A DNA stretch of 64,000 nt. Origin: Nymphaea colorata. Lineage: Eukaryota > Streptophyta > Magnoliopsida > Nymphaeales > Nymphaeaceae. Position numbers and translations under genes: made by a program. The notes beneath the pieces are model-generated. The model did no database searches and was not told the origin of the DNA. It worked only from the letters and a program-made list of their open reading frames with translations. Positions 1 through 64,000 of this stretch are shown piece after piece (position 1 is the first letter of the stretch; each line of letters begins with the position of its first letter). The stretch covers positions 5,589,503 through 5,653,502 of the forward strand of contig NC_045143.1 in NCBI RefSeq assembly GCF_008831285.2. Direction: 5' to 3'.

Positions 1-91
1 TTGTACTTCTTTTATTAGGAAAGTTCACCACATGAATGCAAGTTATTACCTGCTTTACCTACATTTGCCTTACCGCTGCTGTGCATTACAG

Positions 92-3000
92 CTTCTCGAG
101 ATGTTGATGAAAAATTGTGGTGACGTTGTCCACATGCATGTAGCCGAGAGGGACGTTCTACACCAAATGGTGAAGATTGTTAGAAAAAGGGTAAATTGAT
201 TCTTGCACCAATTAGGCTATGCTCTATCCAGTGCTTGAAGCTTTCGGTTCTAACTTTCAATGTTTGTTTGCAGCCTGTTGGGCATGTCAGGGAGAAGATC
301 TTGTCTCTTATTGACACCTGGCAAGAAGCTTTTGGTGGGCCAAGGGCAAGATATCCACAATATTATGCTGCATACCAAGAGTTATTGGTAGATATCATTT
401 CCTTTTTGGTGAAAGATACACACACACACTCACCAAGTGGTTCATTGGACATGCATAGGAGTGATGTAAAAATTTTCATATATTTGATGGGATGCCTCAC
501 CTATTTGTATCGCACAGCATATAGCACATAAAGCAGCATAGCTTTTTCCCGTTTCTTCAAGAGCCTTTTCCAGTGTCTCCCAGAATAACATTGACAGTAG
601 CTATTCATATATTAGTGACATACTAGTGGAATGCATTTATAAGATCTGGAACATTTAGCACTTTAGACACCCAAAAATCAGCAGCCTGAATCAGCTTCTA
701 GATCTTTTAAAAATGAGAGTTAGTGAAATAATTCAAGTTGAAGCACCTTTGAGTAGTCAAGAATAAAAAAAATATATAAAGATTCAGAATATGAAAAATG
801 CACATGCAACTATAGCTTCTTGAATGATCCCATGGCTTCCTTGGCCTGATTAACAAATGACAAATGTTTCATCTACATGCTTCTAGCACTTCACAGTTCA
901 TTTGTCTCCAGAGTGCAGGTGCTGTATTTCCACAAAGATCTGAGGGAGCTGCTCCCATATTCACTCCTCCTCAAACACAGCCTCTGTCAAGTTACACTCA
1001 ATCCTTGACTGGCCCAGATTATCAGCGAGCAATCGGTTCAGAGTTTCCAACTTTGAGGTAGATGCAACTTATGTTTATGTGCGACATAAATTCCAGTGGA
1101 TAAATTTGTAGCCTAGGATCTCATTCAATTCATAACACAACTGTTTTGATAATTTCACCCTTCTTTTTCAACCTTAGCAAAGTAGTGGGGTAAACTTAGG
1201 TTTTCCTGTGATTAGTTTATGTATTACTGTCTTGTAGATCTGTTCAATTTATGTTGCATTGTTCCGCTAGATGTACAAATATTGCATTTATGCTACTTTT
1301 TCAATTTATTTCTAGAAATGAAGTAAATATATAATCCTTAGGAGTTAGGAGTTGTTGCTATCACAGGGAGAGTTAGGGATGAGAAACACACAATCAGCGT
1401 ACAGGGTCAGTTTAACTCATTAGATGCTTATTCATGGTTGCAATGTTTCCATAACCAGCAAGGGTTGTTTAACTTGTCTTGGCTCATATAAGCTCATTAA
1501 TATATGTTGTTATATATATATTACATATTATACATCTCATTTTGTGTTACATGTAAGATACTCTATGTAATGTTCTGTGGAGTTCAGATGTCTTGTAAAT
1601 TTTGTATGTATTTACTTTGCACATACATATATTTTTTCAAGATCAATTTTGATAGCTTTAAATGTCAGGTTTTGATCTACTTACAAGTTACAACAAACTG
1701 CTCGACTTGTTTATTATGTGTTTCTGTGCTATTTGTCAACAGTCTTCATTATTAATGAATCTGAAGAATAGCTGGACAATTGGTCCACTTACATGATAAT
1801 GTTTGCAACTCAACTTTAGAATGGGCCGATTTGTCTTTCTCAACAGGATGCCTTCATTGACATAATTTTTTGTCAGAAAGAAAAATGATTTTTTTTTCTC
1901 TGTAGCTTTAATGTCCTTTTATTGGATGATAGTAGCTCTGTAACAGCTCACTCTTGATTTAACATAAATTTGAGTCAAACAATGTCAAGCTAGCTCTCTC
2001 ATGATTTTAGGATCATCCTGACCTTGCCTAGGCATTGTCTCTTTCTTTTTCTGTCAATGTGTGCCAAGTTGTCATCTATAATCGTGATGAATTAGTTGAA
2101 AAATAGATTATCTGCATATGGTTGCACCTTTATGAACTGAATCTTTTATCCATTTTCCCTCCTCATTTTTTCTTTTTTCCTTTGTTAGCCTTACGGAAAT
2201 CCAGAATGCTCGCGGTATAATGGATGTTCTTGCTGAAATGTTAAATGCTTTAGAGCCAGGAAATAAGGAGGTAATGTGGTCGACAAGCCAATCGTGTATT
2301 TTTAACTGTTCAATCTAGATTGTTTTTCTAATCTGGGAACTTTTTCAGCCCTCACAATTAGACATGTGCAATAACCATATTTTGAAATCTTTATATAAAG
2401 GATAAAAGTTGCTTTAGTTTTGCAGCTTGCTGAAATGCTGTTTTACTTTGCAGGCTCTCAAACAAGAGGTAATTGTAGACCTGGTTGAACAGTGTCGTTC
2501 TTATAAACAGAGAGTTGTTCAGCTTGTGAATACTACTACTTCGTAAGAATTTCAACTTCCTTATTGTATTATTAAAATAAATGTGTGTACTCAATTATTA
2601 TATACAAACATGATTTGCAGAATTGCAATTATTAGTATTTGTGTAAATCTTGTTCCAATTTTCATCATGGACTGGGCTTCTGGGTTGTATGAATTGCAAC
2701 TATTGCTGATGTTAATTGTTTTTATTCACAGGGACGAGGAATTGCTTTGTCAGGGCTTATCACTGAATGATGATTTGGATAGGCTTCTCTCTAAGCATGA
2801 TGTAATTTCTTCAGGTACTTCTGTTCATCCTGAGACGCAAAAAACAACTTCAGCATTTTTAGGCATTGGTGATGGGTCAGGCGTCAGTAACACTAGTTCA
2901 GCAAAGATGGACAAGGGGTAATATGATACTTCTTGAATTTCAGTCTTTTCCAGCTTTTTGATGATGCAGTGCTATGGTCTTCTCTTTGCCTTGTTATTGT

Positions 3001-3622
3001 ATCCGGTGATTTAATGGCACGTGATGAAATGATTTTTTAGGGCCATTCATGTGCATGAACAATGTGCACTTAGCCATGAGTTCATGACTTTGAATAGTGT
3101 CTTTGTTGCATCCTGGTCAGGTCAATGACCAAGTCCATCGGGATCCAAGTTTTTTTGTCAATTCTGAGCAGTTGTTTGCATGCCTTGAAATGAGGATTCC
3201 CGTAAACCTTGAATGAGGATTCCCATAAACCTATCTCTATTATTATCCAGTCACTTACTTTGATTTAGCTGAACTTAAATTGATTACTAGTCTGTCTGCT
3301 TAATATTCTCCGTTGCTTTTGAAACCTAAGTTCAAGAGATTATCATCAATTTCGCAATCTTGAGTTGTAGATACACTGTTTTCGGATCATTCTACCTATA
3401 CATATCTATTTGGTCGTCAACCTGATAACCCATAAGTTCATGACATACTTACAACATACTTATTTGACAATGTTGCATTTTCGGCTGAGTACCTGAAATC
3501 CTGACTAGTCCAGCTAGTTGATTGAATCAGTTATGAACTGGCTTCTGTTGCCCAACCAGCAACTGGTTGATCAAAGTAGTCAACCAGTCAGCCTAGTTAT
3601 TTGTCAGGCAACTAATCCATGA

Positions 3623-3669
<47 letters not shown>

Positions 3670-6029
3670 GAAGGTTAATTCGTGAAACCACGTATTTGTG
3701 ATTGGCATGTGTGTTGCGGAGCTTTGCAACGCGCACGTTCCATGTGTGTGGTGCACACAGCCAAAAAGTGGCTGTAGGAATCCACATCTTCTTTATATAT
3801 ATATGTGGGTGTTTGTCTATATATATATAGTCGATCAACATGGACTGAGTGAAGCTGCATAGTCTTTTCATGGTCTTGAATAAACTGAGTCCAACTTCCA
3901 ATTTGGACAACTTAGTTGATAACTGTGTCATGGCTGTTGTAACTTAGATCGACTCTTGCTAAGGACAGACATGAGGGTGATAGACAGTGGCTCAACCTCA
4001 GGGCTTCTTTATGAAAAGTTCACTGATGTTACACAGCGGAGCACCCTATAAATCTAGATTGTAAGAAACAGCCTTGTCATCTTATGATTCAATTATATAA
4101 AAGAATATAATTATCTATTCACCTAAACAAACTAGCAGGCCCTCTAGGCAAACTGTGTGCAGTGTCATTTCATATTGAAACAATGGCCATCATTCTTTGG
4201 AGAATTGGATTTTACAAGTTTTTGCCGTTCATCTCTTAGGGCTGTTTTGGTCTTGTCCTTGTGTTTTCAGCTTATTTCTGGGTTAGCATTTGAGGTCTTA
4301 GTACAATTTAAAGATGCACCTACTGTTTAGAATGTTTCTTAATGCAGATAAATTGTTAACTAAAATAGGTGATATGCAGTTTTGAAATCTGAACTTAAAA
4401 TATAGGAACCTCTAGTATATAGTAGAAGAAATCTTCAAATCCCCACTTTTTGTTGCTTTTGCAAAAGGTGGAGATTTGTTGCCGTATGGAGATAATGATT
4501 GTTTAAGTCATTGTCATCTAAATTTTAGTCCAACAGGAATGGCAAGGATTTTTGCTAAAAATTTGGGGAGTGCAAATAAAACTTTAAACCAAAACCTTGT
4601 GCAGCAGGTAGCCTTGCAAATCCGAGTCATATACAAGGCCAAGAATAGTATTTTAGTTATTAGATGAGCCTGCCAACCCAATCTAAGTTACAATTACTGC
4701 AGCTTTTTTTAAAAAAAATTGCTTCTGATTTATTTCACAAAACGTGTGCCTCAGAAGTAGGCCAAAATGTTGCATGCGAGTTTTTAGACTGTCCTGTTTT
4801 CCTTCTAAGTTTATGTACATTCAAGCTGAATATTGCATGCTGCAGTTTTAGAAGTGATACTGTTCAGTGTAGGTCCTCGTCAAGCAGCTCTGCAAATCAA
4901 CCTCCCATGCAGCAGCTACTGTTACCTGCACCACCAGCTGCAGCCACAGCTCCTAGTCCCGTTATCGATCCTAAGATGGACCTTCTAAGTGGTGACGACT
5001 ACCAATCACCTTCCAGCAATGATATCCGAGCTCTAGTTCCTGTTGGTGAACCATCTGCGCTTGCCTCCCGGCCCCAGCCTCAGTTGTCACAGGACTTGAT
5101 TGTGCTTTCGGAACCATTTGCTCAGGATTCACCTACTACCACTTCCCTTGATTCCCAGATGAATGTACCAACATCACAGACATCCCAGGTTCAGAATCTG
5201 TCACAAACACCACCACAGCAGCAACAATCACAGCCTATATTTTATCCAAATGAAAGTCTTTCCTATGTTGTGGGACCTCAGCAACAGCAGATGCAGCATA
5301 CCCTCTACTCAAATGGAGTTGTCCCCCTGGCCACACAGTCACTGCAGCAGATAGAGCCTACAGTATATTCAAATGGAGCTTTCCCAACAATGGGAGCACC
5401 TCAACAGATGCAGGCACAGATGCAGCGTGCTGTATATCCAAATGGGGGTCTGCCAAACATTGGAGCACCCCAGTATGATCAGGCGGTTTACTTACAAAGG
5501 GTGAATGTAAATCAAATCCATCCTGCGTGGAGCACGCAGTTTGCAAACTTGAGCCCGCATCAGCAGAATGCCTTTTATGGTATGATAAGTGTCTTTCTGT
5601 TTTGATAGAAATTCGAGGATTCCATCTGTTTCCAACTTTTTAGTTTTGCCATCCTACAAAGCAGATGATGTGTGCTTATGCCTCATTGATTTACTCCTTT
5701 TGTCCAATTTCACAGGCGCCCCACAGAGGCTTCCTCCTGCACCCTGGGATGTCCAGCCCATCCAGACTCAATCTATGGCCTTTGCTTCTATCCAGCAGCC
5801 AGGGGTGCAGTTTCCTGACCAGAGGACTGCATACTACTTTGCAACAGCGCAGGACTTATCTCAAAGGGCACGTGGTCTTTCTCTCCAAGATAATAGATAC
5901 GTGAGTCCTTACCAGACTTCTGAATCTTACTTGCAGCCCAAGAATCAAGCTAAGCCTGAGGACAAACTCTTTGGTGATCTCGTAAACATTGCAAAGACAA
6001 AATCCAAACCCTCTGCTTCCGTCAGTTGA
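92..6029 (+). CDS. TOL: TOM1-like (TOL) VHS-GAT ubiquitin-binding sorting protein, 5' end outside window (block A)
   Basis: Visible exons are 92-190, 274-387, 912-1057, 2189-2270, 2454-2542, 2732-2917, 4873-5579 and 5716-6029. All junctions are GT-AG and the frame stays open for 578 codons to TGA. The first two exons encode the C-terminal half of the VHS domain ([17 protein letters not shown], then DTWQEAFGG). A linker exon carries the [12 protein letters not shown] stretch, and exons 2189-2917 encode the GAT domain ([45 protein letters not shown]). The tail is Gln/Pro-rich with repeated Y-x-N-G motifs and ends in a conserved [15 protein letters not shown] segment. TOLs are known as ESCRT-0-like adaptors that collect ubiquitinated plasma-membrane cargo at endosomes. 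This is the only one of three local copies with no lesion in what can be seen; the start codon and N-terminal VHS lie upstream of the window. Confidence 0.93.
3624..3666. repeat. (AT)n microsatellite in TOL intron
   Basis: An uninterrupted AT dinucleotide run lies in the 2-kb intron between the GAT exon and the large Gln-rich exon. The matching intron part is deleted from block C, so no other copy exists for comparison. Confidence 0.95.
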
Positions 6030-6379
6030 CAAGAAAGCTCATGTTACTTTTGAATGATACGCAGCTTCTAGTTCCTGGTTCTAGTGGCCTATTGTGTCTT
6101 CCATTCATATGTCCACTTATTGCAGCGATGTATATTCTTTCCCATCTACTCTACTAAAATTGTAGTAACGATTCCTTGTAAAATAAGAGTGCGGTTTTTG
6201 TTTCATTTCGTCGAGTTGGTTTCTGGACTTTGTTTTGTTCTAGTGTATAGTTGAGTGCAGCCAAGCCTCTTTTTCCACTTGATGTAATTTTTGGTCTAGG
6301 CGTGAACTTCCATCACTAGCATTAGTGTCTCAAAAGTTTCAAGCAGGACGATGACCTGCCCTTCAAATATGGAACTTAG

Positions 6380-6475
6380 GTCTCTTTGGAGACATCTTAT
6401 AAAATTGAGACGATACTAAGAGAAAATTAGCATGACCCTTGCATAAGGATGACACAAATATGAAAGTTACAAGAG
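6380..6475 (+). pseudogene. U6 snRNA-like pseudogene, block A
   Basis: The stretch follows spliceosomal U6 RNA from its 5' stem-loop (GTCTCTTTGGAGACATC at 6380) through the AAAATTG-ACGATAC region, the AGAAAATTAGCATG segment and the GCATAAGGATGACAC segment. The normally invariant ACAGAGA box is mutated to a TAAGAGA-like form, and several stem positions differ. I see neither the plant upstream sequence element nor a correctly spaced TATA box before it. I read it as a dead retro-copy. Related copies sit at the same place in blocks B and C, so insertion came before the triplication. Confidence 0.8.
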
Positions 6476-7823
6476 TTACACAGGAGCCAACGTTGACGTT
6501 GATGCGGAATAGGTACGAAGGAGGCAATCTGGATGCCGCCTCATTAACTTTTATGGCTTTGAAGACGGAGGGAGACGGTTCGGCCAAGCACACCTAGATT
6601 CGGCCTGGCAACTTCTAGCATGAACAGAAGCACCACTCCGTCTGGCAGGCTCAAACCGTACAAGAGATGGTGATGTGCGAGCTATATATATTACATAGGG
6701 GGAGAGGGAGAGAATTGAATTGTTCTTTTGTCGATACAAGAACAGAAACGCTGGAAAAGGAACAGAGCTAACGCCCCAGAAGTTCACATTTTTAAGGCTT
6801 AAGGAACAGTAATCGAAGGCTAATCAAAATTTCGTTTACCATTCAAAGAAGGTTTGTTATTCTGCTCGTTGACGGTCATAAAGGCATTGAAAGACCTGCC
6901 AAAAGCACCAAAAAAAAGGGAAAAAATATCGAAAAATCTTCCAACAGCTTGCAATCGCTCTACTGCTCAGAGAAGGTAGGATGAAGAAAAAGACATACAC
7001 AGCGGATAAGGGTGAACATCCATGGAAACAGACATGCCAATGCATTCAGATCTCGCAGCGATGCAAGTGAAGAAGCTGTAGATGATGTGTAAGCAAGCAC
7101 ACATGCATAATCCCAAATGGCGCTAGTAGTAGCTTGCACACATTCATGAATAAGACACCAAATGATTTCAAAAGTTTGCATAGGATGTCAGGATCCCATT
7201 GGCCACCAGCGCACGAGTGCTACAAGTAGGTTCAACACCTCAGTCCGGTGCACAACACATGTACTGCTGGTGCAGTTGTTAACTTAGGCTTTAATGAAAT
7301 GCATAAATTTCATTTCGGATTGTGCATATAAGGTTCTTCATATGTATGTGACACAATATTTTCACAACGACCAATTTTGACAACCTTCGCTTCTATCTTT
7401 ATCTCTCTTATCAAAAAATGTGATTTGAACGGAGAGAACAAGGAGAGAGATGCGGATAGAAGTCAGTTGACAAGATTTGGAGAAGTCGGGAACTTTACTG
7501 ATATAAAAGAAATGTGTGAAACCAATCCGATTTTAAACTGGTTGATTATGCCCTTCATTTAGAGTTCATTTGAAAAAAAAACATACAGATACAATATGCA
7601 TGTCTAAAAACACATAAATCAACATAAAGTCATGTTTTTTTAATATTTAAGATGAGTTTGAGAAGGTAAACATTTCAGACTGGTGATTTTAGAATAGATT
7701 ATTAACTTTTTGGATGTTAAGATCACAACTATAAGAAAGTTGACACAAAAAATGAGCAAAAAATGTTAAAAATGAAGTTTGGTAAAACCAACCTCAATAT
7801 GGAACTGCTTGAATGTGTTAAAT

Positions 7824-7855
<32 letters not shown>

Positions 7856-8503
7856 CACTTGCACGTGCATCTGCACCCACACTCATGCCACTTAAACTGG
7901 CCAAAACAAAGGAGAACATGTACATAGTGCCCAAGGTTCAAATGACCAACTCAAACTGATTGAAGCTTATTTGTATAATTCTCAGAAGAGTAAATTGTCC
8001 ATTAATTGCTCTCAAATAGGAATTGCTCTGCTGTGTGGTCAGCAAATAAAGTTACGATTATTTATTAGCTCACATATTTTTTTACAATATGAGCAGCTGG
8101 ACAAGTGGACATGCATGTATTCCCAAATTTAAAGATGTGGATGGCAGGGTTCGACAATTTATCTACATTCTCATTACAGTGGGATGTAATCAGACAGACA
8201 AAGTGGTAAGGTGTGCAGAAAAATGCATGCCAACTGACCCTTGCAACCCCTAAGGTGATGCAATGTGTCATGGATGTCCTTGAGCTCAATGCAGACAAGA
8301 GTCACAAGACAACGTAAGCTTGTTGATATCATTGATTCAATCAAGAAATTATAGTTCCAGTCACGACGCATCTTTGGTAGGTTGGCTGTTAAAACAATGT
8401 ACAGTTGTGGTTGCTCTACCGGTATGTAAGATGCTCTGTTATGTTATTGAATCTCATAGACATGTTCATCGTCTTAGCCCAATTGTCGGCACATAAATGT
8501 GAG
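6476..8503. other. TOL-NFD6 spacer of block A, no gene seen
   Basis: This AT-rich spacer is shared with 15,909-18,130 (block B) and 26,019-28,130 (block C) and has no exon I can support. It includes a (TA)(TG) microsatellite near 7824-7855. A 73-codon minus-strand ORF (6960-7181) also exists in block B but is broken in block C. About 150 bp present in B and C (around 17,950-18,108 in B) are missing here near 8467. Confidence 0.7.
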
Positions 8504-8647
8504 CAGTGGCGGAGCCGAGATTTTTTTCAAGGGCGGGTCAAACAATCTGCAGGTCGGGCCAAAGAGAAGCGATGAGTCGGGCCAAACAAAAAAAAAAATT
8601 GATCACCTGGGCCATGGCCCAGGCGGGCCCCCCTCCCTCTGCCCATG
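8504..8647. mobile_element. hAT-like MITE, only in block A
   Basis: A 144-bp insert begins CAGTGGCGGAGCC and ends with an imperfect inverted copy (CTCTGCCCATG). It is flanked by 8-bp direct repeats, AATGTGAG at 8496-8503 and AGTGTGAG at 8648-8655. The empty site is preserved in blocks B and C (AGTGTGAG followed directly by GGAAGG). An 8-bp target duplication and CAGNGGCGGAGCC ends are typical of hAT superfamily non-autonomous elements. Confidence 0.82.
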
Positions 8648-9319
8648 AGTGTGAGGGAAGGATCTTGTTGGTTTTAATACTTTAATCCTTTTAACTGTTA
8701 AGCCAAGCATCTCTCTGGTTCAAATCTTTTCCCTCCTTGAGATATCTAAATTAGATTGCAACATTAAGCGGTCACCTTATACTCTTTTAACTTTGTTCTA
8801 GATGGAGTACCCATTCCATGCATGCTATCGTAGATAAGTTTTGTTGCAATTACATTGTAAATGTATAGAGCGTCATATACTAAACTGGAAGTGAGACGAC
8901 GATTACGATTATCGCTAACATTACCCCCTTGCTATTCCCAAGGAAGCATGGAATTTTGCACATGAATTGGAAAAGGGACGAAAATAGTAATAAAATCTAA
9001 GCAAGTTACAGACGCCTGCTAAGACCACGTACCAAAATCCATTGAAACCCAAAAAATGAATCGACTACCGTTGCCGACTACACGGATATCAACAAGTAAT
9101 GGAAAATTGAAAATGAGCGCCAACATATGAACTATTGAACTGTAATAAATCCGGCAATTCTTAAAGCTGATACTTAGAAAAGACCGAAAATTTTGGAATA
9201 CGAAGCGAGACCTACCATGAACCATGAAACCAGAATAACGAGAGGTCGAGTAACCTCAGTTTCTTCATATTTCAAGTAGAAAAAGGAAACGGGAATAAAA
9301 TGGGTGAGAGGTTGTTCAC

Positions 9320-9599
9320 CTTGTGGGACCAATCCCCAACTCTGCAACTCTGAAGCCAGTCTCGATCTCAAGATTCTCAACATTGCATTATGCAGAGGCA
9401 TCATCGAGCCCGAGCAGCTCGACTCCACCGGTAATCTACCGGTGGACAGATTACGTCAAGTCAGAACCAAAAGATCCCAAACAAGAAAAAAAAAATGGTG
9501 GGTAGTTCACCTCGAAATGCATGAGAATTGGGATCGGCAGATCGAGTTGAGGAAACGGGTTTTGCTGTCTTTCAGAAGAGGACGAGCTCGGAAGAGCTC
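9320..9599 (-). pseudogene. NFD6-like pseudogene, block A
   Basis: On the minus strand the two exon remnants are 9599-9511 and 9435-9320, with the same GT-AG boundaries as the intact block C copy. Homology stops at about 9600, before the start codon, so the first ATG is lost. Serine TCA in exon 1 has become TGA (9572-9574), and a 7-bp deletion further on shifts the frame. Exon 2 still reads CSGSMMPLHNA and SQSWGLVPQG-like sequence but has lost one codon and several conserved residues. Confidence 0.8.
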
Positions 9600-9655
9600 A
9601 AACAAGGGAAGGAAAAAGTAACCGTCGAAGGCTTTTGCAGAAATATTCCTCTTCG

Positions 9656-10506
9656 CGTCGGTTGGGACTCCCCTCGTCTTCGTCTTCGTCTTCGTCTTCT
9701 CATCTTCGTCCTCCACCGCTGCCTCACCCTGCTGCTGCCTCAACTCCCACCGCAGCCTCAACTCCCACCGCAGCCTCAACACTGAAAAGGAACTCCTGCT
9801 GTGTAGGTAATCCTCGTGTGTTGCTGGTGATCCGCTGACTCTGCGTTCCTCTCTCTTCCGCCACAACACAGACTTGTTGCTCGCTCAGTGGATCTGCTTG
9901 AGTTGCCACAGGAAACATTGTCAACTCGTTGCATGGGCTGAAAAACAATCAGGTGGGGGTTTTCATTTTCTGATACAAGCTTCCTCAACAACTCTCTCTC
10001 GTCATAGCAATAGGCAGCGACTTTCTCATTCCTTTTCCTTGACTAGTTGACGTTGTCTTCTTCTCTACTGCTTCCTGGAACTGATCATCTTTCTCTTCCA
10101 TCTTTTTCTCTATTGTTTTTTTTCCTTTTTAATTAATGATCTTCAAGACCGCCTAATTTTGTGATACGTTTGGCACTTATTTTCGGTTGCTGTTTTTGAC
10201 TGCCCTTTCCTGCCTTAATCGGTTATCATTGCTTAGGTGGCTAGGTTCGCATGGCTTGGCTTAGGAGATCTTTACCGCATGAGGATCTATAGGATTCTCC
10301 AACTCTGCTGGCTTAATTGTTAGAGACGAGTGCATGGTTTCATTGTCGTTAGTATACAATTTAAGCTTCTATCCTCTTTATAAGGGAAAGGGATCACACT
10401 GAACAAACACTACAATTTTTCTGAATTTTTTTTTTCCATCTTTTTATTTCAAAAAAATTATTTTCAAAATTCTTTTTTCAATTCCAGGGAAGCAGAACGG
10501 AAGGAA
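9656..10506 (+). promoter_or_regulatory. Leader/promoter region of IPK2 copy A
   Basis: The region matches 18,481-19,168 in front of intact IPK2. It contains a short (CGTCTT)n run near 9676-9702 and a 20-bp direct repeat near 9737-9779 that is single in block B. A shared GTGGGGG donor-like site (about 9953) and a polypyrimidine stretch ending CAG at about 10,489 suggest an intron in the 5' UTR; this is inference. Confidence 0.5.
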
Positions 10507-11461
10507 ATGTTGCTGAAAGCCCTGCCGCACCAGGTCGCCGGCCACCAAGCGGCCGAAGGAAATCTCGGACCCCTTGTCGACGGCGCAGTCCACTTCTTCA
10601 AGCCGCTGCAAGACCATGATCGGGGGTCGAAGGAGGTGGGGTTTTACTGATCCTTCTGGTCGAACTCCCAGTTGCCACCGAATGTCCATCGATTCTTCCC
10701 ATCCTTCTACGGTACCCAACTTCTAGAAGCTTCGGATGGTTTCGGTCCCCGTGAGCACCTGGTCATCGACGACGTCGTCTCATCCCTTTTTCGTCCCTCC
10801 GTCATTAACGTCAAAATCGGGTCCAGTATCCCGGCGCGTCGGATGAGTACGTGGACAAATGCGTCGTGGAGAAGGGCAGAACTTCCACCAGTTTCAAACT
10901 GTGGTTTAGGATTTCTGGGTTGCAGGTGTACAAGAGTGAAGAACCGCGTTTATGGAAGCCTGGGAGGCGTTGGGTGAAGGCCATTCTCAGTGCTGATCAA
11001 GTCAGATCCGTCCTGAGGGCGTTCGTTTCATCGAACGCTTCTTCGAGTTCGCCGGATTGCGCACATGCACCCGCCATCTTTGGTGGTTCGACCGGAGTTC
11101 TGGCTCAGTTGCTGGAATTGAAGCAGTGGTTCGAGAAGCAGACGTTCTACCACTTGGTGGTCCGACCGGAGTTCTGGCTCAGTTGCTGGAATTGAAGCAG
11201 TGGTTCGAGAAGCAGACGTTCTACCACTTCTACTCGACGTCGGTGCTGTTGATGTATGGCCGGGATGAGGCCGACGGTAGCCGGCCGGTGGTGGCTTCTG
11301 TGAAGCTCGTGGATTTCGCGCATGTTGTGGATGGGGAAGGAGTGATTGATCACAACTTCTTGGGAGGATTGTGTTCGTTGATAAAGTTTGTGGAGGATAT
11401 ACTTGAGAGCGTTGATGGTAGTGTGGCTTGGACTAGCAAACTTGGGTCTGCAGCAGATTGA
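10507..11461 (+). pseudogene. IPK2: IPK2 (inositol polyphosphate multikinase) pseudogene, block A
   Basis: This copy aligns along its whole length with the intact gene at 19,169-20,053. Codon 48 is TGA (10,648-10,650) where block B has CAA. The kinase signature reads PSVINVKIG, so the catalytic Asp of PxxxDxKxG is Asn. A deletion of 7 bp just after it removes the RTW codons and shifts frame. A 3-bp length difference occurs in the VDKCV region, and a 74-bp segment is duplicated in tandem (11,081-11,228), shifting frame again. The 3' end, including DFAHVVDGEGVIDHNFLGG, is otherwise nearly identical to block B, so decay looks recent. Confidence 0.92.
11081..11228 (+). repeat. 74-bp tandem duplication inside IPK2 pseudogene
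   Basis: Two nearly identical 74-bp units start at 11,081 and 11,155, each covering the codons for GVLAQLLELKQWFEKQTFYH. The intact block B copy has one unit. Because 74 is not a multiple of three, the frame after the second unit is changed. Confidence 0.95.
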
Positions 11462-12364
11462 TATACTCAAACGCAGTTAGAATCTGCATTTTAGTGTGAT
11501 CACAGACTCTTGCTTTAAGTGGTTACATGCTTTCTTTTGAATATTATATGTAGGAAACTTTCAAGAGTTGGATGTTTGGCGATTGACGTTTTCTTCGACG
11601 TCTCTGTATTTGGTCTTCTTCTTTGTCTCCTTTCTTGGAATTTCTATTCCCAGCAAATACCTTCTTTATTTTAAGTAAATTTCATATGATAGGTTTCTCC
11701 GGCCCCCAATTATCCAGACAAGCTGGATATTGTGTACTGAACTTAAATCCCATATCTTGCACGTAGTTCTGCAGAAATGGCTTATAGTGGAGTAGCACTC
11801 ACCTTACGTTGACCGCTTTGTTAAGTTACACCGGAGATTTGTGGAGCATTTATCACCTTATGATCCTCAACGGTTAAATGCATCCAGAAGCCCTGTGTCC
11901 GAGGGGACTCTGCATGCATTATATACCAAATTATCTAGATAAGTTAGGACATGAAAACCTTTTGCATAGTGAAGCACAAAAGGGTTTAAATCTTCCTTCT
12001 TGTCCCATTTAATTAGTCACCTGCTCCCTGTGTATGGGTTTTCAGGTATTCAATAATTTTGAAGATAATTAATTTTTTCATGAAGTATCCACAAGAGTTG
12101 CTCCATTCATAATATGCATATCTTACCCATTTAAGAACTATCAGCGAAATATACTCAAAAGTAGCGACCGATCAAACCAAATTTTCATCAAAATATGCAT
12201 ATATGCTAGCTTGGTTGCCTCTTCATTTCAAGTCGACACCACTAAAAGAATAATTAAAAAACTGTCTTGACAATTCTCAGAATTACTGGATACTTCATGA
12301 CTGCTTCTCTGTTACACGCCTGTGCCAGTAAAAGTTAAATATCATAAACAAAGACAAGTATCTT
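11462..12364. other. Downstream flank of IPK2 pseudogene, including inverted segment
   Basis: The first 600 bp match 20,054-20,683 in the same orientation. Positions 12,094-12,348 match block B 20,684-20,920 in the opposite orientation. A 13-bp inverted repeat (TCATGAAGTATCC) lies at 12,078-12,090 and 12,288-12,300. No gene is seen. Confidence 0.75.
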
Positions 12365-12504
12365 ATGACTGTTGATTGATTATTCACAATGGTGATGATT
12401 ATTTATAATATAATTGAAGATGAAATTTATTGTTGCTTGATACTCATTGTTAAACGGGACAAGAAGGAAGATTTAAACCTTGTGAATAATCAATCAACAG
12501 TCAT
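12365..12504. repeat. Hairpin-forming foldback element, 25-bp arms
   Basis: Positions 12,365-12,389 and 12,480-12,504 are perfect reverse complements of each other (25 bp), enclosing about 90 bp of AT-rich sequence. It lies about 155 bp beyond the stop codon of the minus-strand gene at 12,660. It could be a tiny MITE or a hairpin in that gene's 3' region. I see no clear target duplication. Confidence 0.85.
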
Positions 12505-12659
12505 CAGCTTTCAGTTTTGGTCGTTCCATTTTCGTCTTCTGCGGGAAGAGAATGAACAAAGATGCAGACGGAGGAGGGAAGCGATTTTCACCACAACCAC
12601 CATCACAAAATAGTGAGGGAAATGGATGAAAACTTTGAAATGGAAAGAGGGAAAGATGA

Positions 12660-13190
12660 TCACTCTCTCTCGGAGGGGTTCCTCCAGAAGCCCGTATAGA
12701 GCTTAACCCACTCCTCATCGTCTATCGGAGACGCCTCCGTCTTCGGCAATTCGTCGAGAAACGCCTCCGCCTTTGGCAATTGGTCGAGACACGTGTCCGC
12801 CTTCGGCAATTGGTCGAGACACGCGCCCGGAGCGGCGGCGGAGTCGGGCGGCGCGGGGTGGACCTGCGAGAGCCTCGTATCCTCTCGCTTTCGCTCATGC
12901 AGGAGCGCCATCTTCTTCTTGCCAGCTACACGCCGTTTTTTCTTCTTCTTGAGGGCCTTCCTACACAAACCAGCCGGCAGCCTAACCACGGTGAGTACCA
13001 AAAGGTTGACGAGACCACATGGGCAGCAGCAGCAGACGGCCGCGCACTCGGCGGTGGTTCCGCCGGCAACCTCCGCGAAATGAGCGCACATCGGCGGCTC
13101 TTTCTTTAACAACGGCTGCCGCCGGTCGGTCGGCCGGCGCGCCAGCTGCGTCATCCCAAGGCCACGATCGACCGGCTTCTCTATTCCCAA
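12660..13190 (-). CDS. Conserved plant protein of unknown function with Cys-rich hydrophobic core (176 aa)
   Basis: This is a single-exon ORF of 176 codons. I recognise the architecture of an uncharacterised plant-only family: an N-terminal basic segment (RRQPLLKK, residues 23-30), the core EVAGGTTAECAAVCCCCPCG (40-59), a hydrophobic stretch VNLLVLTVVRLPAGL (61-75), a basic block KKKKKRR (81-87), and a C-terminal GFWRNPSERE-like end (167-176). The clustered cysteines next to a hydrophobic helix suggest membrane association or palmitoylation, but that is inference. Residues 124-153 are three 10-aa repeats of the (C/F)LD(Q/E)LPK type. The gene occurs once, between blocks A and B, and has no lesion. 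No function is assigned. Confidence 0.8.
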   Translation of the reverse strand: MGIEKPVDRGLGMTQLARRPTDRRQPLLKKEPPMCAHFAEVAGGTTAECAAVCCCCPCGLVNLLVLTVVRLPAGLCRKALKKKKKRRVAGKKKMALLHERKREDTRLSQVHPAPPDSAAAPGACLDQLPKADTCLDQLPKAEAFLDELPKTEASPIDDEEWVKLYTGFWRNPSERE

Positions 13191-13423
13191 CAGGGCAGGA
13201 CTCGTCCTTTTATGAAGGGGAGAGAGATGGGAAGAAGGGTGAGCGTCTTTTTTTTATGGGGGCCTAGGAGAAGGCCAATGCCCTCCAGAATTCGACCATC
13301 ACCGGAGAAAGTGGGTGGGGAGGAACGGAACTTCGCCTGCCCGACGGTCGCCCGGTGCGTCTTCTCACTCCGTCGGGAGTGGAAGACAGCTTGTGAATGT
13401 GGCGATTGATAACACGGAGCGCC

Positions 13424-13511
13424 AAAAAAGAGAGGTGGGGGCGGAGCTCTCGGAGACTCAAAAAAGAGAGGTGGGGCGGAGCACTCGGAGACTCAGAAAA
13501 GAGAGGTGGGG
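13424..13511. repeat. 35/36-bp tandem repeat, 2.5 units
   Basis: Units begin at 13,424 (36 bp), 13,460 (35 bp) and 13,495 (partial). Each starts with an A-run followed by GAGAGGTGGGG. They lie upstream of the minus-strand gene at 12,660-13,190. Confidence 0.9.
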
Positions 13512-15004
13512 CATTACCGTTAACGTGGAAATCGGAATTTTGTTTCCGGAAAAATGTTTCTATCCTTCTTCCCTCGTCGTCTCTCTCGCCCTCTGCGTCT
13601 CCTTCTCCCCTCGTTGTCTCTCTCGCCCTCTCACTCTCCTGCTACCTTCCTCGTCTCACTCGCCGGAACGACCGCATCTTGCTCGCCGCCATAGATCAGA
13701 TCCTCATCAGATCTGTGCATCTCCGCCTCTCCACCATAGTTAACCATCTCTCTTTCTCTCTCAATCTCGTCGCTGTTCGTCTGCCGTGAAAAGCAGCCAA
13801 TTTTTTGTGCAGATCTGTGAAGGCGGAGGAGTGACGCTGGAAGAGTGAAGGACTTTTGTGCAGGCCGGTGCGGGAAGGAAAGGCGGTCCACTTCGCTGGT
13901 CGAGTCGTCATCGTCAGGTTCTAATTTCTTCATTTTCTGCCTGTGCTCTGGAATCAGCTCCTTCCCCTTTCCCGTTTCTCGATTCCTGCATTTCCCTCTT
14001 TTTTATGCGATTCTTCTTTTGATTTTGAGTTGGAGAGCGCGAGGTTTGGTTCTCAGGTGTGGGGATTTTTAGAGTTTTTGATAGGGTGGTTTGCTCGGGG
14101 TTGCTATTGTTGATGGGCTCTTCTTTGTCGTCACCATGCTTCTTCTTTTCTGGTTCGACATTATCTCAATATAACTCAGAATGTAAAACTATCGAGCGAG
14201 CTTGCCAGGTGGTAGGTTTTTATAGATTTGGACTTTGTCTTCTTCAATCTGCTGGTTCCAAAGTCGATTCAATCTAGTGGCCTTATTATTAGCCTTGATT
14301 GTCAATGCTCACTCAAATGGATGTTTAGCTTTTCTTCTTGTGATCATAACCTGCATATGCCACAGGCCCACGATGTCTTCTTTCTTGTTCTTCTTCGTCT
14401 TTCACTCACTATTCCTTTTATAGTCTGAAACCCATGAACAGAGGTGCTTGCGCGGAGGAAGCACCCATGTAAAGTTTCATCTCCTTCTGCAAGTTCCTGG
14501 TAATCCTCTGCTGTTGTTTTGGTTGAAAACAGATCCTAGGTGGTCTTACTCTTCAGGCATTGCCCTCTTTTGTGGATGCCGCCATGCTAGAGTTTTATTG
14601 ATTACTTTTTCTTGGTTTTTCACTGAAACCTGTCCCTTGGACCGGAGCCCCTACTGTTTGTGTGTCTCTTCATCTTATTTGAGTCCTCTTTTGCTGTAGT
14701 CTTCATTTTTTGAGCGTCATTGATTCGTGGGGAACTTTTTATTTTCTGGGTGTTTTATCTGCTCAGGATCGTTCTTTCAGATTCGGCTAGATCTGTTGAG
14801 AGGCCTAACTGAATAGCCATTTATTTTGCTTTTATCTTTTCTTTTGGGAGGGTTCGACAGAAATAGTTAATTCTGGTTGCTTTTAGAAATCAGTGGCTTG
14901 TAGGTGCTGTTAATTTGCCATTTTCCACTGCTTCTTTGGTGTGTACCTCTGTGTTGATGACTTGCATACCGATTCTGTATTTGTCGACCAGTAGGCTGTA
15001 GCTC
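13512..15004. other. Unique CT-rich 5'-UTR-like region, no coding exon identified
   Basis: From about 13,560 the plus strand is CT-rich with repeated CGTCTCTCTCGCC motifs, as in plant 5' leaders. A CAG/GTTCTAA site near 13,914 could be a donor into a T-rich intron-like stretch up to about 15,000. One such motif is also present in the IPK2 leader of block B (about 18,572-18,605) but not in block A. No protein-coding sequence is supported. Confidence 0.45.
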
Positions 15005-15028
15005 CCTCCTTCGTACCTATTCCGCATC
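15005..15028. other. 24-bp inverted copy of block spacer at the 5' joint of block B
   Basis: These 24 bp are an exact reverse complement of 6501-6524, downstream of the U6 relic in block A. The TOL exon of block B begins right after it. The end of the insert and the TOL exon share CCGCATC, so the joint shows microhomology. Confidence 0.85.
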
Positions 15029-15497
15029 AGCAGAATGCCTTTTATGGTATGATAAAGCGTCTTTCTGTTTTGATAGAAATTCGAGGATTCCATCTGTTTC
15101 CAACTTTTTAGTTTTGCCATCCTACAAAGCAGATGATGTGTGCTTATGCCTCATTGATTTATTCCTTTTGTCCAATTTCACAGGCGCCCCACGGAGGCTT
15201 CCTCCTGCACCCTGGGATGTCCAGCCCATCCAGACTCAATCTACGGCCTTTGCTTCTATCCAGCAGCCAGGGATGCAGTTTCCTGACCAGAGGACTGCAT
15301 ACTACTTTGCAACAGCGCAGGACTTATCTCAAAGGGCACGGGGCCTTTCTTTCCTAGATAATAGATACACGAGTCCTTACCAGACTTCTGAATCTTACTT
15401 GCAGCCCAAGAATCAAGCTAAGCCTGAGGACAAACTCTTTGGTGATCTTGTAAACATTGCAAAGACAAAATCCAAACCCTCTGCTTCTGTTAGTTGA
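15029..15497 (+). pseudogene. TOL: TOL 3'-end fragment, block B
   Basis: Only the last few codons of the large Gln-rich exon (to about 15,047), the short final intron and the last exon (15,184-15,497) remain. The last exon is the same length as in block A (314 bp), keeps its frame and ends in TGA; it encodes [13 protein letters not shown] to [14 protein letters not shown] and GAT domains are absent, so it cannot be a sorting adaptor. Whether it is transcribed from the CT-rich sequence upstream is unknown. Confidence 0.88.
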
Positions 15498-15812
15498 CTA
15501 AAAAGCTCATGTTACTTTTGAATGATATGCAGCTTCTAGTTCCTGGTTCTAGTGGCCTATTGCGTCTTCCATTCATGTGTCCACTTATTGCAGCGGTGTA
15601 TATTCTTTTCCCATCTACTCTTTTAAAATTTTAGTAACGGTTCCTTGTAAAATAAGAGTGCGGCTTTTGTTTCATTTCGTCGAGTTGGTTTCTGGACTTT
15701 GTTTTGTTCAAGTGTGTAGTTGAGCGCAACCAGACCTCTTTTTCCATCACTATCCTCAGTGTCCAAAAGTTTCAAGCAAGACGATTACCTGCCCTTCAAA
15801 TATGGAACTTAG

Positions 15813-15908
15813 GTCTCTTTGGAGACATCTTATAAAATTGAAACGATACGAAGAGAAAATTAGCATGACCCTTGCATAAGGATGAAACAAATATGAAAGT
15901 TACAAGAG
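15813..15908 (+). pseudogene. U6 snRNA-like pseudogene, block B
   Basis: Same relic as in block A, with GTCTCTTTGGAGACATC at the 5' end and the AGAAAATTAGCATG core. The box equivalent to ACAGAGA reads CGAAGAGA, and GATGACAC has become GATGAAAC. Just after it, this block lacks about 30 bp present in A and C, the same area whose inverted copy sits at 15,005-15,028. Confidence 0.8.
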
Positions 15909-18477
15909 GTACATACGAAGGAGGCAATGTGGATGCCGCCTCGTCAACTTTTATGGTTTTGAAGACGGAGGGAGACGGTTCGAACAAGCACACCTACCTG
16001 GCGACATTTACCATCTTCTAGCATGAACAGAGTCCGGCAGGCTCAAACTGTAAAAGAGATGGTAATGTGCGAGCTATATATATTATATAGTGGGGAAAGA
16101 GGGAGAGAGAGAGAGAGAGTTGAATTGTTCTTTTGTCGATACAAGAACAGCAACGCTGGAAAATGAACAGTGCTAACGCCCCAGAAGTTTACATTTACGG
16201 CTTAAGGAACAGTGATCGAAGGCTAATCAAAATTTTGTTTCTCATTCAAAGAAGGTTGTTATTCTGCTCGTTGACAGTCATAAAGGCATTGAAAGACCTG
16301 ACAAAAACATTAAAAAAAAGGGAAAAGAAAAATGTCAAAAATCTTCCAACAGCTTGCAATCGCACTACTGCTCAGAGAAGGTAGGATGAAGAAAAAGACA
16401 TACACAGCGGATAAGAGTGAACATCCATGGAAACAGACATGCCAATGCATTCAGATCTTGCAGCGATGCAAGTGAAGAAGCTGTAGATGATGTGTAAGCA
16501 AGCACAGATGCATAATCCCAAATGGCGCTAGTATTAGCTTGCACACATTCATGAATAAGACACCAAATGATTTCAAAAGTTTGCATAGGATGTCAGGATC
16601 CCATTGGCCACCAGCGCACGGGTGCTACAAGTGGGATTAACACCTCAGTCCGGTGCACAACAGATGTACTGCTGGTGCAGTTGTTCACTTAGGCTTTAAA
16701 GAAATGCATAAATTTCATTTCGGATTGTATATATAAGGTTTTTCATATGTATGGGACACAATATTTTCACAACGACCAATTTTGACAACCTTGGCTTCTA
16801 TCTCTCTTATCAAAAATGTGATTTGAACGGAGAGAACAAGGAGAGAGATACGGATAGAAGTCAGTTAACATGACTGGGAGAAGTCGGGAACTTTATTCAT
16901 ATAATGTGTGAAACCAATCGGATTTTAAACTGGTTGACTATGCCCTTCATTTAGAGTTCATTTGAAAAAAAGCCATACAGATACAATATGCATGCCTAAA
17001 AACACATAAATCAACATAAAGTCATGTTTTTTTAATATTTAAGATGAGTCTGAGAATCTAAACATTTCAGACTGTTGATTTTAGAATAGATCATTAACTT
17101 TTTGGATGTTAAGATCACAACTATAAGAAAGTTGACAGAAAAGATGAGCAAAAAATGTTAAAAATGAAGTTTGGCAAAACCAACCTCAATATGGAACTGC
17201 TTGAATGTTTTTAATTATATATATATATATGAGCAAAAAATGTTAAAAATGAAGTTTGGTAAAACCAACCTCAATATGGAACTGCTTGAAATGTTTTTAA
17301 TTATATATATATATGTGTGTGTGCGCGTGCGCGCACTTGCACGTGCATCTGCACTCACACTCATGCGACTTAAATTGGCCAAAACAAAGGAGAACATGTA
17401 CATAGTGCACAAGGTTCAGAGAACCAACTCAAACTGAACCAAGCTTAATTGTATAATTCTCAGAAGAGTAAATTGTCCATTAATTGCTCTCAAATAGGAA
17501 TTACTCTGCTCTTTGGTCGGCAAATAAAGTTACTAGCTCATATTTTTCTTACAATAGGAGCAGCTGGACAAGTGGGCATGCATGAATTCCCAAATTTAAA
17601 GATGTGGATGGCAGGGTTCGGCAATTTATCTACATTCTCATTACAGTGAGATGTAATCGGGACAGACAATGTGGTAAGGCAATGCATGCCAACTGACCTT
17701 TGCAACCCCTAGGGCGACCCAATGTGTCATGGATGCCCTTAAGCTCAACGCGGACAGTAGTCACAAGACAACGTAAGCTTCTTGATATCATTGATTCGGT
17801 CAAGAATTTATTTTGCCATTGATTGACTAGATTATAGTTCCTATCACGAGGCAACTTTGATCAGGTTGGCTGTTAAAACAATGTACAGTTGTGGTTTTTG
17901 CTCTACCGGTATGTAAGATGCTCTGTTATGTTATTGAATCTCAAAGACAAATACAGATGCACATAAAAAAGGACCTATTTAATGATTTACTCATGCTTTT
18001 GGTCAGAAAATGCCAAGTTCCAAATTGAAGAACATGGTGGACTGCAAGTCCAGAACAGTCCAATAGGGCATGGTTTACGCCTTGATCTTCACTTCGGGCC
18101 TGGGAACGTGTTCATCGTCTTAGCCCAATTGCCGGCACATAAGTGTGAGGGAAGGATCTTGTTGGTTTAAAACTTTAGATCCTTTTAACTGTTAAGCCAA
18201 GCATCTCTCTGGTTCAAATCTTTTCCCTCCTTGGGATATCTAAATTAGATTGCAACAGTAAGCGGTCACCTTATACTCTTTTAACTTTGTTCTAGATGGA
18301 GTACCCATTGTATGCATGCAATCGTAGATAAGTTTTGTTGCAACTACATTGTAAATGTATAGAGCATCATATACTAAACTGGAAGAGGAAAAAAAATGAA
18401 CGCGCCATGTATACATTACGGGAAGACGACGATTATCGCTAACAGTACCCGGTTGCTATTCCCAAGGAAGCATGGAA
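15909..18477. other. Spacer of block B, no gene seen
   Basis: The spacer corresponds to 6476-8953 in block A. It contains a (GA)n run near 16,096-16,117 and an 85-bp tandem duplication at 17,144-17,312. It lacks the hAT insert of block A and joins at about 18,477 directly to the IPK2 leader, skipping the whole NFD6-like gene. Confidence 0.7.
17144..17312. repeat. 85-bp tandem duplication with AT microsatellite
   Basis: Two units start at 17,144 and 17,229, each running from ATGAGCAAAAAATG to a (TA)n tract. Blocks A and C have one unit, so this arose in block B after the triplication. Confidence 0.9.
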
Positions 18478-18480
18478 GAC

Positions 18481-19168
18481 GTCGGTTGGGGTTCCCCTCG
18501 TCTTCCTCTCCTCGTCGTCGTCCTCCGCCGCTGCCTCAATCCCCACCGCAGCCTCAACACTGAAAAGGAAAACCCCTTGTCGTCTCTCTCGCCGTCTCAC
18601 TCTCCTGTTGTGTAGGTAATCCTCTCTCTCTGTCTCTCTCTCTCTGCGCTGACTCTGCGTTCCTCTCTCTTCCGCCATCCGCCATAACACAGACTTGTTG
18701 CTCGCTCAGTGGATCTGCTTGAGTTGCACAGGAAACATTGTCAACTCGTTGCATGGGCTGAAAAACAATCAGGTGGGGGTTTTCATTGTCTGATAGAAGT
18801 TCCTTCAACAACTCTCTCTCTCGTCGTAGCAGTAGACAACGTCTTTCTCATTCTATTTATCTCTTGCTTCTGCTGGCTGGCTTAATTGTTAGAGACGAGT
18901 GCACACTTTTTCTGGTTTCTTTGTCTTTATTATAAAATCTAAGCTTGGGAAAGGGTTCACACTAAGCAGCACAACAACTTTTTTAGAAATATGTTTCTTT
19001 TATATCAGAAACAATTTTTTTGGAAATATGTTTTTCATCATCACACACATCTGCAAATATTTTTTCATTCCTTTATTCTAAGAAATTTATTTTAATTCTT
19101 TTTCCAATTTCAGGTGTCCAATTCATTAAACGTCCCCTGAGGGAGGAGGGAAGCAGAACTGGAAGGAG
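18481..19168 (+). promoter_or_regulatory. Leader/promoter region of intact IPK2
   Basis: The region starts at the deletion scar. It holds CT-rich stretches (18,560-18,650), a donor-like AG/GTGGGG site at about 18,771 and a T-rich stretch ending TTTCAG at about 19,113, which would define an intron of about 340 bp in the 5' UTR. Compared with block A it has about 34 extra bp directly after that acceptor. Confidence 0.5.
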
Positions 19169-20053
19169 ATGTTGCTGAAAGCCCCGCCGCACCAAGTCGC
19201 CGGCCACCAAGCGGCCGAAGGAAATCTCGGACCCCTTGTCGACGGTGCAGGCCGCTTCTTCAAGCCGCTGCAAGACCATGATCGGGGTTCGAAGGAGGTG
19301 GGGTTTTACCAATCCTTCTGGTCGAACTCCCAGTTGCCACCGAATGTCCATCGATTCTTCCCGTCCTTCTATGGTACCCAACTTCTAGAAGCTTCGGATG
19401 GTTCCGGTCCCCGCGAGCACCTTGTCATCGGCGACGTCGTCTCATCCCTTTATCGTCCTTCTGTGATTGACGTCAAAATCGGGTCTAGAACGTGGTATCC
19501 CGGCGCGTCGGATGAGTACGTGGACAAATGCGTGGAGAAGGACAGGAATTCCACCAGTTTGAAACTGGGGTTTAGGATTTCTGGGTTGCAGGTGTATCAG
19601 AGTGAAGAACCGGGTTTATGGAAGCCTGGGAGGCGTTGGGTGAAGGCCATTCTCAGTGCTGATCAAGTCAGATCGGTCCTGAGGACGTTCGTTTCATCGA
19701 ACGCTTCTTCGAGTTCGCCAGATTGCGGGCATGCACTCGCCATCTTTGGCGGTCCGACCGGAGTTCTGGCGCAGTTGCTGGAATTGAAGCAGTGGTTCGA
19801 GAAGCAGACATTCTACCACTTCTACTCGACGTCGGTGTTGTTGATGTATGGCCAGGATGAGGCCAACGGCAGCCGACCTGTGGCGGCTTCTGTGAAGCTC
19901 GTGGATTTCGCGCATGTTGTGGATGGGGAAGGAGTGATTGATCACAACTTCTTGGGAGGATTGTGTTCGTTGCTAAAGTTTGTGGAGGATATACTTGAGA
20001 GCGTTGATGGTAGTGTGGCTTGGACTAGCAAACTTGGGTCTGCAGCAGATTGA
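19169..20053 (+). CDS. IPK2: Inositol polyphosphate multikinase, IPK2 type (294 aa)
   Basis: One uninterrupted exon of 294 codons, the usual size and structure for plant IPK2. Plant IPK2 phosphorylates IP3/IP4 at the 6- and 3-positions in the route to IP5/IP6. Visible signatures are HQVAGH near the N-terminus (8-13), the substrate/catalytic motif PSVIDVKIG (97-105) followed by SRTWYP, GFRISG (134-139), GVLAQLLELKQWF (198-210), the TSVLLMY version of the conserved Ser-Ser-Leu-type segment (221-227), and DFAH (246-249) with GVIDHNFLGG after it. HLVIGDV (85-90) has Gly where block A and Arabidopsis-type proteins have Asp. It is the only undamaged IPK2 here; block A is a pseudogene and block C lacks it. 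Confidence 0.95.
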   Translation: MLLKAPPHQVAGHQAAEGNLGPLVDGAGRFFKPLQDHDRGSKEVGFYQSFWSNSQLPPNVHRFFPSFYGTQLLEASDGSGPREHLVIGDVVSSLYRPSVIDVKIGSRTWYPGASDEYVDKCVEKDRNSTSLKLGFRISGLQVYQSEEPGLWKPGRRWVKAILSADQVRSVLRTFVSSNASSSSPDCGHALAIFGGPTGVLAQLLELKQWFEKQTFYHFYSTSVLLMYGQDEANGSRPVAASVKLVDFAHVVDGEGVIDHNFLGGLCSLLKFVEDILESVDGSVAWTSKLGSAAD

Positions 20054-21756
20054 TATACTCAAACGCAGTTAGAATCTGCATTTTAGTGTGATCACAGACT
20101 CTTGCTTTAAGTGGTTACATGCTTTCTTTTGAATATTATATGTAGGAAACTTTCAAGAGTTGGATGTTTGGCGATTGACGTTTTCTTCGACGTCTCTGTA
20201 TTTGGTCTTCTTCTTTGTCCTCTTTCTTGGAATTTCTATTCCCAGCAAATACTTTCTTTGTTTTCTGTAAGTTTCATAAGATAGGTTTCTCCGGCTCCCA
20301 ATTATCAAGACAAGCTGGATATTGTGGACTGAACTTGAAATCCCATATCTTGCACGTGGTTCTGCTGAAATTGCTTATAGTGGAGTAGCACTCACCTTAC
20401 GTTGACCGCTTTGTTAAGTTACACCGGAGATTTGTGGAGCATGATTTTGGAGCATTTATCACCTTATGATCCTCAACGGTTAAATGCATCCAGAAGCCCT
20501 GTGTCCGAGGGGACTCTGCATGCATTATACACCAAATTATCTAGATAAGTTAGGACATGAAAACCTTTTGCATAGTGGAGCACAAAAGGGTTTAAATCTT
20601 CCTTCTTGTCCCATTTAATTAGTCACCAGCTCCCTGTGTATGGGTTTGCAGGGTATTCAATAATTTTGAAGATAATTAATTTCTTTATGATATTTAACTT
20701 TTACTGGCATAGGCGTGTAACAGAGAAGCAGTCATGGAGTATCCAGTAATTCTGAGAATTGTCAAGACAGTTTTTTAATTATTTTTTTAGTGGTGTCGAC
20801 TTGAAATGAAGAGGCAATCAAGCTAGCATATATGCATATTTTGATCGTTTGCTACTTTTGAGTATCCTTCGCTGATAGTTCTTAAATGGGTAAGATATGC
20901 ATATTATGAATGGAGAAACTACTGAACCTCCCACTGTTGGTTGTATTTCTTGCCAGTAGATTTGTGTACCAACGCTCCTAGATACATTGTTCCCCTTCTA
21001 TGAACATCAGAGGTAGTGTTTCTTACATTGGCAATATTTTTCTTCCTTTTCTTGGAAAAAGTTGTTTAGCAGCAGCAATGCATGATACTGTTTTCTTTTT
21101 TTCTCTGTCCAAATTGCCTTTTAGTAACAGTCGGTTTAGACTTAAATTTTCCATGCAACTTTTCTAGTTTTAAGTTTTTATCCAACCAGAATAGCCCATC
21201 CGCACAAGAAGACAAAGTTTGGATCATGTGGATACATTTTGCAATGTCTTTAGTAAAGTGTTTGTGTTAAATGAGATTGCTCTCCAAGTTATGGCTTTTT
21301 TGTGAATTTCCTTCTGAAAAAAAAATAAAAGTTTCTAAAATGTAATGCTTCATGCATGTCCCGTCCACATACTTTAGAACTTAAATTTATACAGCCAGGT
21401 TGTCCTTCTCTATTGTCCTGTACATTATACCCTGACTATCTTCATAAATACAAGGGTTTTGGCTCTTTTTTAGGATTATTTCATGTGCATTGTTGTATAA
21501 GCTTGCAGCTTCCACCTTATGTCATGATGCTTTCTTAAGTGGTTCGTTCAGTTAATAATTTTGTTAAGCTACTGGCTTTTGTTGGCTCCTAAGGTCCTTG
21601 ACAGATTGATTGAGAATCAGTGAAATAGGCAGTCAAAACAGCAGTTCTTAGTCATGTATTCCAGCATTTTTGGTGGCATAACTACAGACCCAGCTGTAAT
21701 GGTAATCCCAATGGATGATCACATGGTTCATATATCAGCACTGAGAATGAAGATTG
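20054..21756. other. IPK2 downstream flank and joint to block C
   Basis: Up to 20,683 it matches block A. Positions 20,684-20,920 match block A 12,094-12,348 in reverse orientation. From about 20,920 to 21,756 the sequence has no partner in the window. It may derive from a TOL intron lying left of the window, but this cannot be tested here. No coding exon is seen. Confidence 0.6.
20684..20920. repeat. Segment inverted relative to block A
   Basis: Starts TTTATGATATTTAAC, the reverse complement of block A 12,334-12,348, and continues collinearly in reverse to about 12,094. Block B lacks about 18 bp of it. Sequence to the left matches block A in direct orientation; sequence to the right does not match. 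Confidence 0.88.
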
Positions 21757-24700
21757 TTGATGAAAAATTGTGGTGACGTTGTCCACATGCATGTAGCCGA
21801 GAGGGACGTTCTACATCAAATGGTGAAGATTGTTAGAAAAAGGGTAAATTGACTCTTGCGCTATGCTCTATCCAGTGCTTGAAGTTTTTGGTTCTAACTT
21901 TCAATGTTTGTTTGCAGCCTGTTGGGCATGTCAGGGAGAAGATCTTGTCTCTTGTTGACACCTGGCAAGAAGCTTTTGGTGGGCCAAGGGCCAGATATCC
22001 ACAATATTATGCTGCATACCGAGAATTATTGGTAGATATCATTTTCCTTTTTGGTGAAAGATATATATATATATATATATTTGTATACACACACTCCAAG
22101 TGGTTCATTGGACATGCGTAGGAGTGATGTAAAAATTTTCATATATTTGATTGGACGCTTCACCTATTTGTATCGCACAGCATTTAGCACATAAAGCAGC
22201 ATAGCTTTTTCCCGTTTCTTCAAGAGCCTTTTCCAGTGTCTCCCAGAATAACATTCGCAGTAGCTATTCATGTATTAGCAACATACTAGTGGAATGCATT
22301 TATAAGATATGGAACATTTAGCACTTTAGACACCCAAAAATCAGCAGCCTGAATCACCTTCTAATCTTCTAGATCTTTTGAAAATGAGAGTTAGTGAAAT
22401 AATTCAAGTTGAAGCACCTTTGAGTAGTCAAGAATCAACAAAAATATATGAAGATTCAGAATATGAAAATGGCACATGCAACTATGACTTCTTGAATGAT
22501 CCCATGGCTTCCTTGACCTGATTAACAAATGACAAAATGTTTCATCTACATGCTTCTAGCAATTCACTTGTCTCCAGAGTGCAGGTGCTGTATTTTCCAA
22601 AAAGATCTGAGGGAGCTGCTCCCATATTCACTCCTCCTCAAACACAGCCTCTGTCAAGTTACACTCAATCCTTGACTGGCCCAGATTATCAGCGAGCAAT
22701 CAGTTCAGAGTTTCCAACTTTGAGGTAGAGGCAAGTTATGTTTATGTGCGACATAAATTCACAGTGGATAAATTTGTAGCCTAGGATCTCATTTAATTCA
22801 TAACACAACTATTTTGATAATTTCACCCTAATTTTTCATCCTTAAGAAAGTAGTGGGGCAAACTTAGGTTTTCCAGTGACTGGTTTATGTTTTACTTTCT
22901 TGTAGATCTGTTCAATTTATGTTGCCTTGTTCCTCTAGATGTACAAATATTGCATTTATGCTACTTTTTATTTCTAGAAATGAAGTAAATATATAATCCT
23001 TAGGAGTTGTTGCTATCACGCGGAGAGTTAGGGATGAGAAACACACAATCAGCGTACAGGGTCAGTTTGACTCATTAGATGATTATTCATGGTTGCCATC
23101 AATGTCTCCGTAACCAGCAAGGGTTGCTTAACTTGTCTTGGCTCATATAATCTCATTAATATATGCATTACATATTATACATCACATTTTGTGTTATATG
23201 TAAGATACTCTATATAATGTTATGTGGAGTTCAGATGTCTTGTAAATTTTGTATGTATTTACTTTGCACATACATATATTTTGTCAAGATCAATTTTGAT
23301 AGCTCTAAATGTCAGGTTTTGATCTACTTACAAGTTACAACAAACTCCTGCTCGACTTGTTTATTATGTGTTTCTGTGCTATTTGTCAACAGTCTTCATT
23401 ATTAATGAATCTGAAGAATTGCTGGACAATTGGTCCACTTACATGATAATGTTTGCAACCCAACTTTAGAATGGGCCGATTTGTCTTTCTCAACAGGATG
23501 CTTTCACTGACATAATTTTTTGTCAGAAAGAAAATTGATTTTTTTTCTCTGTAGCTTGAATGTCCTTTTATTGGATGATAGTAGCTCTGTAACAGCTCAC
23601 TCTTGATTTAACATAAATTTGAGTCAAACAATGTCAAGCTAGCTGTCTCATGATTTTAGGATCATCCTGACCTTGCCTAGGCATTGTCTCGTTCTTTTTC
23701 TGTCAATGTGTGCCAAGTTGTCATCTATAATCGTGATGAATTAGTTGAAAAATAGATTATCTGCATATGGTTGCACCTTTATGAACCGAATCTTTTATCA
23801 ATTTCCCTCCTCATTTTTTCTTTTTTCCTTTGTTAGCCTTACGGAAATCCAGAATGCTCGCGGTATAATGGATGTTCTTGTTGAAATGTTAAATGCTTTA
23901 GAGCCAGGAAATAAGGAGGTAATGTGGTCGACAAGCCAATAGTGTATTTTTAACTGTTCAATCTAGATTGTTTTTCTAATCTGGGAACTTTTCCAGCCCT
24001 CACAATTAGACGTGCAATAACCATATTTTGAAATCTTTATATAAAGGATAAAAGTTGCTTTAGTTTTGCAGCTTGCTGAAACGCTGTTTTACTTTGCAGG
24101 CTCTCAAACAAGAGGTAATTGTAGACCTGGTTGAACAGTGTCGTTCTTATAAACAGAGAGTTGTTCAGCTTGTGAATACTACTACTTCGTAAGAATTCCA
24201 ACTTCCTTATTGTATTATTAAAATAAATGTGTGTACTCAATTATAATATACAACAATGATATGCAGAATTGCAATTATTAGTATTTGTGTAAATCTTGTT
24301 GCAATTTTCAACATGGACTGGGCTTCTGGGTTGTATGAATTGCAACTATTGCTGATGTTAGTTGTTTTTATTCACAGAGACGAGGAATTGCTTTGTCAGG
24401 GCTTATCACTGAATGATGATTTGGAAAGGCTTCTCTCTAAGCATGATGTAATTTCTTCTGGTATTGCAGTTCATCCTGAGACGAAAAAAACTACTTCAGC
24501 ATTTTTAGGCATTGGTGATGGGTCAGGTGTCAGTAACACTAGTTCAGCAAAGATGAACAAGGGGTAATATGATACTTCTTGAATTTCTGTCTTTTCCAGC
24601 TTTTTGATGATGCAGTGCTATTGTCTTCTCTTTGCCTTGTTATTGTATGCGGTGATTTAATGGCACGTGACCAAATGATTTTTTAGGGCCATTCATGTGC

Positions 24701-25580
24701 ATGAACAATGTGCACTTAGCCATGAGTTCATGACTTTGAATAGTGTCTTTGTAGCATCCTGGTCAGGACAATGACCAAGTCCATCGGGATCCAAGTTGTT
24801 TTTTCAATTCCGAGCAGTTGTTTGCATGCCTTGAAATGAGGATTCCCGTAAACCTTGAATGAGGATTCCCATAAACCTATCTCTATTATTATCCAGTCAC
24901 TTACTTTGATTTAGCTGAACTTATACTGATTACTAGTCTCAACAGCAATGGGAGCACCTCAACAGCTGCAGGCACAGATGCAGCCTGCGGTATATCCAAA
25001 TGGGGGTATGCCAAACATGGGATCACCCCACTATGATCAGGCGGTTACTTACAAAGGGTGAATGTAAATCAAACTGCCTGGAGCACACAGTTTGCAAACT
25101 TGAGCCCGCATCAGCAGAATGCCATTTATGGCATGATAAGCGTCTTTCTGTTTTGATAGAAATTCGAGGATTCCATCTCTTTCCAACTCTTTAGTTTTGT
25201 CATCTTACAAAGTAGATGATGTGTGCTTATGTCTCATTGATTTACTCCTTTTGTACGATTTCACAGGCGCCCCACAGAGGCTTCCTCCAGCACCCTGGGA
25301 TGTCCAGCCCATCCAGACTCAAGCTACGGCCATTGCTTTTATCCAGCAGCCAGGGTTGCAGTTTCCTGACCAGAGGACTGCATACTAGTTTGCTACAGCG
25401 CAGCACTTATCTCAAAGGGCACGAGGCCTTTCACTCCAAGATAATAGATACGCGAGTCCTTACCAGACTTCTGAATCTTACTTGCAGCCCAAGAATCAAG
25501 CTAAGCCTGAGGACAAACTCTTTGGTGATCTTGTAAACATTGCGAAGACAAAATCCAAACCCTCTGCTTCTGTTAGTTGA
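21757..25580 (+). pseudogene. TOL: TOL pseudogene, block C
   Basis: Exon remnants are 21,757-21,843 (5' end and acceptor lost), 21,918-22,031, 22,578-22,724, 23,837-23,918, 24,100-24,188, 24,378-24,563, about 24,941-25,140 and 25,267-25,580. Lesions against block A: truncation before the last VHS exons; a 1-bp insertion near 22,592 in the linker exon; a roughly 2.1-kb deletion (block A about 3293-5385) that removes the end of one intron, its acceptor and most of the Gln-rich exon; a 1-bp deletion near 25,045 and a small deletion near 25,072; a donor changed from GT to GC at 25,141; and TAC changed to TAG at 25,386-25,388 in the last exon. The GAT-encoding exons are still nearly identical to block A. 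Confidence 0.93.
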
Positions 25581-25922
25581 CTGGAAAGCTCATGTTACTT
25601 TTGAATGACATGCAGCTTCTAGTTCCTGGTTCTGGTGGCCTATTGTGCCTTCCATTCATATGTCCACTTATTGAAGCGATGTATATTCTTTTCCCATATA
25701 CTCTTTTAAAATTTTAGTAACCGTTCCTTGTAAAGTCAGAGTGCAGCTTTTGTTTCATTTCGTCGAGCTGGTTTCTGGACTTTGTTTTGTTCAAGTGTGT
25801 AGTTGGGTGCAGCCAGGCGTCTTTTTCCACCTGATGTAATTTTTGGTCTAGGCGTGAACTTCCATCACTGTCCTCAGTGTCCCAAAGTTTCAAGCAACAT
25901 GATTAGCTGATATGGAACTTAG

Positions 25923-26018
25923 GTCTCTTTGGAGACATCCAATAAAATTGGAACGATATGGAGAGAAAATTAGCATGACCCTTGCATAAGGATGACACAA
26001 ATATTAAACTTACAAGAG
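25923..26018 (+). pseudogene. U6 snRNA-like pseudogene, block C
   Basis: This is the copy closest to real U6: it keeps GGAGACATCC, AAAATTGGAACGATA and the AGAAAATTAGCATG core. The ACAGAGA box reads TGGAGAGA and the 3' part is AT-substituted. No upstream sequence element or TATA box is seen at the right distance. Confidence 0.82.
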
Positions 26019-27240
26019 GTACACAGGACGTAACGTTGACGTTGATGCCGAATAGATAGGAAGGAGGCAATCTGGATGCCGCCTCATTAACTTTTATGGC
26101 TTTGAAGAGGGAGACGGTTCGGCCAAGCACGCCTAGATTCGACCTGGCAACATTTATCATCTTCTAGCATGAACAGAGTCTGGCAGGCTCAAACTGTAAA
26201 AGAGATGGTGATGTGCAAGCCATATATATTATATAGGTGGGAGAGATGGAGAGAGAGAGAGAATTGAATTGATCTTTTGTCGATACAAGAACAGAAACGC
26301 TGGAAAAGGAACAGAGACAACGCCCCAGAAGTTTACATTTAAGGCTTAAGGAACAGTAATCGAAGGCTAATCAAAATTTCGTTTGCCATTCAAATAAGGT
26401 TGTTATTCTGCTCGTTGATGGTCATAAAGGCAATGAAAGACCTGCCAAAAACATCAAAAAAAAGGGGAAATATATCAAAAATCTTCCAACAACTTGCAAT
26501 CGTACCACTGCTCAGAGAAGGTAGGATGAAGAAAAAGACACACAGCGGATAATAGTCAACACCCATGGAAACAAACAAGCCAATGCATTCAGAGTTTGCC
26601 GCTATGCAAGTGAAGAAGCTTTAGAAGATGTGTAAGCACACATGCATAATCCCAAATGGCGCTAGTAGTAGCTTGCACACATTCATGAATAGATGTACTG
26701 CTGGTGCAGTTGTTAACTTAGGCTTTAATGAAATGCATAAATTTCATTTCAGATTGTACATATAAGGTATGGGACATAATATTTTCACAACGACCAATTT
26801 TGACAACCTTGGCTTCTATCTTTATCTCTCTTATCAAAAATATGATTTGAATGGAGAGAACAAGGAGAGAGATACGGACAGAAGCCAGTTAACAAGATTT
26901 GGAGAAGTCGGGAACTTTATTCATACAAAAGAAATGTGTGAAACCAATCCGATTTTAAACTGGTTGACTATGCCCTTCATTTAGAGTTCATTTTTAAAAT
27001 AGCCATACAGATACAATATGCATGTCTAAAAACACATAAATCAACATAAAATCAGTTTTTTTTAATATTTAAGATGAGTTTGAGAAGCTAAAACATTTCA
27101 GACTGTTGATTTTAGAATAGATTATTAACTTTTTGGATGTTAAGATCACAACTATAAGAAAGCTGACAGAAAAAATGAGCAAAAAATGTTTAAAATGATG
27201 TTTGGTAAAACCAACCTCAATATGGGACTGCTTGAATGTG

Positions 27241-27286
<46 letters not shown>

Positions 27287-28810
27287 TGTGTGTGTGTGTG
27301 TGCACTTGCACATGCATCTGCACCCACACTCATGCGACTTAAGGAGAACATGTACACAGTTGCACAAGGTTCAAATGACCAAATCAAACTGATTCAAGCT
27401 TATTTGTATAATTCTCAGAAGAGTAAATTGTCCATTAATTGCTCTCAAATAGGAATTACTCTGCTCTGTGGTCAGCAAATAAAGTTACGATTATTTATTA
27501 GCTCATATTTTTTTCAACAATATGACCAGCTGGACAAGTGGACATGCATGTATTTCCAAATTTAAAGATGTGGATGGCAGGGCTCGACAATTTATGTACA
27601 TTCTCATTACAGTGAGATGTAATCAGACAGACAAAGTGCTAATGTGTGCAGAAGAATGCATGCCAACTGACCTTTGCAACCCCTAAGGTGATGCAATATG
27701 TCATGGATGTCCTTGAGCTCAATGCAGACAAGAGACAAGACAACGTAAGCTTGTTGATATCATTGATTCAATCAAGAATTTATTTTACCATTGATTGACT
27801 AGAGTTGATTGACTAGATTATAGTTCCTGTCACAAGGCATCTTTGGTCAGGTTTGCTGTTAAAACAATGTACAGTTGTGGTTTTTGCTCTACCAGTATGT
27901 AAGATGCTCTGTTATGTTATTGAATCTCATAGACAAATACAGATGCACATAAAAAAGGACCTAATTGATGATTTACTCATGCTTTTGGTCAGCAAATGCC
28001 AAGTTCCAAATTGAAGAACATGGTGGACTGCAAGTCCAGAATAGTCCAATAGGGCATGGTTTACGCCCTGATCTTCACTTCAGGCCTGGGAACGTGTTCA
28101 TCGTCTTAGCCCAATTGCCAGCACATAAGTGTGAGGGAAGGATCTTGTTGGTTTAACACTTTAGATCCTTTTAACTGTTAAGCCAAGCATCTCTCTAGTT
28201 CAAATCTTTTCCCTCCTTGAGATATCTAAATTAGATTGCAACAGTAAGCGGTCAACTTATAGTTTTTTAACTTTGTTCTAGATGGAGTACCCATTGTATG
28301 CTATCGTAGATAAGTTTTGTTGCAATTACATTGTAAATGTATAGAGCATCATATACTAAACTGGAAGAGAAAAAAAATGAACGCGCCATGTATACATTAC
28401 TGGGAGACGACGATTATCGCTAACATTACCCCGTTGCTATTCCCAAGGAAGCATGGAATTTTGCACATGAATTGGAAAAGGGAAGAAAATGTGCTGTCCA
28501 TCAACCAATGCCATTAGTACTGACTAATGGACAATTGGAATGGAATGATTTTCACCTAACAAAATCTAAACAAATTACAGACGCCTGCTAAGGCCACGTA
28601 CCAAAATCCATCATTTGAAACCCAAAAAACGAATCGACTGCTGTTGCTGACTACACAGATATCAACAAGTGATGGAAAATTGAAAATGAGCGCCAGCATA
28701 TGAACTGTAATAAATCCGGCAATTCTTAAAGCTGATACTAAGAAAATACCGAAAATTTTGGAATAAGAAGCGAAAACTACCATGAACCATGAAACCAGAA
28801 TAACGAAAGA
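26019..28810. other. Spacer of block C, no gene seen
   Basis: Shared with the spacers of A and B. It includes a (TA)n(TG)n microsatellite at 27,246-27,302 and keeps the roughly 150 bp around 27,950-28,090 that block A has lost. The stretch next to NFD6 probably contains that gene's 3' UTR. Confidence 0.65.
27246..27302. repeat. (TA)n(TG)n compound microsatellite
   Basis: A TA run followed by a TG run, longer than at the same site in blocks A (about 7824-7855) and B (about 17,305-17,322). Confidence 0.95.
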
Positions 28811-29212
28811 TCAAGTAAGCTCAGTTTCTTCATATTTCAAGTAGAACAAGGAAACGGGAATAAAATGGGTGGGAGTCTGTTCACCTTGTGGGACCAATCC
28901 CCAACTCTGCGACTCCGAAGCCAGTCTCGATCTCAACAGCGCAGACGCGATTGCATTATGCAGAGGCATCATCGAGCCCGAGCAGCTCAACTCCACCGGT
29001 AATCTACCGCATACAAATTATGTCAAGTCAGAACCAAAAGATCCCACAAGAAAAAAAAAATGGTGGGTAGTTCACCTCGAAATGCAGGAGAAGTGGGATC
29101 GGCACATAGAGGTTCGAGCTGGGGAAACGGGTTTTGCTGTCTTTGAGAAGAGGACGAGCCCGGAAGAGCTCAATCTAGCGGCTGCTCTCCTGAAGAGCAT
29201 GGTGGTCGCCAT
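28811..29212 (-). CDS. NFD6: NUCLEAR FUSION DEFECTIVE 6-like small organellar protein
   Basis: The minus-strand start is at 29,212-29,210 in a strong context (GCAGCCATGG), with an in-frame stop upstream. Exon 1 is 29,212-29,076 (MATTMLFRRAAARLSSSG..., an Arg/Ser/Ala-rich presequence typical of mitochondrial import). The GT-AG intron is 29,075-29,004. Exon 2 starts at 29,003 and encodes LPVELSCSGSMMPLHNAIAS then ALLRSRLASESQSWGLVPQ. A GTGAAC donor follows at 28,884; reading through it gives a stop at 28,811. The third exon of a spliced form was not resolved. The LPVEL-C-SMMPLH-ASALL pattern is that of the NFD6/NOXY2 family of small plant organelle proteins. This is the only intact copy in the window: A is broken and B has lost it. 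Confidence 0.75.
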
Positions 29213-29417
29213 GGCTGCCGGAGAAAGGGAACAAGACGGGAGAGAGAGAGTCGAGTTGAGTGAGACTTAGGGGTTTCCCAGTGACAGAAAATTACAATCT
29301 GGGCCTGTTTTATACCTGAAATAGCTGAAACAGCCTTGTTTTCAGAGGTCCAGAATTCTTTATGGTGCTTCCAATGCGCAGCATTTGCCCAAGACCACAG
29401 AAAATGAAGTGCACATC

Positions 29418-29590
29418 CAGGGGCGGAGGCAGTGGTCAGCCCTCCCCCTCCCTCCTCTCATACTTTAAAAATAATAATAATAATAATTTTAAAAAAATTA
29501 GTTTAATCTATATAAAAATATTTAAAAATGATATTTTGGGTCATGTTAAAATTTTGAAACTATAATTTGATCCTTCAACAAAAAAATTCT
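29418..29590. mobile_element. hAT-like MITE remnant, related to 56,974-57,151
   Basis: Begins CAGGGGCGGAGGC and shares with the element at 56,974 an internal stretch of about 75 bp around CATGTTAAAATTTTGAAAC. The right inverted end is not recognisable, so it is truncated or diverged. It contains a short (AAT)n run. Confidence 0.6.
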
Positions 29591-30570
29591 AACTCTATCA
29601 ACATTTGAGACGAACATCACTCTTGCTATTGCTATGTTACTTGTGACGATATAATATCCTTTAACATCTAGTCGCCTTTTTATTGTAGGTTGTTTTGTTC
29701 CAAAATCGAATTGTGTGTTACCCCATAAGAGGGATGAGTGTGAAAGACTATAAAAATTTTTTATGAGTGGGGCTGAATTAATGTTTATAAATTTTAATAA
29801 TAATCAAAATATCATTTTTCAAAATTTTTATATACGATGAGTGATTTTTTTTTTAAAATTTACATGTACATTTAATAGGGATGCCAATGGTTTCTTCGAA
29901 TTGAATGTAGATTTATTGAATGTCATATATTCTGATTTGATTTAAATTCGATTACAAATAAAAGAGGGTCTAATACTTTATTGGAATCAAATTTTAAAAT
30001 TCACAATCAGAATTTGACTTTGATGTTCGCATCTGAATTTGGACTTACTTTTAAATACTCAATTGATCGCGAACCATATTGTGATATGTTAAAAACTGAC
30101 CATCGAAATATATGGATGTTATATGTGATATCATTTGAAATTGTATGTGAGTTCAAATTTAATCGGATATTTCTACAGGATCAAATTCAAATCCTAATTT
30201 GATTATTTATTGAATTCAAATTGAACCCAAATGTGATCGGATATCATTTTTTTGAATATGAATATGATCCGACTTAGACGTGTGGTCTTTCATTTTCTTT
30301 CCTCCAATTTCTCTCCTCATTCATTTTTCTTTTATTTCCTTTCCTTCCTTTCTATCTATTTCTTTCATTTCCTTCCTCTCTATCGAAATAGGGCATAAAG
30401 CTAAATACAAAGCAAATTAAGTGAAAATTTTGGCGCGAAACCATATTTTGTTTAACACACTCAACAATATGAACCCCATAAATGATAAATGATAAAATTC
30501 ATCAAAATTAGGATATGACTTGATCTGCGCTCAAGGAGCAAATATTTTGATATACTCGGTCAAGCGACAA

Positions 30571-30877
30571 TAGGCCTGGGCATCGGGCCGGGTACCCCAC
30601 GGGTACCTGGTACTCAGCTCGATAATGTAATGGGCTGGATTGGGCTCGTTGGAACGGGGCTCGATTCGACCCCATAATTTTTATTTTTTTTTTAATTCTA
30701 TTAACAATATATATTTTATTATTAAAAGTATATTTTATATTAAAAAAGTATTTTTTTATTGTAACTGGGTTGGGACCAGGCTCAGGTTTTGCGTATCAGG
30801 CCCGAACTCGGGTTTGGGACATCAGCCGGCCCAAACACGGCTCTTACTGGGCCGAGCCAGCCCGATGCCCAGGTCTA
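30571..30877. mobile_element. hAT-like MITE with GGGCATCGGGC ends, 307 bp
   Basis: Terminal inverted repeats begin TAGGCCTGGGCATCGGGC on the left and TAGACCTGGGCATCGGGC on the right (17 of 18 match). The element is flanked by perfect 8-bp direct repeats AGCGACAA at 30,563-30,570 and 30,878-30,885. The middle is AT-rich. A second family member is at 49,971-50,310. Confidence 0.9.
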
Positions 30878-31903
30878 AGCGACAACATTCACAAAACCAA
30901 GCGAAAAGGGACTTCCACAAAAAAAGTTTTGTGAAATAGAAACATGGTGTCATGTATTTTAAGAACATGTATCCCAAAGACACAAGCCAAACACTTTTTT
31001 AAACAGTATTTTGTTCATAATCTTTTCAAAACTCTTGTGAGATGCAACTCATTTTCTGTTTCCTACTTTAAATGCAACACAAATCAGATGTGACCGTTTC
31101 AGGGTGGTTGAAAAATGAAGTTTTGAACGCAAATCGGACATAAAACGGATCGATACATATGGATCGGATATAAAATAAAATTCGGGTAGGAAAGAAACAG
31201 GTCCAGGTTTAAGATTAGAAGATCCGAAGAACCAGCTCGATTTTTAAATAATAAAGTTTAGATACTGACCCGGACCCGAGAACCCATCTTGGACGGGTTT
31301 AACCGACTCGAGAGATCGACTCGATCCGGATAAACATAAACTCGATCCAGTCACGGTGTCACCCTCTCTGAGCGGAAGATGTCGTGCCGAGACCGACGGC
31401 GGAGGGTTCACCACCGGGAGAACCATTGAATTCTGACCGTCGGATCGATTCCAGCAAGCGCTACCGTCCGATGGGCACTAGGACCGCGATCCCACCGTAG
31501 AATATTACGAATTCAATTTCAAAAGGCAGAGAGGGAGGAGAGAAGGCACGCTCTGATGCTGCTTTCTCTCTCGTTCCTCTTTTTATTTTCTTTGTTTCCC
31601 CTACCCACCTCTTGAAGCGAAATCGCCTCGCTTTCGTTCCCGCCACGCCCCTCCCTCGATCGGAACCCCTCAGCTTCCGCTATTTCTCGCCCGTTTCCGG
31701 CCTCAGTCCTCATTGATTCCGGTGAAGGGCTTTAGCTGTTCCGCTGGAATTTTGTTGCCTACATCGACCTCGTACTTTTGAGGAGATCGCTCCGTGGAAT
31801 CGCTTGACGTGTTTAGGTTCCTGAGCTTTGAGCGGTAAATTCTCCTCAACGTTCAGGAGAATCGTTGCTCCTGGTATGAAAATTTGGACCCGCTGAGGCG
31901 GTG

Positions 31904-34772
31904 ATGGAGCAAGGGCTCCAGCAGGCGGATTTTGCAGGGAAGAAGCTGGCCGCTAGACAGCTAGATTTCACCGGAATATGCAGCACCTCCGCAGCTGTGG
32001 CCGAGAGTCTGCCCCGCCCCTCAGCGATTCCTGTCTTGTGAGTGTCAAGATCATCCCGGCTTCATCCCGCTCAATTTGTTGCTTGTGTCTTCAATTCTTC
32101 GGTTCACGGGAACTCCTTTATAATTTTTCCGATTCAAAAAATTGTTGCGCAAGTCCTCCAAAGATGCATGTCTTGGTTACCTTTCCGAGTTCTTTTTTTT
32201 TTTGGGAGAAAATTTAAATTTTAAACGTTTTTGATCTACAGGCGTTTCAGGATCGTGGATTTGTAGTCCGATTTCTTGTATATAATGGCGATTTCGTCTG
32301 TAGAATACAATTTTAATTTCAGTAGTTTCTTCTTGGCTTTAAATTTGAAACTGACTGACGGAAATTTGTTGTTAAATTTCCTAAAGCTTGCGTTTTGGAC
32401 GAAGATCTTTGTTCTTCCGTTACGTTCTCCGTTTTACTGTGTGAAAATTTCTTTCTTTAATTTTTTTCTTTTGTATTGGAAATTATTGCGCTAAGACTTA
32501 AGAGTTAGCCAATTTCAGAAGGCTTTGGTCTTCTATCTGGGCAAAACGGTTCTTTTCGGTCTTCTTTTGGTATGAGTTTTAAATGACTTATTTTTTAGTT
32601 GCAAGCATTCTTCCTTGTTGTTTCTCATTTTGTTTTTGTTTTTTAACTAAACAACGCATTTCCTAAATGATTAAAATGCATGGTGAATTATGCAGCAGTG
32701 CACCTGGAGATTGTAACTGTATGAACATGTCCTGTTTAGAAATGATTTCTTTATTATTGTCGCTTTTTGCCTTCTTCGGTTACAGTTTCTTTACTAAAAC
32801 TATACGCAGTATACTTCCTATACATGCGTCGGAACCATATGTAGAAAAAGAAACACCCACTTATTTATAACTATGATACAGTTGAAATATTCTATCGTAG
32901 TTGACCTACAAAGATCAATGAGTATCTATTGAGTGAATGCATGAAAAGGGGGAGGGAGTTTTTTTTTTAAATTATAGTTTACTTGAATTATATAATTATT
33001 TCTTAAATATATATTTATTGGTCTTTTTTTTATGTCTGGGCAAAGAGGAGATGATTTTTTACATTGTATCTTTTACATAAGTTTTATATTTATTTTTAAT
33101 ATTGTTTTATTTTTAGGTGTTACATTTCGTACATCTTTAGTCTGTTCTTTTTCCACGATCCCGGTACACAGTTGTCGGATTTCTATAAAGAGAAAATACA
33201 GAATACGTTTCACAGTCTTAAGCGATAAGGTTCTAAGGTTTGGACGTTATTCTGCAGTTTAAACTGCATCATATTTCACTTGATTTGTTTGGTGGAGTAC
33301 ATAAAATGCTATCTGATTGCCGGGGTCATACTCTCCGTGCTACTTATCTCATAAGTTTTTTACGTAATGCTGCATTGAAATTTGAAGGTGAATGTTATTT
33401 CCTTTTCCCTGAGTAGCCGGCTGTTGGTTGTTTTCTTCCTGGAACTAAGATAGAACTTAGAAGATGTTAACAGTTAATTTCTTTGCTTACTAAGTGAAAA
33501 AAAAGAATTGCTATTTTCTTGATGTTTCTCTTTTTGTTTGATATTCATGAACCTATCATTTGGTATTGTTGTCTGATTTTTGTTTGTTTGTTTGTTTGTT
33601 TTGTTTTTTTTGTTTTTTTTTATATACAGAAAGCCAGAATCACCAAGGTCTTCAAGACCTCCCCGCTCAATTTTTGATTCAAAAGATGGCACTCCTAAGA
33701 AACCAAAGCAGTGCAACTGCAAGCATTCAAAATGCTTGAAATTGTAAGTGCCATATGAGTTGATATGTTTGTTCAATTTGTTTTTGTGGTGTTTGTCATT
33801 TTATGAAGATATAGGTTATTTTTCCCTGTGAAAATTTTGAAAGACAAGCAGTTGAAGATGCTGCATGTGAGAAAGTGAGAGAATTTAGAGGCCACGGAAT
33901 CTGACTATTTGGGACTTGAGAGTTAATCCGTATTCTTCTTAATCTTCTTTTGAGATATCATTTGATGACCTCGGCCCTTGGGTTTCATATTCAAGAAAGA
34001 TTTGGAAAACCTGGTTTGTTCAATGCAACAAGACATGTCACAGGAATGGGGATTCAGGAAGGAACTGGATTCATTCACCCTTCAGGATGCAGACTTGTTC
34101 AATAGAGGCATTTTTCAATTTTGTGAGAGATAATTTCATTTAGAGACATGCTGTTCTTTTTATGGTCACATTTTTCGCATTGCAGAATCTAACTTTTAAA
34201 CCTTGCCAATTCTTTCTCCTTTTGCATTAATGTGCTTGTGAGTTGAAGTACATGTAAAGTTAGTGCAGTTGCTAATTCTTTTGGATAACTTATACTTTCC
34301 ATATTTCGTCCAAGTATGCTAGTTGTGGTTGTTATCCGTGTGAGTCCAGTGCATTCTATAGTATGTTCATTTGCAACCACTAGGTATGCTTTTATGTTAT
34401 TCCCTTGATTATGCATATTCAGGAGTGGTCTACCCTCTACTCATGATTCTCTGGTAGACTAATCTTTGTCAAGTCCATCGTAGCGCTGGAAAATTGTATA
34501 TCGAATATGTGGTAAGTATAATTGACATTGTCTGTCAGTCTAAGTCACATAAGTACAACAGTTTTGCCCAAGTACCAGTAGCAATATGGCGGTACTGGTA
34601 CGTGGGTATGTCCATGGTATGTTTGGATCGGTTTCAAGTTGGAACCGATCCAAAACACTATTTTTTCTTTTGTTAAGTTCTAAACATTGTCTTCATGATG
34701 TATCAGAGTATGATTTTTGTTTTATGTTTGTGTTTTTGTGGAATTTTGCATACACACGCACACACTCATTCT

Positions 34773-34825
<53 letters not shown>

Positions 34826-37800
34826 TGTTCATGCATACCTTTTTTTGCCGTACCAACATACCCAAATTTTCTAAATTTGCTGTACCGATACCCACTTCCC
34901 CTTACCCTTACCCATGTGACTTAGCTACCAATTGATGAAATATCAGTTCTGTGTTCTTTTTCCACGTGAAGCATTTGGCTGCTACTGCTTTTATGTTCCG
35001 AGAGATTTAGTCATGTGTTCTTTTTGATTCCTGTCTTGTTATTAATTTGGAATGTCAGTGTGGTGTTGCCTTAGGCTTATTGAATTATATATGGACTGAG
35101 TCTGATCTATAACTTTCTCCCATGGGCAGGTACTGTGAGTGCTTTGCAGCAGGTATATATTGTGATGGATGCAACTGTGTTAACTGTTGCAATAATGTTG
35201 AAAATGAAGCTGTCAGACTTGAAGCTGTTGAAGCTACACTGGAGCGTAACCCACATGCATTTAGACCAAAGATTGCCAGCAGTCCTGTTGCATCTAGGGA
35301 TAGTCGGGTATTCCTCATATTCAAAATTTCAAAATATTATCAGTGATAATTGCTTAACTCTCTTTTTCTGTAGCAAGACATACACAACACACACACACAC
35401 ATATATATACTGGCCAGTGTTGTGAAAGACACTTCAGATTGGAGCTTATTGGCTGACACGTAATTGGCTCCTCACCAATACAATACACATACAGGTTATT
35501 TGTTTATATTTTATTCTTTTTAAACTCAAGTTGAAATAATTATTTGTTTAATTTAGAAGATAATAAAACAGTGCGATATGAGTCGATGATAAAGATGTAT
35601 CGGTTGACAAACCAATATGGCACTGATTCTGCCATTTACAACATTACTGTTGGCCACTATGCATGTGCGTTGTGCACTTTCCCATGTCTGCATGGGCATT
35701 TGCATATGTGCTTAAGCAACTGGCGTTGATGATACATTGTCAGTTGTTAGGAAGATATTTTCTAGTAGACCAACAATAAGGAATTTACTAGATTTATGTA
35801 CTAAAGGTAAGAAAGTGTTTTGCTTGAAAATTTGGTGTAAGATGCCTAGATACTACTGTGCAATTTGAACTTTCACTTTCTTCTGCTTCTAAAAATACAT
35901 TTTATAACTAAATTTCTTTGATACAAATTGTAATAGTAAGTGAAACATTGTAAATCCATCATACACTGAAATGCTGCATAGAGAATAAGATGCTTAACTG
36001 CATAAAACCTGTATTTCAGCCAACCTGCCTACTTGTGGCATACCCATCTCATCCTCCTAAAGACCCAGGTGTCTGTTTTGTTTATTGTTTGTGCTTGTTA
36101 TTATATTTGTATTGTGATACCATGTAACTCTAATTATCAAATAGAGGTATTACTTGACATGTATCAAACATTGGTCATCAATGTTATTGCACTGAGATGC
36201 TTCGTGGACTGTTATCAATCCAGGAAGAAACAGGGGAGCTGCCCCTAGTGGGAAAGCATAACAAAGGTTGCCATTGCAAAAAGTCAGGTTGTCTGAAAAA
36301 GTACTGTGAGTGCTTCCAAGCCAGTGTTCTGTGCTCTGAGAACTGCAAATGCATTGACTGTAAGAACTTTGAAGGTAGTGAAGAGAGAAGAGCTCTCTGC
36401 CATTCTGATCCTAGCATTGCATTGAACTATATCCAGCAAGCAGCAAATGCTGCCATAAACGGAGCTATTGGATCATCAGGTTTTGCGTCTCCTCCACTGA
36501 ACAAGAAAAGGAGAAACCAAGAAATTTTCTATACCATGGCTGCTAAGGATCCTTCAAGTCAAAGGATTCCTCAGTTTCCTCAGGTATGAGCCTGCTGCCC
36601 CTCACGGACGTATGTATGAATTCTTTTGTCTTTTCTTTGTTGATGTTGTTATCTTTAAAAGTTGGCCAATTAGTAATTAGGAAACTGAATGGCCTGAGGT
36701 TGACTTCCTTTTCCAACAAATGGGACAGCTAGGTCTCTCTCCTAATCCTCATGGTCCCATTCAAATATTATGAAAATTTCTCTATTAAGAAAATCTTTCA
36801 AAATCCCCATTCTTTTGAAAAAGTGTTGCATATTGAGGGGTGATTTCAGTTTTTTTATTTGTCTTACCTTCCTTTTCTGGTGCATCAAGCATGAAGCAAG
36901 TTTTGGAAGAAATTAGTTGCACAAAAGGTTCTAAGGGAAGGGAAAAAGTTTCAGATTTAGATGGCAATGACCTAGCAATCTACCAAGCGTCCGCTCAATA
37001 TGGTGTTTGCTATCTTAGATGCTGATAGGAAATTTAAATATACTATGTGATGGAAGTGTATTTTTGTTCTTGAAAAGGACCGGCAGTCTGTTTTGTCCTT
37101 TTTGCAGAGAATAGTGGCTGCAAAATTTGCACTTACTGAAAACATGAAATCAGGATTTAGTTGTACTAATTTGATAATTTGCTTTACAGTAAGCCCACTG
37201 CCTCTGAATGGCACATGTACCGTAACATTGTTTTTACTGTGGGTAGACCTTTTTCCAGAAACATTTCTGGAGCAGAAGAAGCGTATGGTGATTGGCTTTT
37301 CCTTCATATCGTCTGTACTGTACCTTGTACCCAACAAAACAGGATCTTTTCAATTTGACATGCTATATTAAGTCAGGTTTCCTTTTTTTTTTCTCTTTTG
37401 GTCCACATTGTTGATATCAACTTGGTAAACTTGTCAAACAATTTAGAAGGCTCATGAATGACAATCACCTTGTTCTAAAGCCTATGGCCCCATTGGTAGT
37501 TTGGTATAGATGTTGCATGTTGGAAGCAAGCTTTATCTAACTCAACCAAGAATCTTGTTAAAGTGCTCATCCTTTGAAGATTATTAGCATTTTCATCATG
37601 CCCAAAGTCATCAAGTTGTATTCCACTGTTTAGATAGTTGCCTGAAAATGCAAGATTTTTGTCTTAGGAATGATTGGAATGATGATGTGCCTTCTTGTAT
37701 CTTGTTTTATGTTGTCATTTAGATCGACTGCCAACATGCATATGAGGATTTTCTCTCTCTCTTAATTATTTTTCTATGCTGACGTTAAATATCTGGAGCA

Positions 37801-39528
37801 TAACTGGTGGTAATTCAATGTAGCTGAAACACTTGTCCATAACTCCTTGATTTAGTAGCGCGTGTGCATTTGTGAGACTGCCATGCCACCTCATACCAGC
37901 CAGATCTTTGCAATAGGCACTGAATCAATGAATGTGTCTTCTGCATACAGGAGAGTGAAGTTTTTTATTTAAGCAGAATTGCTTTGCCAGAGACTCAGTT
38001 ATGATGCCTATTTATTTACGACTTGGTGGTTTTGTCACCACACTGATGCTTGTTGACCATGAAATGAGTAGTTCTGCTGATGTTTCACATTGCTAAGCTT
38101 AGCAACAACCCCAAGTGACCTGATAAGCACTCATTTCTCAAATGACCTTCCTTTGTTATCAGAATGTCTGAGTCATCAATTTGTTTAAGATTCTGGCAAG
38201 TTATTTCTTTCTTTTTTTTAACTTATTCAGGCAAGTCAACTGAAAGCTTCATCTTCAGTGCCATCATCTTCGTTAGCTTCCCTTTCTGTTTCTCATTCAG
38301 TGGTGCCAACAGCTTTGGGTTCTTCGAAATTTTCATACAGGTAGCTTAGTTTTTCCGTCCATGTTATAATTTTGGAAAATTTTGATCCTGAGGTTCATAT
38401 CTCTTCTTATGCTATCTTAAATGTGGTTTGTCTTGGCCTGTAATCAAGGTCTCTGCTAGCAGACGTTGTGCAGCCAGAGGACGTGAAGGAGCTTTGTAAG
38501 CTCCTGGTGGTAGTTTCAGCAGAAGCTGATAAAGCATTTAGAGGTACTTTGGGTGCTCTTTGTAGGTTCATCTTAAAAATGTGATTGTTTGAATACTGAA
38601 AAATGTGCAGAAGAGCTTAATATTTTTTATATAATTTAGAAAAGGGCTTTTTTTTTGCCTTTACTACAAAAAAAACTGATAATTTTGCAATGTAATGCTG
38701 AACTTTCTATAAAATTGTGCTAGTTTTCCTTGATGGTTGTTCAAGCTATGTCATAGTCTTGCAAGTTACTAATTAATCTCTTTCTTCCAGGGAAAAATAG
38801 CCAAAAGGAAGAAAAGATAGAGATAGGTGGTCAGTCTGAGAAGCCCCAGGAATTGGCCATGGAAACACAGGATGGTTGTTCCGAATCCGCAGAAGTCTCA
38901 AATGAAAGCCAACCAGATAAAATGGGAGCAAATAAGTCAGTCTCAGAGGATGCGGATGTGGAAAGGAGTAGGCCTATGTCGCCAGGAACGCTAGCACTTA
39001 TGTGTGATGAGCAAGATACAATGTTGATGGCATCAGCATCCCCATCTGGAGTTCCAGGCTGTAGCAGTAGGATGGCTTCAAGATTTCCGTGCAACTCTGG
39101 AGTATCAGAACTGTACATGGAGCAGGAGAGGTGTGTGTTGACTGAGCTCCGAGATTGCCTTCGGAGGCTGATAACGCTTGGGACAATGAGAGGTAAAACA
39201 CAGTAATGCTTTGTAAAATTGCAAAGACGATTTGCTTTGAAATTATTTTGGCTTGGAGTGGTTCTTGTCTTAGGCAATAGTTGCTCAGATATCACCTTAC
39301 TACTTTTGTTCAGAGATACAGTACTCCATGAACATGGATAAGTCGGAGCAGCATGGGAGTCATCAAGAATCAGGGAACACAAGAGCTGCGCCACCAACAA
39401 GTGCTGGATTTCCCCAAACAGCAAATTCAGTTGCTACGGCAGTTCACAGTAATGGTTTGCCCATTAAGGTTGGGCATCCTGTTGAAAATGGCGAGGCTCA
39501 CATAAAAGTGGAGACTATGGAGCAATGA
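31904..39528 (+). CDS. TCX5: Tesmin/TSO1-like CXC-domain protein, TCX5/6 type (535 aa)
   Basis: The eight exons are 31,904-32,037, 33,630-33,743, 35,130-35,307, 36,224-36,583, 38,231-38,340, 38,449-38,543, 38,791-39,192 and 39,314-39,528, all GT-AG; they join to 1,608 nt in frame. The N-terminus has ARQLDFTG (17-24). Two Cys-rich CXC motifs follow: [17 protein letters not shown]...CNCVNC (72-102) and [17 protein letters not shown]...CKCIDC (157-189). The linker [10 protein letters not shown] (122-131) lies between them. Paired CXC domains bind TTYGAA-type DNA. TCX5/6 are the LIN54-like subunits of the plant DREAM complex and are known to repress DNA-methylation genes. The assignment to TCX5/6 rather than TSO1/SOL rests on the short N-terminus and collinearity over the full length. 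Acidic, Ser-rich C-terminal half. Confidence 0.93.
34773..34823. repeat. (TG)n(TA)n microsatellite in TCX intron 2
   Basis: A compound TG then TA tract. The surrounding 34,565-34,920 is rich in GGTAC/GTACC words and contains a small palindrome around 34,627-34,653, so it may be a degenerate transposon; ends and target duplications could not be defined. Confidence 0.9.
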
Positions 39529-42500
39529 GGATCTGTTAATCAATTTTGTTGCGGTCTCCTGTTAGCTAAAGCTGCAGAGGTTTTCAGCAACTGACACAGG
39601 ATAAGCCAATGATATTTCTGAAGGCTTTCGGGCGCCATTTTTTCTCCCATCATCATCATGAATGTATTTATGTGGTTCTTTCAGGGTTTACATTTCAATC
39701 TTCACCTGCTAGGCTGCTACTTGAATAAACTTAGCTAAGGTGCTGGATCAAAATTGCTGAGAGGTTAATTTTGGCCTCCGGAAGTATCGCATTTCTGGGC
39801 AGGACAGTGTCTTGAGTTGCAACGCTGACCATGGACGTGCAGGTGAACCCTCCACGGCAACCATGACCATATATGTACATTATCTGAGATTCATTATCTG
39901 CTCAGAGGCTTTTCCCAGCTGGTCATTCATAGCTCTTGTAGGCGCCAAAAGAGTAGATATATATTACCTCGATTTTGTTGTAATTGGTGAGAAATCTAAG
40001 CACCAGATGTAATTACTTTCGGTCGAAATTCTCCAAATTTTCTAGATTTTTCCCATCAGTTTGCTTGGTTCGCAAACAGGCAAACAGGATGGGTGTTGAT
40101 TTTAAGGTCAATTATGCAAGTTTTCTGGCGCCATGGGTACAGGACAGGAATATGGAGGTAGAATTCTTCCCCTTCCTGCAATGGAACTTTGTTCCTTTTC
40201 TTAGTTACGGCAGACGTACACTCTAAGAAGCAGCTGTTTCTTCCGCAGATTATGTATCAATCAGATATAAAGTTCCCAATTCACGCGGTTTTATGCCCGT
40301 CATCCACAAATGATGAAGGGTTTTTTTTTTTTGTCTTATTCTATGCATATGCTGGGGAAACCAGAGCCTTTAGTTTCTGATTACTAACCTTTCGCACAAG
40401 TCTTAGAATGAACTCTCCGAAAACTTGATGCGGATGAAAAAAAACATGAACCGCCGCTTAAACGTCTGGGCCACGGCAGTTTTAGTTGGAAACTCCGGCC
40501 TTTTGACACCTTTCAGCCTGTTCTTCACTTGGTCATATCATGGAAGCCAAGCAACTTGATTAAGACCAAGGTGCGAACTTTCTGTCGGTTAATTTGAAGA
40601 TTTCTTGAAGTCAGCAGCTACCACGAATTGGCTTCGGGGGACGGCAGATACACTTGCTAGAAGTAAATTCTTCGCGTATTGCCAAGCATAGTTGCTCTTA
40701 GGTTTGTCATATGCACCACGTGGAGAAACTTTGCATCACCATCTCTTCTGTGTCTGCTTCTATTTGAAGTTTTCCATTGGAGCGAATATTAACTTTAAGG
40801 GTTCCATTTATTTCGAGCATGAAACAAGGTCTTACCGAACTTAGCTTTAAAATATAAATCTCAGGTCTTATACAAGCTGCCATTAAGAAATCTGTAGTAC
40901 AGCGTGCTTCTTGTTAGAGTGAACTGGATCCGATAGGTGTGGCCATTGCATTGATTCTTTTTTCAGTTTTTAGCAACAAGAAGGAATTGCACCAAGGCCT
41001 GGGTGGCCTAAACCCCTGAACTTACGACGGCTATGACGTTTTCAGCATTACTGGAGTGGGGATTCTCACGAGTGTGGGACTATGTCTGTCAAACAGGCGC
41101 TGTCCACTACCACAATAGGAAACTCAAACCCCCTCGCGTGATGAGGCTATCTCAGCCATGAGTTCTCTGAGATTAGTGAACAGGGGCGTGCTATCTATTG
41201 GTTCGCGCAGGTCATGTGATGGAACCACTGCATTCCTCGTCAGCGCGTCCCAGTTGTCCCACAATAAACAATATCTGCCCAATACTTGTGACACGGCTGC
41301 GACCTTAATTTTCTTCTAAGAATACTGATGTCAGCGTTGAATGTCGGATCATCCTGTGGGTGAGATGGAAATTCTGTTGATGATTAGAACAAACATACCA
41401 AGAGTTGAAAAGTGAGATTGAATTTACAAGAACAAGGAAATTCGGTGAACTTTTTTTTTTTTTTTTTGGGTAATCCTCAGTTTTGTTCCTTTTGAGTTTG
41501 AATCTTCCAACCAAATGCTGTTTTGGAGGACGAAGGTCGTTTTGTCTCCCAAATGGCATTTAAAACGTCTCTTGATGATGGTCAGATCTGAGTTTGTGAA
41601 AGATTCAGTTTCGACAAAACGTTTTGAAAAAAGGAGTGAAGAATTCACAGAAACTGCACAAAAAAATAGTTGTGAAACCAAGTCATAAATCCTAGTTTTC
41701 ACAAAGTCATTTCATAAAGTATCATCGAGAGACAATAAAAATGAAAGACGATGCGATTAAGCCACTGAGAGACGCACTAGAGGCCCTTGCTTTTCCATAA
41801 TGATGGTATACGTATTTATCATTAAGGATATAGGCGCAATGGATGGGGCATAGGTCGATAGGCAGTCAGTGTTTGCTTCGAACTTGCGGCGTTCACTTTC
41901 TGTGCTACAAAAAGAAAGCACCAGTATGCAAAATAAGGGCACCTGCAAGTAGTATACAAAATTCACAATTGGACGATGGTTGCTTCTATCACCAACTTAC
42001 TAAGTTTTTCAATTCCAAAGAAGAAAACCACTTTATGTTTTTAGTTTTTTCTTTATTTTCGGCTAAAGCAACATTTTGGCCTTTAGTAATGAAAAGGCTA
42101 ATCTAGGTAGAGGAACTTGCTACATTATTTTAACGTGCTCTATCTAATATTGGTTTCCAATCAATGTAAAACTGTGGGAAGTAGACACTGAAATCTGGTA
42201 TTAAAACCTTGGATTGTGCTTTTCCATCTCCTTATCTCTCTCTCACTAACCAACAATATATATATATATATATATACCCGAGCCAATCCACTATTCCGTT
42301 TATGTGACCAAACACGAAAAGTTCACTTTGGTGATTGGCAAAGTCGTAACTCGACTTGATGAAGACTGGGTCACTGGATCAAAGATAACTTGGCAACTCC
42401 ATAGAGTTAGGTCATAATTTTTTTATAGTGTATCTCATAAGATATTTTTTCACCAACTAAAAAAAAAAAATGAGTATTTACGTATATTCCCTAAAGTTCA

Positions 42501-43127
42501 ATGGTATTTCACAATTTAAAAATAACAAATCATTCAGCAACATGCGATAAAAGAATACAAAAAATTACATATCACAGATCAACGTTTGGACAAATAACAT
42601 AACACCGCAAAAAGATTGCTCCTCCACAAATCAAGCCTCCGCATTTCACCATAACTCTCAAATTTATGCTTTTTACAGTATAGTGTTGTTGCAAGTAGAT
42701 GCTGAAATCTAAAGTGTGATACAACTGTGGATTTCAGTTATCGTGGATTTTAAATCCCCACGGATCTAAGATCTATAAGAAATCAAACGCCACCTTGAAA
42801 CGTTATGCTAACTTGTGTTTAACCTTGGTTACAATAACGGCGGCAATTGAAGGAGGGTTTTTGAGAGGTTTGGGGAACAGATGAGTGGTGATTTATAGAT
42901 GGAAAAACTTTGGGAGGCGATTTGCTATTAGACCAAATTGTGTGCGGCGGTATGCAATTGTTTTAAAAAATATGTAAGTGGTTGACGGTCGGTCCGATCT
43001 TAGATGACTTGGATAAGCGAGTTTACCAGCTAAACCGTTCATTTTGGACAAGCAACGGTTGGGATTCGAGCTCTCCCGCGATTCCTTCCCTCTCGGGAAG
43101 AGCGCAGAGAAACGACGGAAAGAAGTC
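39529..43127. other. Spacer between TCX and hydrolase genes, no gene supported
   Basis: The first few hundred bp are TCX 3' UTR. A GC-richer patch at about 40,980-41,300 stands out from AT-rich surroundings but has no ORF I recognise. An A/T-rich stretch at 42,258-42,277 is an (AT)n microsatellite. The region from about 42,900 should contain the promoter and leader of the hydrolase gene. The 168-codon minus ORF at 42,893-43,399 overlaps the hydrolase first exon and is taken as a shadow. Confidence 0.6.
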
Positions 43128-46100
43128 ATGCAAGCATTCGGTTTCCTCTCCTTCTCCAAGTCCCTCTCGGGAGGCACCGTGCGCACCATAGCGTCCCTCC
43201 CTTCGTTCACCGCCGGCCGCCGCTTCTGCAGAATTCTCCGTCCGGGATCTTTCAGCCTCAAGTTTGGTTCGAGGTCGCTTCTCTTACCCAGACTTGCTCT
43301 ACTGGTCTGCCTAGCCCATACGATGGAGGCGTTGAGTCCTGAAAGCTTCCGAACGGACTTCATGGAAATGCTGCGCACCAGACGTACTGGAGAAGGCAAT
43401 TCCTTGTCTCTCTCACAAAACCCAGAATTTCTATCATGAAGTTCATCATATTTTATTATCTAAATTGCTGAAACTTTTATTTTTTGTTTGTTCTTAGTTC
43501 CTCTTCATGTAGAGCGCGCTGCTCCCGTGACTGATCCGAACTACCAGGGGAGCTTTCAGTTTCCACGGGTGGTAGGAAATTATTTTTCTTTAGACCTGGA
43601 AATTGTTGTGCATTGTTCGAGTCTTCGAGATTTCAAATTTTTTTGTGGTCCTCTTATTTCGTTCATCGCATACTTTCCTGTATTTGCTTAAGAAATCAAT
43701 GATGATTTGCAGGCAATGGAGTCTTGTCCTAGGAAGGACGTGGGAGACCCAAAGATTGCGCTTGTGGAAGAAAATTTTTACTTGTTCACGGAGGTAAAGT
43801 TCCTAACTCGGACGCGCCTTATTCACTGATGGACTTTTTAAAATACTGAAGAAATTGAGGTGAACTTTCTTAAGGTAGATGGTTAGTTTATTGATTTTAC
43901 TTAAGCTGGCCCGATTTCAAGACGAGCTTACAAGGTAGAGTTTACTTTCTGCTGTTTGATCTCGATCGTGTTATCGCATTGAGGTTTCAATCCAATCTAT
44001 ATTCGACTTCTTCAGTTCAGTTTCCAATGTGATACATTTGGTCTTTTTGCAACATATCTAAGTGAAAATGGTCTAAGTGAGTTCAATTTTTCATCTATAA
44101 CCAGCGTCTTCAATGTGGGATGGATATGCTGCATATATGGTCAATTTTATTCCATAATGTTTTTGAGTGCTGTCCATCTTCCGGAGGGGGTTTTTGCTGT
44201 CCTTTTTGCTAAAAAATGGAAAGGTTCCTTGCTATTTGTTGCTATGTCATGCTCATGGACAAAAGCGTTGCTTTTGTTCTGGTAGTTAGGCAGGTGAACA
44301 GGGGAAAATGCCAGTGCTGGTTCTGAAACTGAGGGATAAGACGGAGAAAATGCCCGCTATTGTGATTCTTCATAGCTCTTACAAAACCAAGGAATGGGTG
44401 CGACCGCTTCTGGAGGTAAATTTCCTCCCTTTGATTTGGTGTTCTTTATATGGTTTAGTAGTATGGCCATTTATTCCGTGTGCATGCTTAGGCTTATGCT
44501 TCACGGGGCTATGTTGCTGTTGCCGTGGATGCACGCTATCATGGTGAAAGGGCGAAGACTTTAACTTATTACCGAGATGTATGGTATTCTTTATCTTTTA
44601 TTCCTCCATTGGTTTCCTATGGATGCCTGCTGATTCTGATGGAGCAGAATTTTTATTGAGTTGGCGTTGCCAGTTCTTTATGTGGATGAAACTGCAGTCT
44701 CTTTCTCAGTTACCATTTTATTCAAAAATCGACCATGCAGGTACAGTTTGTGGGATTTATTTTATAGGGGTCATGAACTAATTTATCAGTGAATTTTTAG
44801 CCATTTATGTAATTCAAATAAAAATGACCAAAAATTCATAAATTTTAAGGTTTCCAAAGTCGTGCTTTTTCTGTTAGATTTTCTCAAAGAAAAAACAGGT
44901 TTTTCTGAGAAATGTACCCTGCTAAATGTATCTGCAGAGGCATAACGCTCGTAAAAGACTACAAAAGTGTCATTTCTTGCACTGTCTATGCAGATCTATA
45001 ATTTAAATGTGCATAGAGTATATTTTTCCTTTATCTCCCCTCAATTCATATGCTCCTTCATGCAGGCACTTATATCTGCTTGGAAACATGGTGACACCAT
45101 GCCTTTCTTGTTTGACACGGTATAGAAATGTTTTTATAATGGCTTTGTCTATATTTCTTCCCTTTTGCGGCTGTTCTTGTTGTTCTTCTGTTACAAGTTT
45201 GACCGTGGGAAGTGATGCATAGAGTTATGTTATACTGACACAAATAGTTATATACTTATATATCAAAATTAAACTGGCCTTCAATGGTTGCTTAGCCCAT
45301 TAAAGTAAAAAAATTTGGGACTGGGGAGTGATGGCAGTATTTTACATCCTTCAAAGTCTTAGTTTGTTAAAATGCCAGAAACCTGCCAAATCCTCATGGG
45401 ATTTGTTGGAAGCCTTGTAAGCCAGCCCATTGCTGGTTCTCTTGACTTTAATATTTGTGACTGGTGTCCATTATCTGGCACAATGTCAATAAATTAGGTT
45501 TACCTTTGCTGAAATAAAACCTTGTAAATTGATATGATAGTAGGACGAGTTGTGCATCACAACATGCTCAGGCCCCTTTTGACCCATGAAAGTAAGAAGA
45601 AGAATTTTATATGGTTCATGCAGAGACCATGAAATACAGTTAATACAGGAAAGAATGCCAACAATGAAGGATTCAAGTTAAGTGCTGGGTTTGATGGGCT
45701 GCTAGCTTCAGCTACAGGGAAAACTAAAATGTCATCTTGAAGGGAGAAAAGAACAATTTGAATGATGATAGTGGTACTATGTGGAACAGAAACAAAGTAC
45801 ATACAATAAACTTCAGGCTCTAAATTTTTTCTCAAGTGATGTGGTGCCTAACTGTTATCTATTTTGTGGATATGGAAACTCCTAATGTCAATGCAACATT
45901 GGTCTGAAAGTTGGTCAAGGGCTTGCATTTAAAGTAGTAGTGGTAGAGTTGTATGACTCTTCAGGACAGAATTATGTCATACATCCCTTGTATCACAATG
46001 GACTAAACTTTCCTGCTTACGGGCCCGCTAAAGAAGAATTAATTTCCTTTGGTTTTAACAATATCTCACCCAGGACATTATACAAGTATTTAGTCCATTT

Positions 46101-48091
46101 ATTGCATGATATTCTTTATGCTTCCACGTCTCATCTGCATTTTTGTGTTTATGAACGAAGGTCTGGGACTTGATAAAATTGGCAGACTATCTAACCCAGA
46201 GGGTAGATGTTGACTCATCTAAGATTGGCATTACTGGTGAATCACTTGGAGGTAGACCATGATCCTTTTTGGAGTTTGTTAATATTTTATTGACCATTTG
46301 CAATTAAAATATACCACTTATACATTGATTTGAGGCTACAGGAATGCATGCATGGTTTGCTGCTGCAGTTGATTCCAGGTACTCTGTGGTTGTGCCAATA
46401 ATTGGTATTCAGGTGAAAACCCTTGTTTTTCTTCCTATATATGTCTGCAATAGTTTGCCGGTCACACTGTATTCCAGACAATGCTAACACTTTTCCAGGA
46501 ATACACAGGGATTTCATTGGGCATTGGAAAATGACAAATGGCAAGCCCGAGTTGATAGTATAAAGCCTGTTTTTGAAGGTGTGCTTGTGTATTCTTGCTA
46601 ATTCTTAGCTCCAATGGGTGTTAAGTTGCATGAGCATAAGTTCAGTTTTTTCTCCAAAATCTTGCATGCCTTAGCTTTTAATCTGTTAACTGTTATTGAA
46701 CATGATTATATATTGGAAGGTTGCCTACTGTAGGAGTTTTTGTCTTGTTCTTATCTAATAACTCAGGAAAATAATTTTCTAGTTATTTTTTTGCGGTTGT
46801 TGGTGACATTTTTCACCATGATTTTTCAAAATATTTATCATAGGATATCTCCAGCTCATTGAATTTACTTTTCTTTCTTCTTTACTGTTCTTTATCATGA
46901 TGCTGAATTTTAAGTATGATGTTCTTTTACATTTATCCAATTATCCTTTACTGGATACAAAGAAAATGCATGACTTGGTTCTTGGTTCATGTTGTTGCTC
47001 ATTGTTTTTCTTGTTCATCTTTCATGGATACGAAGAAGATGCATGACTTGGTTCTTGGTTCATGTTGACATTCATTGTTTTTCCTGTACGTTATTCAACT
47101 AACCATGCAGGATCCATAATTGCTGTTGCTTAGAACTGGTTGGTTTTTTCTTCACGTACTCTTATTCAGAAAACAAGTCTGCAAGAGAAAACCTTTAATG
47201 CTTGTAATTGAGGATGCAACATGGTAGTTGCTGAAGCTTGCAATTTAAGTTTTTCTCATGTATTTCTCTTTCTTTGTTCACTTATTCCTTTTCATTGTTG
47301 ATAATATCATCATTTCTATGTGTGCTTCAGACTTCTGTCTGTCATTCTTGGTTTCTTTCCCAAATGATAGATATCTGTACCCAAAAAGATCTGTTAGGTG
47401 CATGCATTCCAAACTAGGTATCAATATACTTGGACTCTTAGCTTCAGGAAATCTAATCTGCCACTTTTCCTGGTTGCAGAAGCACGTGTTGACTTAGGTA
47501 AACCTTCAATTGATAGGGGAGTGGTGGAGAAGGTATGTTCTCACTGAAGATGATGCAAGCATATTTATTTCGTTATGCTTTCATTCATGTCGATTATCAA
47601 ATTGTGTTTGACTTTCATTTCTGGGTTCTGGATGACCATCCTGTTTCCCCTTTCAGGTATGGGACCGAATTGCACCAGGTCTAGCTCATCAATTTGATGC
47701 ACCTGATTCTGTTCCAGTTATTGCACCACGGCCTCTACTCATTCTAAATGGTATCTATTTTCAAATCTTTTTGCTTCTTTGTACAAGGATGCAGACAGTT
47801 GAAAGATCCTTTCATTTTCTTCTCCTTTTCAAAAAAAGTCTACGATAATTAGGCAGAAGATCAATATTCCTTCTTCTTCAACCACTTTGATGGTTGTGAA
47901 ATTGTTTATTTAATCAAAGACACCATAGAAATAGGTGAAAAGGTGGTCACTTCCTTGTGAATTTGGTTTTATGCCTGTGGCAGGTCAAGACGATCCACGG
48001 TGCCCTATTGGAGGCTTACAAGAGCCTATCTCAAGGACCATTAAGGCTTATGAGGATGCAAAGTTGCCACATAATTTCAAGGTTGTGCATA

Positions 48092-48143
<52 letters not shown>

Positions 48144-49286
48144 GATAGAGAGAGAGAGAGAGAGAGAGCTATCGAACCCTTATATGTGGACTTGATGGAA
48201 ATCATCTAGGCTGTCAATTCAAGAAATCGGATGATGGAGGTTCAATTGCAAATAAAGAAGGCAAACTGCTTTTGAAAGAGTCCAAAATACCCTTCAAAAG
48301 ATGAGAGAGAGAGAGAGAGATGGAAACAAAAAACAAAATTCCTTGTCTTTTTTTGAGGGGTATATGGATTCTTAAAAAAACAGTTTGCCTTCTATGTTTG
48401 TAACTTAATCTCCACTAAGTGATCTCCTTGCAATCAATGGCCTAGCTTGTATATGAGGATTTAGTAGATCATTTTCTTATATGTATATGTATATGTAATA
48501 TATATATATATGTAAAGAGAGAGAGAGAAGAAGAAAAAAACCTGAACCATGACTCTGGCATTTATTTGTCAAAATGACAGCTGATTTGAGCCATCCGATC
48601 TGGCTCAGATGCTGGCTCTTGTCTTATGTGTTTTTTTTTAATATTTTTTAACATCTCCTCACCCCCCTCCTCGGCGGCATGATTTTATCAATCCTTCCCT
48701 CGCTCCCTCATCCACAAGCACTGGCGCCTTTCCCTGACACCGTTGGGGAAAGGCGTTGGAGGCCACCTCCCTCTCCTTCCCAAATCTAGTGGGAAGAGGG
48801 AGGGAGGAAACAGATGGGTGGATTATTCCACCCATCTCCACCACCACCGCACTACGCCTCACCGGTGGGCCTGTCTATGTCGAGGAAAGGGGCTGGCGGC
48901 TGCTGGTACTTGTAGATGAAATGAGGCATTGGGGAGAGAGGGAATGTTAAAAAATATATATATATATATATATAAAAGAAGCCAGCATCTCAGCCATCCC
49001 ATCTCAAGATCGGACGACTCAGATCAACTGTCATTTCGACAAATAAATGCCGGATTCATGGTTCAGTTTCTCTCTCTCTCTCTCTCTCTCTTATATATAT
49101 ATATACATCCCAAAAGTGAGTTCAAAATCTTCTAGTTCATGTGAGGCTTAAGGCATAACATGTCTTCCTTCTTTCTCTTGCTTTTGCCAGTTCATAGCTC
49201 AACCAGGAATTGAGCATCTCATGACAGTGGAGATGGTTAAAGAAGCAAGCAATTGGTTTGATAAGTTTCTCAATGTAAGTTGGTAG
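43128..49286 (+). CDS. Alpha/beta-hydrolase superfamily protein, probably organelle-targeted (420 aa)
   Basis: The 13 exons are 43,128-43,395, 43,498-43,571, 43,713-43,793, 44,290-44,415, 44,492-44,578, 45,066-45,119, 46,161-46,251, 46,342-46,412, 46,509-46,578, 47,480-47,532, 47,657-47,750, 47,984-48,081 and 49,191-49,286. They join to 1,263 nt in frame. Residues 1-65 are rich in Ser, Arg and Leu with few acidic residues, like a transit peptide; the conserved part starts at MEALSPESF. The nucleophile elbow is GESLGG with Ser258, the acid is in GQDDPRCP (Asp359 or Asp360), and the base is His398 in PGIEHLMT. This triad layout resembles dienelactone-hydrolase/S9-like folds. Substrate unknown. 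Intron 1 appears to use a GC donor (43,396-43,397). The final exon reads through a GTAAGT to stop at TAG. Confidence 0.9.
46952..47097. repeat. 73-bp tandem duplication in hydrolase intron 9
   Basis: Two units start at 46,952 and 47,025, both containing GCATGACTTGGTTCTTGG; they differ at a handful of positions. Intronic, with no coding consequence. Confidence 0.9.
48091..48168. repeat. (ACAT)n(AT)n(AG)n compound microsatellite
   Basis: Three simple tracts follow each other only 10 bp after a splice donor (hydrolase intron 12). Length changes here could affect splicing or complicate assembly. Confidence 0.95.
48181..48460. mobile_element. Foldback element 1 in hydrolase intron 12
   Basis: The left arm (about 48,207-48,300) and right arm (about 48,349-48,444) are imperfect reverse complements. 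The clearest matched words are AAGAAGGCAAACTG on the left and CAGTTTGCCTTCTATG on the right, and CTAGGC/GGCCTAG at the outer ends. AG/AT simple tracts border the left arm and interrupt the centre. Confidence 0.7.
48497..49105. mobile_element. Foldback element 2 with arms of about 110-130 bp, intron 12
   Basis: The left arm 48,515-48,622 and right arm 48,977-49,103 are long imperfect inverted repeats; each includes a GAACCATGA word, GGCATTTATTTGTC, AAATGACAG and GATGCTGGCT, with AG and AT tracts at the outer ends. The 350-bp centre is GC-rich (CACCACCACCGCACTACG at about 48,838) and may be captured sequence. The form fits a MULE-like or foldback transposon; no transposase is present. Confidence 0.82.
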
Positions 49287-52200
49287 CCTACTCTCTCTTG
49301 AAGCTGGTTAGGCTTGTCTTTGTCAAACTGGAATATGAATGTAAGTCGCCCTTGGTTTGTGGCGTTTATTTATATACTCACCGCAGCTTGAATTGGCTAG
49401 TCCACCTGAATAACTATACAAAATTCTAGTGGCTGTAATAATGAGGTGGCTAGTGCTTTATTTATGTCATGAGGAAATAAATGAAGAAATAAAAAACTAC
49501 GTGTAAGACCTTGTTTTTTTTCATTTCAAACTACTGCCATGTTATGTTGTAAGGATAGCATTTTTCGTGTTGCCCGCATGTTATCAAATAGCAAAATTTG
49601 TGCTTCTTACAAGGTTTTTTGCCTTTCGAAGCCACTAAATTGTGAATTGCGCCTCAAAACAGTCTCTTGATTCCAGCACTTCTACTGGAAGAGAACCGCT
49701 TTGATTTTCAAGCCTTCGCTGAAAAGTTTGGACGTGGTTTTCCAAAAGATAATTGGTTCTAGGCAGGTCATTACTTCTTTATCAAATCCGAGTTTGGTTT
49801 TGCTCTTTCCGCGAAGCAAAAGTACAGTTGTGTGATTTACGATGGTGAATAGTATTGTAGAACGCTTGAAAATGTAGCCATGCATTTGGGAAAAGTAAGG
49901 TTTTGCATTTTGTGTGAACCGTAATGGCTCTCAACCAATATCTCACCATTTTAATTTGAAGTCTTTGAAGTCTGGGCATCGGGCCGGGCCGGCCCGACAC
50001 CTAAAACTTGGTCTCGGGTTCGACCCAACTATTAAAACCCGGGTTTGGTTTGGGTTTGACTCTATTAAATTTAAAAGTATATAATTTTAATATAAAATAA
50101 TATATAAATATAATTAATTGTAATAAAATATTATATTTATATATATATAAATTAATAAAATAAATTATCAAGCCCACCAAGACTTATTGGGCCACCCGTA
50201 ATGGCCCGATAAATTGTTGGGCCGACTTGGTGCCTTTTTTTTCGGGCTCAGACTCGAGTCGGGCCGAGTACCGGGTACTCGTCGGTAGTCTGGCCCGGTG
50301 CCCAACCTTAGTTTGAAGGCGTTTTATATATTGAACTGAGTGTTTTTACATTGGAAAAAATTCAAAATTTTGGATTATATAATGTTTTCTCCAGCAGAAA
50401 AGGCCCCAGCATTGAAGATTGTAATATTGTAGTCATTCAGTTGGCTTTTTTCGATCTACAAGTGAGTTGCTCATACACACATAGGGTCGGTTATACCCAA
50501 TCTCGTAAATGGACTTAAAATCGTCTGTTTATTTTATGTTATTAATTTAAATAACGTATTTCTTTATCCTAAATTTGATGCATTTCGGCTATTTATACTT
50601 GGTTTATAAACAGACCATGATACACGTTGGATTTGGCGACTTAAAATCCAGTATATACTGGAACTAGCTATGCTTCGAGGTGATCTAAGATCTTGGGATA
50701 TTAGATCTTATAATGTTAGATCCAACTGAGATTTAGTGGTTGAAAGATGTAACATTACATTAAAGATTTATAAGGTTTTGCATCTTGAAATCCATGAGCT
50801 CAAGTCAAACTCCCTTCCATCTGACTTGAGATCTATGGAGGAGGCATAATGGTGTTCTTAAATCCACTATTCTCAAATCTACAATTTATTAGAACCATGC
50901 TTTTATAGTGAATTCCTTGTCAAAGACTATCAGATCTAAGCTCCGGGATAATCAAATATTCCAAAAGGAAACCGATTCTCGTATTTTTTCAATTCATAAA
51001 GTTAAAGTTAAGATCGTAACTCTCTTCATCTTTTTGGGTTGCTTGGGAACTTCTCGTATCCAATTACCTTTTGCGGCCGTTTGGCAACAACAAAACTAAC
51101 ATAAAGTTATATGAATCTAATCAAAGATTGAGACAGATTCATGGATTACTAAAACATAGTGTTTCATGAATTTGTCTTAATGTTCCTATAAATTCGCTTC
51201 AATTTTTGTGATACATTCAGCAGATTCATGAAATACTAAAACATAGTGACATATGAATTTGCTTCAATCTTTGAAATACTTAGTATTCCTATTACCAAAA
51301 TGCCTCTTTTGGAATGCATTTCAAATCCAATATCTTTAAACCCATGGGGTTTATGTGACATAGCATGTTTAATATAGCAAATTCTCTACATTCGATGTAA
51401 CGAATGATATTTTCCATTTACCTTTTCTTCTTTCATTTACTTTTCTTTTCTCACATTTGGCAGGGAATTTATTTTTAATTTTTTGGGTTTTTTCCTTTAT
51501 GGGAAAGAGATTGGTTTTTATAAATTTTTAATAATGTAATAGGTAGGCCCAAGCAAAGGGCCAGTAGCTGGTTCTTTTTTGTGGGCGCGTGTATTGTAAT
51601 TCACCAAAAACGCAAGGGAAAAGGAGTGTCTTTCAATCTTTCTCATTTTGGCATCAGATTCCACAACAAATTCCAGATCCTAGCAAATTAAAGCTTTTAG
51701 ATCAAACATAACAACTACACATTTACGTTACCAAATTATTTGGCCTATTGAAAAATTTAGATCTACCAACCTTTGAGGAGATCTAACAACACCAGTATTT
51801 TTTATTGTTTTGTTTTGTTTTTTGTTTTTTCTCAACCAATTCGATGGATGGCCACAATTATTACTTATAAATTGGCCTAAGGTCCGGTACCTACCAAGTT
51901 TTTGTAAATTTTTTTAACTGTAATAATGTTTTATTAGATATCGGACTTTCGACCTCTTTCAATTCAAGGAATTTTAGAACTATTCACGGAATTCTAACTC
52001 TAAAGCCATTTGATTTAAGAATTTGGACTTCCATGTAAACGCATTTTTTCCCATACTTGGCGCATTTTAACAATCATGATCTTGTCAAGGCTCTGCTAAG
52101 CCTTCATCAACAGCAAGAAATTGTTCAACTACAGAGGAAGAAATCACTCGAATGTTACCCGAAACATCGATCTGCCGTTGTTTTCCCTCCCATTTTTCTT

Positions 52201-52644
52201 ATTTTCAATGAGGCGTCGAAGGGAAAACAAATGACAATAGAATAATGAACAAGTAAATTGGAAAGGAAGAAAGAAAACGTGGGGAGAAGAAAACAGGAAA
52301 GGAGAGAAAGAGAGGGAAAAGCCTGCGACGAGGGAAGAACGAAAGCAGCGAACAGTTCGATTTCTTGGCAGGAGATCGAAAGTTCGCGAGCTTCCCGTGG
52401 TCTGATCTCTTTCGTTCTATTCTGCTTTAACCGCTACCCGCCAATTCTACTTTCGATTTCTCATCGTCGTCGACTCTTCGGTGGATTCAGATTTCTGGAA
52501 TTGGGGGGCCTCTTTTTTGGTTGGTTCGATCGCGTTTTGTATCTCCTGATTGGCAATTGGAGAACAATTTTTGGGCTTCGTGGCGAATCACGAGAAGAGA
52601 TGGAGATGCTTGTGTTCTGAGAGGGTTAGCCAAATCGCTTGGGG
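49287..52644. other. Spacer between hydrolase and golgin genes
   Basis: After the hydrolase 3' UTR the sequence is AT-rich with a MITE at 49,971-50,310. Two related stretches at about 51,133 and 51,225 share ACTAAAACATAGTG and a nearby ATGAATTTG. From about 52,260 an AG-rich then CT-rich leader leads into the golgin start. No further gene is seen. Confidence 0.6.
49971..50310. mobile_element. hAT-like MITE with GGGCATCGGGCC ends, 340 bp
   Basis: The left end TCTGGGCATCGGGCC and the reverse complement of the right end (TTGGGCACCGGGCCAGA) are imperfect inverted repeats of the same family as 30,571-30,877. Flanking direct repeats are CTTTGAAG (49,963-49,970) and GTTTGAAG (50,311-50,318). The centre is AT-rich. 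Confidence 0.8.
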
Positions 52645-55600
52645 ATGGCGTGGCTGGGAAAGGTTTCCCTGGGAGGCTTCCCGGATCTGGCCGGGGCGGT
52701 GACGAAGCTGAGCGAGAGCGTTAAGAATATCGAGAAGAATTTCGACAGCGCGCTCGGACTCGAGGAGAAACCCGACGCCGCCGAAGGTAAGTTCCAGCAT
52801 CTGCAATTCTCTTCCTGCAGCTTTAATCGTTGCTGTGTTTCCTGGAAAATCGGGATGTTTCTCCTTCTAATCACTTCGTCGGATCCATGAGTCTAGAAAA
52901 TATGAATTCCCGATAATGTGACAAGCGTGGTGATCTGGATCTTTCTAGTGCATGAACTAAAATACCGAAATTTGTTTCGTAACTGATGGTGCCAAATGTG
53001 TTTCAGACTGCTACCGTAGTTGCAAATTTCTGTCATCTATCAGCAGTTGGCATTAGTCAGACTCACGAAACCAATTCCTCCTTTGCCAAATTAATTATCA
53101 AGTTCAACTTGGAAAACGCGAATTTTCCTCCGTCTTTTGTTTTTTAATTCTCTTTCGCTTTTATGATATAGCGGATGGATCAACATTCTTAATACAGTAA
53201 TTAAAATGGAGCACTTCGGCCGTCTGTTCCTTTTATAAATTCAATTGTTGATTCTTTTGATACGGCGTCTCTTTGCTGGCTGGCTATGCAACACAATGTA
53301 CATTTGCTTGTACGGATAGAGAAACTCAGGAAGGCGCCCGCTCCCCTCCCCTCTTCTTTCTTTAAATATTGAGCACGAATGATGTAAATGAGGTCAAGGG
53401 TACATTTTTTCGAGTGTTCTCTTGCATGAAATTCTTTGTTTCTCTAAATCTGGCGTCCCCATGGCTTTTGTTTTAGGATACAAATCCAAGCTCAATAAAA
53501 GATGAGTGTTCTGATGATTTTCGACAAGAGTGGAATTCCATTCGTTTCTAGTCCTTGACAGCTAGTTCTTAAATGAATCAAATGCCCTCTCTCTAATTTA
53601 AACTCACGTTAAGCAGCGATATTTTTGGGTCTTTCTTTTTCTTTTCCTTTTTCATGCAGTGCTTATTTGAGTTTTTCTTTTGTGCGTTTAAGAGTCAGGA
53701 TCATCATGGGTTTCATCGGAGACAAAGACAATATTCAACCCAGTTATGGCTTTTATGGGACAAAGGACTGAAAACAATGAACCTGTTGTAAATGTTGAGC
53801 CTCCCCAAAAGCCATCTTTGCTTAAGGAGCAAGTTGAGCCCTCATCTGAACATGTTTCTCAACAGACTGCTTCATCACTGGAAACAGGAGAGGAAAAGCA
53901 TGGAATTGTGGGAGCGCCAGATATTCAAACTGTCGAAGACACATCTGCAGGTGACAAACCAAGTGAAGATCAGAGTATATCTGATCTGTCAAAGGAGGAC
54001 CAAGAACATAACTCCCAGGTTTTACCTACTGAACAGGATCTTTCTCCAACAAAACAGGAAGAAGCACCAGTTGCTGTTCAGTCATTTGAGCCAAAAGATA
54101 GTGCCAAAGTCTCACCTGGGGATGGGCCTGCAAGTGGAGGTCTTGGTAAGACTGATAAGGAATTCCCAGAGTCAGCAACTATCAGTGAAGAAGTACATCC
54201 AGAGCCTGAGCCCTTGTATTCTGGTGGTGTTCAGGAGAGCAACAGTGCAGAAATGACAAACTGCCTCTGTGAAAAAGTTTCTGTGCCCCATGGTGAAGCG
54301 TTGGATACTCAGGAACCAAGTGTTGCATGTGACTCTACCGATGTCCCTTCTACAATTCCTGTGAGCAATGAAAACCCTACGGAGCTTTTAACCAATTTAT
54401 CAGACACGATCACATCTAGGCAGGAAACACATGCTGTAAAAGATGTGGTAGATGATAGTGCATCAGTTGTTCCAACAGTTTGTAGAGAAAATGAAAGTGA
54501 CAACAGAAACCAAACCCTGAGCCCAGAGATAAATACACCTGATTCTGTGGATTGTGGTTTTGAAGCGGAGAAGCTAAGGGCAGAGATGAAAATGATGGAA
54601 GCAGCATTGCAAGGAGCAGCAAGGCAGGCTCAGGTGCCTTCTTTTTCAATCCTTTTGCACATTTGGAGTTCTCCAATGCTTTAATGACTATATCTCATTC
54701 TTCCTGATAGTTTGTTTGTGTCGTTTGCATGATATTTGGAATTGGGGCCTTATGCAGGCAAAAGCTGATGAGATTGCAAAGCTTATGAATGAAAATGAGC
54801 AACTTAAGTCTGCTATTGAGGATCTGAAGGTACCTAAAGGCTTGTGCTTTTGTTGTTTCCATCATTGAGTGATTAATGGTCCTGACTTCCAATGATGCAT
54901 TGATTTAAGTTGATTTTTAATTGTCTTTAAATATACACAAGTTGGCAGTTTTTTACTTCATAATCATGCCTGAACAGTTTGGAAAATTACAACATTGGAG
55001 AATATGTTCTTTTTTTTTTTTCCTACCTTAAACCAAAGATTCCCCTGTGTAGTCTTCTTTCAATGGAAATGAAAGTTCATGTAAATTATTCTGCTATAAG
55101 TCTCTTAAAAATGGGCTATACATGGAAATAGAAAAGGGCTGTTAGAAGATAGTTTCCCGTAGGGTATTATCCTTTTCACCCTAACAAGTAACAAACCTGA
55201 AAAAGAAGTAAGAGGGTATGGTGGAGGATTGTTACCTTCGAATCTTATTTACTCCAAAATTCCATTTTAGATAATACTGTTTGTGACAGTATAATAATTT
55301 ATGCTTGAGATAGTGTAATAACAGTTTCAAGATCTTGTGATAGAAGGGAAACCTTTATAGCATGATATCCATATAATGCTGGTATGGATTTCTTATGGGT
55401 AGGGTATTGCTGTGAAAGCTAATATATGAGGTTCTAGAAACAAATGCATTAATATGTAAAAAAAGTTGTTATTACTGGAAATATGTTAAATGGTACTAAG
55501 AATTTGTAAATGCTTTTGACTACACCTTCTATCATGTGGTGTATCCATGTATCTTGTCATTCTTCTTGACAACTTGTAAGACTAAGAGTTTCGACCTGGC

Positions 55601-58600
55601 CGAAATCATGTTATGCTGGTATGGTACCAACAAAATCCCTACTTTATCTTTCAACCTTGTTCATATGGTTGATTATGCAATTCTTGTTGTAAGATACTTA
55701 CAATTTTTCTTTTACTTTTGATTCTTGACTTCAATACATGCTTTGTTGGGAAGCTGCTTTTTGTCTTTCTCATGGCACTTTATGCAATTAATTTAATTGA
55801 GCAGTGGAATTTGCTGAAGCATGAACCTTTCAGGTTTCGGGCTTTGCATTTGCTTCTTGCATGTATAAAATTGCTTCACTTATTGGGGCTTCCAGGAAAT
55901 CATTTGTGAAAATTCTGATTATTATTGTTAACTTTATAATCCTCAGAGGCGAACATCAGATGAAGAAGTAGATGCACTTCGGGAGGAATACCATCAAAGA
56001 GTGGCCACTCTTGAGAAGAAGGTATAGTTCTTCATATATCAGCCTTTTTCAGTTTTCCCCTTGAATGAAAATGTGGAATTCTTATAGGACAGCCTCCTAG
56101 GCCGATGGTATGTATGCACATTGATAACTTGTTGGATCCCAAGGATAGTAAGCTGGATAGAGAGATTATAATAACTATGGGGACTGAATCCCTATTGAGC
56201 TTGTCTATGAGAACCTGGTAGTCGACAAAAGAGGTCTAGGAGAACTTGGTTCATTCTGGTTACTTCGGTAGAACCATTTTGTTTACTGCCTTTGGGATAA
56301 CATTTCTTCAAATAGTAGATAGGAAAGCAGTGTTCACTGGTAAATTACAGGCTTACCCTGTTAGCAGAAATTTACACTGACATTGCTATATCATTTTCAG
56401 AGTTTAAAAATGGTGCATTGGTCAGTGGTCACCAATACCATAAGGTTAACTAACTTTCTTGCTGGAAACGAGTTTACCAATTAACAAAATTTATTGATCT
56501 TACCGATAGCCTTCTGCATGTTCATGTATAAATATCTGAAGTGGTTCTTTATATTGGTTTCAGGTGTATGCTCTTACAAGAGAAAGGGATGCACTCAGGA
56601 GAGAGCAAAGCAGGAAAAGTGATGCAGCTGCTCTTTTAAAGGAAAAGGATGAGATTATCAGCCAAGTTATGGCGGAAGGTAATTTTCTACTAGGCATTAT
56701 GCTTAGCATGGTTATATCTAGCCACACACTTGAGCATGGAGCAGGATTGGTGGGTGAAATGTCTAACCAATCAATGGTTGGTTATTGGGCTATTCCATCC
56801 ATGACTAAATGTAACTCACTATCAAACAATTAAGTTCCTTGTAATCCTCGTCAATATTGTTGGAAAATTTAAGTTCAGTGTGGGGCTTGACTAGTGACTA
56901 GTTGTGCTTTGCTGTTTGAATTGAATGTTCTGGTAGTCTCTTGCTGTTCAAAATAGTAGCTAATGTTTGTCATCAGGGGCAGAGCCTGCAGGGGCCATGC
57001 CCACCATCTCTCCAATCTGAAAAAAAAAAAAATTGCATGGAAATTTCATTTGGCCTATATAAAAATGTTGAAAAGTTATATTTCGGCCCATGTTAAAATT
57101 TTGAAACTATAATTCAGCCCCCCTATTGAAAAATTCCTGGTTCCACCCCTGTTTCTCATTATTTTGCTTTTGATCTAACCCTTCAGTAGTTTCTTGTGTG
57201 GGATGCTTATTGAAATTATCAGTGTCATTTCTTTTTGTTGATTTTAAAACCAATTTTAAATTTTTAGTTGGATTTGAAAGGTATGTACTTTGTGCCGTTT
57301 GTGGAATGGTGCAGGTGAGGAACTTTCTAAAAAGCAAGCTACCCAGGAAGCAACAATTAGGAAATTAAGAGCACAGGTATTAAAAGCTTTAGCATTATTT
57401 TCCTCTCTGTTTCCGACTCTAATTTTGACATTTTCTAATGGAACATTAGGTCAGGGAATTTGAAGAAGAGAAACAGAGGCTTGCTTCCAGGATTCAGGTA
57501 AATTAGTGGCATACATGACCTTTTATTTTGGTTTTTATTGCATGTTGAATAAATGTCACTTTCTTATCCAAATATGTATTTTAGAGCCTAAGGGTATTCT
57601 ATGTTAATCATATATTGTCTTTAACCTGTGGATATAGTGGAAGAACTCAGACATGCTTTTCTATGTAAATTAGTATTTCTTTTTTCTGGTGCCAACTCGA
57701 ATTCCGGGACTTGTCCTGAGGCCTGTGGTGCTCTGGAAAGTGCCAAGCATCGTCATAGTTTTTCTTCTTTGTGGTATTTCTAACTCAAAATTGGTTTAAT
57801 TTATATTGCCAAAAGGTAAATATCTATTATCTTAAGGGCATGTGTGGGTGTTGGAATAAATGTTCTGGGACAGATCTTCTGTCTCGATCATACACTCCTC
57901 ATTTAAAAGTGGTGGATGGTATCACAAGGCACCCTCTAGATCTTCCACAAAACTTTCACATCCCTGGGGTGTGACAAAAAGTGAAGGTGGAAAATTATCA
58001 AGTTGTTTCATCTCAGACCTTTCCCACAACTAGTCAAACAAGTGCTAAAAAAGTATTGTGACTGTCTCTGTTGCAAGGACTACAGTAGAGTTTAGATGTA
58101 AAGTACTTTATATGTACAATTGGGCCTCTTGTATAGGGTGATCAGCATGAATATGGAACACTGTCCTCGGTGGTTCTGCCCATAACTTCTGTCGATTTAG
58201 TATATCTATGTAAGACAAGATTTTACCATTTTGGGCTGATTAGGAAAGATTTTTTTTTCCTGTTCTGAGAACACTCTTAAGCTATTGAAAGTTCTTGGAC
58301 TAGTTTCCCAATATCTTCAATTTCATCTAGCAGTTTTGTTGGAATCATTTGTGTTAGCTGGTCATTGGATAGAATGATATTATTATTATTTTACTCATAC
58401 AAAGTTAAAATTTATAGTTGACTGGATTTGAGTGAGCTCTAGTTTTTATGCCAATTTCTAAGAATCTGATTTCCAGGTGGAAGAAGCAAAAGTAGAGAGT
58501 ATAAAAAAAGACAAATCTGCAACAGAAAGATTGCTGCAAGAAACAGTGGAAAGGAGTCAAGCAGAGCTGGCTGCACAGAAGGAATTTTACACTAATGCTC

Positions 58601-61289
58601 TTAATGCAGCCAAGGAAGCTGAGGCCTTGGCAGAATCACGCGCAAACAGCGAAGCCAAAGCTGAACTTGAGCGTCGCTTACGTGAAGCTGGTGAGCGTGA
58701 AGCTACGTTGCTGCAAACAATTGAAGAACTACGTCAAACTCTAAGCAGAACAGAGCAGCAGGTGCATTTTTAATTCTCAAACCTAAATCTCTATCTGATA
58801 AAAGCCTGATGTTGTTTGCAATTAAACTGTAGGCTGTTTTTCGTGAAGATATTCTGCGTAGGGATATTGATGATCTCAAGAAATATTATCAAGTGAGCAT
58901 TTTGTCCATATGCTAACTACTTTAACTCTTAGACAAATTCATCATTGTTCTCCTACATAACTGCCTTGTTGCTCATCCTTAAATTCCAGGAAAGTGAGCG
59001 GCGATGTGAGGAGTTGAAAATGCAAGTGCCTGAGTCTACCAGGCCACTCTTAAGGCAGATTGAAGCCATGAAGGTAACAGTTTCCATTGTTGAAAAAGTT
59101 CTTTTGTTTTTTTTTTGCTGGTCATCTACTTCCCACGGTTATGTTGAACTAGTGAGCATGAAATTTCTGGATGGAGTGCATAACTTGCTTATTCTCAGTT
59201 AATAATGTTAGTTTGACCTTGAGGAGAAATTTCTCACTTTATGAACAGGAAGCAACAGCTAGACAGGCTGAAGCTTGGTCTGGTGTAGAGAAAAGCCTAA
59301 GAGATCGTCTGCAGGTTTGATGTACTTGTGTTACTGCCCTCAATACTTTTAACTGTGATAATGCTTCTTCCTTGTTTTTCACACAAAAAAAAAATTTTTG
59401 GTTGACAGGAGTCAGAGATTAAAGCTGCAACAGCTGAAGAAAGGGAGCGTTCTATGAGTGAACGCCTTTCGCAGACGTTATCCCGCATGGCTGTCTTAGA
59501 GGCACAGGTAATTATTTGTTTTATTAATAGATCTTTGAATATTATGCCAAGAAGTTTGTCAATAGAGAATCCTTGCACTTTATTTCAGGTTTCATGTCTT
59601 AGAACTGAGCAAACACAGTTGACCCGATCACTAGAGAAAGAAAGGCAGAGAGCATCTGAAAACAGGCAGGAATACCTAGCATTACAGGAAGCTGCTGCCA
59701 CTCATGAAGGCCGTGCCAAGCAGCTTGAAGATGAAATAAAGGAGCTCCGAAGTAAACATAAACGACAAATGCTTGAAGAAGCTGAGCATAGAGGACTTTT
59801 GGAGCAGGTGAACTTGCCATCTGTCCTATGCTGTTATAGGAATGTATCCATTTGACGTAAATGGCCTTTAATAACCAAAGCTGTAGTTGAAATCAACATG
59901 GAACTTGTTGAATTGTTTTTAAGATATTGCATATATATTCTGAAAATACTTGAGTAATATGAGTGGGCCCTGCTTCTATGCACAAGTAGCATGTGTTTTA
60001 AATGCCCACCGGCCTATCACAGCTTTTTAGTTGCTTGTGCTTCTCGTCAGTTTTAGTAAGGTTGAGTACTTGATCATCCTTACCATACCATGCATTCCTG
60101 AATTTTTGCTATGCTCATACTCATATCCTGAAAATGGTTACTGGCACTAGTTTAATCGCCAGAGAAAGGATCTTCAACTTCAGAACTTATCTAAATAGTT
60201 TAGACTATGCTGGTCTTTCAATGCCACATTTGGATTCTGGTATTTATTTTTATTAATAGCTTATACTAAATTATTAATCATGCCAGTCTATAGTATATTG
60301 CATGAAGGTTTTCTGGATACGTGATACATCTACTAAGTGGTTTTCTATACAAATGCAGGCTTCTAGAGGATCCTAAACAATCAATTACCTACTTATCAGG
60401 ATGAGAAAAAAGCCAAGTATAGTAGATATGGATCATGCTCCTTAGTGAATCATTTCAACGCCTCTGCACATTCTGAATTCTATCACAATGCATGCCATCA
60501 TCGATTCAAGCTACTAACGTGCTTGGGCGATTAGTGGGCGATTAGTTATTAAAATGAGAGCATCTCTTATCTTCCATTGAACTGTCTGCGATGCTAATTT
60601 AGCGATGATTTGTAATTCCTGGTATAATTCCAAAGACACTGCATTCAATTTGCTTCATATTCAGCCTCTGAGAGTAGCATGGGGCATTTGCATATTTGTG
60701 CTGTATTCTTCCATCATCATCTCTTGTCCTTCTAATTCTTGAGAAGGTTTGTGGGACTGCTGTTCTGTTACATGTTTGGCTCGATGGTATGTTGCTTTTG
60801 AATATTTAATAGACAGAGGAGTTGATCTTCATTGATATCAGTGCATATTATTGTCTAGGAGCTTGAACGAGAAAGGGCTGCTAAGCTAGAGCTGGAGAGG
60901 TTTTCTCATTTAAAGATATCTGTTCCAGCTGAACAAACTCCGATACCCAAGCATCTAAGTGCCCCTTATTATGATAATGGTATATATATTCCGAAATATT
61001 CTCTCTCAGTCTATTATTTTCAATTACATTTCCTTGTTACCTGTCAACAGGGATGGATATATCCCTCCGGAAACATTCAAGTGCTGGAAGCCTAAGGAAC
61101 ATGGAGGAAAGTTTTTACCTTCAGGCATCTTTGGATTCATCTGATAGTGCCACACCAGAAATAAAAACCCTGGCAGATGCAGCTATGTCACCATATTCTG
61201 GAAAAAGCATGACACCAAGTGCCATGGCACATATTGAATCTACACTGCGACTGAAGGATGGTGAACTTTCCTCTTATATGTCACGCTTG
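52645..61289 (+). CDS. GC5: Golgin candidate 5 / TMF-type Golgi coiled-coil protein, 3' end outside window
   Basis: Fifteen exons are visible: 52,645-52,786, 53,693-54,633, 54,758-54,829, 55,947-56,021, 56,564-56,678, 57,315-57,376, 57,450-57,497, 58,477-58,761, 58,833-58,892, 58,990-59,073, 59,249-59,314, 59,409-59,507, 59,589-59,807, 60,859-60,979 and 61,051-61,289. They give 876 codons in one frame. The start MAWLGKVSLGGFPDLAGAV is the GC5 family signature. Residues 48-361 are acidic and low-complexity with the family motif TKTIFNPVMAFMG. From about 345 onward the protein is heptad-rich coiled coil, with conserved RCEELKMQVPESTRPLLRQ and SERLSQTLSRMAVLEAQ. The last visible exon has the EESFYLQASLDSSD block. 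GC5/TMF proteins are Golgi-rim tethers that bind Rab6/RabH GTPases. The C-terminal TMF domain lies beyond the window, after an intron longer than 2.7 kb. Confidence 0.94.
56974..57151. mobile_element. hAT-like MITE in golgin intron 5, 178 bp
   Basis: Ends are CAGGGGCAGAGCC and, as reverse complement, CAGGGGTGGAACC. Flanking 8-bp repeats TTTGTCAT (56,966-56,973) and TTTCTCAT (57,152-57,159) differ at one base. It shares internal sequence with 29,418-29,590 and end sequence with 8504-8647. Confidence 0.88.
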
Positions 61290-64000
61290 GTAAGGTTCTT
61301 TTTTTCTTCTTTGGAAAACTACAAATAACCGCCACACATTTTGGTCCATGACAAATCACTGCTGATTTTTTTTTCCAAACCACTGCTCAACTTTTAATCA
61401 AAACTCTTAAAGAGTCATTTTACCCATGGAAACTGATAAAAAAACATTAATTATGGAGGTAAAATTGCAAACTTACCCATGTTGAGCTTTTCAATGCCTT
61501 ATTTGAGTCAATCTGCTTTCTTTCCACCAGCAGTGTATGTTCTTGTTTGTTGTTCTCAAAGGATTGTGCACGGTTGAGTTTCTGGTACACGAGTGTAATG
61601 GAGCAGGCTGGGCAATAACATCCTGTGGGTTCTCAGCAGCAACAATAACCCTGGCTGGCTGTTGAAGTTTCTTCAATGTTCTTCAATGGTTTATGATAAG
61701 ATCCCCTTGCTTCTCCTTTTGAATACATATTTCTCCACCTAAAAGTTGCAATTCTTGGTGTCAAGATGGATGCCAGCAGTGAGCATCATCTAGATGTCTG
61801 CTTCCTTTTGTGAGAGCATTGTCTTTGCAGCCACAACTGTTGCTGAAGGCAAGAGGGAGCATCAGGAATGCCTGATTTTAGCTGCCTTTCTTCTTGTTCT
61901 TCTTTGGTACCTCTTCCTTCTCCTCTCAGATGGCCTTTCCATTCGCTGGCCATACATGGCCTGGAAGATTGGACAACATAAGGTGGCTTCTCTATTTTCT
62001 GGCCATATAACTAGATTGCAGGTTTCACACATCCAGGTTGAGCGGTGATTTCGGGAAAACATTTTGCAAAGAATTTTTTTGGTCAAATACTATGGTATCC
62101 CCTATTTGACTCTGGTTGTTTTAGTGGTGGTGATTGAAAGTTTCTATTTGAGAGTTTTTGTGAAAAATTGTACAGTAATTTGTGGAGAGTGAAACCATTA
62201 TGCAATGATTTCATATTTTCCCAAACGTTGGGCAGTGATTTGTATTTCTTCTTAAAAAAAAAAAAATCGGATTTAATTGTGATAAGGATAAACTCCAACA
62301 GCTTCTTTCCTTTTTTCGTGATTTTTTTTGTAAAGATGTGCATGTCTGGTTCTGAACTATGGACTGTTAGTGAAACATGCATAGACTCCTTTGTCAAAAT
62401 CACACCTGAATTTCATATTTGTCAAACTATATATTTGAAGTTTTGAATAACTCGGAAACTTAGCACATGAATCCAAAATCTTTTGCTCCTAGGCAGATTG
62501 TGCTACAAAATGGAGTCAGTAAGCACTCTAGAAACTTTAGGGGGATTTTCAGAAGTGTACCTACAGAATTAACAATAATAAAAAGCACATCTATCCTTTC
62601 ATATTTTTAAGAGCAGAGATAAGTTCTTCTATGGTTAGTAAAAAAGATTTGTAAGATCTTTTTTTTTTTTAGTTTAGCTGCTAAATTAAATCAATAACAA
62701 CTGCCATTTTACTCTCTAAAAAGAACATTTACAAATAGATTTTTTTTGTAGACCTTCCTAAACATTAATAAAAATATCTCACAGTTATTTTGAATATTAA
62801 AATAGAAACTAAGTTGTGGATATAATTAATTATGCATTAATATTACTGGATATAATTAAGAAGAGCTAGGACAAACTAATGAACCTGTATTTGAAAAAGT
62901 AAACTGGTTCCTTTTGCCATGTTAACTGAAACTTAATTAGTAACAGCCTAAGGATTAATGTGTAAATAGTTTCTTGTTAATGGTGCAAAACATAGTGTCT
63001 TTTAACCAATGTATGAAAAGGTTAGGCATGTTTTTGATTATTGTCAATCTTTTAGGTGCTCTTTTGAAATAGAGGTTCTTAACTATATCCAAAATGTAAT
63101 AGAGGTTTTGTTGACTACAAGCAGTAGCAGCAAAGCATCTTTATGCACACATGGCCCTTGGTTCTTTGGTTTTCAGACATTCTTTGGATCTTTTATCCAT
63201 TCTACAGATTTGGCAAATATGGATTTGCATTGGTAGCTGAAAATGAGTGAACGTACCTTAGTGATGTTTTTCTAACCAATGGGGCACTCAATATGGATAA
63301 CATTTATTTCATATCCAAGGGATCATTGTTCTTCAAGAATAGTAGGAAACAAAGACAAGCAGGGGAAATGAAGTTCCTCAGACGTGAGGGTGAGTAAGGT
63401 ATTTGCTGCTAGAGGTTGAAACTCCTACGACCCATTGATGAAGGGTGATCTTGAAGGTCTGACCTGAGGGTGAGGAAATAGAGAAAGGGTTGAAAAATAA
63501 GGAACCAGATGCCATACGATATTAAAGCTATGGGTCCATGGATTTTTTTGAGGTGATTTCATCTAAATATGGACTGAGATGTTTAGAACAGTCAAATTCT
63601 TCATTATGCTTATGCTCTCCATAGCACTTCTAAGATCAATATGTTGAAAATTTGAAAGCATAGTCAATGGGTCATTGCGATAGACATGCTTTGTCATGTA
63701 TTATAATGATACATTGTTGTTAAGGACCTTTTTGTGAGAATTTTCCCAAATCAATGCAGTTATGGCTTTTTGCTGCTATTTTTGGATTATATTTCTCAGA
63801 TAGATTTTGATTTTTAGCAAACCAGTTGATTAATTGTTGTCGACAAACTCATAAACATGCTGTCTCAAGATAAATGATGTGGATATTGCGATCATTTGAT
63901 ATAATTGATGAAACATGGTTTAGTCATCAATAGGTATTTGAAGTAAACAGCCTTGGAGGATCTATTTATGTGATATCTCGTCTTTGTTTTATATATTGAC
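61290..64000 (+). other. Golgin intron, unfinished at window edge
   Basis: No continuation of the golgin coding sequence was found after the donor at 61,290. The intron holds the RPSA pseudogene (61,510-61,855), poly-A/T tracts and a few related words (AATCACTGC-like) near 61,350 and 62,220 that may belong to a degraded repeat. Nothing else is recognisable. Confidence 0.7.
61510..61855 (-). pseudogene. RPSA: 40S ribosomal protein SA (RPSA) pseudogene fragment
   Basis: Reading the minus strand from about 61,855, one frame gives LSQKEADI, stop, MMLTAGIHLDTKNCNF, stop, VEKYVFKRRSKGIL. After a frameshift it gives KKLQQPARVIVAAENPQDVIAQ. This follows the N-terminal third of RPSA/p40. Both stops (61,790-61,792 and 61,739-61,741) are TAG where the family has a Gln codon, and a TAA is at 61,691-61,693. 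Similarity fades after about 61,600 and ends near 61,510. Sequence runs on without introns, consistent with a retro-copy, but the 3' part and any poly-A are missing. Confidence 0.75.

Follow-up and report, generated by a model that had tools for sequence, protein, structure and literature searches.

Three tandem copies of a TOL, U6 relic and NFD6-like segment, and two intact IPK2 genes, in Nymphaea colorata

Layout of the array

The window is a stretch of 64,000 nucleotides from Nymphaea colorata; the features described here are listed in Table 1. Comparison of this 64-kb window with itself shows a segment with TOL, a dead U6 and the NFD6 side in three copies, at 86-95% identity. Block A (99-9601) matches block C (21751-29173) and block A (5555-12352) matches block B (15022-20920); both matches are collinear and in several pieces, with E = 0.0 for the long pieces, and are not due to chance. 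Several genes have been copied together in tandem. Divergence between copies is 1-11% per 300-base window and is higher in the IPK2 5' region.

A first-pass annotation of this DNA had described a three-fold repeat, which the self-comparison bears out. The order given for all three blocks (TOL, U6 relic, NFD6-like gene, IPK2) applies to the segment from TOL to the NFD6 side; it does not hold throughout, as block C has no IPK2.

Table 1. Features of the array, by position in the window
Feature	Position	Strand	Evidence
TOL-A (TOM1-like), exons 3-10 of 10, intact	92..6029	+	gene model, VHS and GAT domains
U6-A relic	6380..6479	+	U6 match
NFD6-like A pseudogene, retaining exon 2 and a 3' portion of exon 1	9321..9601	-	self-match, reading of frames
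Proposed joint of tandem units, where NFD6 exon 1 meets the IPK2-A upstream region	9601..9602	.	alignment
IPK2-A 5' region, type P2	9602..10486	+	partly common to IPK2-B (18484-19147), not to IPK2-0
IPK2-A pseudogene	10507..11461	+	codon alignment
255-bp inversion in A, compared with B (20680-20920) and the IPK2-0 flank	12096..12352	-	self-match
Insert part 1, 94% match to C3:25373874-25374832, left end rearranged	12361..13460	+	genome match
Captured 176-aa ORF, first start TTG	12660..13190	-	ORF listing
Insert part 2, 96% match to C11:13211006-13212441	13514..15008	+	genome match
24-bp inverted copy of U6 3' flank at insert/TOL-B joint, 8-bp overlap CCGCATCA	15006..15029	-	alignment
TOL-B remnant: exon 10, open, preceded by the tail of exon 9	15022..15497	+	self-match, paralogue comparison
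U6-B relic	15813..15914	+	U6 match
NFD6-B deletion joint, ~700 bp relative to A 8954-9655	18477..18478	.	alignment
IPK2-B, 294-codon open frame, PF03770	19169..20053	+	ORF, Pfam
Joint of IPK2-B 3' flank and TOL-C exon 3	21732..21755	.	alignment
TOL-C pseudogene	21755..25580	+	self-match, exon comparison
U6-C relic	25923..26022	+	U6 match
NFD6-like C with its native 5' flank; exons 1 (29212-29076) and 2 intact	28885..29212	-	gene model without last exon

TOL, NFD6-like and U6 copies

The complete TOL-A model has ten GT-AG exons and 638 codons; exons 1 and 2 lie upstream of the window (-2399..-2299 and -1004..-926). PF00790 (VHS) is followed by PF03127 (GAT), the domain pair for which we assume the name TOL. 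TOL-C lacks exons 1 and 2 and has a TAG in exon 10; an internal deletion of ~2.1 kb at 24939 removes ~510 nt of exon 9, which is 707 nt in full. TOL is undamaged only in block A, as first annotated: B retains a remnant, and C is deleted and stopped. An apparent stop in exon 3 in the codon comparison was rejected; it arises from aligning a cut exon.

Among the best candidates scored in the genome (67/67) there is no further close TOL gene, the closest paralogue matching at 53-88% per exon. None of the IPK2 and NFD6-like matches listed lies near an older TOL paralogue on contig C1, which therefore gives no ancestral order. Ka/Ks values, each from few changes, are 0.53 for exons 3-8 (A/C), 0.40 for the last exon (A/B) and 0.22 for the last exon (A/C), the latter despite the stop there in TOL-C. 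Over 294 codons polarised with the C1 paralogue, synonymous and nonsynonymous changes number 4 and 4 in TOL-A and 6 and 10 in TOL-C, with 3 and 4 unassigned; these counts give no statistical support for relaxed constraint on TOL-C.

NFD6-like is a name that we presume for a gene whose protein has no Pfam match. NFD6-A has lost its start codon where its match to C ends and has a stop in the original frame; the exons of NFD6-B are deleted. NFD6-C has a start codon, and the earlier claim that this gene is intact only in C stands. The A/C homology ends inside exon 1 at 9601/29173, beyond which C still has the start codon and its native flank. No further close NFD6-like gene is present among the best candidates scored in the genome (10/10); the other matches among them reach 46-54%.

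All three U6 copies share a two-base insertion in what we take to be the ACAGAGA motif, and none has the intact motif of a functional U6 snRNA. U6 was probably dead before duplication. A 29-base U6 pattern, which we presume to be typical, has 0 forward and 0 reverse exact matches in the genome; this search is blind to U6 genes that are one base off.

IPK2 copies, selection and 5' regions

There are five IPK2 copies in all: IPK2-A and IPK2-B in the window, IPK2-0 and an inverted, dead copy 15-22 kb before it, and one with a 13-nt deletion on contig C7. The genome search found no other IPK2 genes; neither it nor the self-comparison found IPK2 in block C. IPK2-A is both stopped and shifted in frame, with a TGA at codon 48, a 7-nt deletion, a 3-nt insertion and a 74-nt internal duplication. 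The IPK domain of IPK2-B scores 154 bits (cut-off 22.2), and the protein matches the structure 4frf_A, inositol polyphosphate multikinase alpha (E 3.2e-89), presumably the Arabidopsis protein.

IPK2-0 (C6:5573663-5574544) has an open frame of 294 codons and is 96% identical to IPK2-B; it lies 15 kb upstream of the window. The 37 coding differences between them give a Ka/Ks of 0.22 (21 synonymous in 207.3 sites, 16 nonsynonymous in 668.7 sites). Changed codons, synonymous/nonsynonymous, number 9/6 on the IPK2-0 branch and 10/3 on the IPK2-B branch, with 2/4 unpolarised. Both genes are under purifying selection, with constraint on each branch.

The statement that IPK2 is open only in B is thus true within the window and fails upstream of it. 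It follows from the second intact, constrained gene that the array does not retain a single intact copy per gene: this is so for TOL and the NFD6-like gene, but IPK2 has two. This contradicts both the return of gene number to one each and the expectation that no further intact copy lies elsewhere in the genome. What remains of the proposed reciprocal loss is triplication followed by loss, with one intact TOL and one intact NFD6-like gene in different units, ~23 kb apart. The edge of a window can create a neat story; here the copy that spoils the pattern of one intact gene per block sits 15 kb outside.

The kinase gene, with no other of that kind detected by the genome search, survives twice under different 5' regions. 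That of IPK2-0 (P1) is common to the C7 copy and unrelated to P2 of IPK2-A and IPK2-B. The IPK2-0 flank has an extra 2.9 kb and 0.8 kb relative to A and B. A small tree of the IPK2 copies is almost star-shaped (supports 87 and 91) and too short to order events.

Joints and the middle-unit insert

The IPK2-B/TOL-C joint is the IPK2-0-to-TOL-A stretch minus ~9.8 kb. The IPK2-0 3' flank (-10851..-9672) matches the IPK2-B flank (20563..21732) at 92%, and this match ends at 21732; TOL-C begins after a further 23 bases, at the position corresponding to A 102. The 176-aa ORF captured in the insert is open both here and on contig C3; it has no Pfam match. Transposon capture may have supplied the distant pieces of the insert.

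Proposed history

We consider it likely that a chromosomal segment ordered IPK2, TOL, U6 relic, NFD6-like gene was amplified in tandem to three units and then partly decayed. The copies and their damage, the joints, both intact IPK2 genes and the Ka/Ks are direct results; the register, event order and mechanism, and the expression of the genes, are what we infer from them. Since the B-C joint is a shortened form of the IPK2-0-to-TOL-A stretch, IPK2-TOL-U6-NFD6 is the likelier unit; a block running from TOL to IPK2, as first annotated, is probably wrong, given that IPK2-0 precedes TOL-A. Unit 1 would comprise IPK2-0, TOL-A, U6-A and the cut NFD6-A; unit 2, IPK2-A, TOL-B, U6-B and the deleted NFD6-B; and unit 3, IPK2-B, TOL-C, U6-C and NFD6-C.

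The unit joint would lie inside NFD6 exon 1, so that only the last unit would keep an NFD6-like gene with its own start and flank. Under this register NFD6-A would have been cut by the joint; its damage is best read as the joint itself rather than later reciprocal loss. The damage to IPK2-A, TOL-B and TOL-C is later or unplaced. TOL would have been kept in unit 1, where it has its promoter side and exons 1 and 2, and IPK2 would have stayed open and constrained in units 1 and 3 with unrelated 5' regions; other copies would have decayed through deletions, stops and a patchwork insertion. Intact genes would then stand in the outer units, with a decayed middle unit between them. Unequal exchange or template-switching repair may have produced the units. 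The array would be a well-preserved case in which a unit joint cuts a gene and the middle unit is eroded and refilled from two other contigs.

Three observations count against the three-unit history: the mismatch of P1 and P2, the near-star IPK2 tree and a divergence of unit 1 from unit 3 that is uneven. These units differ at 113 of 3147 sites across TOL exons 3-8 plus introns, and at 256 of 3714 sites farther right. Since P1 and P2 are unrelated, this history requires a later rearrangement at the left edge of unit 1, next to the inverted IPK2 and a truncated INTS7 copy. Branch lengths are also uneven along the blocks (chi-square 39.7, 6 d.f.), which suggests a mosaic history or conversion; mosaic origin of, or conversion between, units 1 and 3 is possible.

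A tentative extension, possible at best, is that IPK2 once stood beside INTS7 on C7 and that a piece carrying IPK2 plus half of INTS7 moved to C6 and was then amplified. The kinase function would have been relocated and split by a promoter swap, with P1 as the older 5' region and P2 as a newly acquired one, and with a possible regulatory division of labour. The tree counts against this, as it groups the C7 copy with IPK2-B instead of IPK2-0.

It is unlikely that a unit of TOL, U6, NFD6 and IPK2 was triplicated whole and reduced by reciprocal loss to one gene each, changing the order to TOL, IPK2, NFD6. Such a history fits blocks A and B, in both of which P2 and IPK2 come after the NFD6 side, and the single surviving TOL and NFD6-like genes in different blocks. 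It is refuted as to one gene each by the intact, constrained IPK2-0, and it does not account for the lack of IPK2 in C, for an NFD6-A cut exactly where A/C homology ends, or for the IPK2-0 flank preceding the TOL-A side, an arrangement repeated at the B-C joint.

Also improbable are separate copy events that mimic units: a TOL-to-NFD6 duplication, IPK2 copies moving with INTS7 pieces, and patchwork repair. The unchanged order and strand of three successive copies across many kilobases, and a P2 region common to the A and B joints, argue against them, whereas the two unrelated IPK2 5' regions, the inverted IPK2 and truncated INTS7 shared with C7, the uneven divergence and the patchwork insert are what they would leave.

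Assemblies are known to be error-prone in tandem copies, and this favours an artefact. However, misplaced haplotypes are an unlikely source of the array, and misplacement of haplotypes or reads in tandem is highly improbable overall: the 224 kb joined around the array contain no N, aligned pieces differ by 5-14%, large deletions, inserts and joints differ copy by copy, and the published Nymphaea colorata assembly was built with PacBio long reads (PMC7015852).

Comparison with known systems

The event is of a known kind, with unusual details. Plant tandem segmental duplications show adjoining copies, truncation at joints, stops, frameshifts and deletions, all of which are found here. What sets this locus apart from ordinary cases is the patchwork insert of the middle unit, which comes from two sources and contains a captured ORF that is still intact, together with the unrelated 5' regions of the two IPK2 genes that were retained.

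In tandem duplication - random loss, applied in the papers compared here mainly to mitochondrial gene order (e.g. PMC5745709), several genes are likewise copied in tandem, some copies are lost and survivors stand in different units. The present locus differs in being nuclear and from a plant, in keeping two intact IPK2 copies, and in that one apparent loss (NFD6-A) is best read as a duplication joint.

Templated or inverted insertions at repaired DNA breaks in yeast, as described in PMC11724301, are mostly ~5-34 bp and arise by a foldback mechanism. The 24-bp inverted local copy with its 8-bp overlap resembles these; the longer distant pieces beside it, at ~1-1.5 kb, do not.

Gene survival within the array

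A tandem repeat is confirmed, in several aligned pieces, when the window and then a region of up to 224 kb around it are compared with themselves. Blocks A and C align from 99/21751 to 9601/29173, and A and B from 5555/15022 to 12352/20680. No N bases were found across the 224 kb. The first-pass annotation described three blocks of TOL, U6, NFD6-like and IPK2 genes, with one intact copy of each gene surviving in a different block. Within the window this observation largely stands. The interpretation holds for TOL and the NFD6-like gene but not for IPK2 or block C, and probably not for the repeat unit. The event is of a known kind.

TOL is undamaged in A alone. TOL-A comprises 638 codons in ten exons separated by GT-AG introns and has VHS and GAT domains; exons 1-2 lie 0.9-2.4 kb upstream of the window start. 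All that remains of TOL-B is exon 10 and the last part of exon 9, while TOL-C lacks exons 1-2 and about 2.1 kb internally and contains a TAG within exon 10. The NFD6-like gene is intact in C alone, the only copy with a start codon and exons 1-2; a TGA in the search listing for its exon 1 sits on the exon/intron border. NFD6-A has no start codon and has a stop within the original frame; NFD6-B has lost about 700 bp, exons included. An open frame extends out of the IPK2-A 5' region into what is left of NFD6-A exon 1, in the reading frame that would join NFD6 exon 2; it is probably due to chance. U6 (68, 67.7 and 67.7 bits) was probably already dead when the copies arose, because all three carry the same two-base insertion in the ACAGAGA region.

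Features in and around the array (minus positions are upstream of the window)
Feature	Window position	Contig position	Comment
Inverted IPK2 and INTS7 3' part	-25158..-15869		
IPK2-0	-15839..-14955	C6:5573663-5574544	
Open frame into NFD6-A	9528-9869 (-)		
Whole patchwork	12361-15029		includes 24-bp inverted local piece at right joint
Insert part 1	12361-13460		matches C3, 94% over 12509-13460; left end rearranged
Insert part 2	13514-15008		matches C11, 96%
IPK2-B	19169-20053		
CXC domain frame	36197-36589 (+)		
IPK2 on C7		C7:17375133-17376001	
Related IPK2-INTS7 segment		C7:17374963-17381058	INTS7 N-terminal part beyond

Two constrained IPK2 genes

The window contains two IPK2 copies, in A and B; none was found in block C, contrary to the proposal that all three blocks carry one. 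In IPK2-A, codon 48 is a TGA, 7 nt are deleted, 3 nt are inserted and 74 nt are duplicated internally. IPK2-B has no interruption in its 294 codons and is, as annotated, the only open copy within the window. Beyond the edge, however, all 294 codons are also open in an upstream copy, IPK2-0, which is 96% identical to IPK2-B. A fourth copy, inverted and 5'-truncated, is located near -21.7 kb. The fifth, on contig C7, lacks 13 nt near codon 28; the frame after this deletion is open and extends upstream (411 aa), and a protein from a different start is conceivable. All nine IPK2 matches in a genome search fall within these five copies (10 of 10 candidates scored).

IPK2-0 and IPK2-B differ with a Ks of 0.109 and a Ka of 0.024. 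Polarised with the A and C7 copies, which leaves six changes unpolarised, codon changes on the IPK2-0 branch number 9 synonymous and 6 nonsynonymous, and those on the IPK2-B branch 10 and 3. Binomial probabilities against the site ratio are 0.003 and 0.00008, respectively; therefore, each copy has been constrained since the split, and the claim of one intact copy each is false for IPK2. Codon 88 is Gly in IPK2-B, Asn in IPK2-0 and the inverted copy, and Asp in the A and C7 copies; the corresponding residue in 4frf, a plant IPMK of solved structure, is Glu.

IPK2-0 has a 5' region (P1) unrelated to that of IPK2-A and IPK2-B (P2); the two match only over the 20-31 bases immediately preceding the CDS. 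P1 is shared by IPK2-0 and the C7 copy. The two IPK2 genes under constraint, IPK2-0 and IPK2-B, are worth following for their unrelated 5' regions.

Repeat unit and gene order

IPK2-B and IPK2-0 have matching 3' flanks as far as 21732/-9672, and TOL-C starts at 21755, matching A from 102; this argues that the B-C joint is the stretch between IPK2-0 and TOL-A minus a deletion, with IPK2 ahead of TOL in the unit. The equivalents of 21732 and 21755 in A are separated by 9.8 kb, which include the first exons of TOL and its 5' side. A/C homology ends inside NFD6 exon 1, past which A enters the IPK2 5' region and C enters the NFD6 start and unrelated flank. On the simplest reading this end is a unit joint. 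The first unit would have arisen with NFD6 already cut by the joint, and the last unit would retain the NFD6-like gene.

The surviving genes are, in order, IPK2-0, TOL-A, IPK2-B and NFD6-C; if the ancestor was IPK2-TOL-NFD6, order is unchanged apart from the extra IPK2. TOL-A is about 23 kb from NFD6-C and about 3 kb from NFD6-A. The P1/P2 split does not fit cleanly with this unit model, nor does the uneven divergence between the first and third units (113/3147 left, 256/3714 right).

Foreign DNA and INTS7

About 2.6 kb of foreign DNA lies between IPK2-A and TOL-B. The C11 piece recurs in part at other places, with at least 50 matches for the whole query, its own copy counted (best 40 of 149 candidates). 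After this piece come 24 bp of U6 3' flank in inverted orientation, which meet TOL exon 9 at an 8-bp overlap. An ORF in the C3 piece is open both here, where it encodes 176 aa from TTG, and on C3; a Pfam search with it gave no match. Break repair by template switching fits the insert best; capture by a transposon is a less favoured possibility. The patchwork and its captured ORF also merit following.

On C7, IPK2 adjoins a complete-looking INTS7, whose N-terminal PF24436 match has 39 bits, below the cut-off of 42 (E 7.2e-10). On C6, the INTS7 3' part (PF22966, PF24437) has the inverted IPK2 on one side and IPK2-0 on the other, and the frames on C6 for the C-terminal part match C7 stretches at 84-91%. 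Beyond the 3' part, the C7 stretch has no C6 match within the 224 kb except 300 bases at 69%, about 16 kb further on. Since C7 INTS7 reaches beyond the part present on C6, transfer of the INTS7 piece from C7 to C6 is most likely, and IPK2 may have come with it. In the IPK2 tree, ((0,inv),A,(B,C7)), the inner branches are very short, and the tree by itself gives no support for this move.

To the right of the array, a tesmin/TSO1-like CXC domain frame (PF03638) is part of an unrelated gene.
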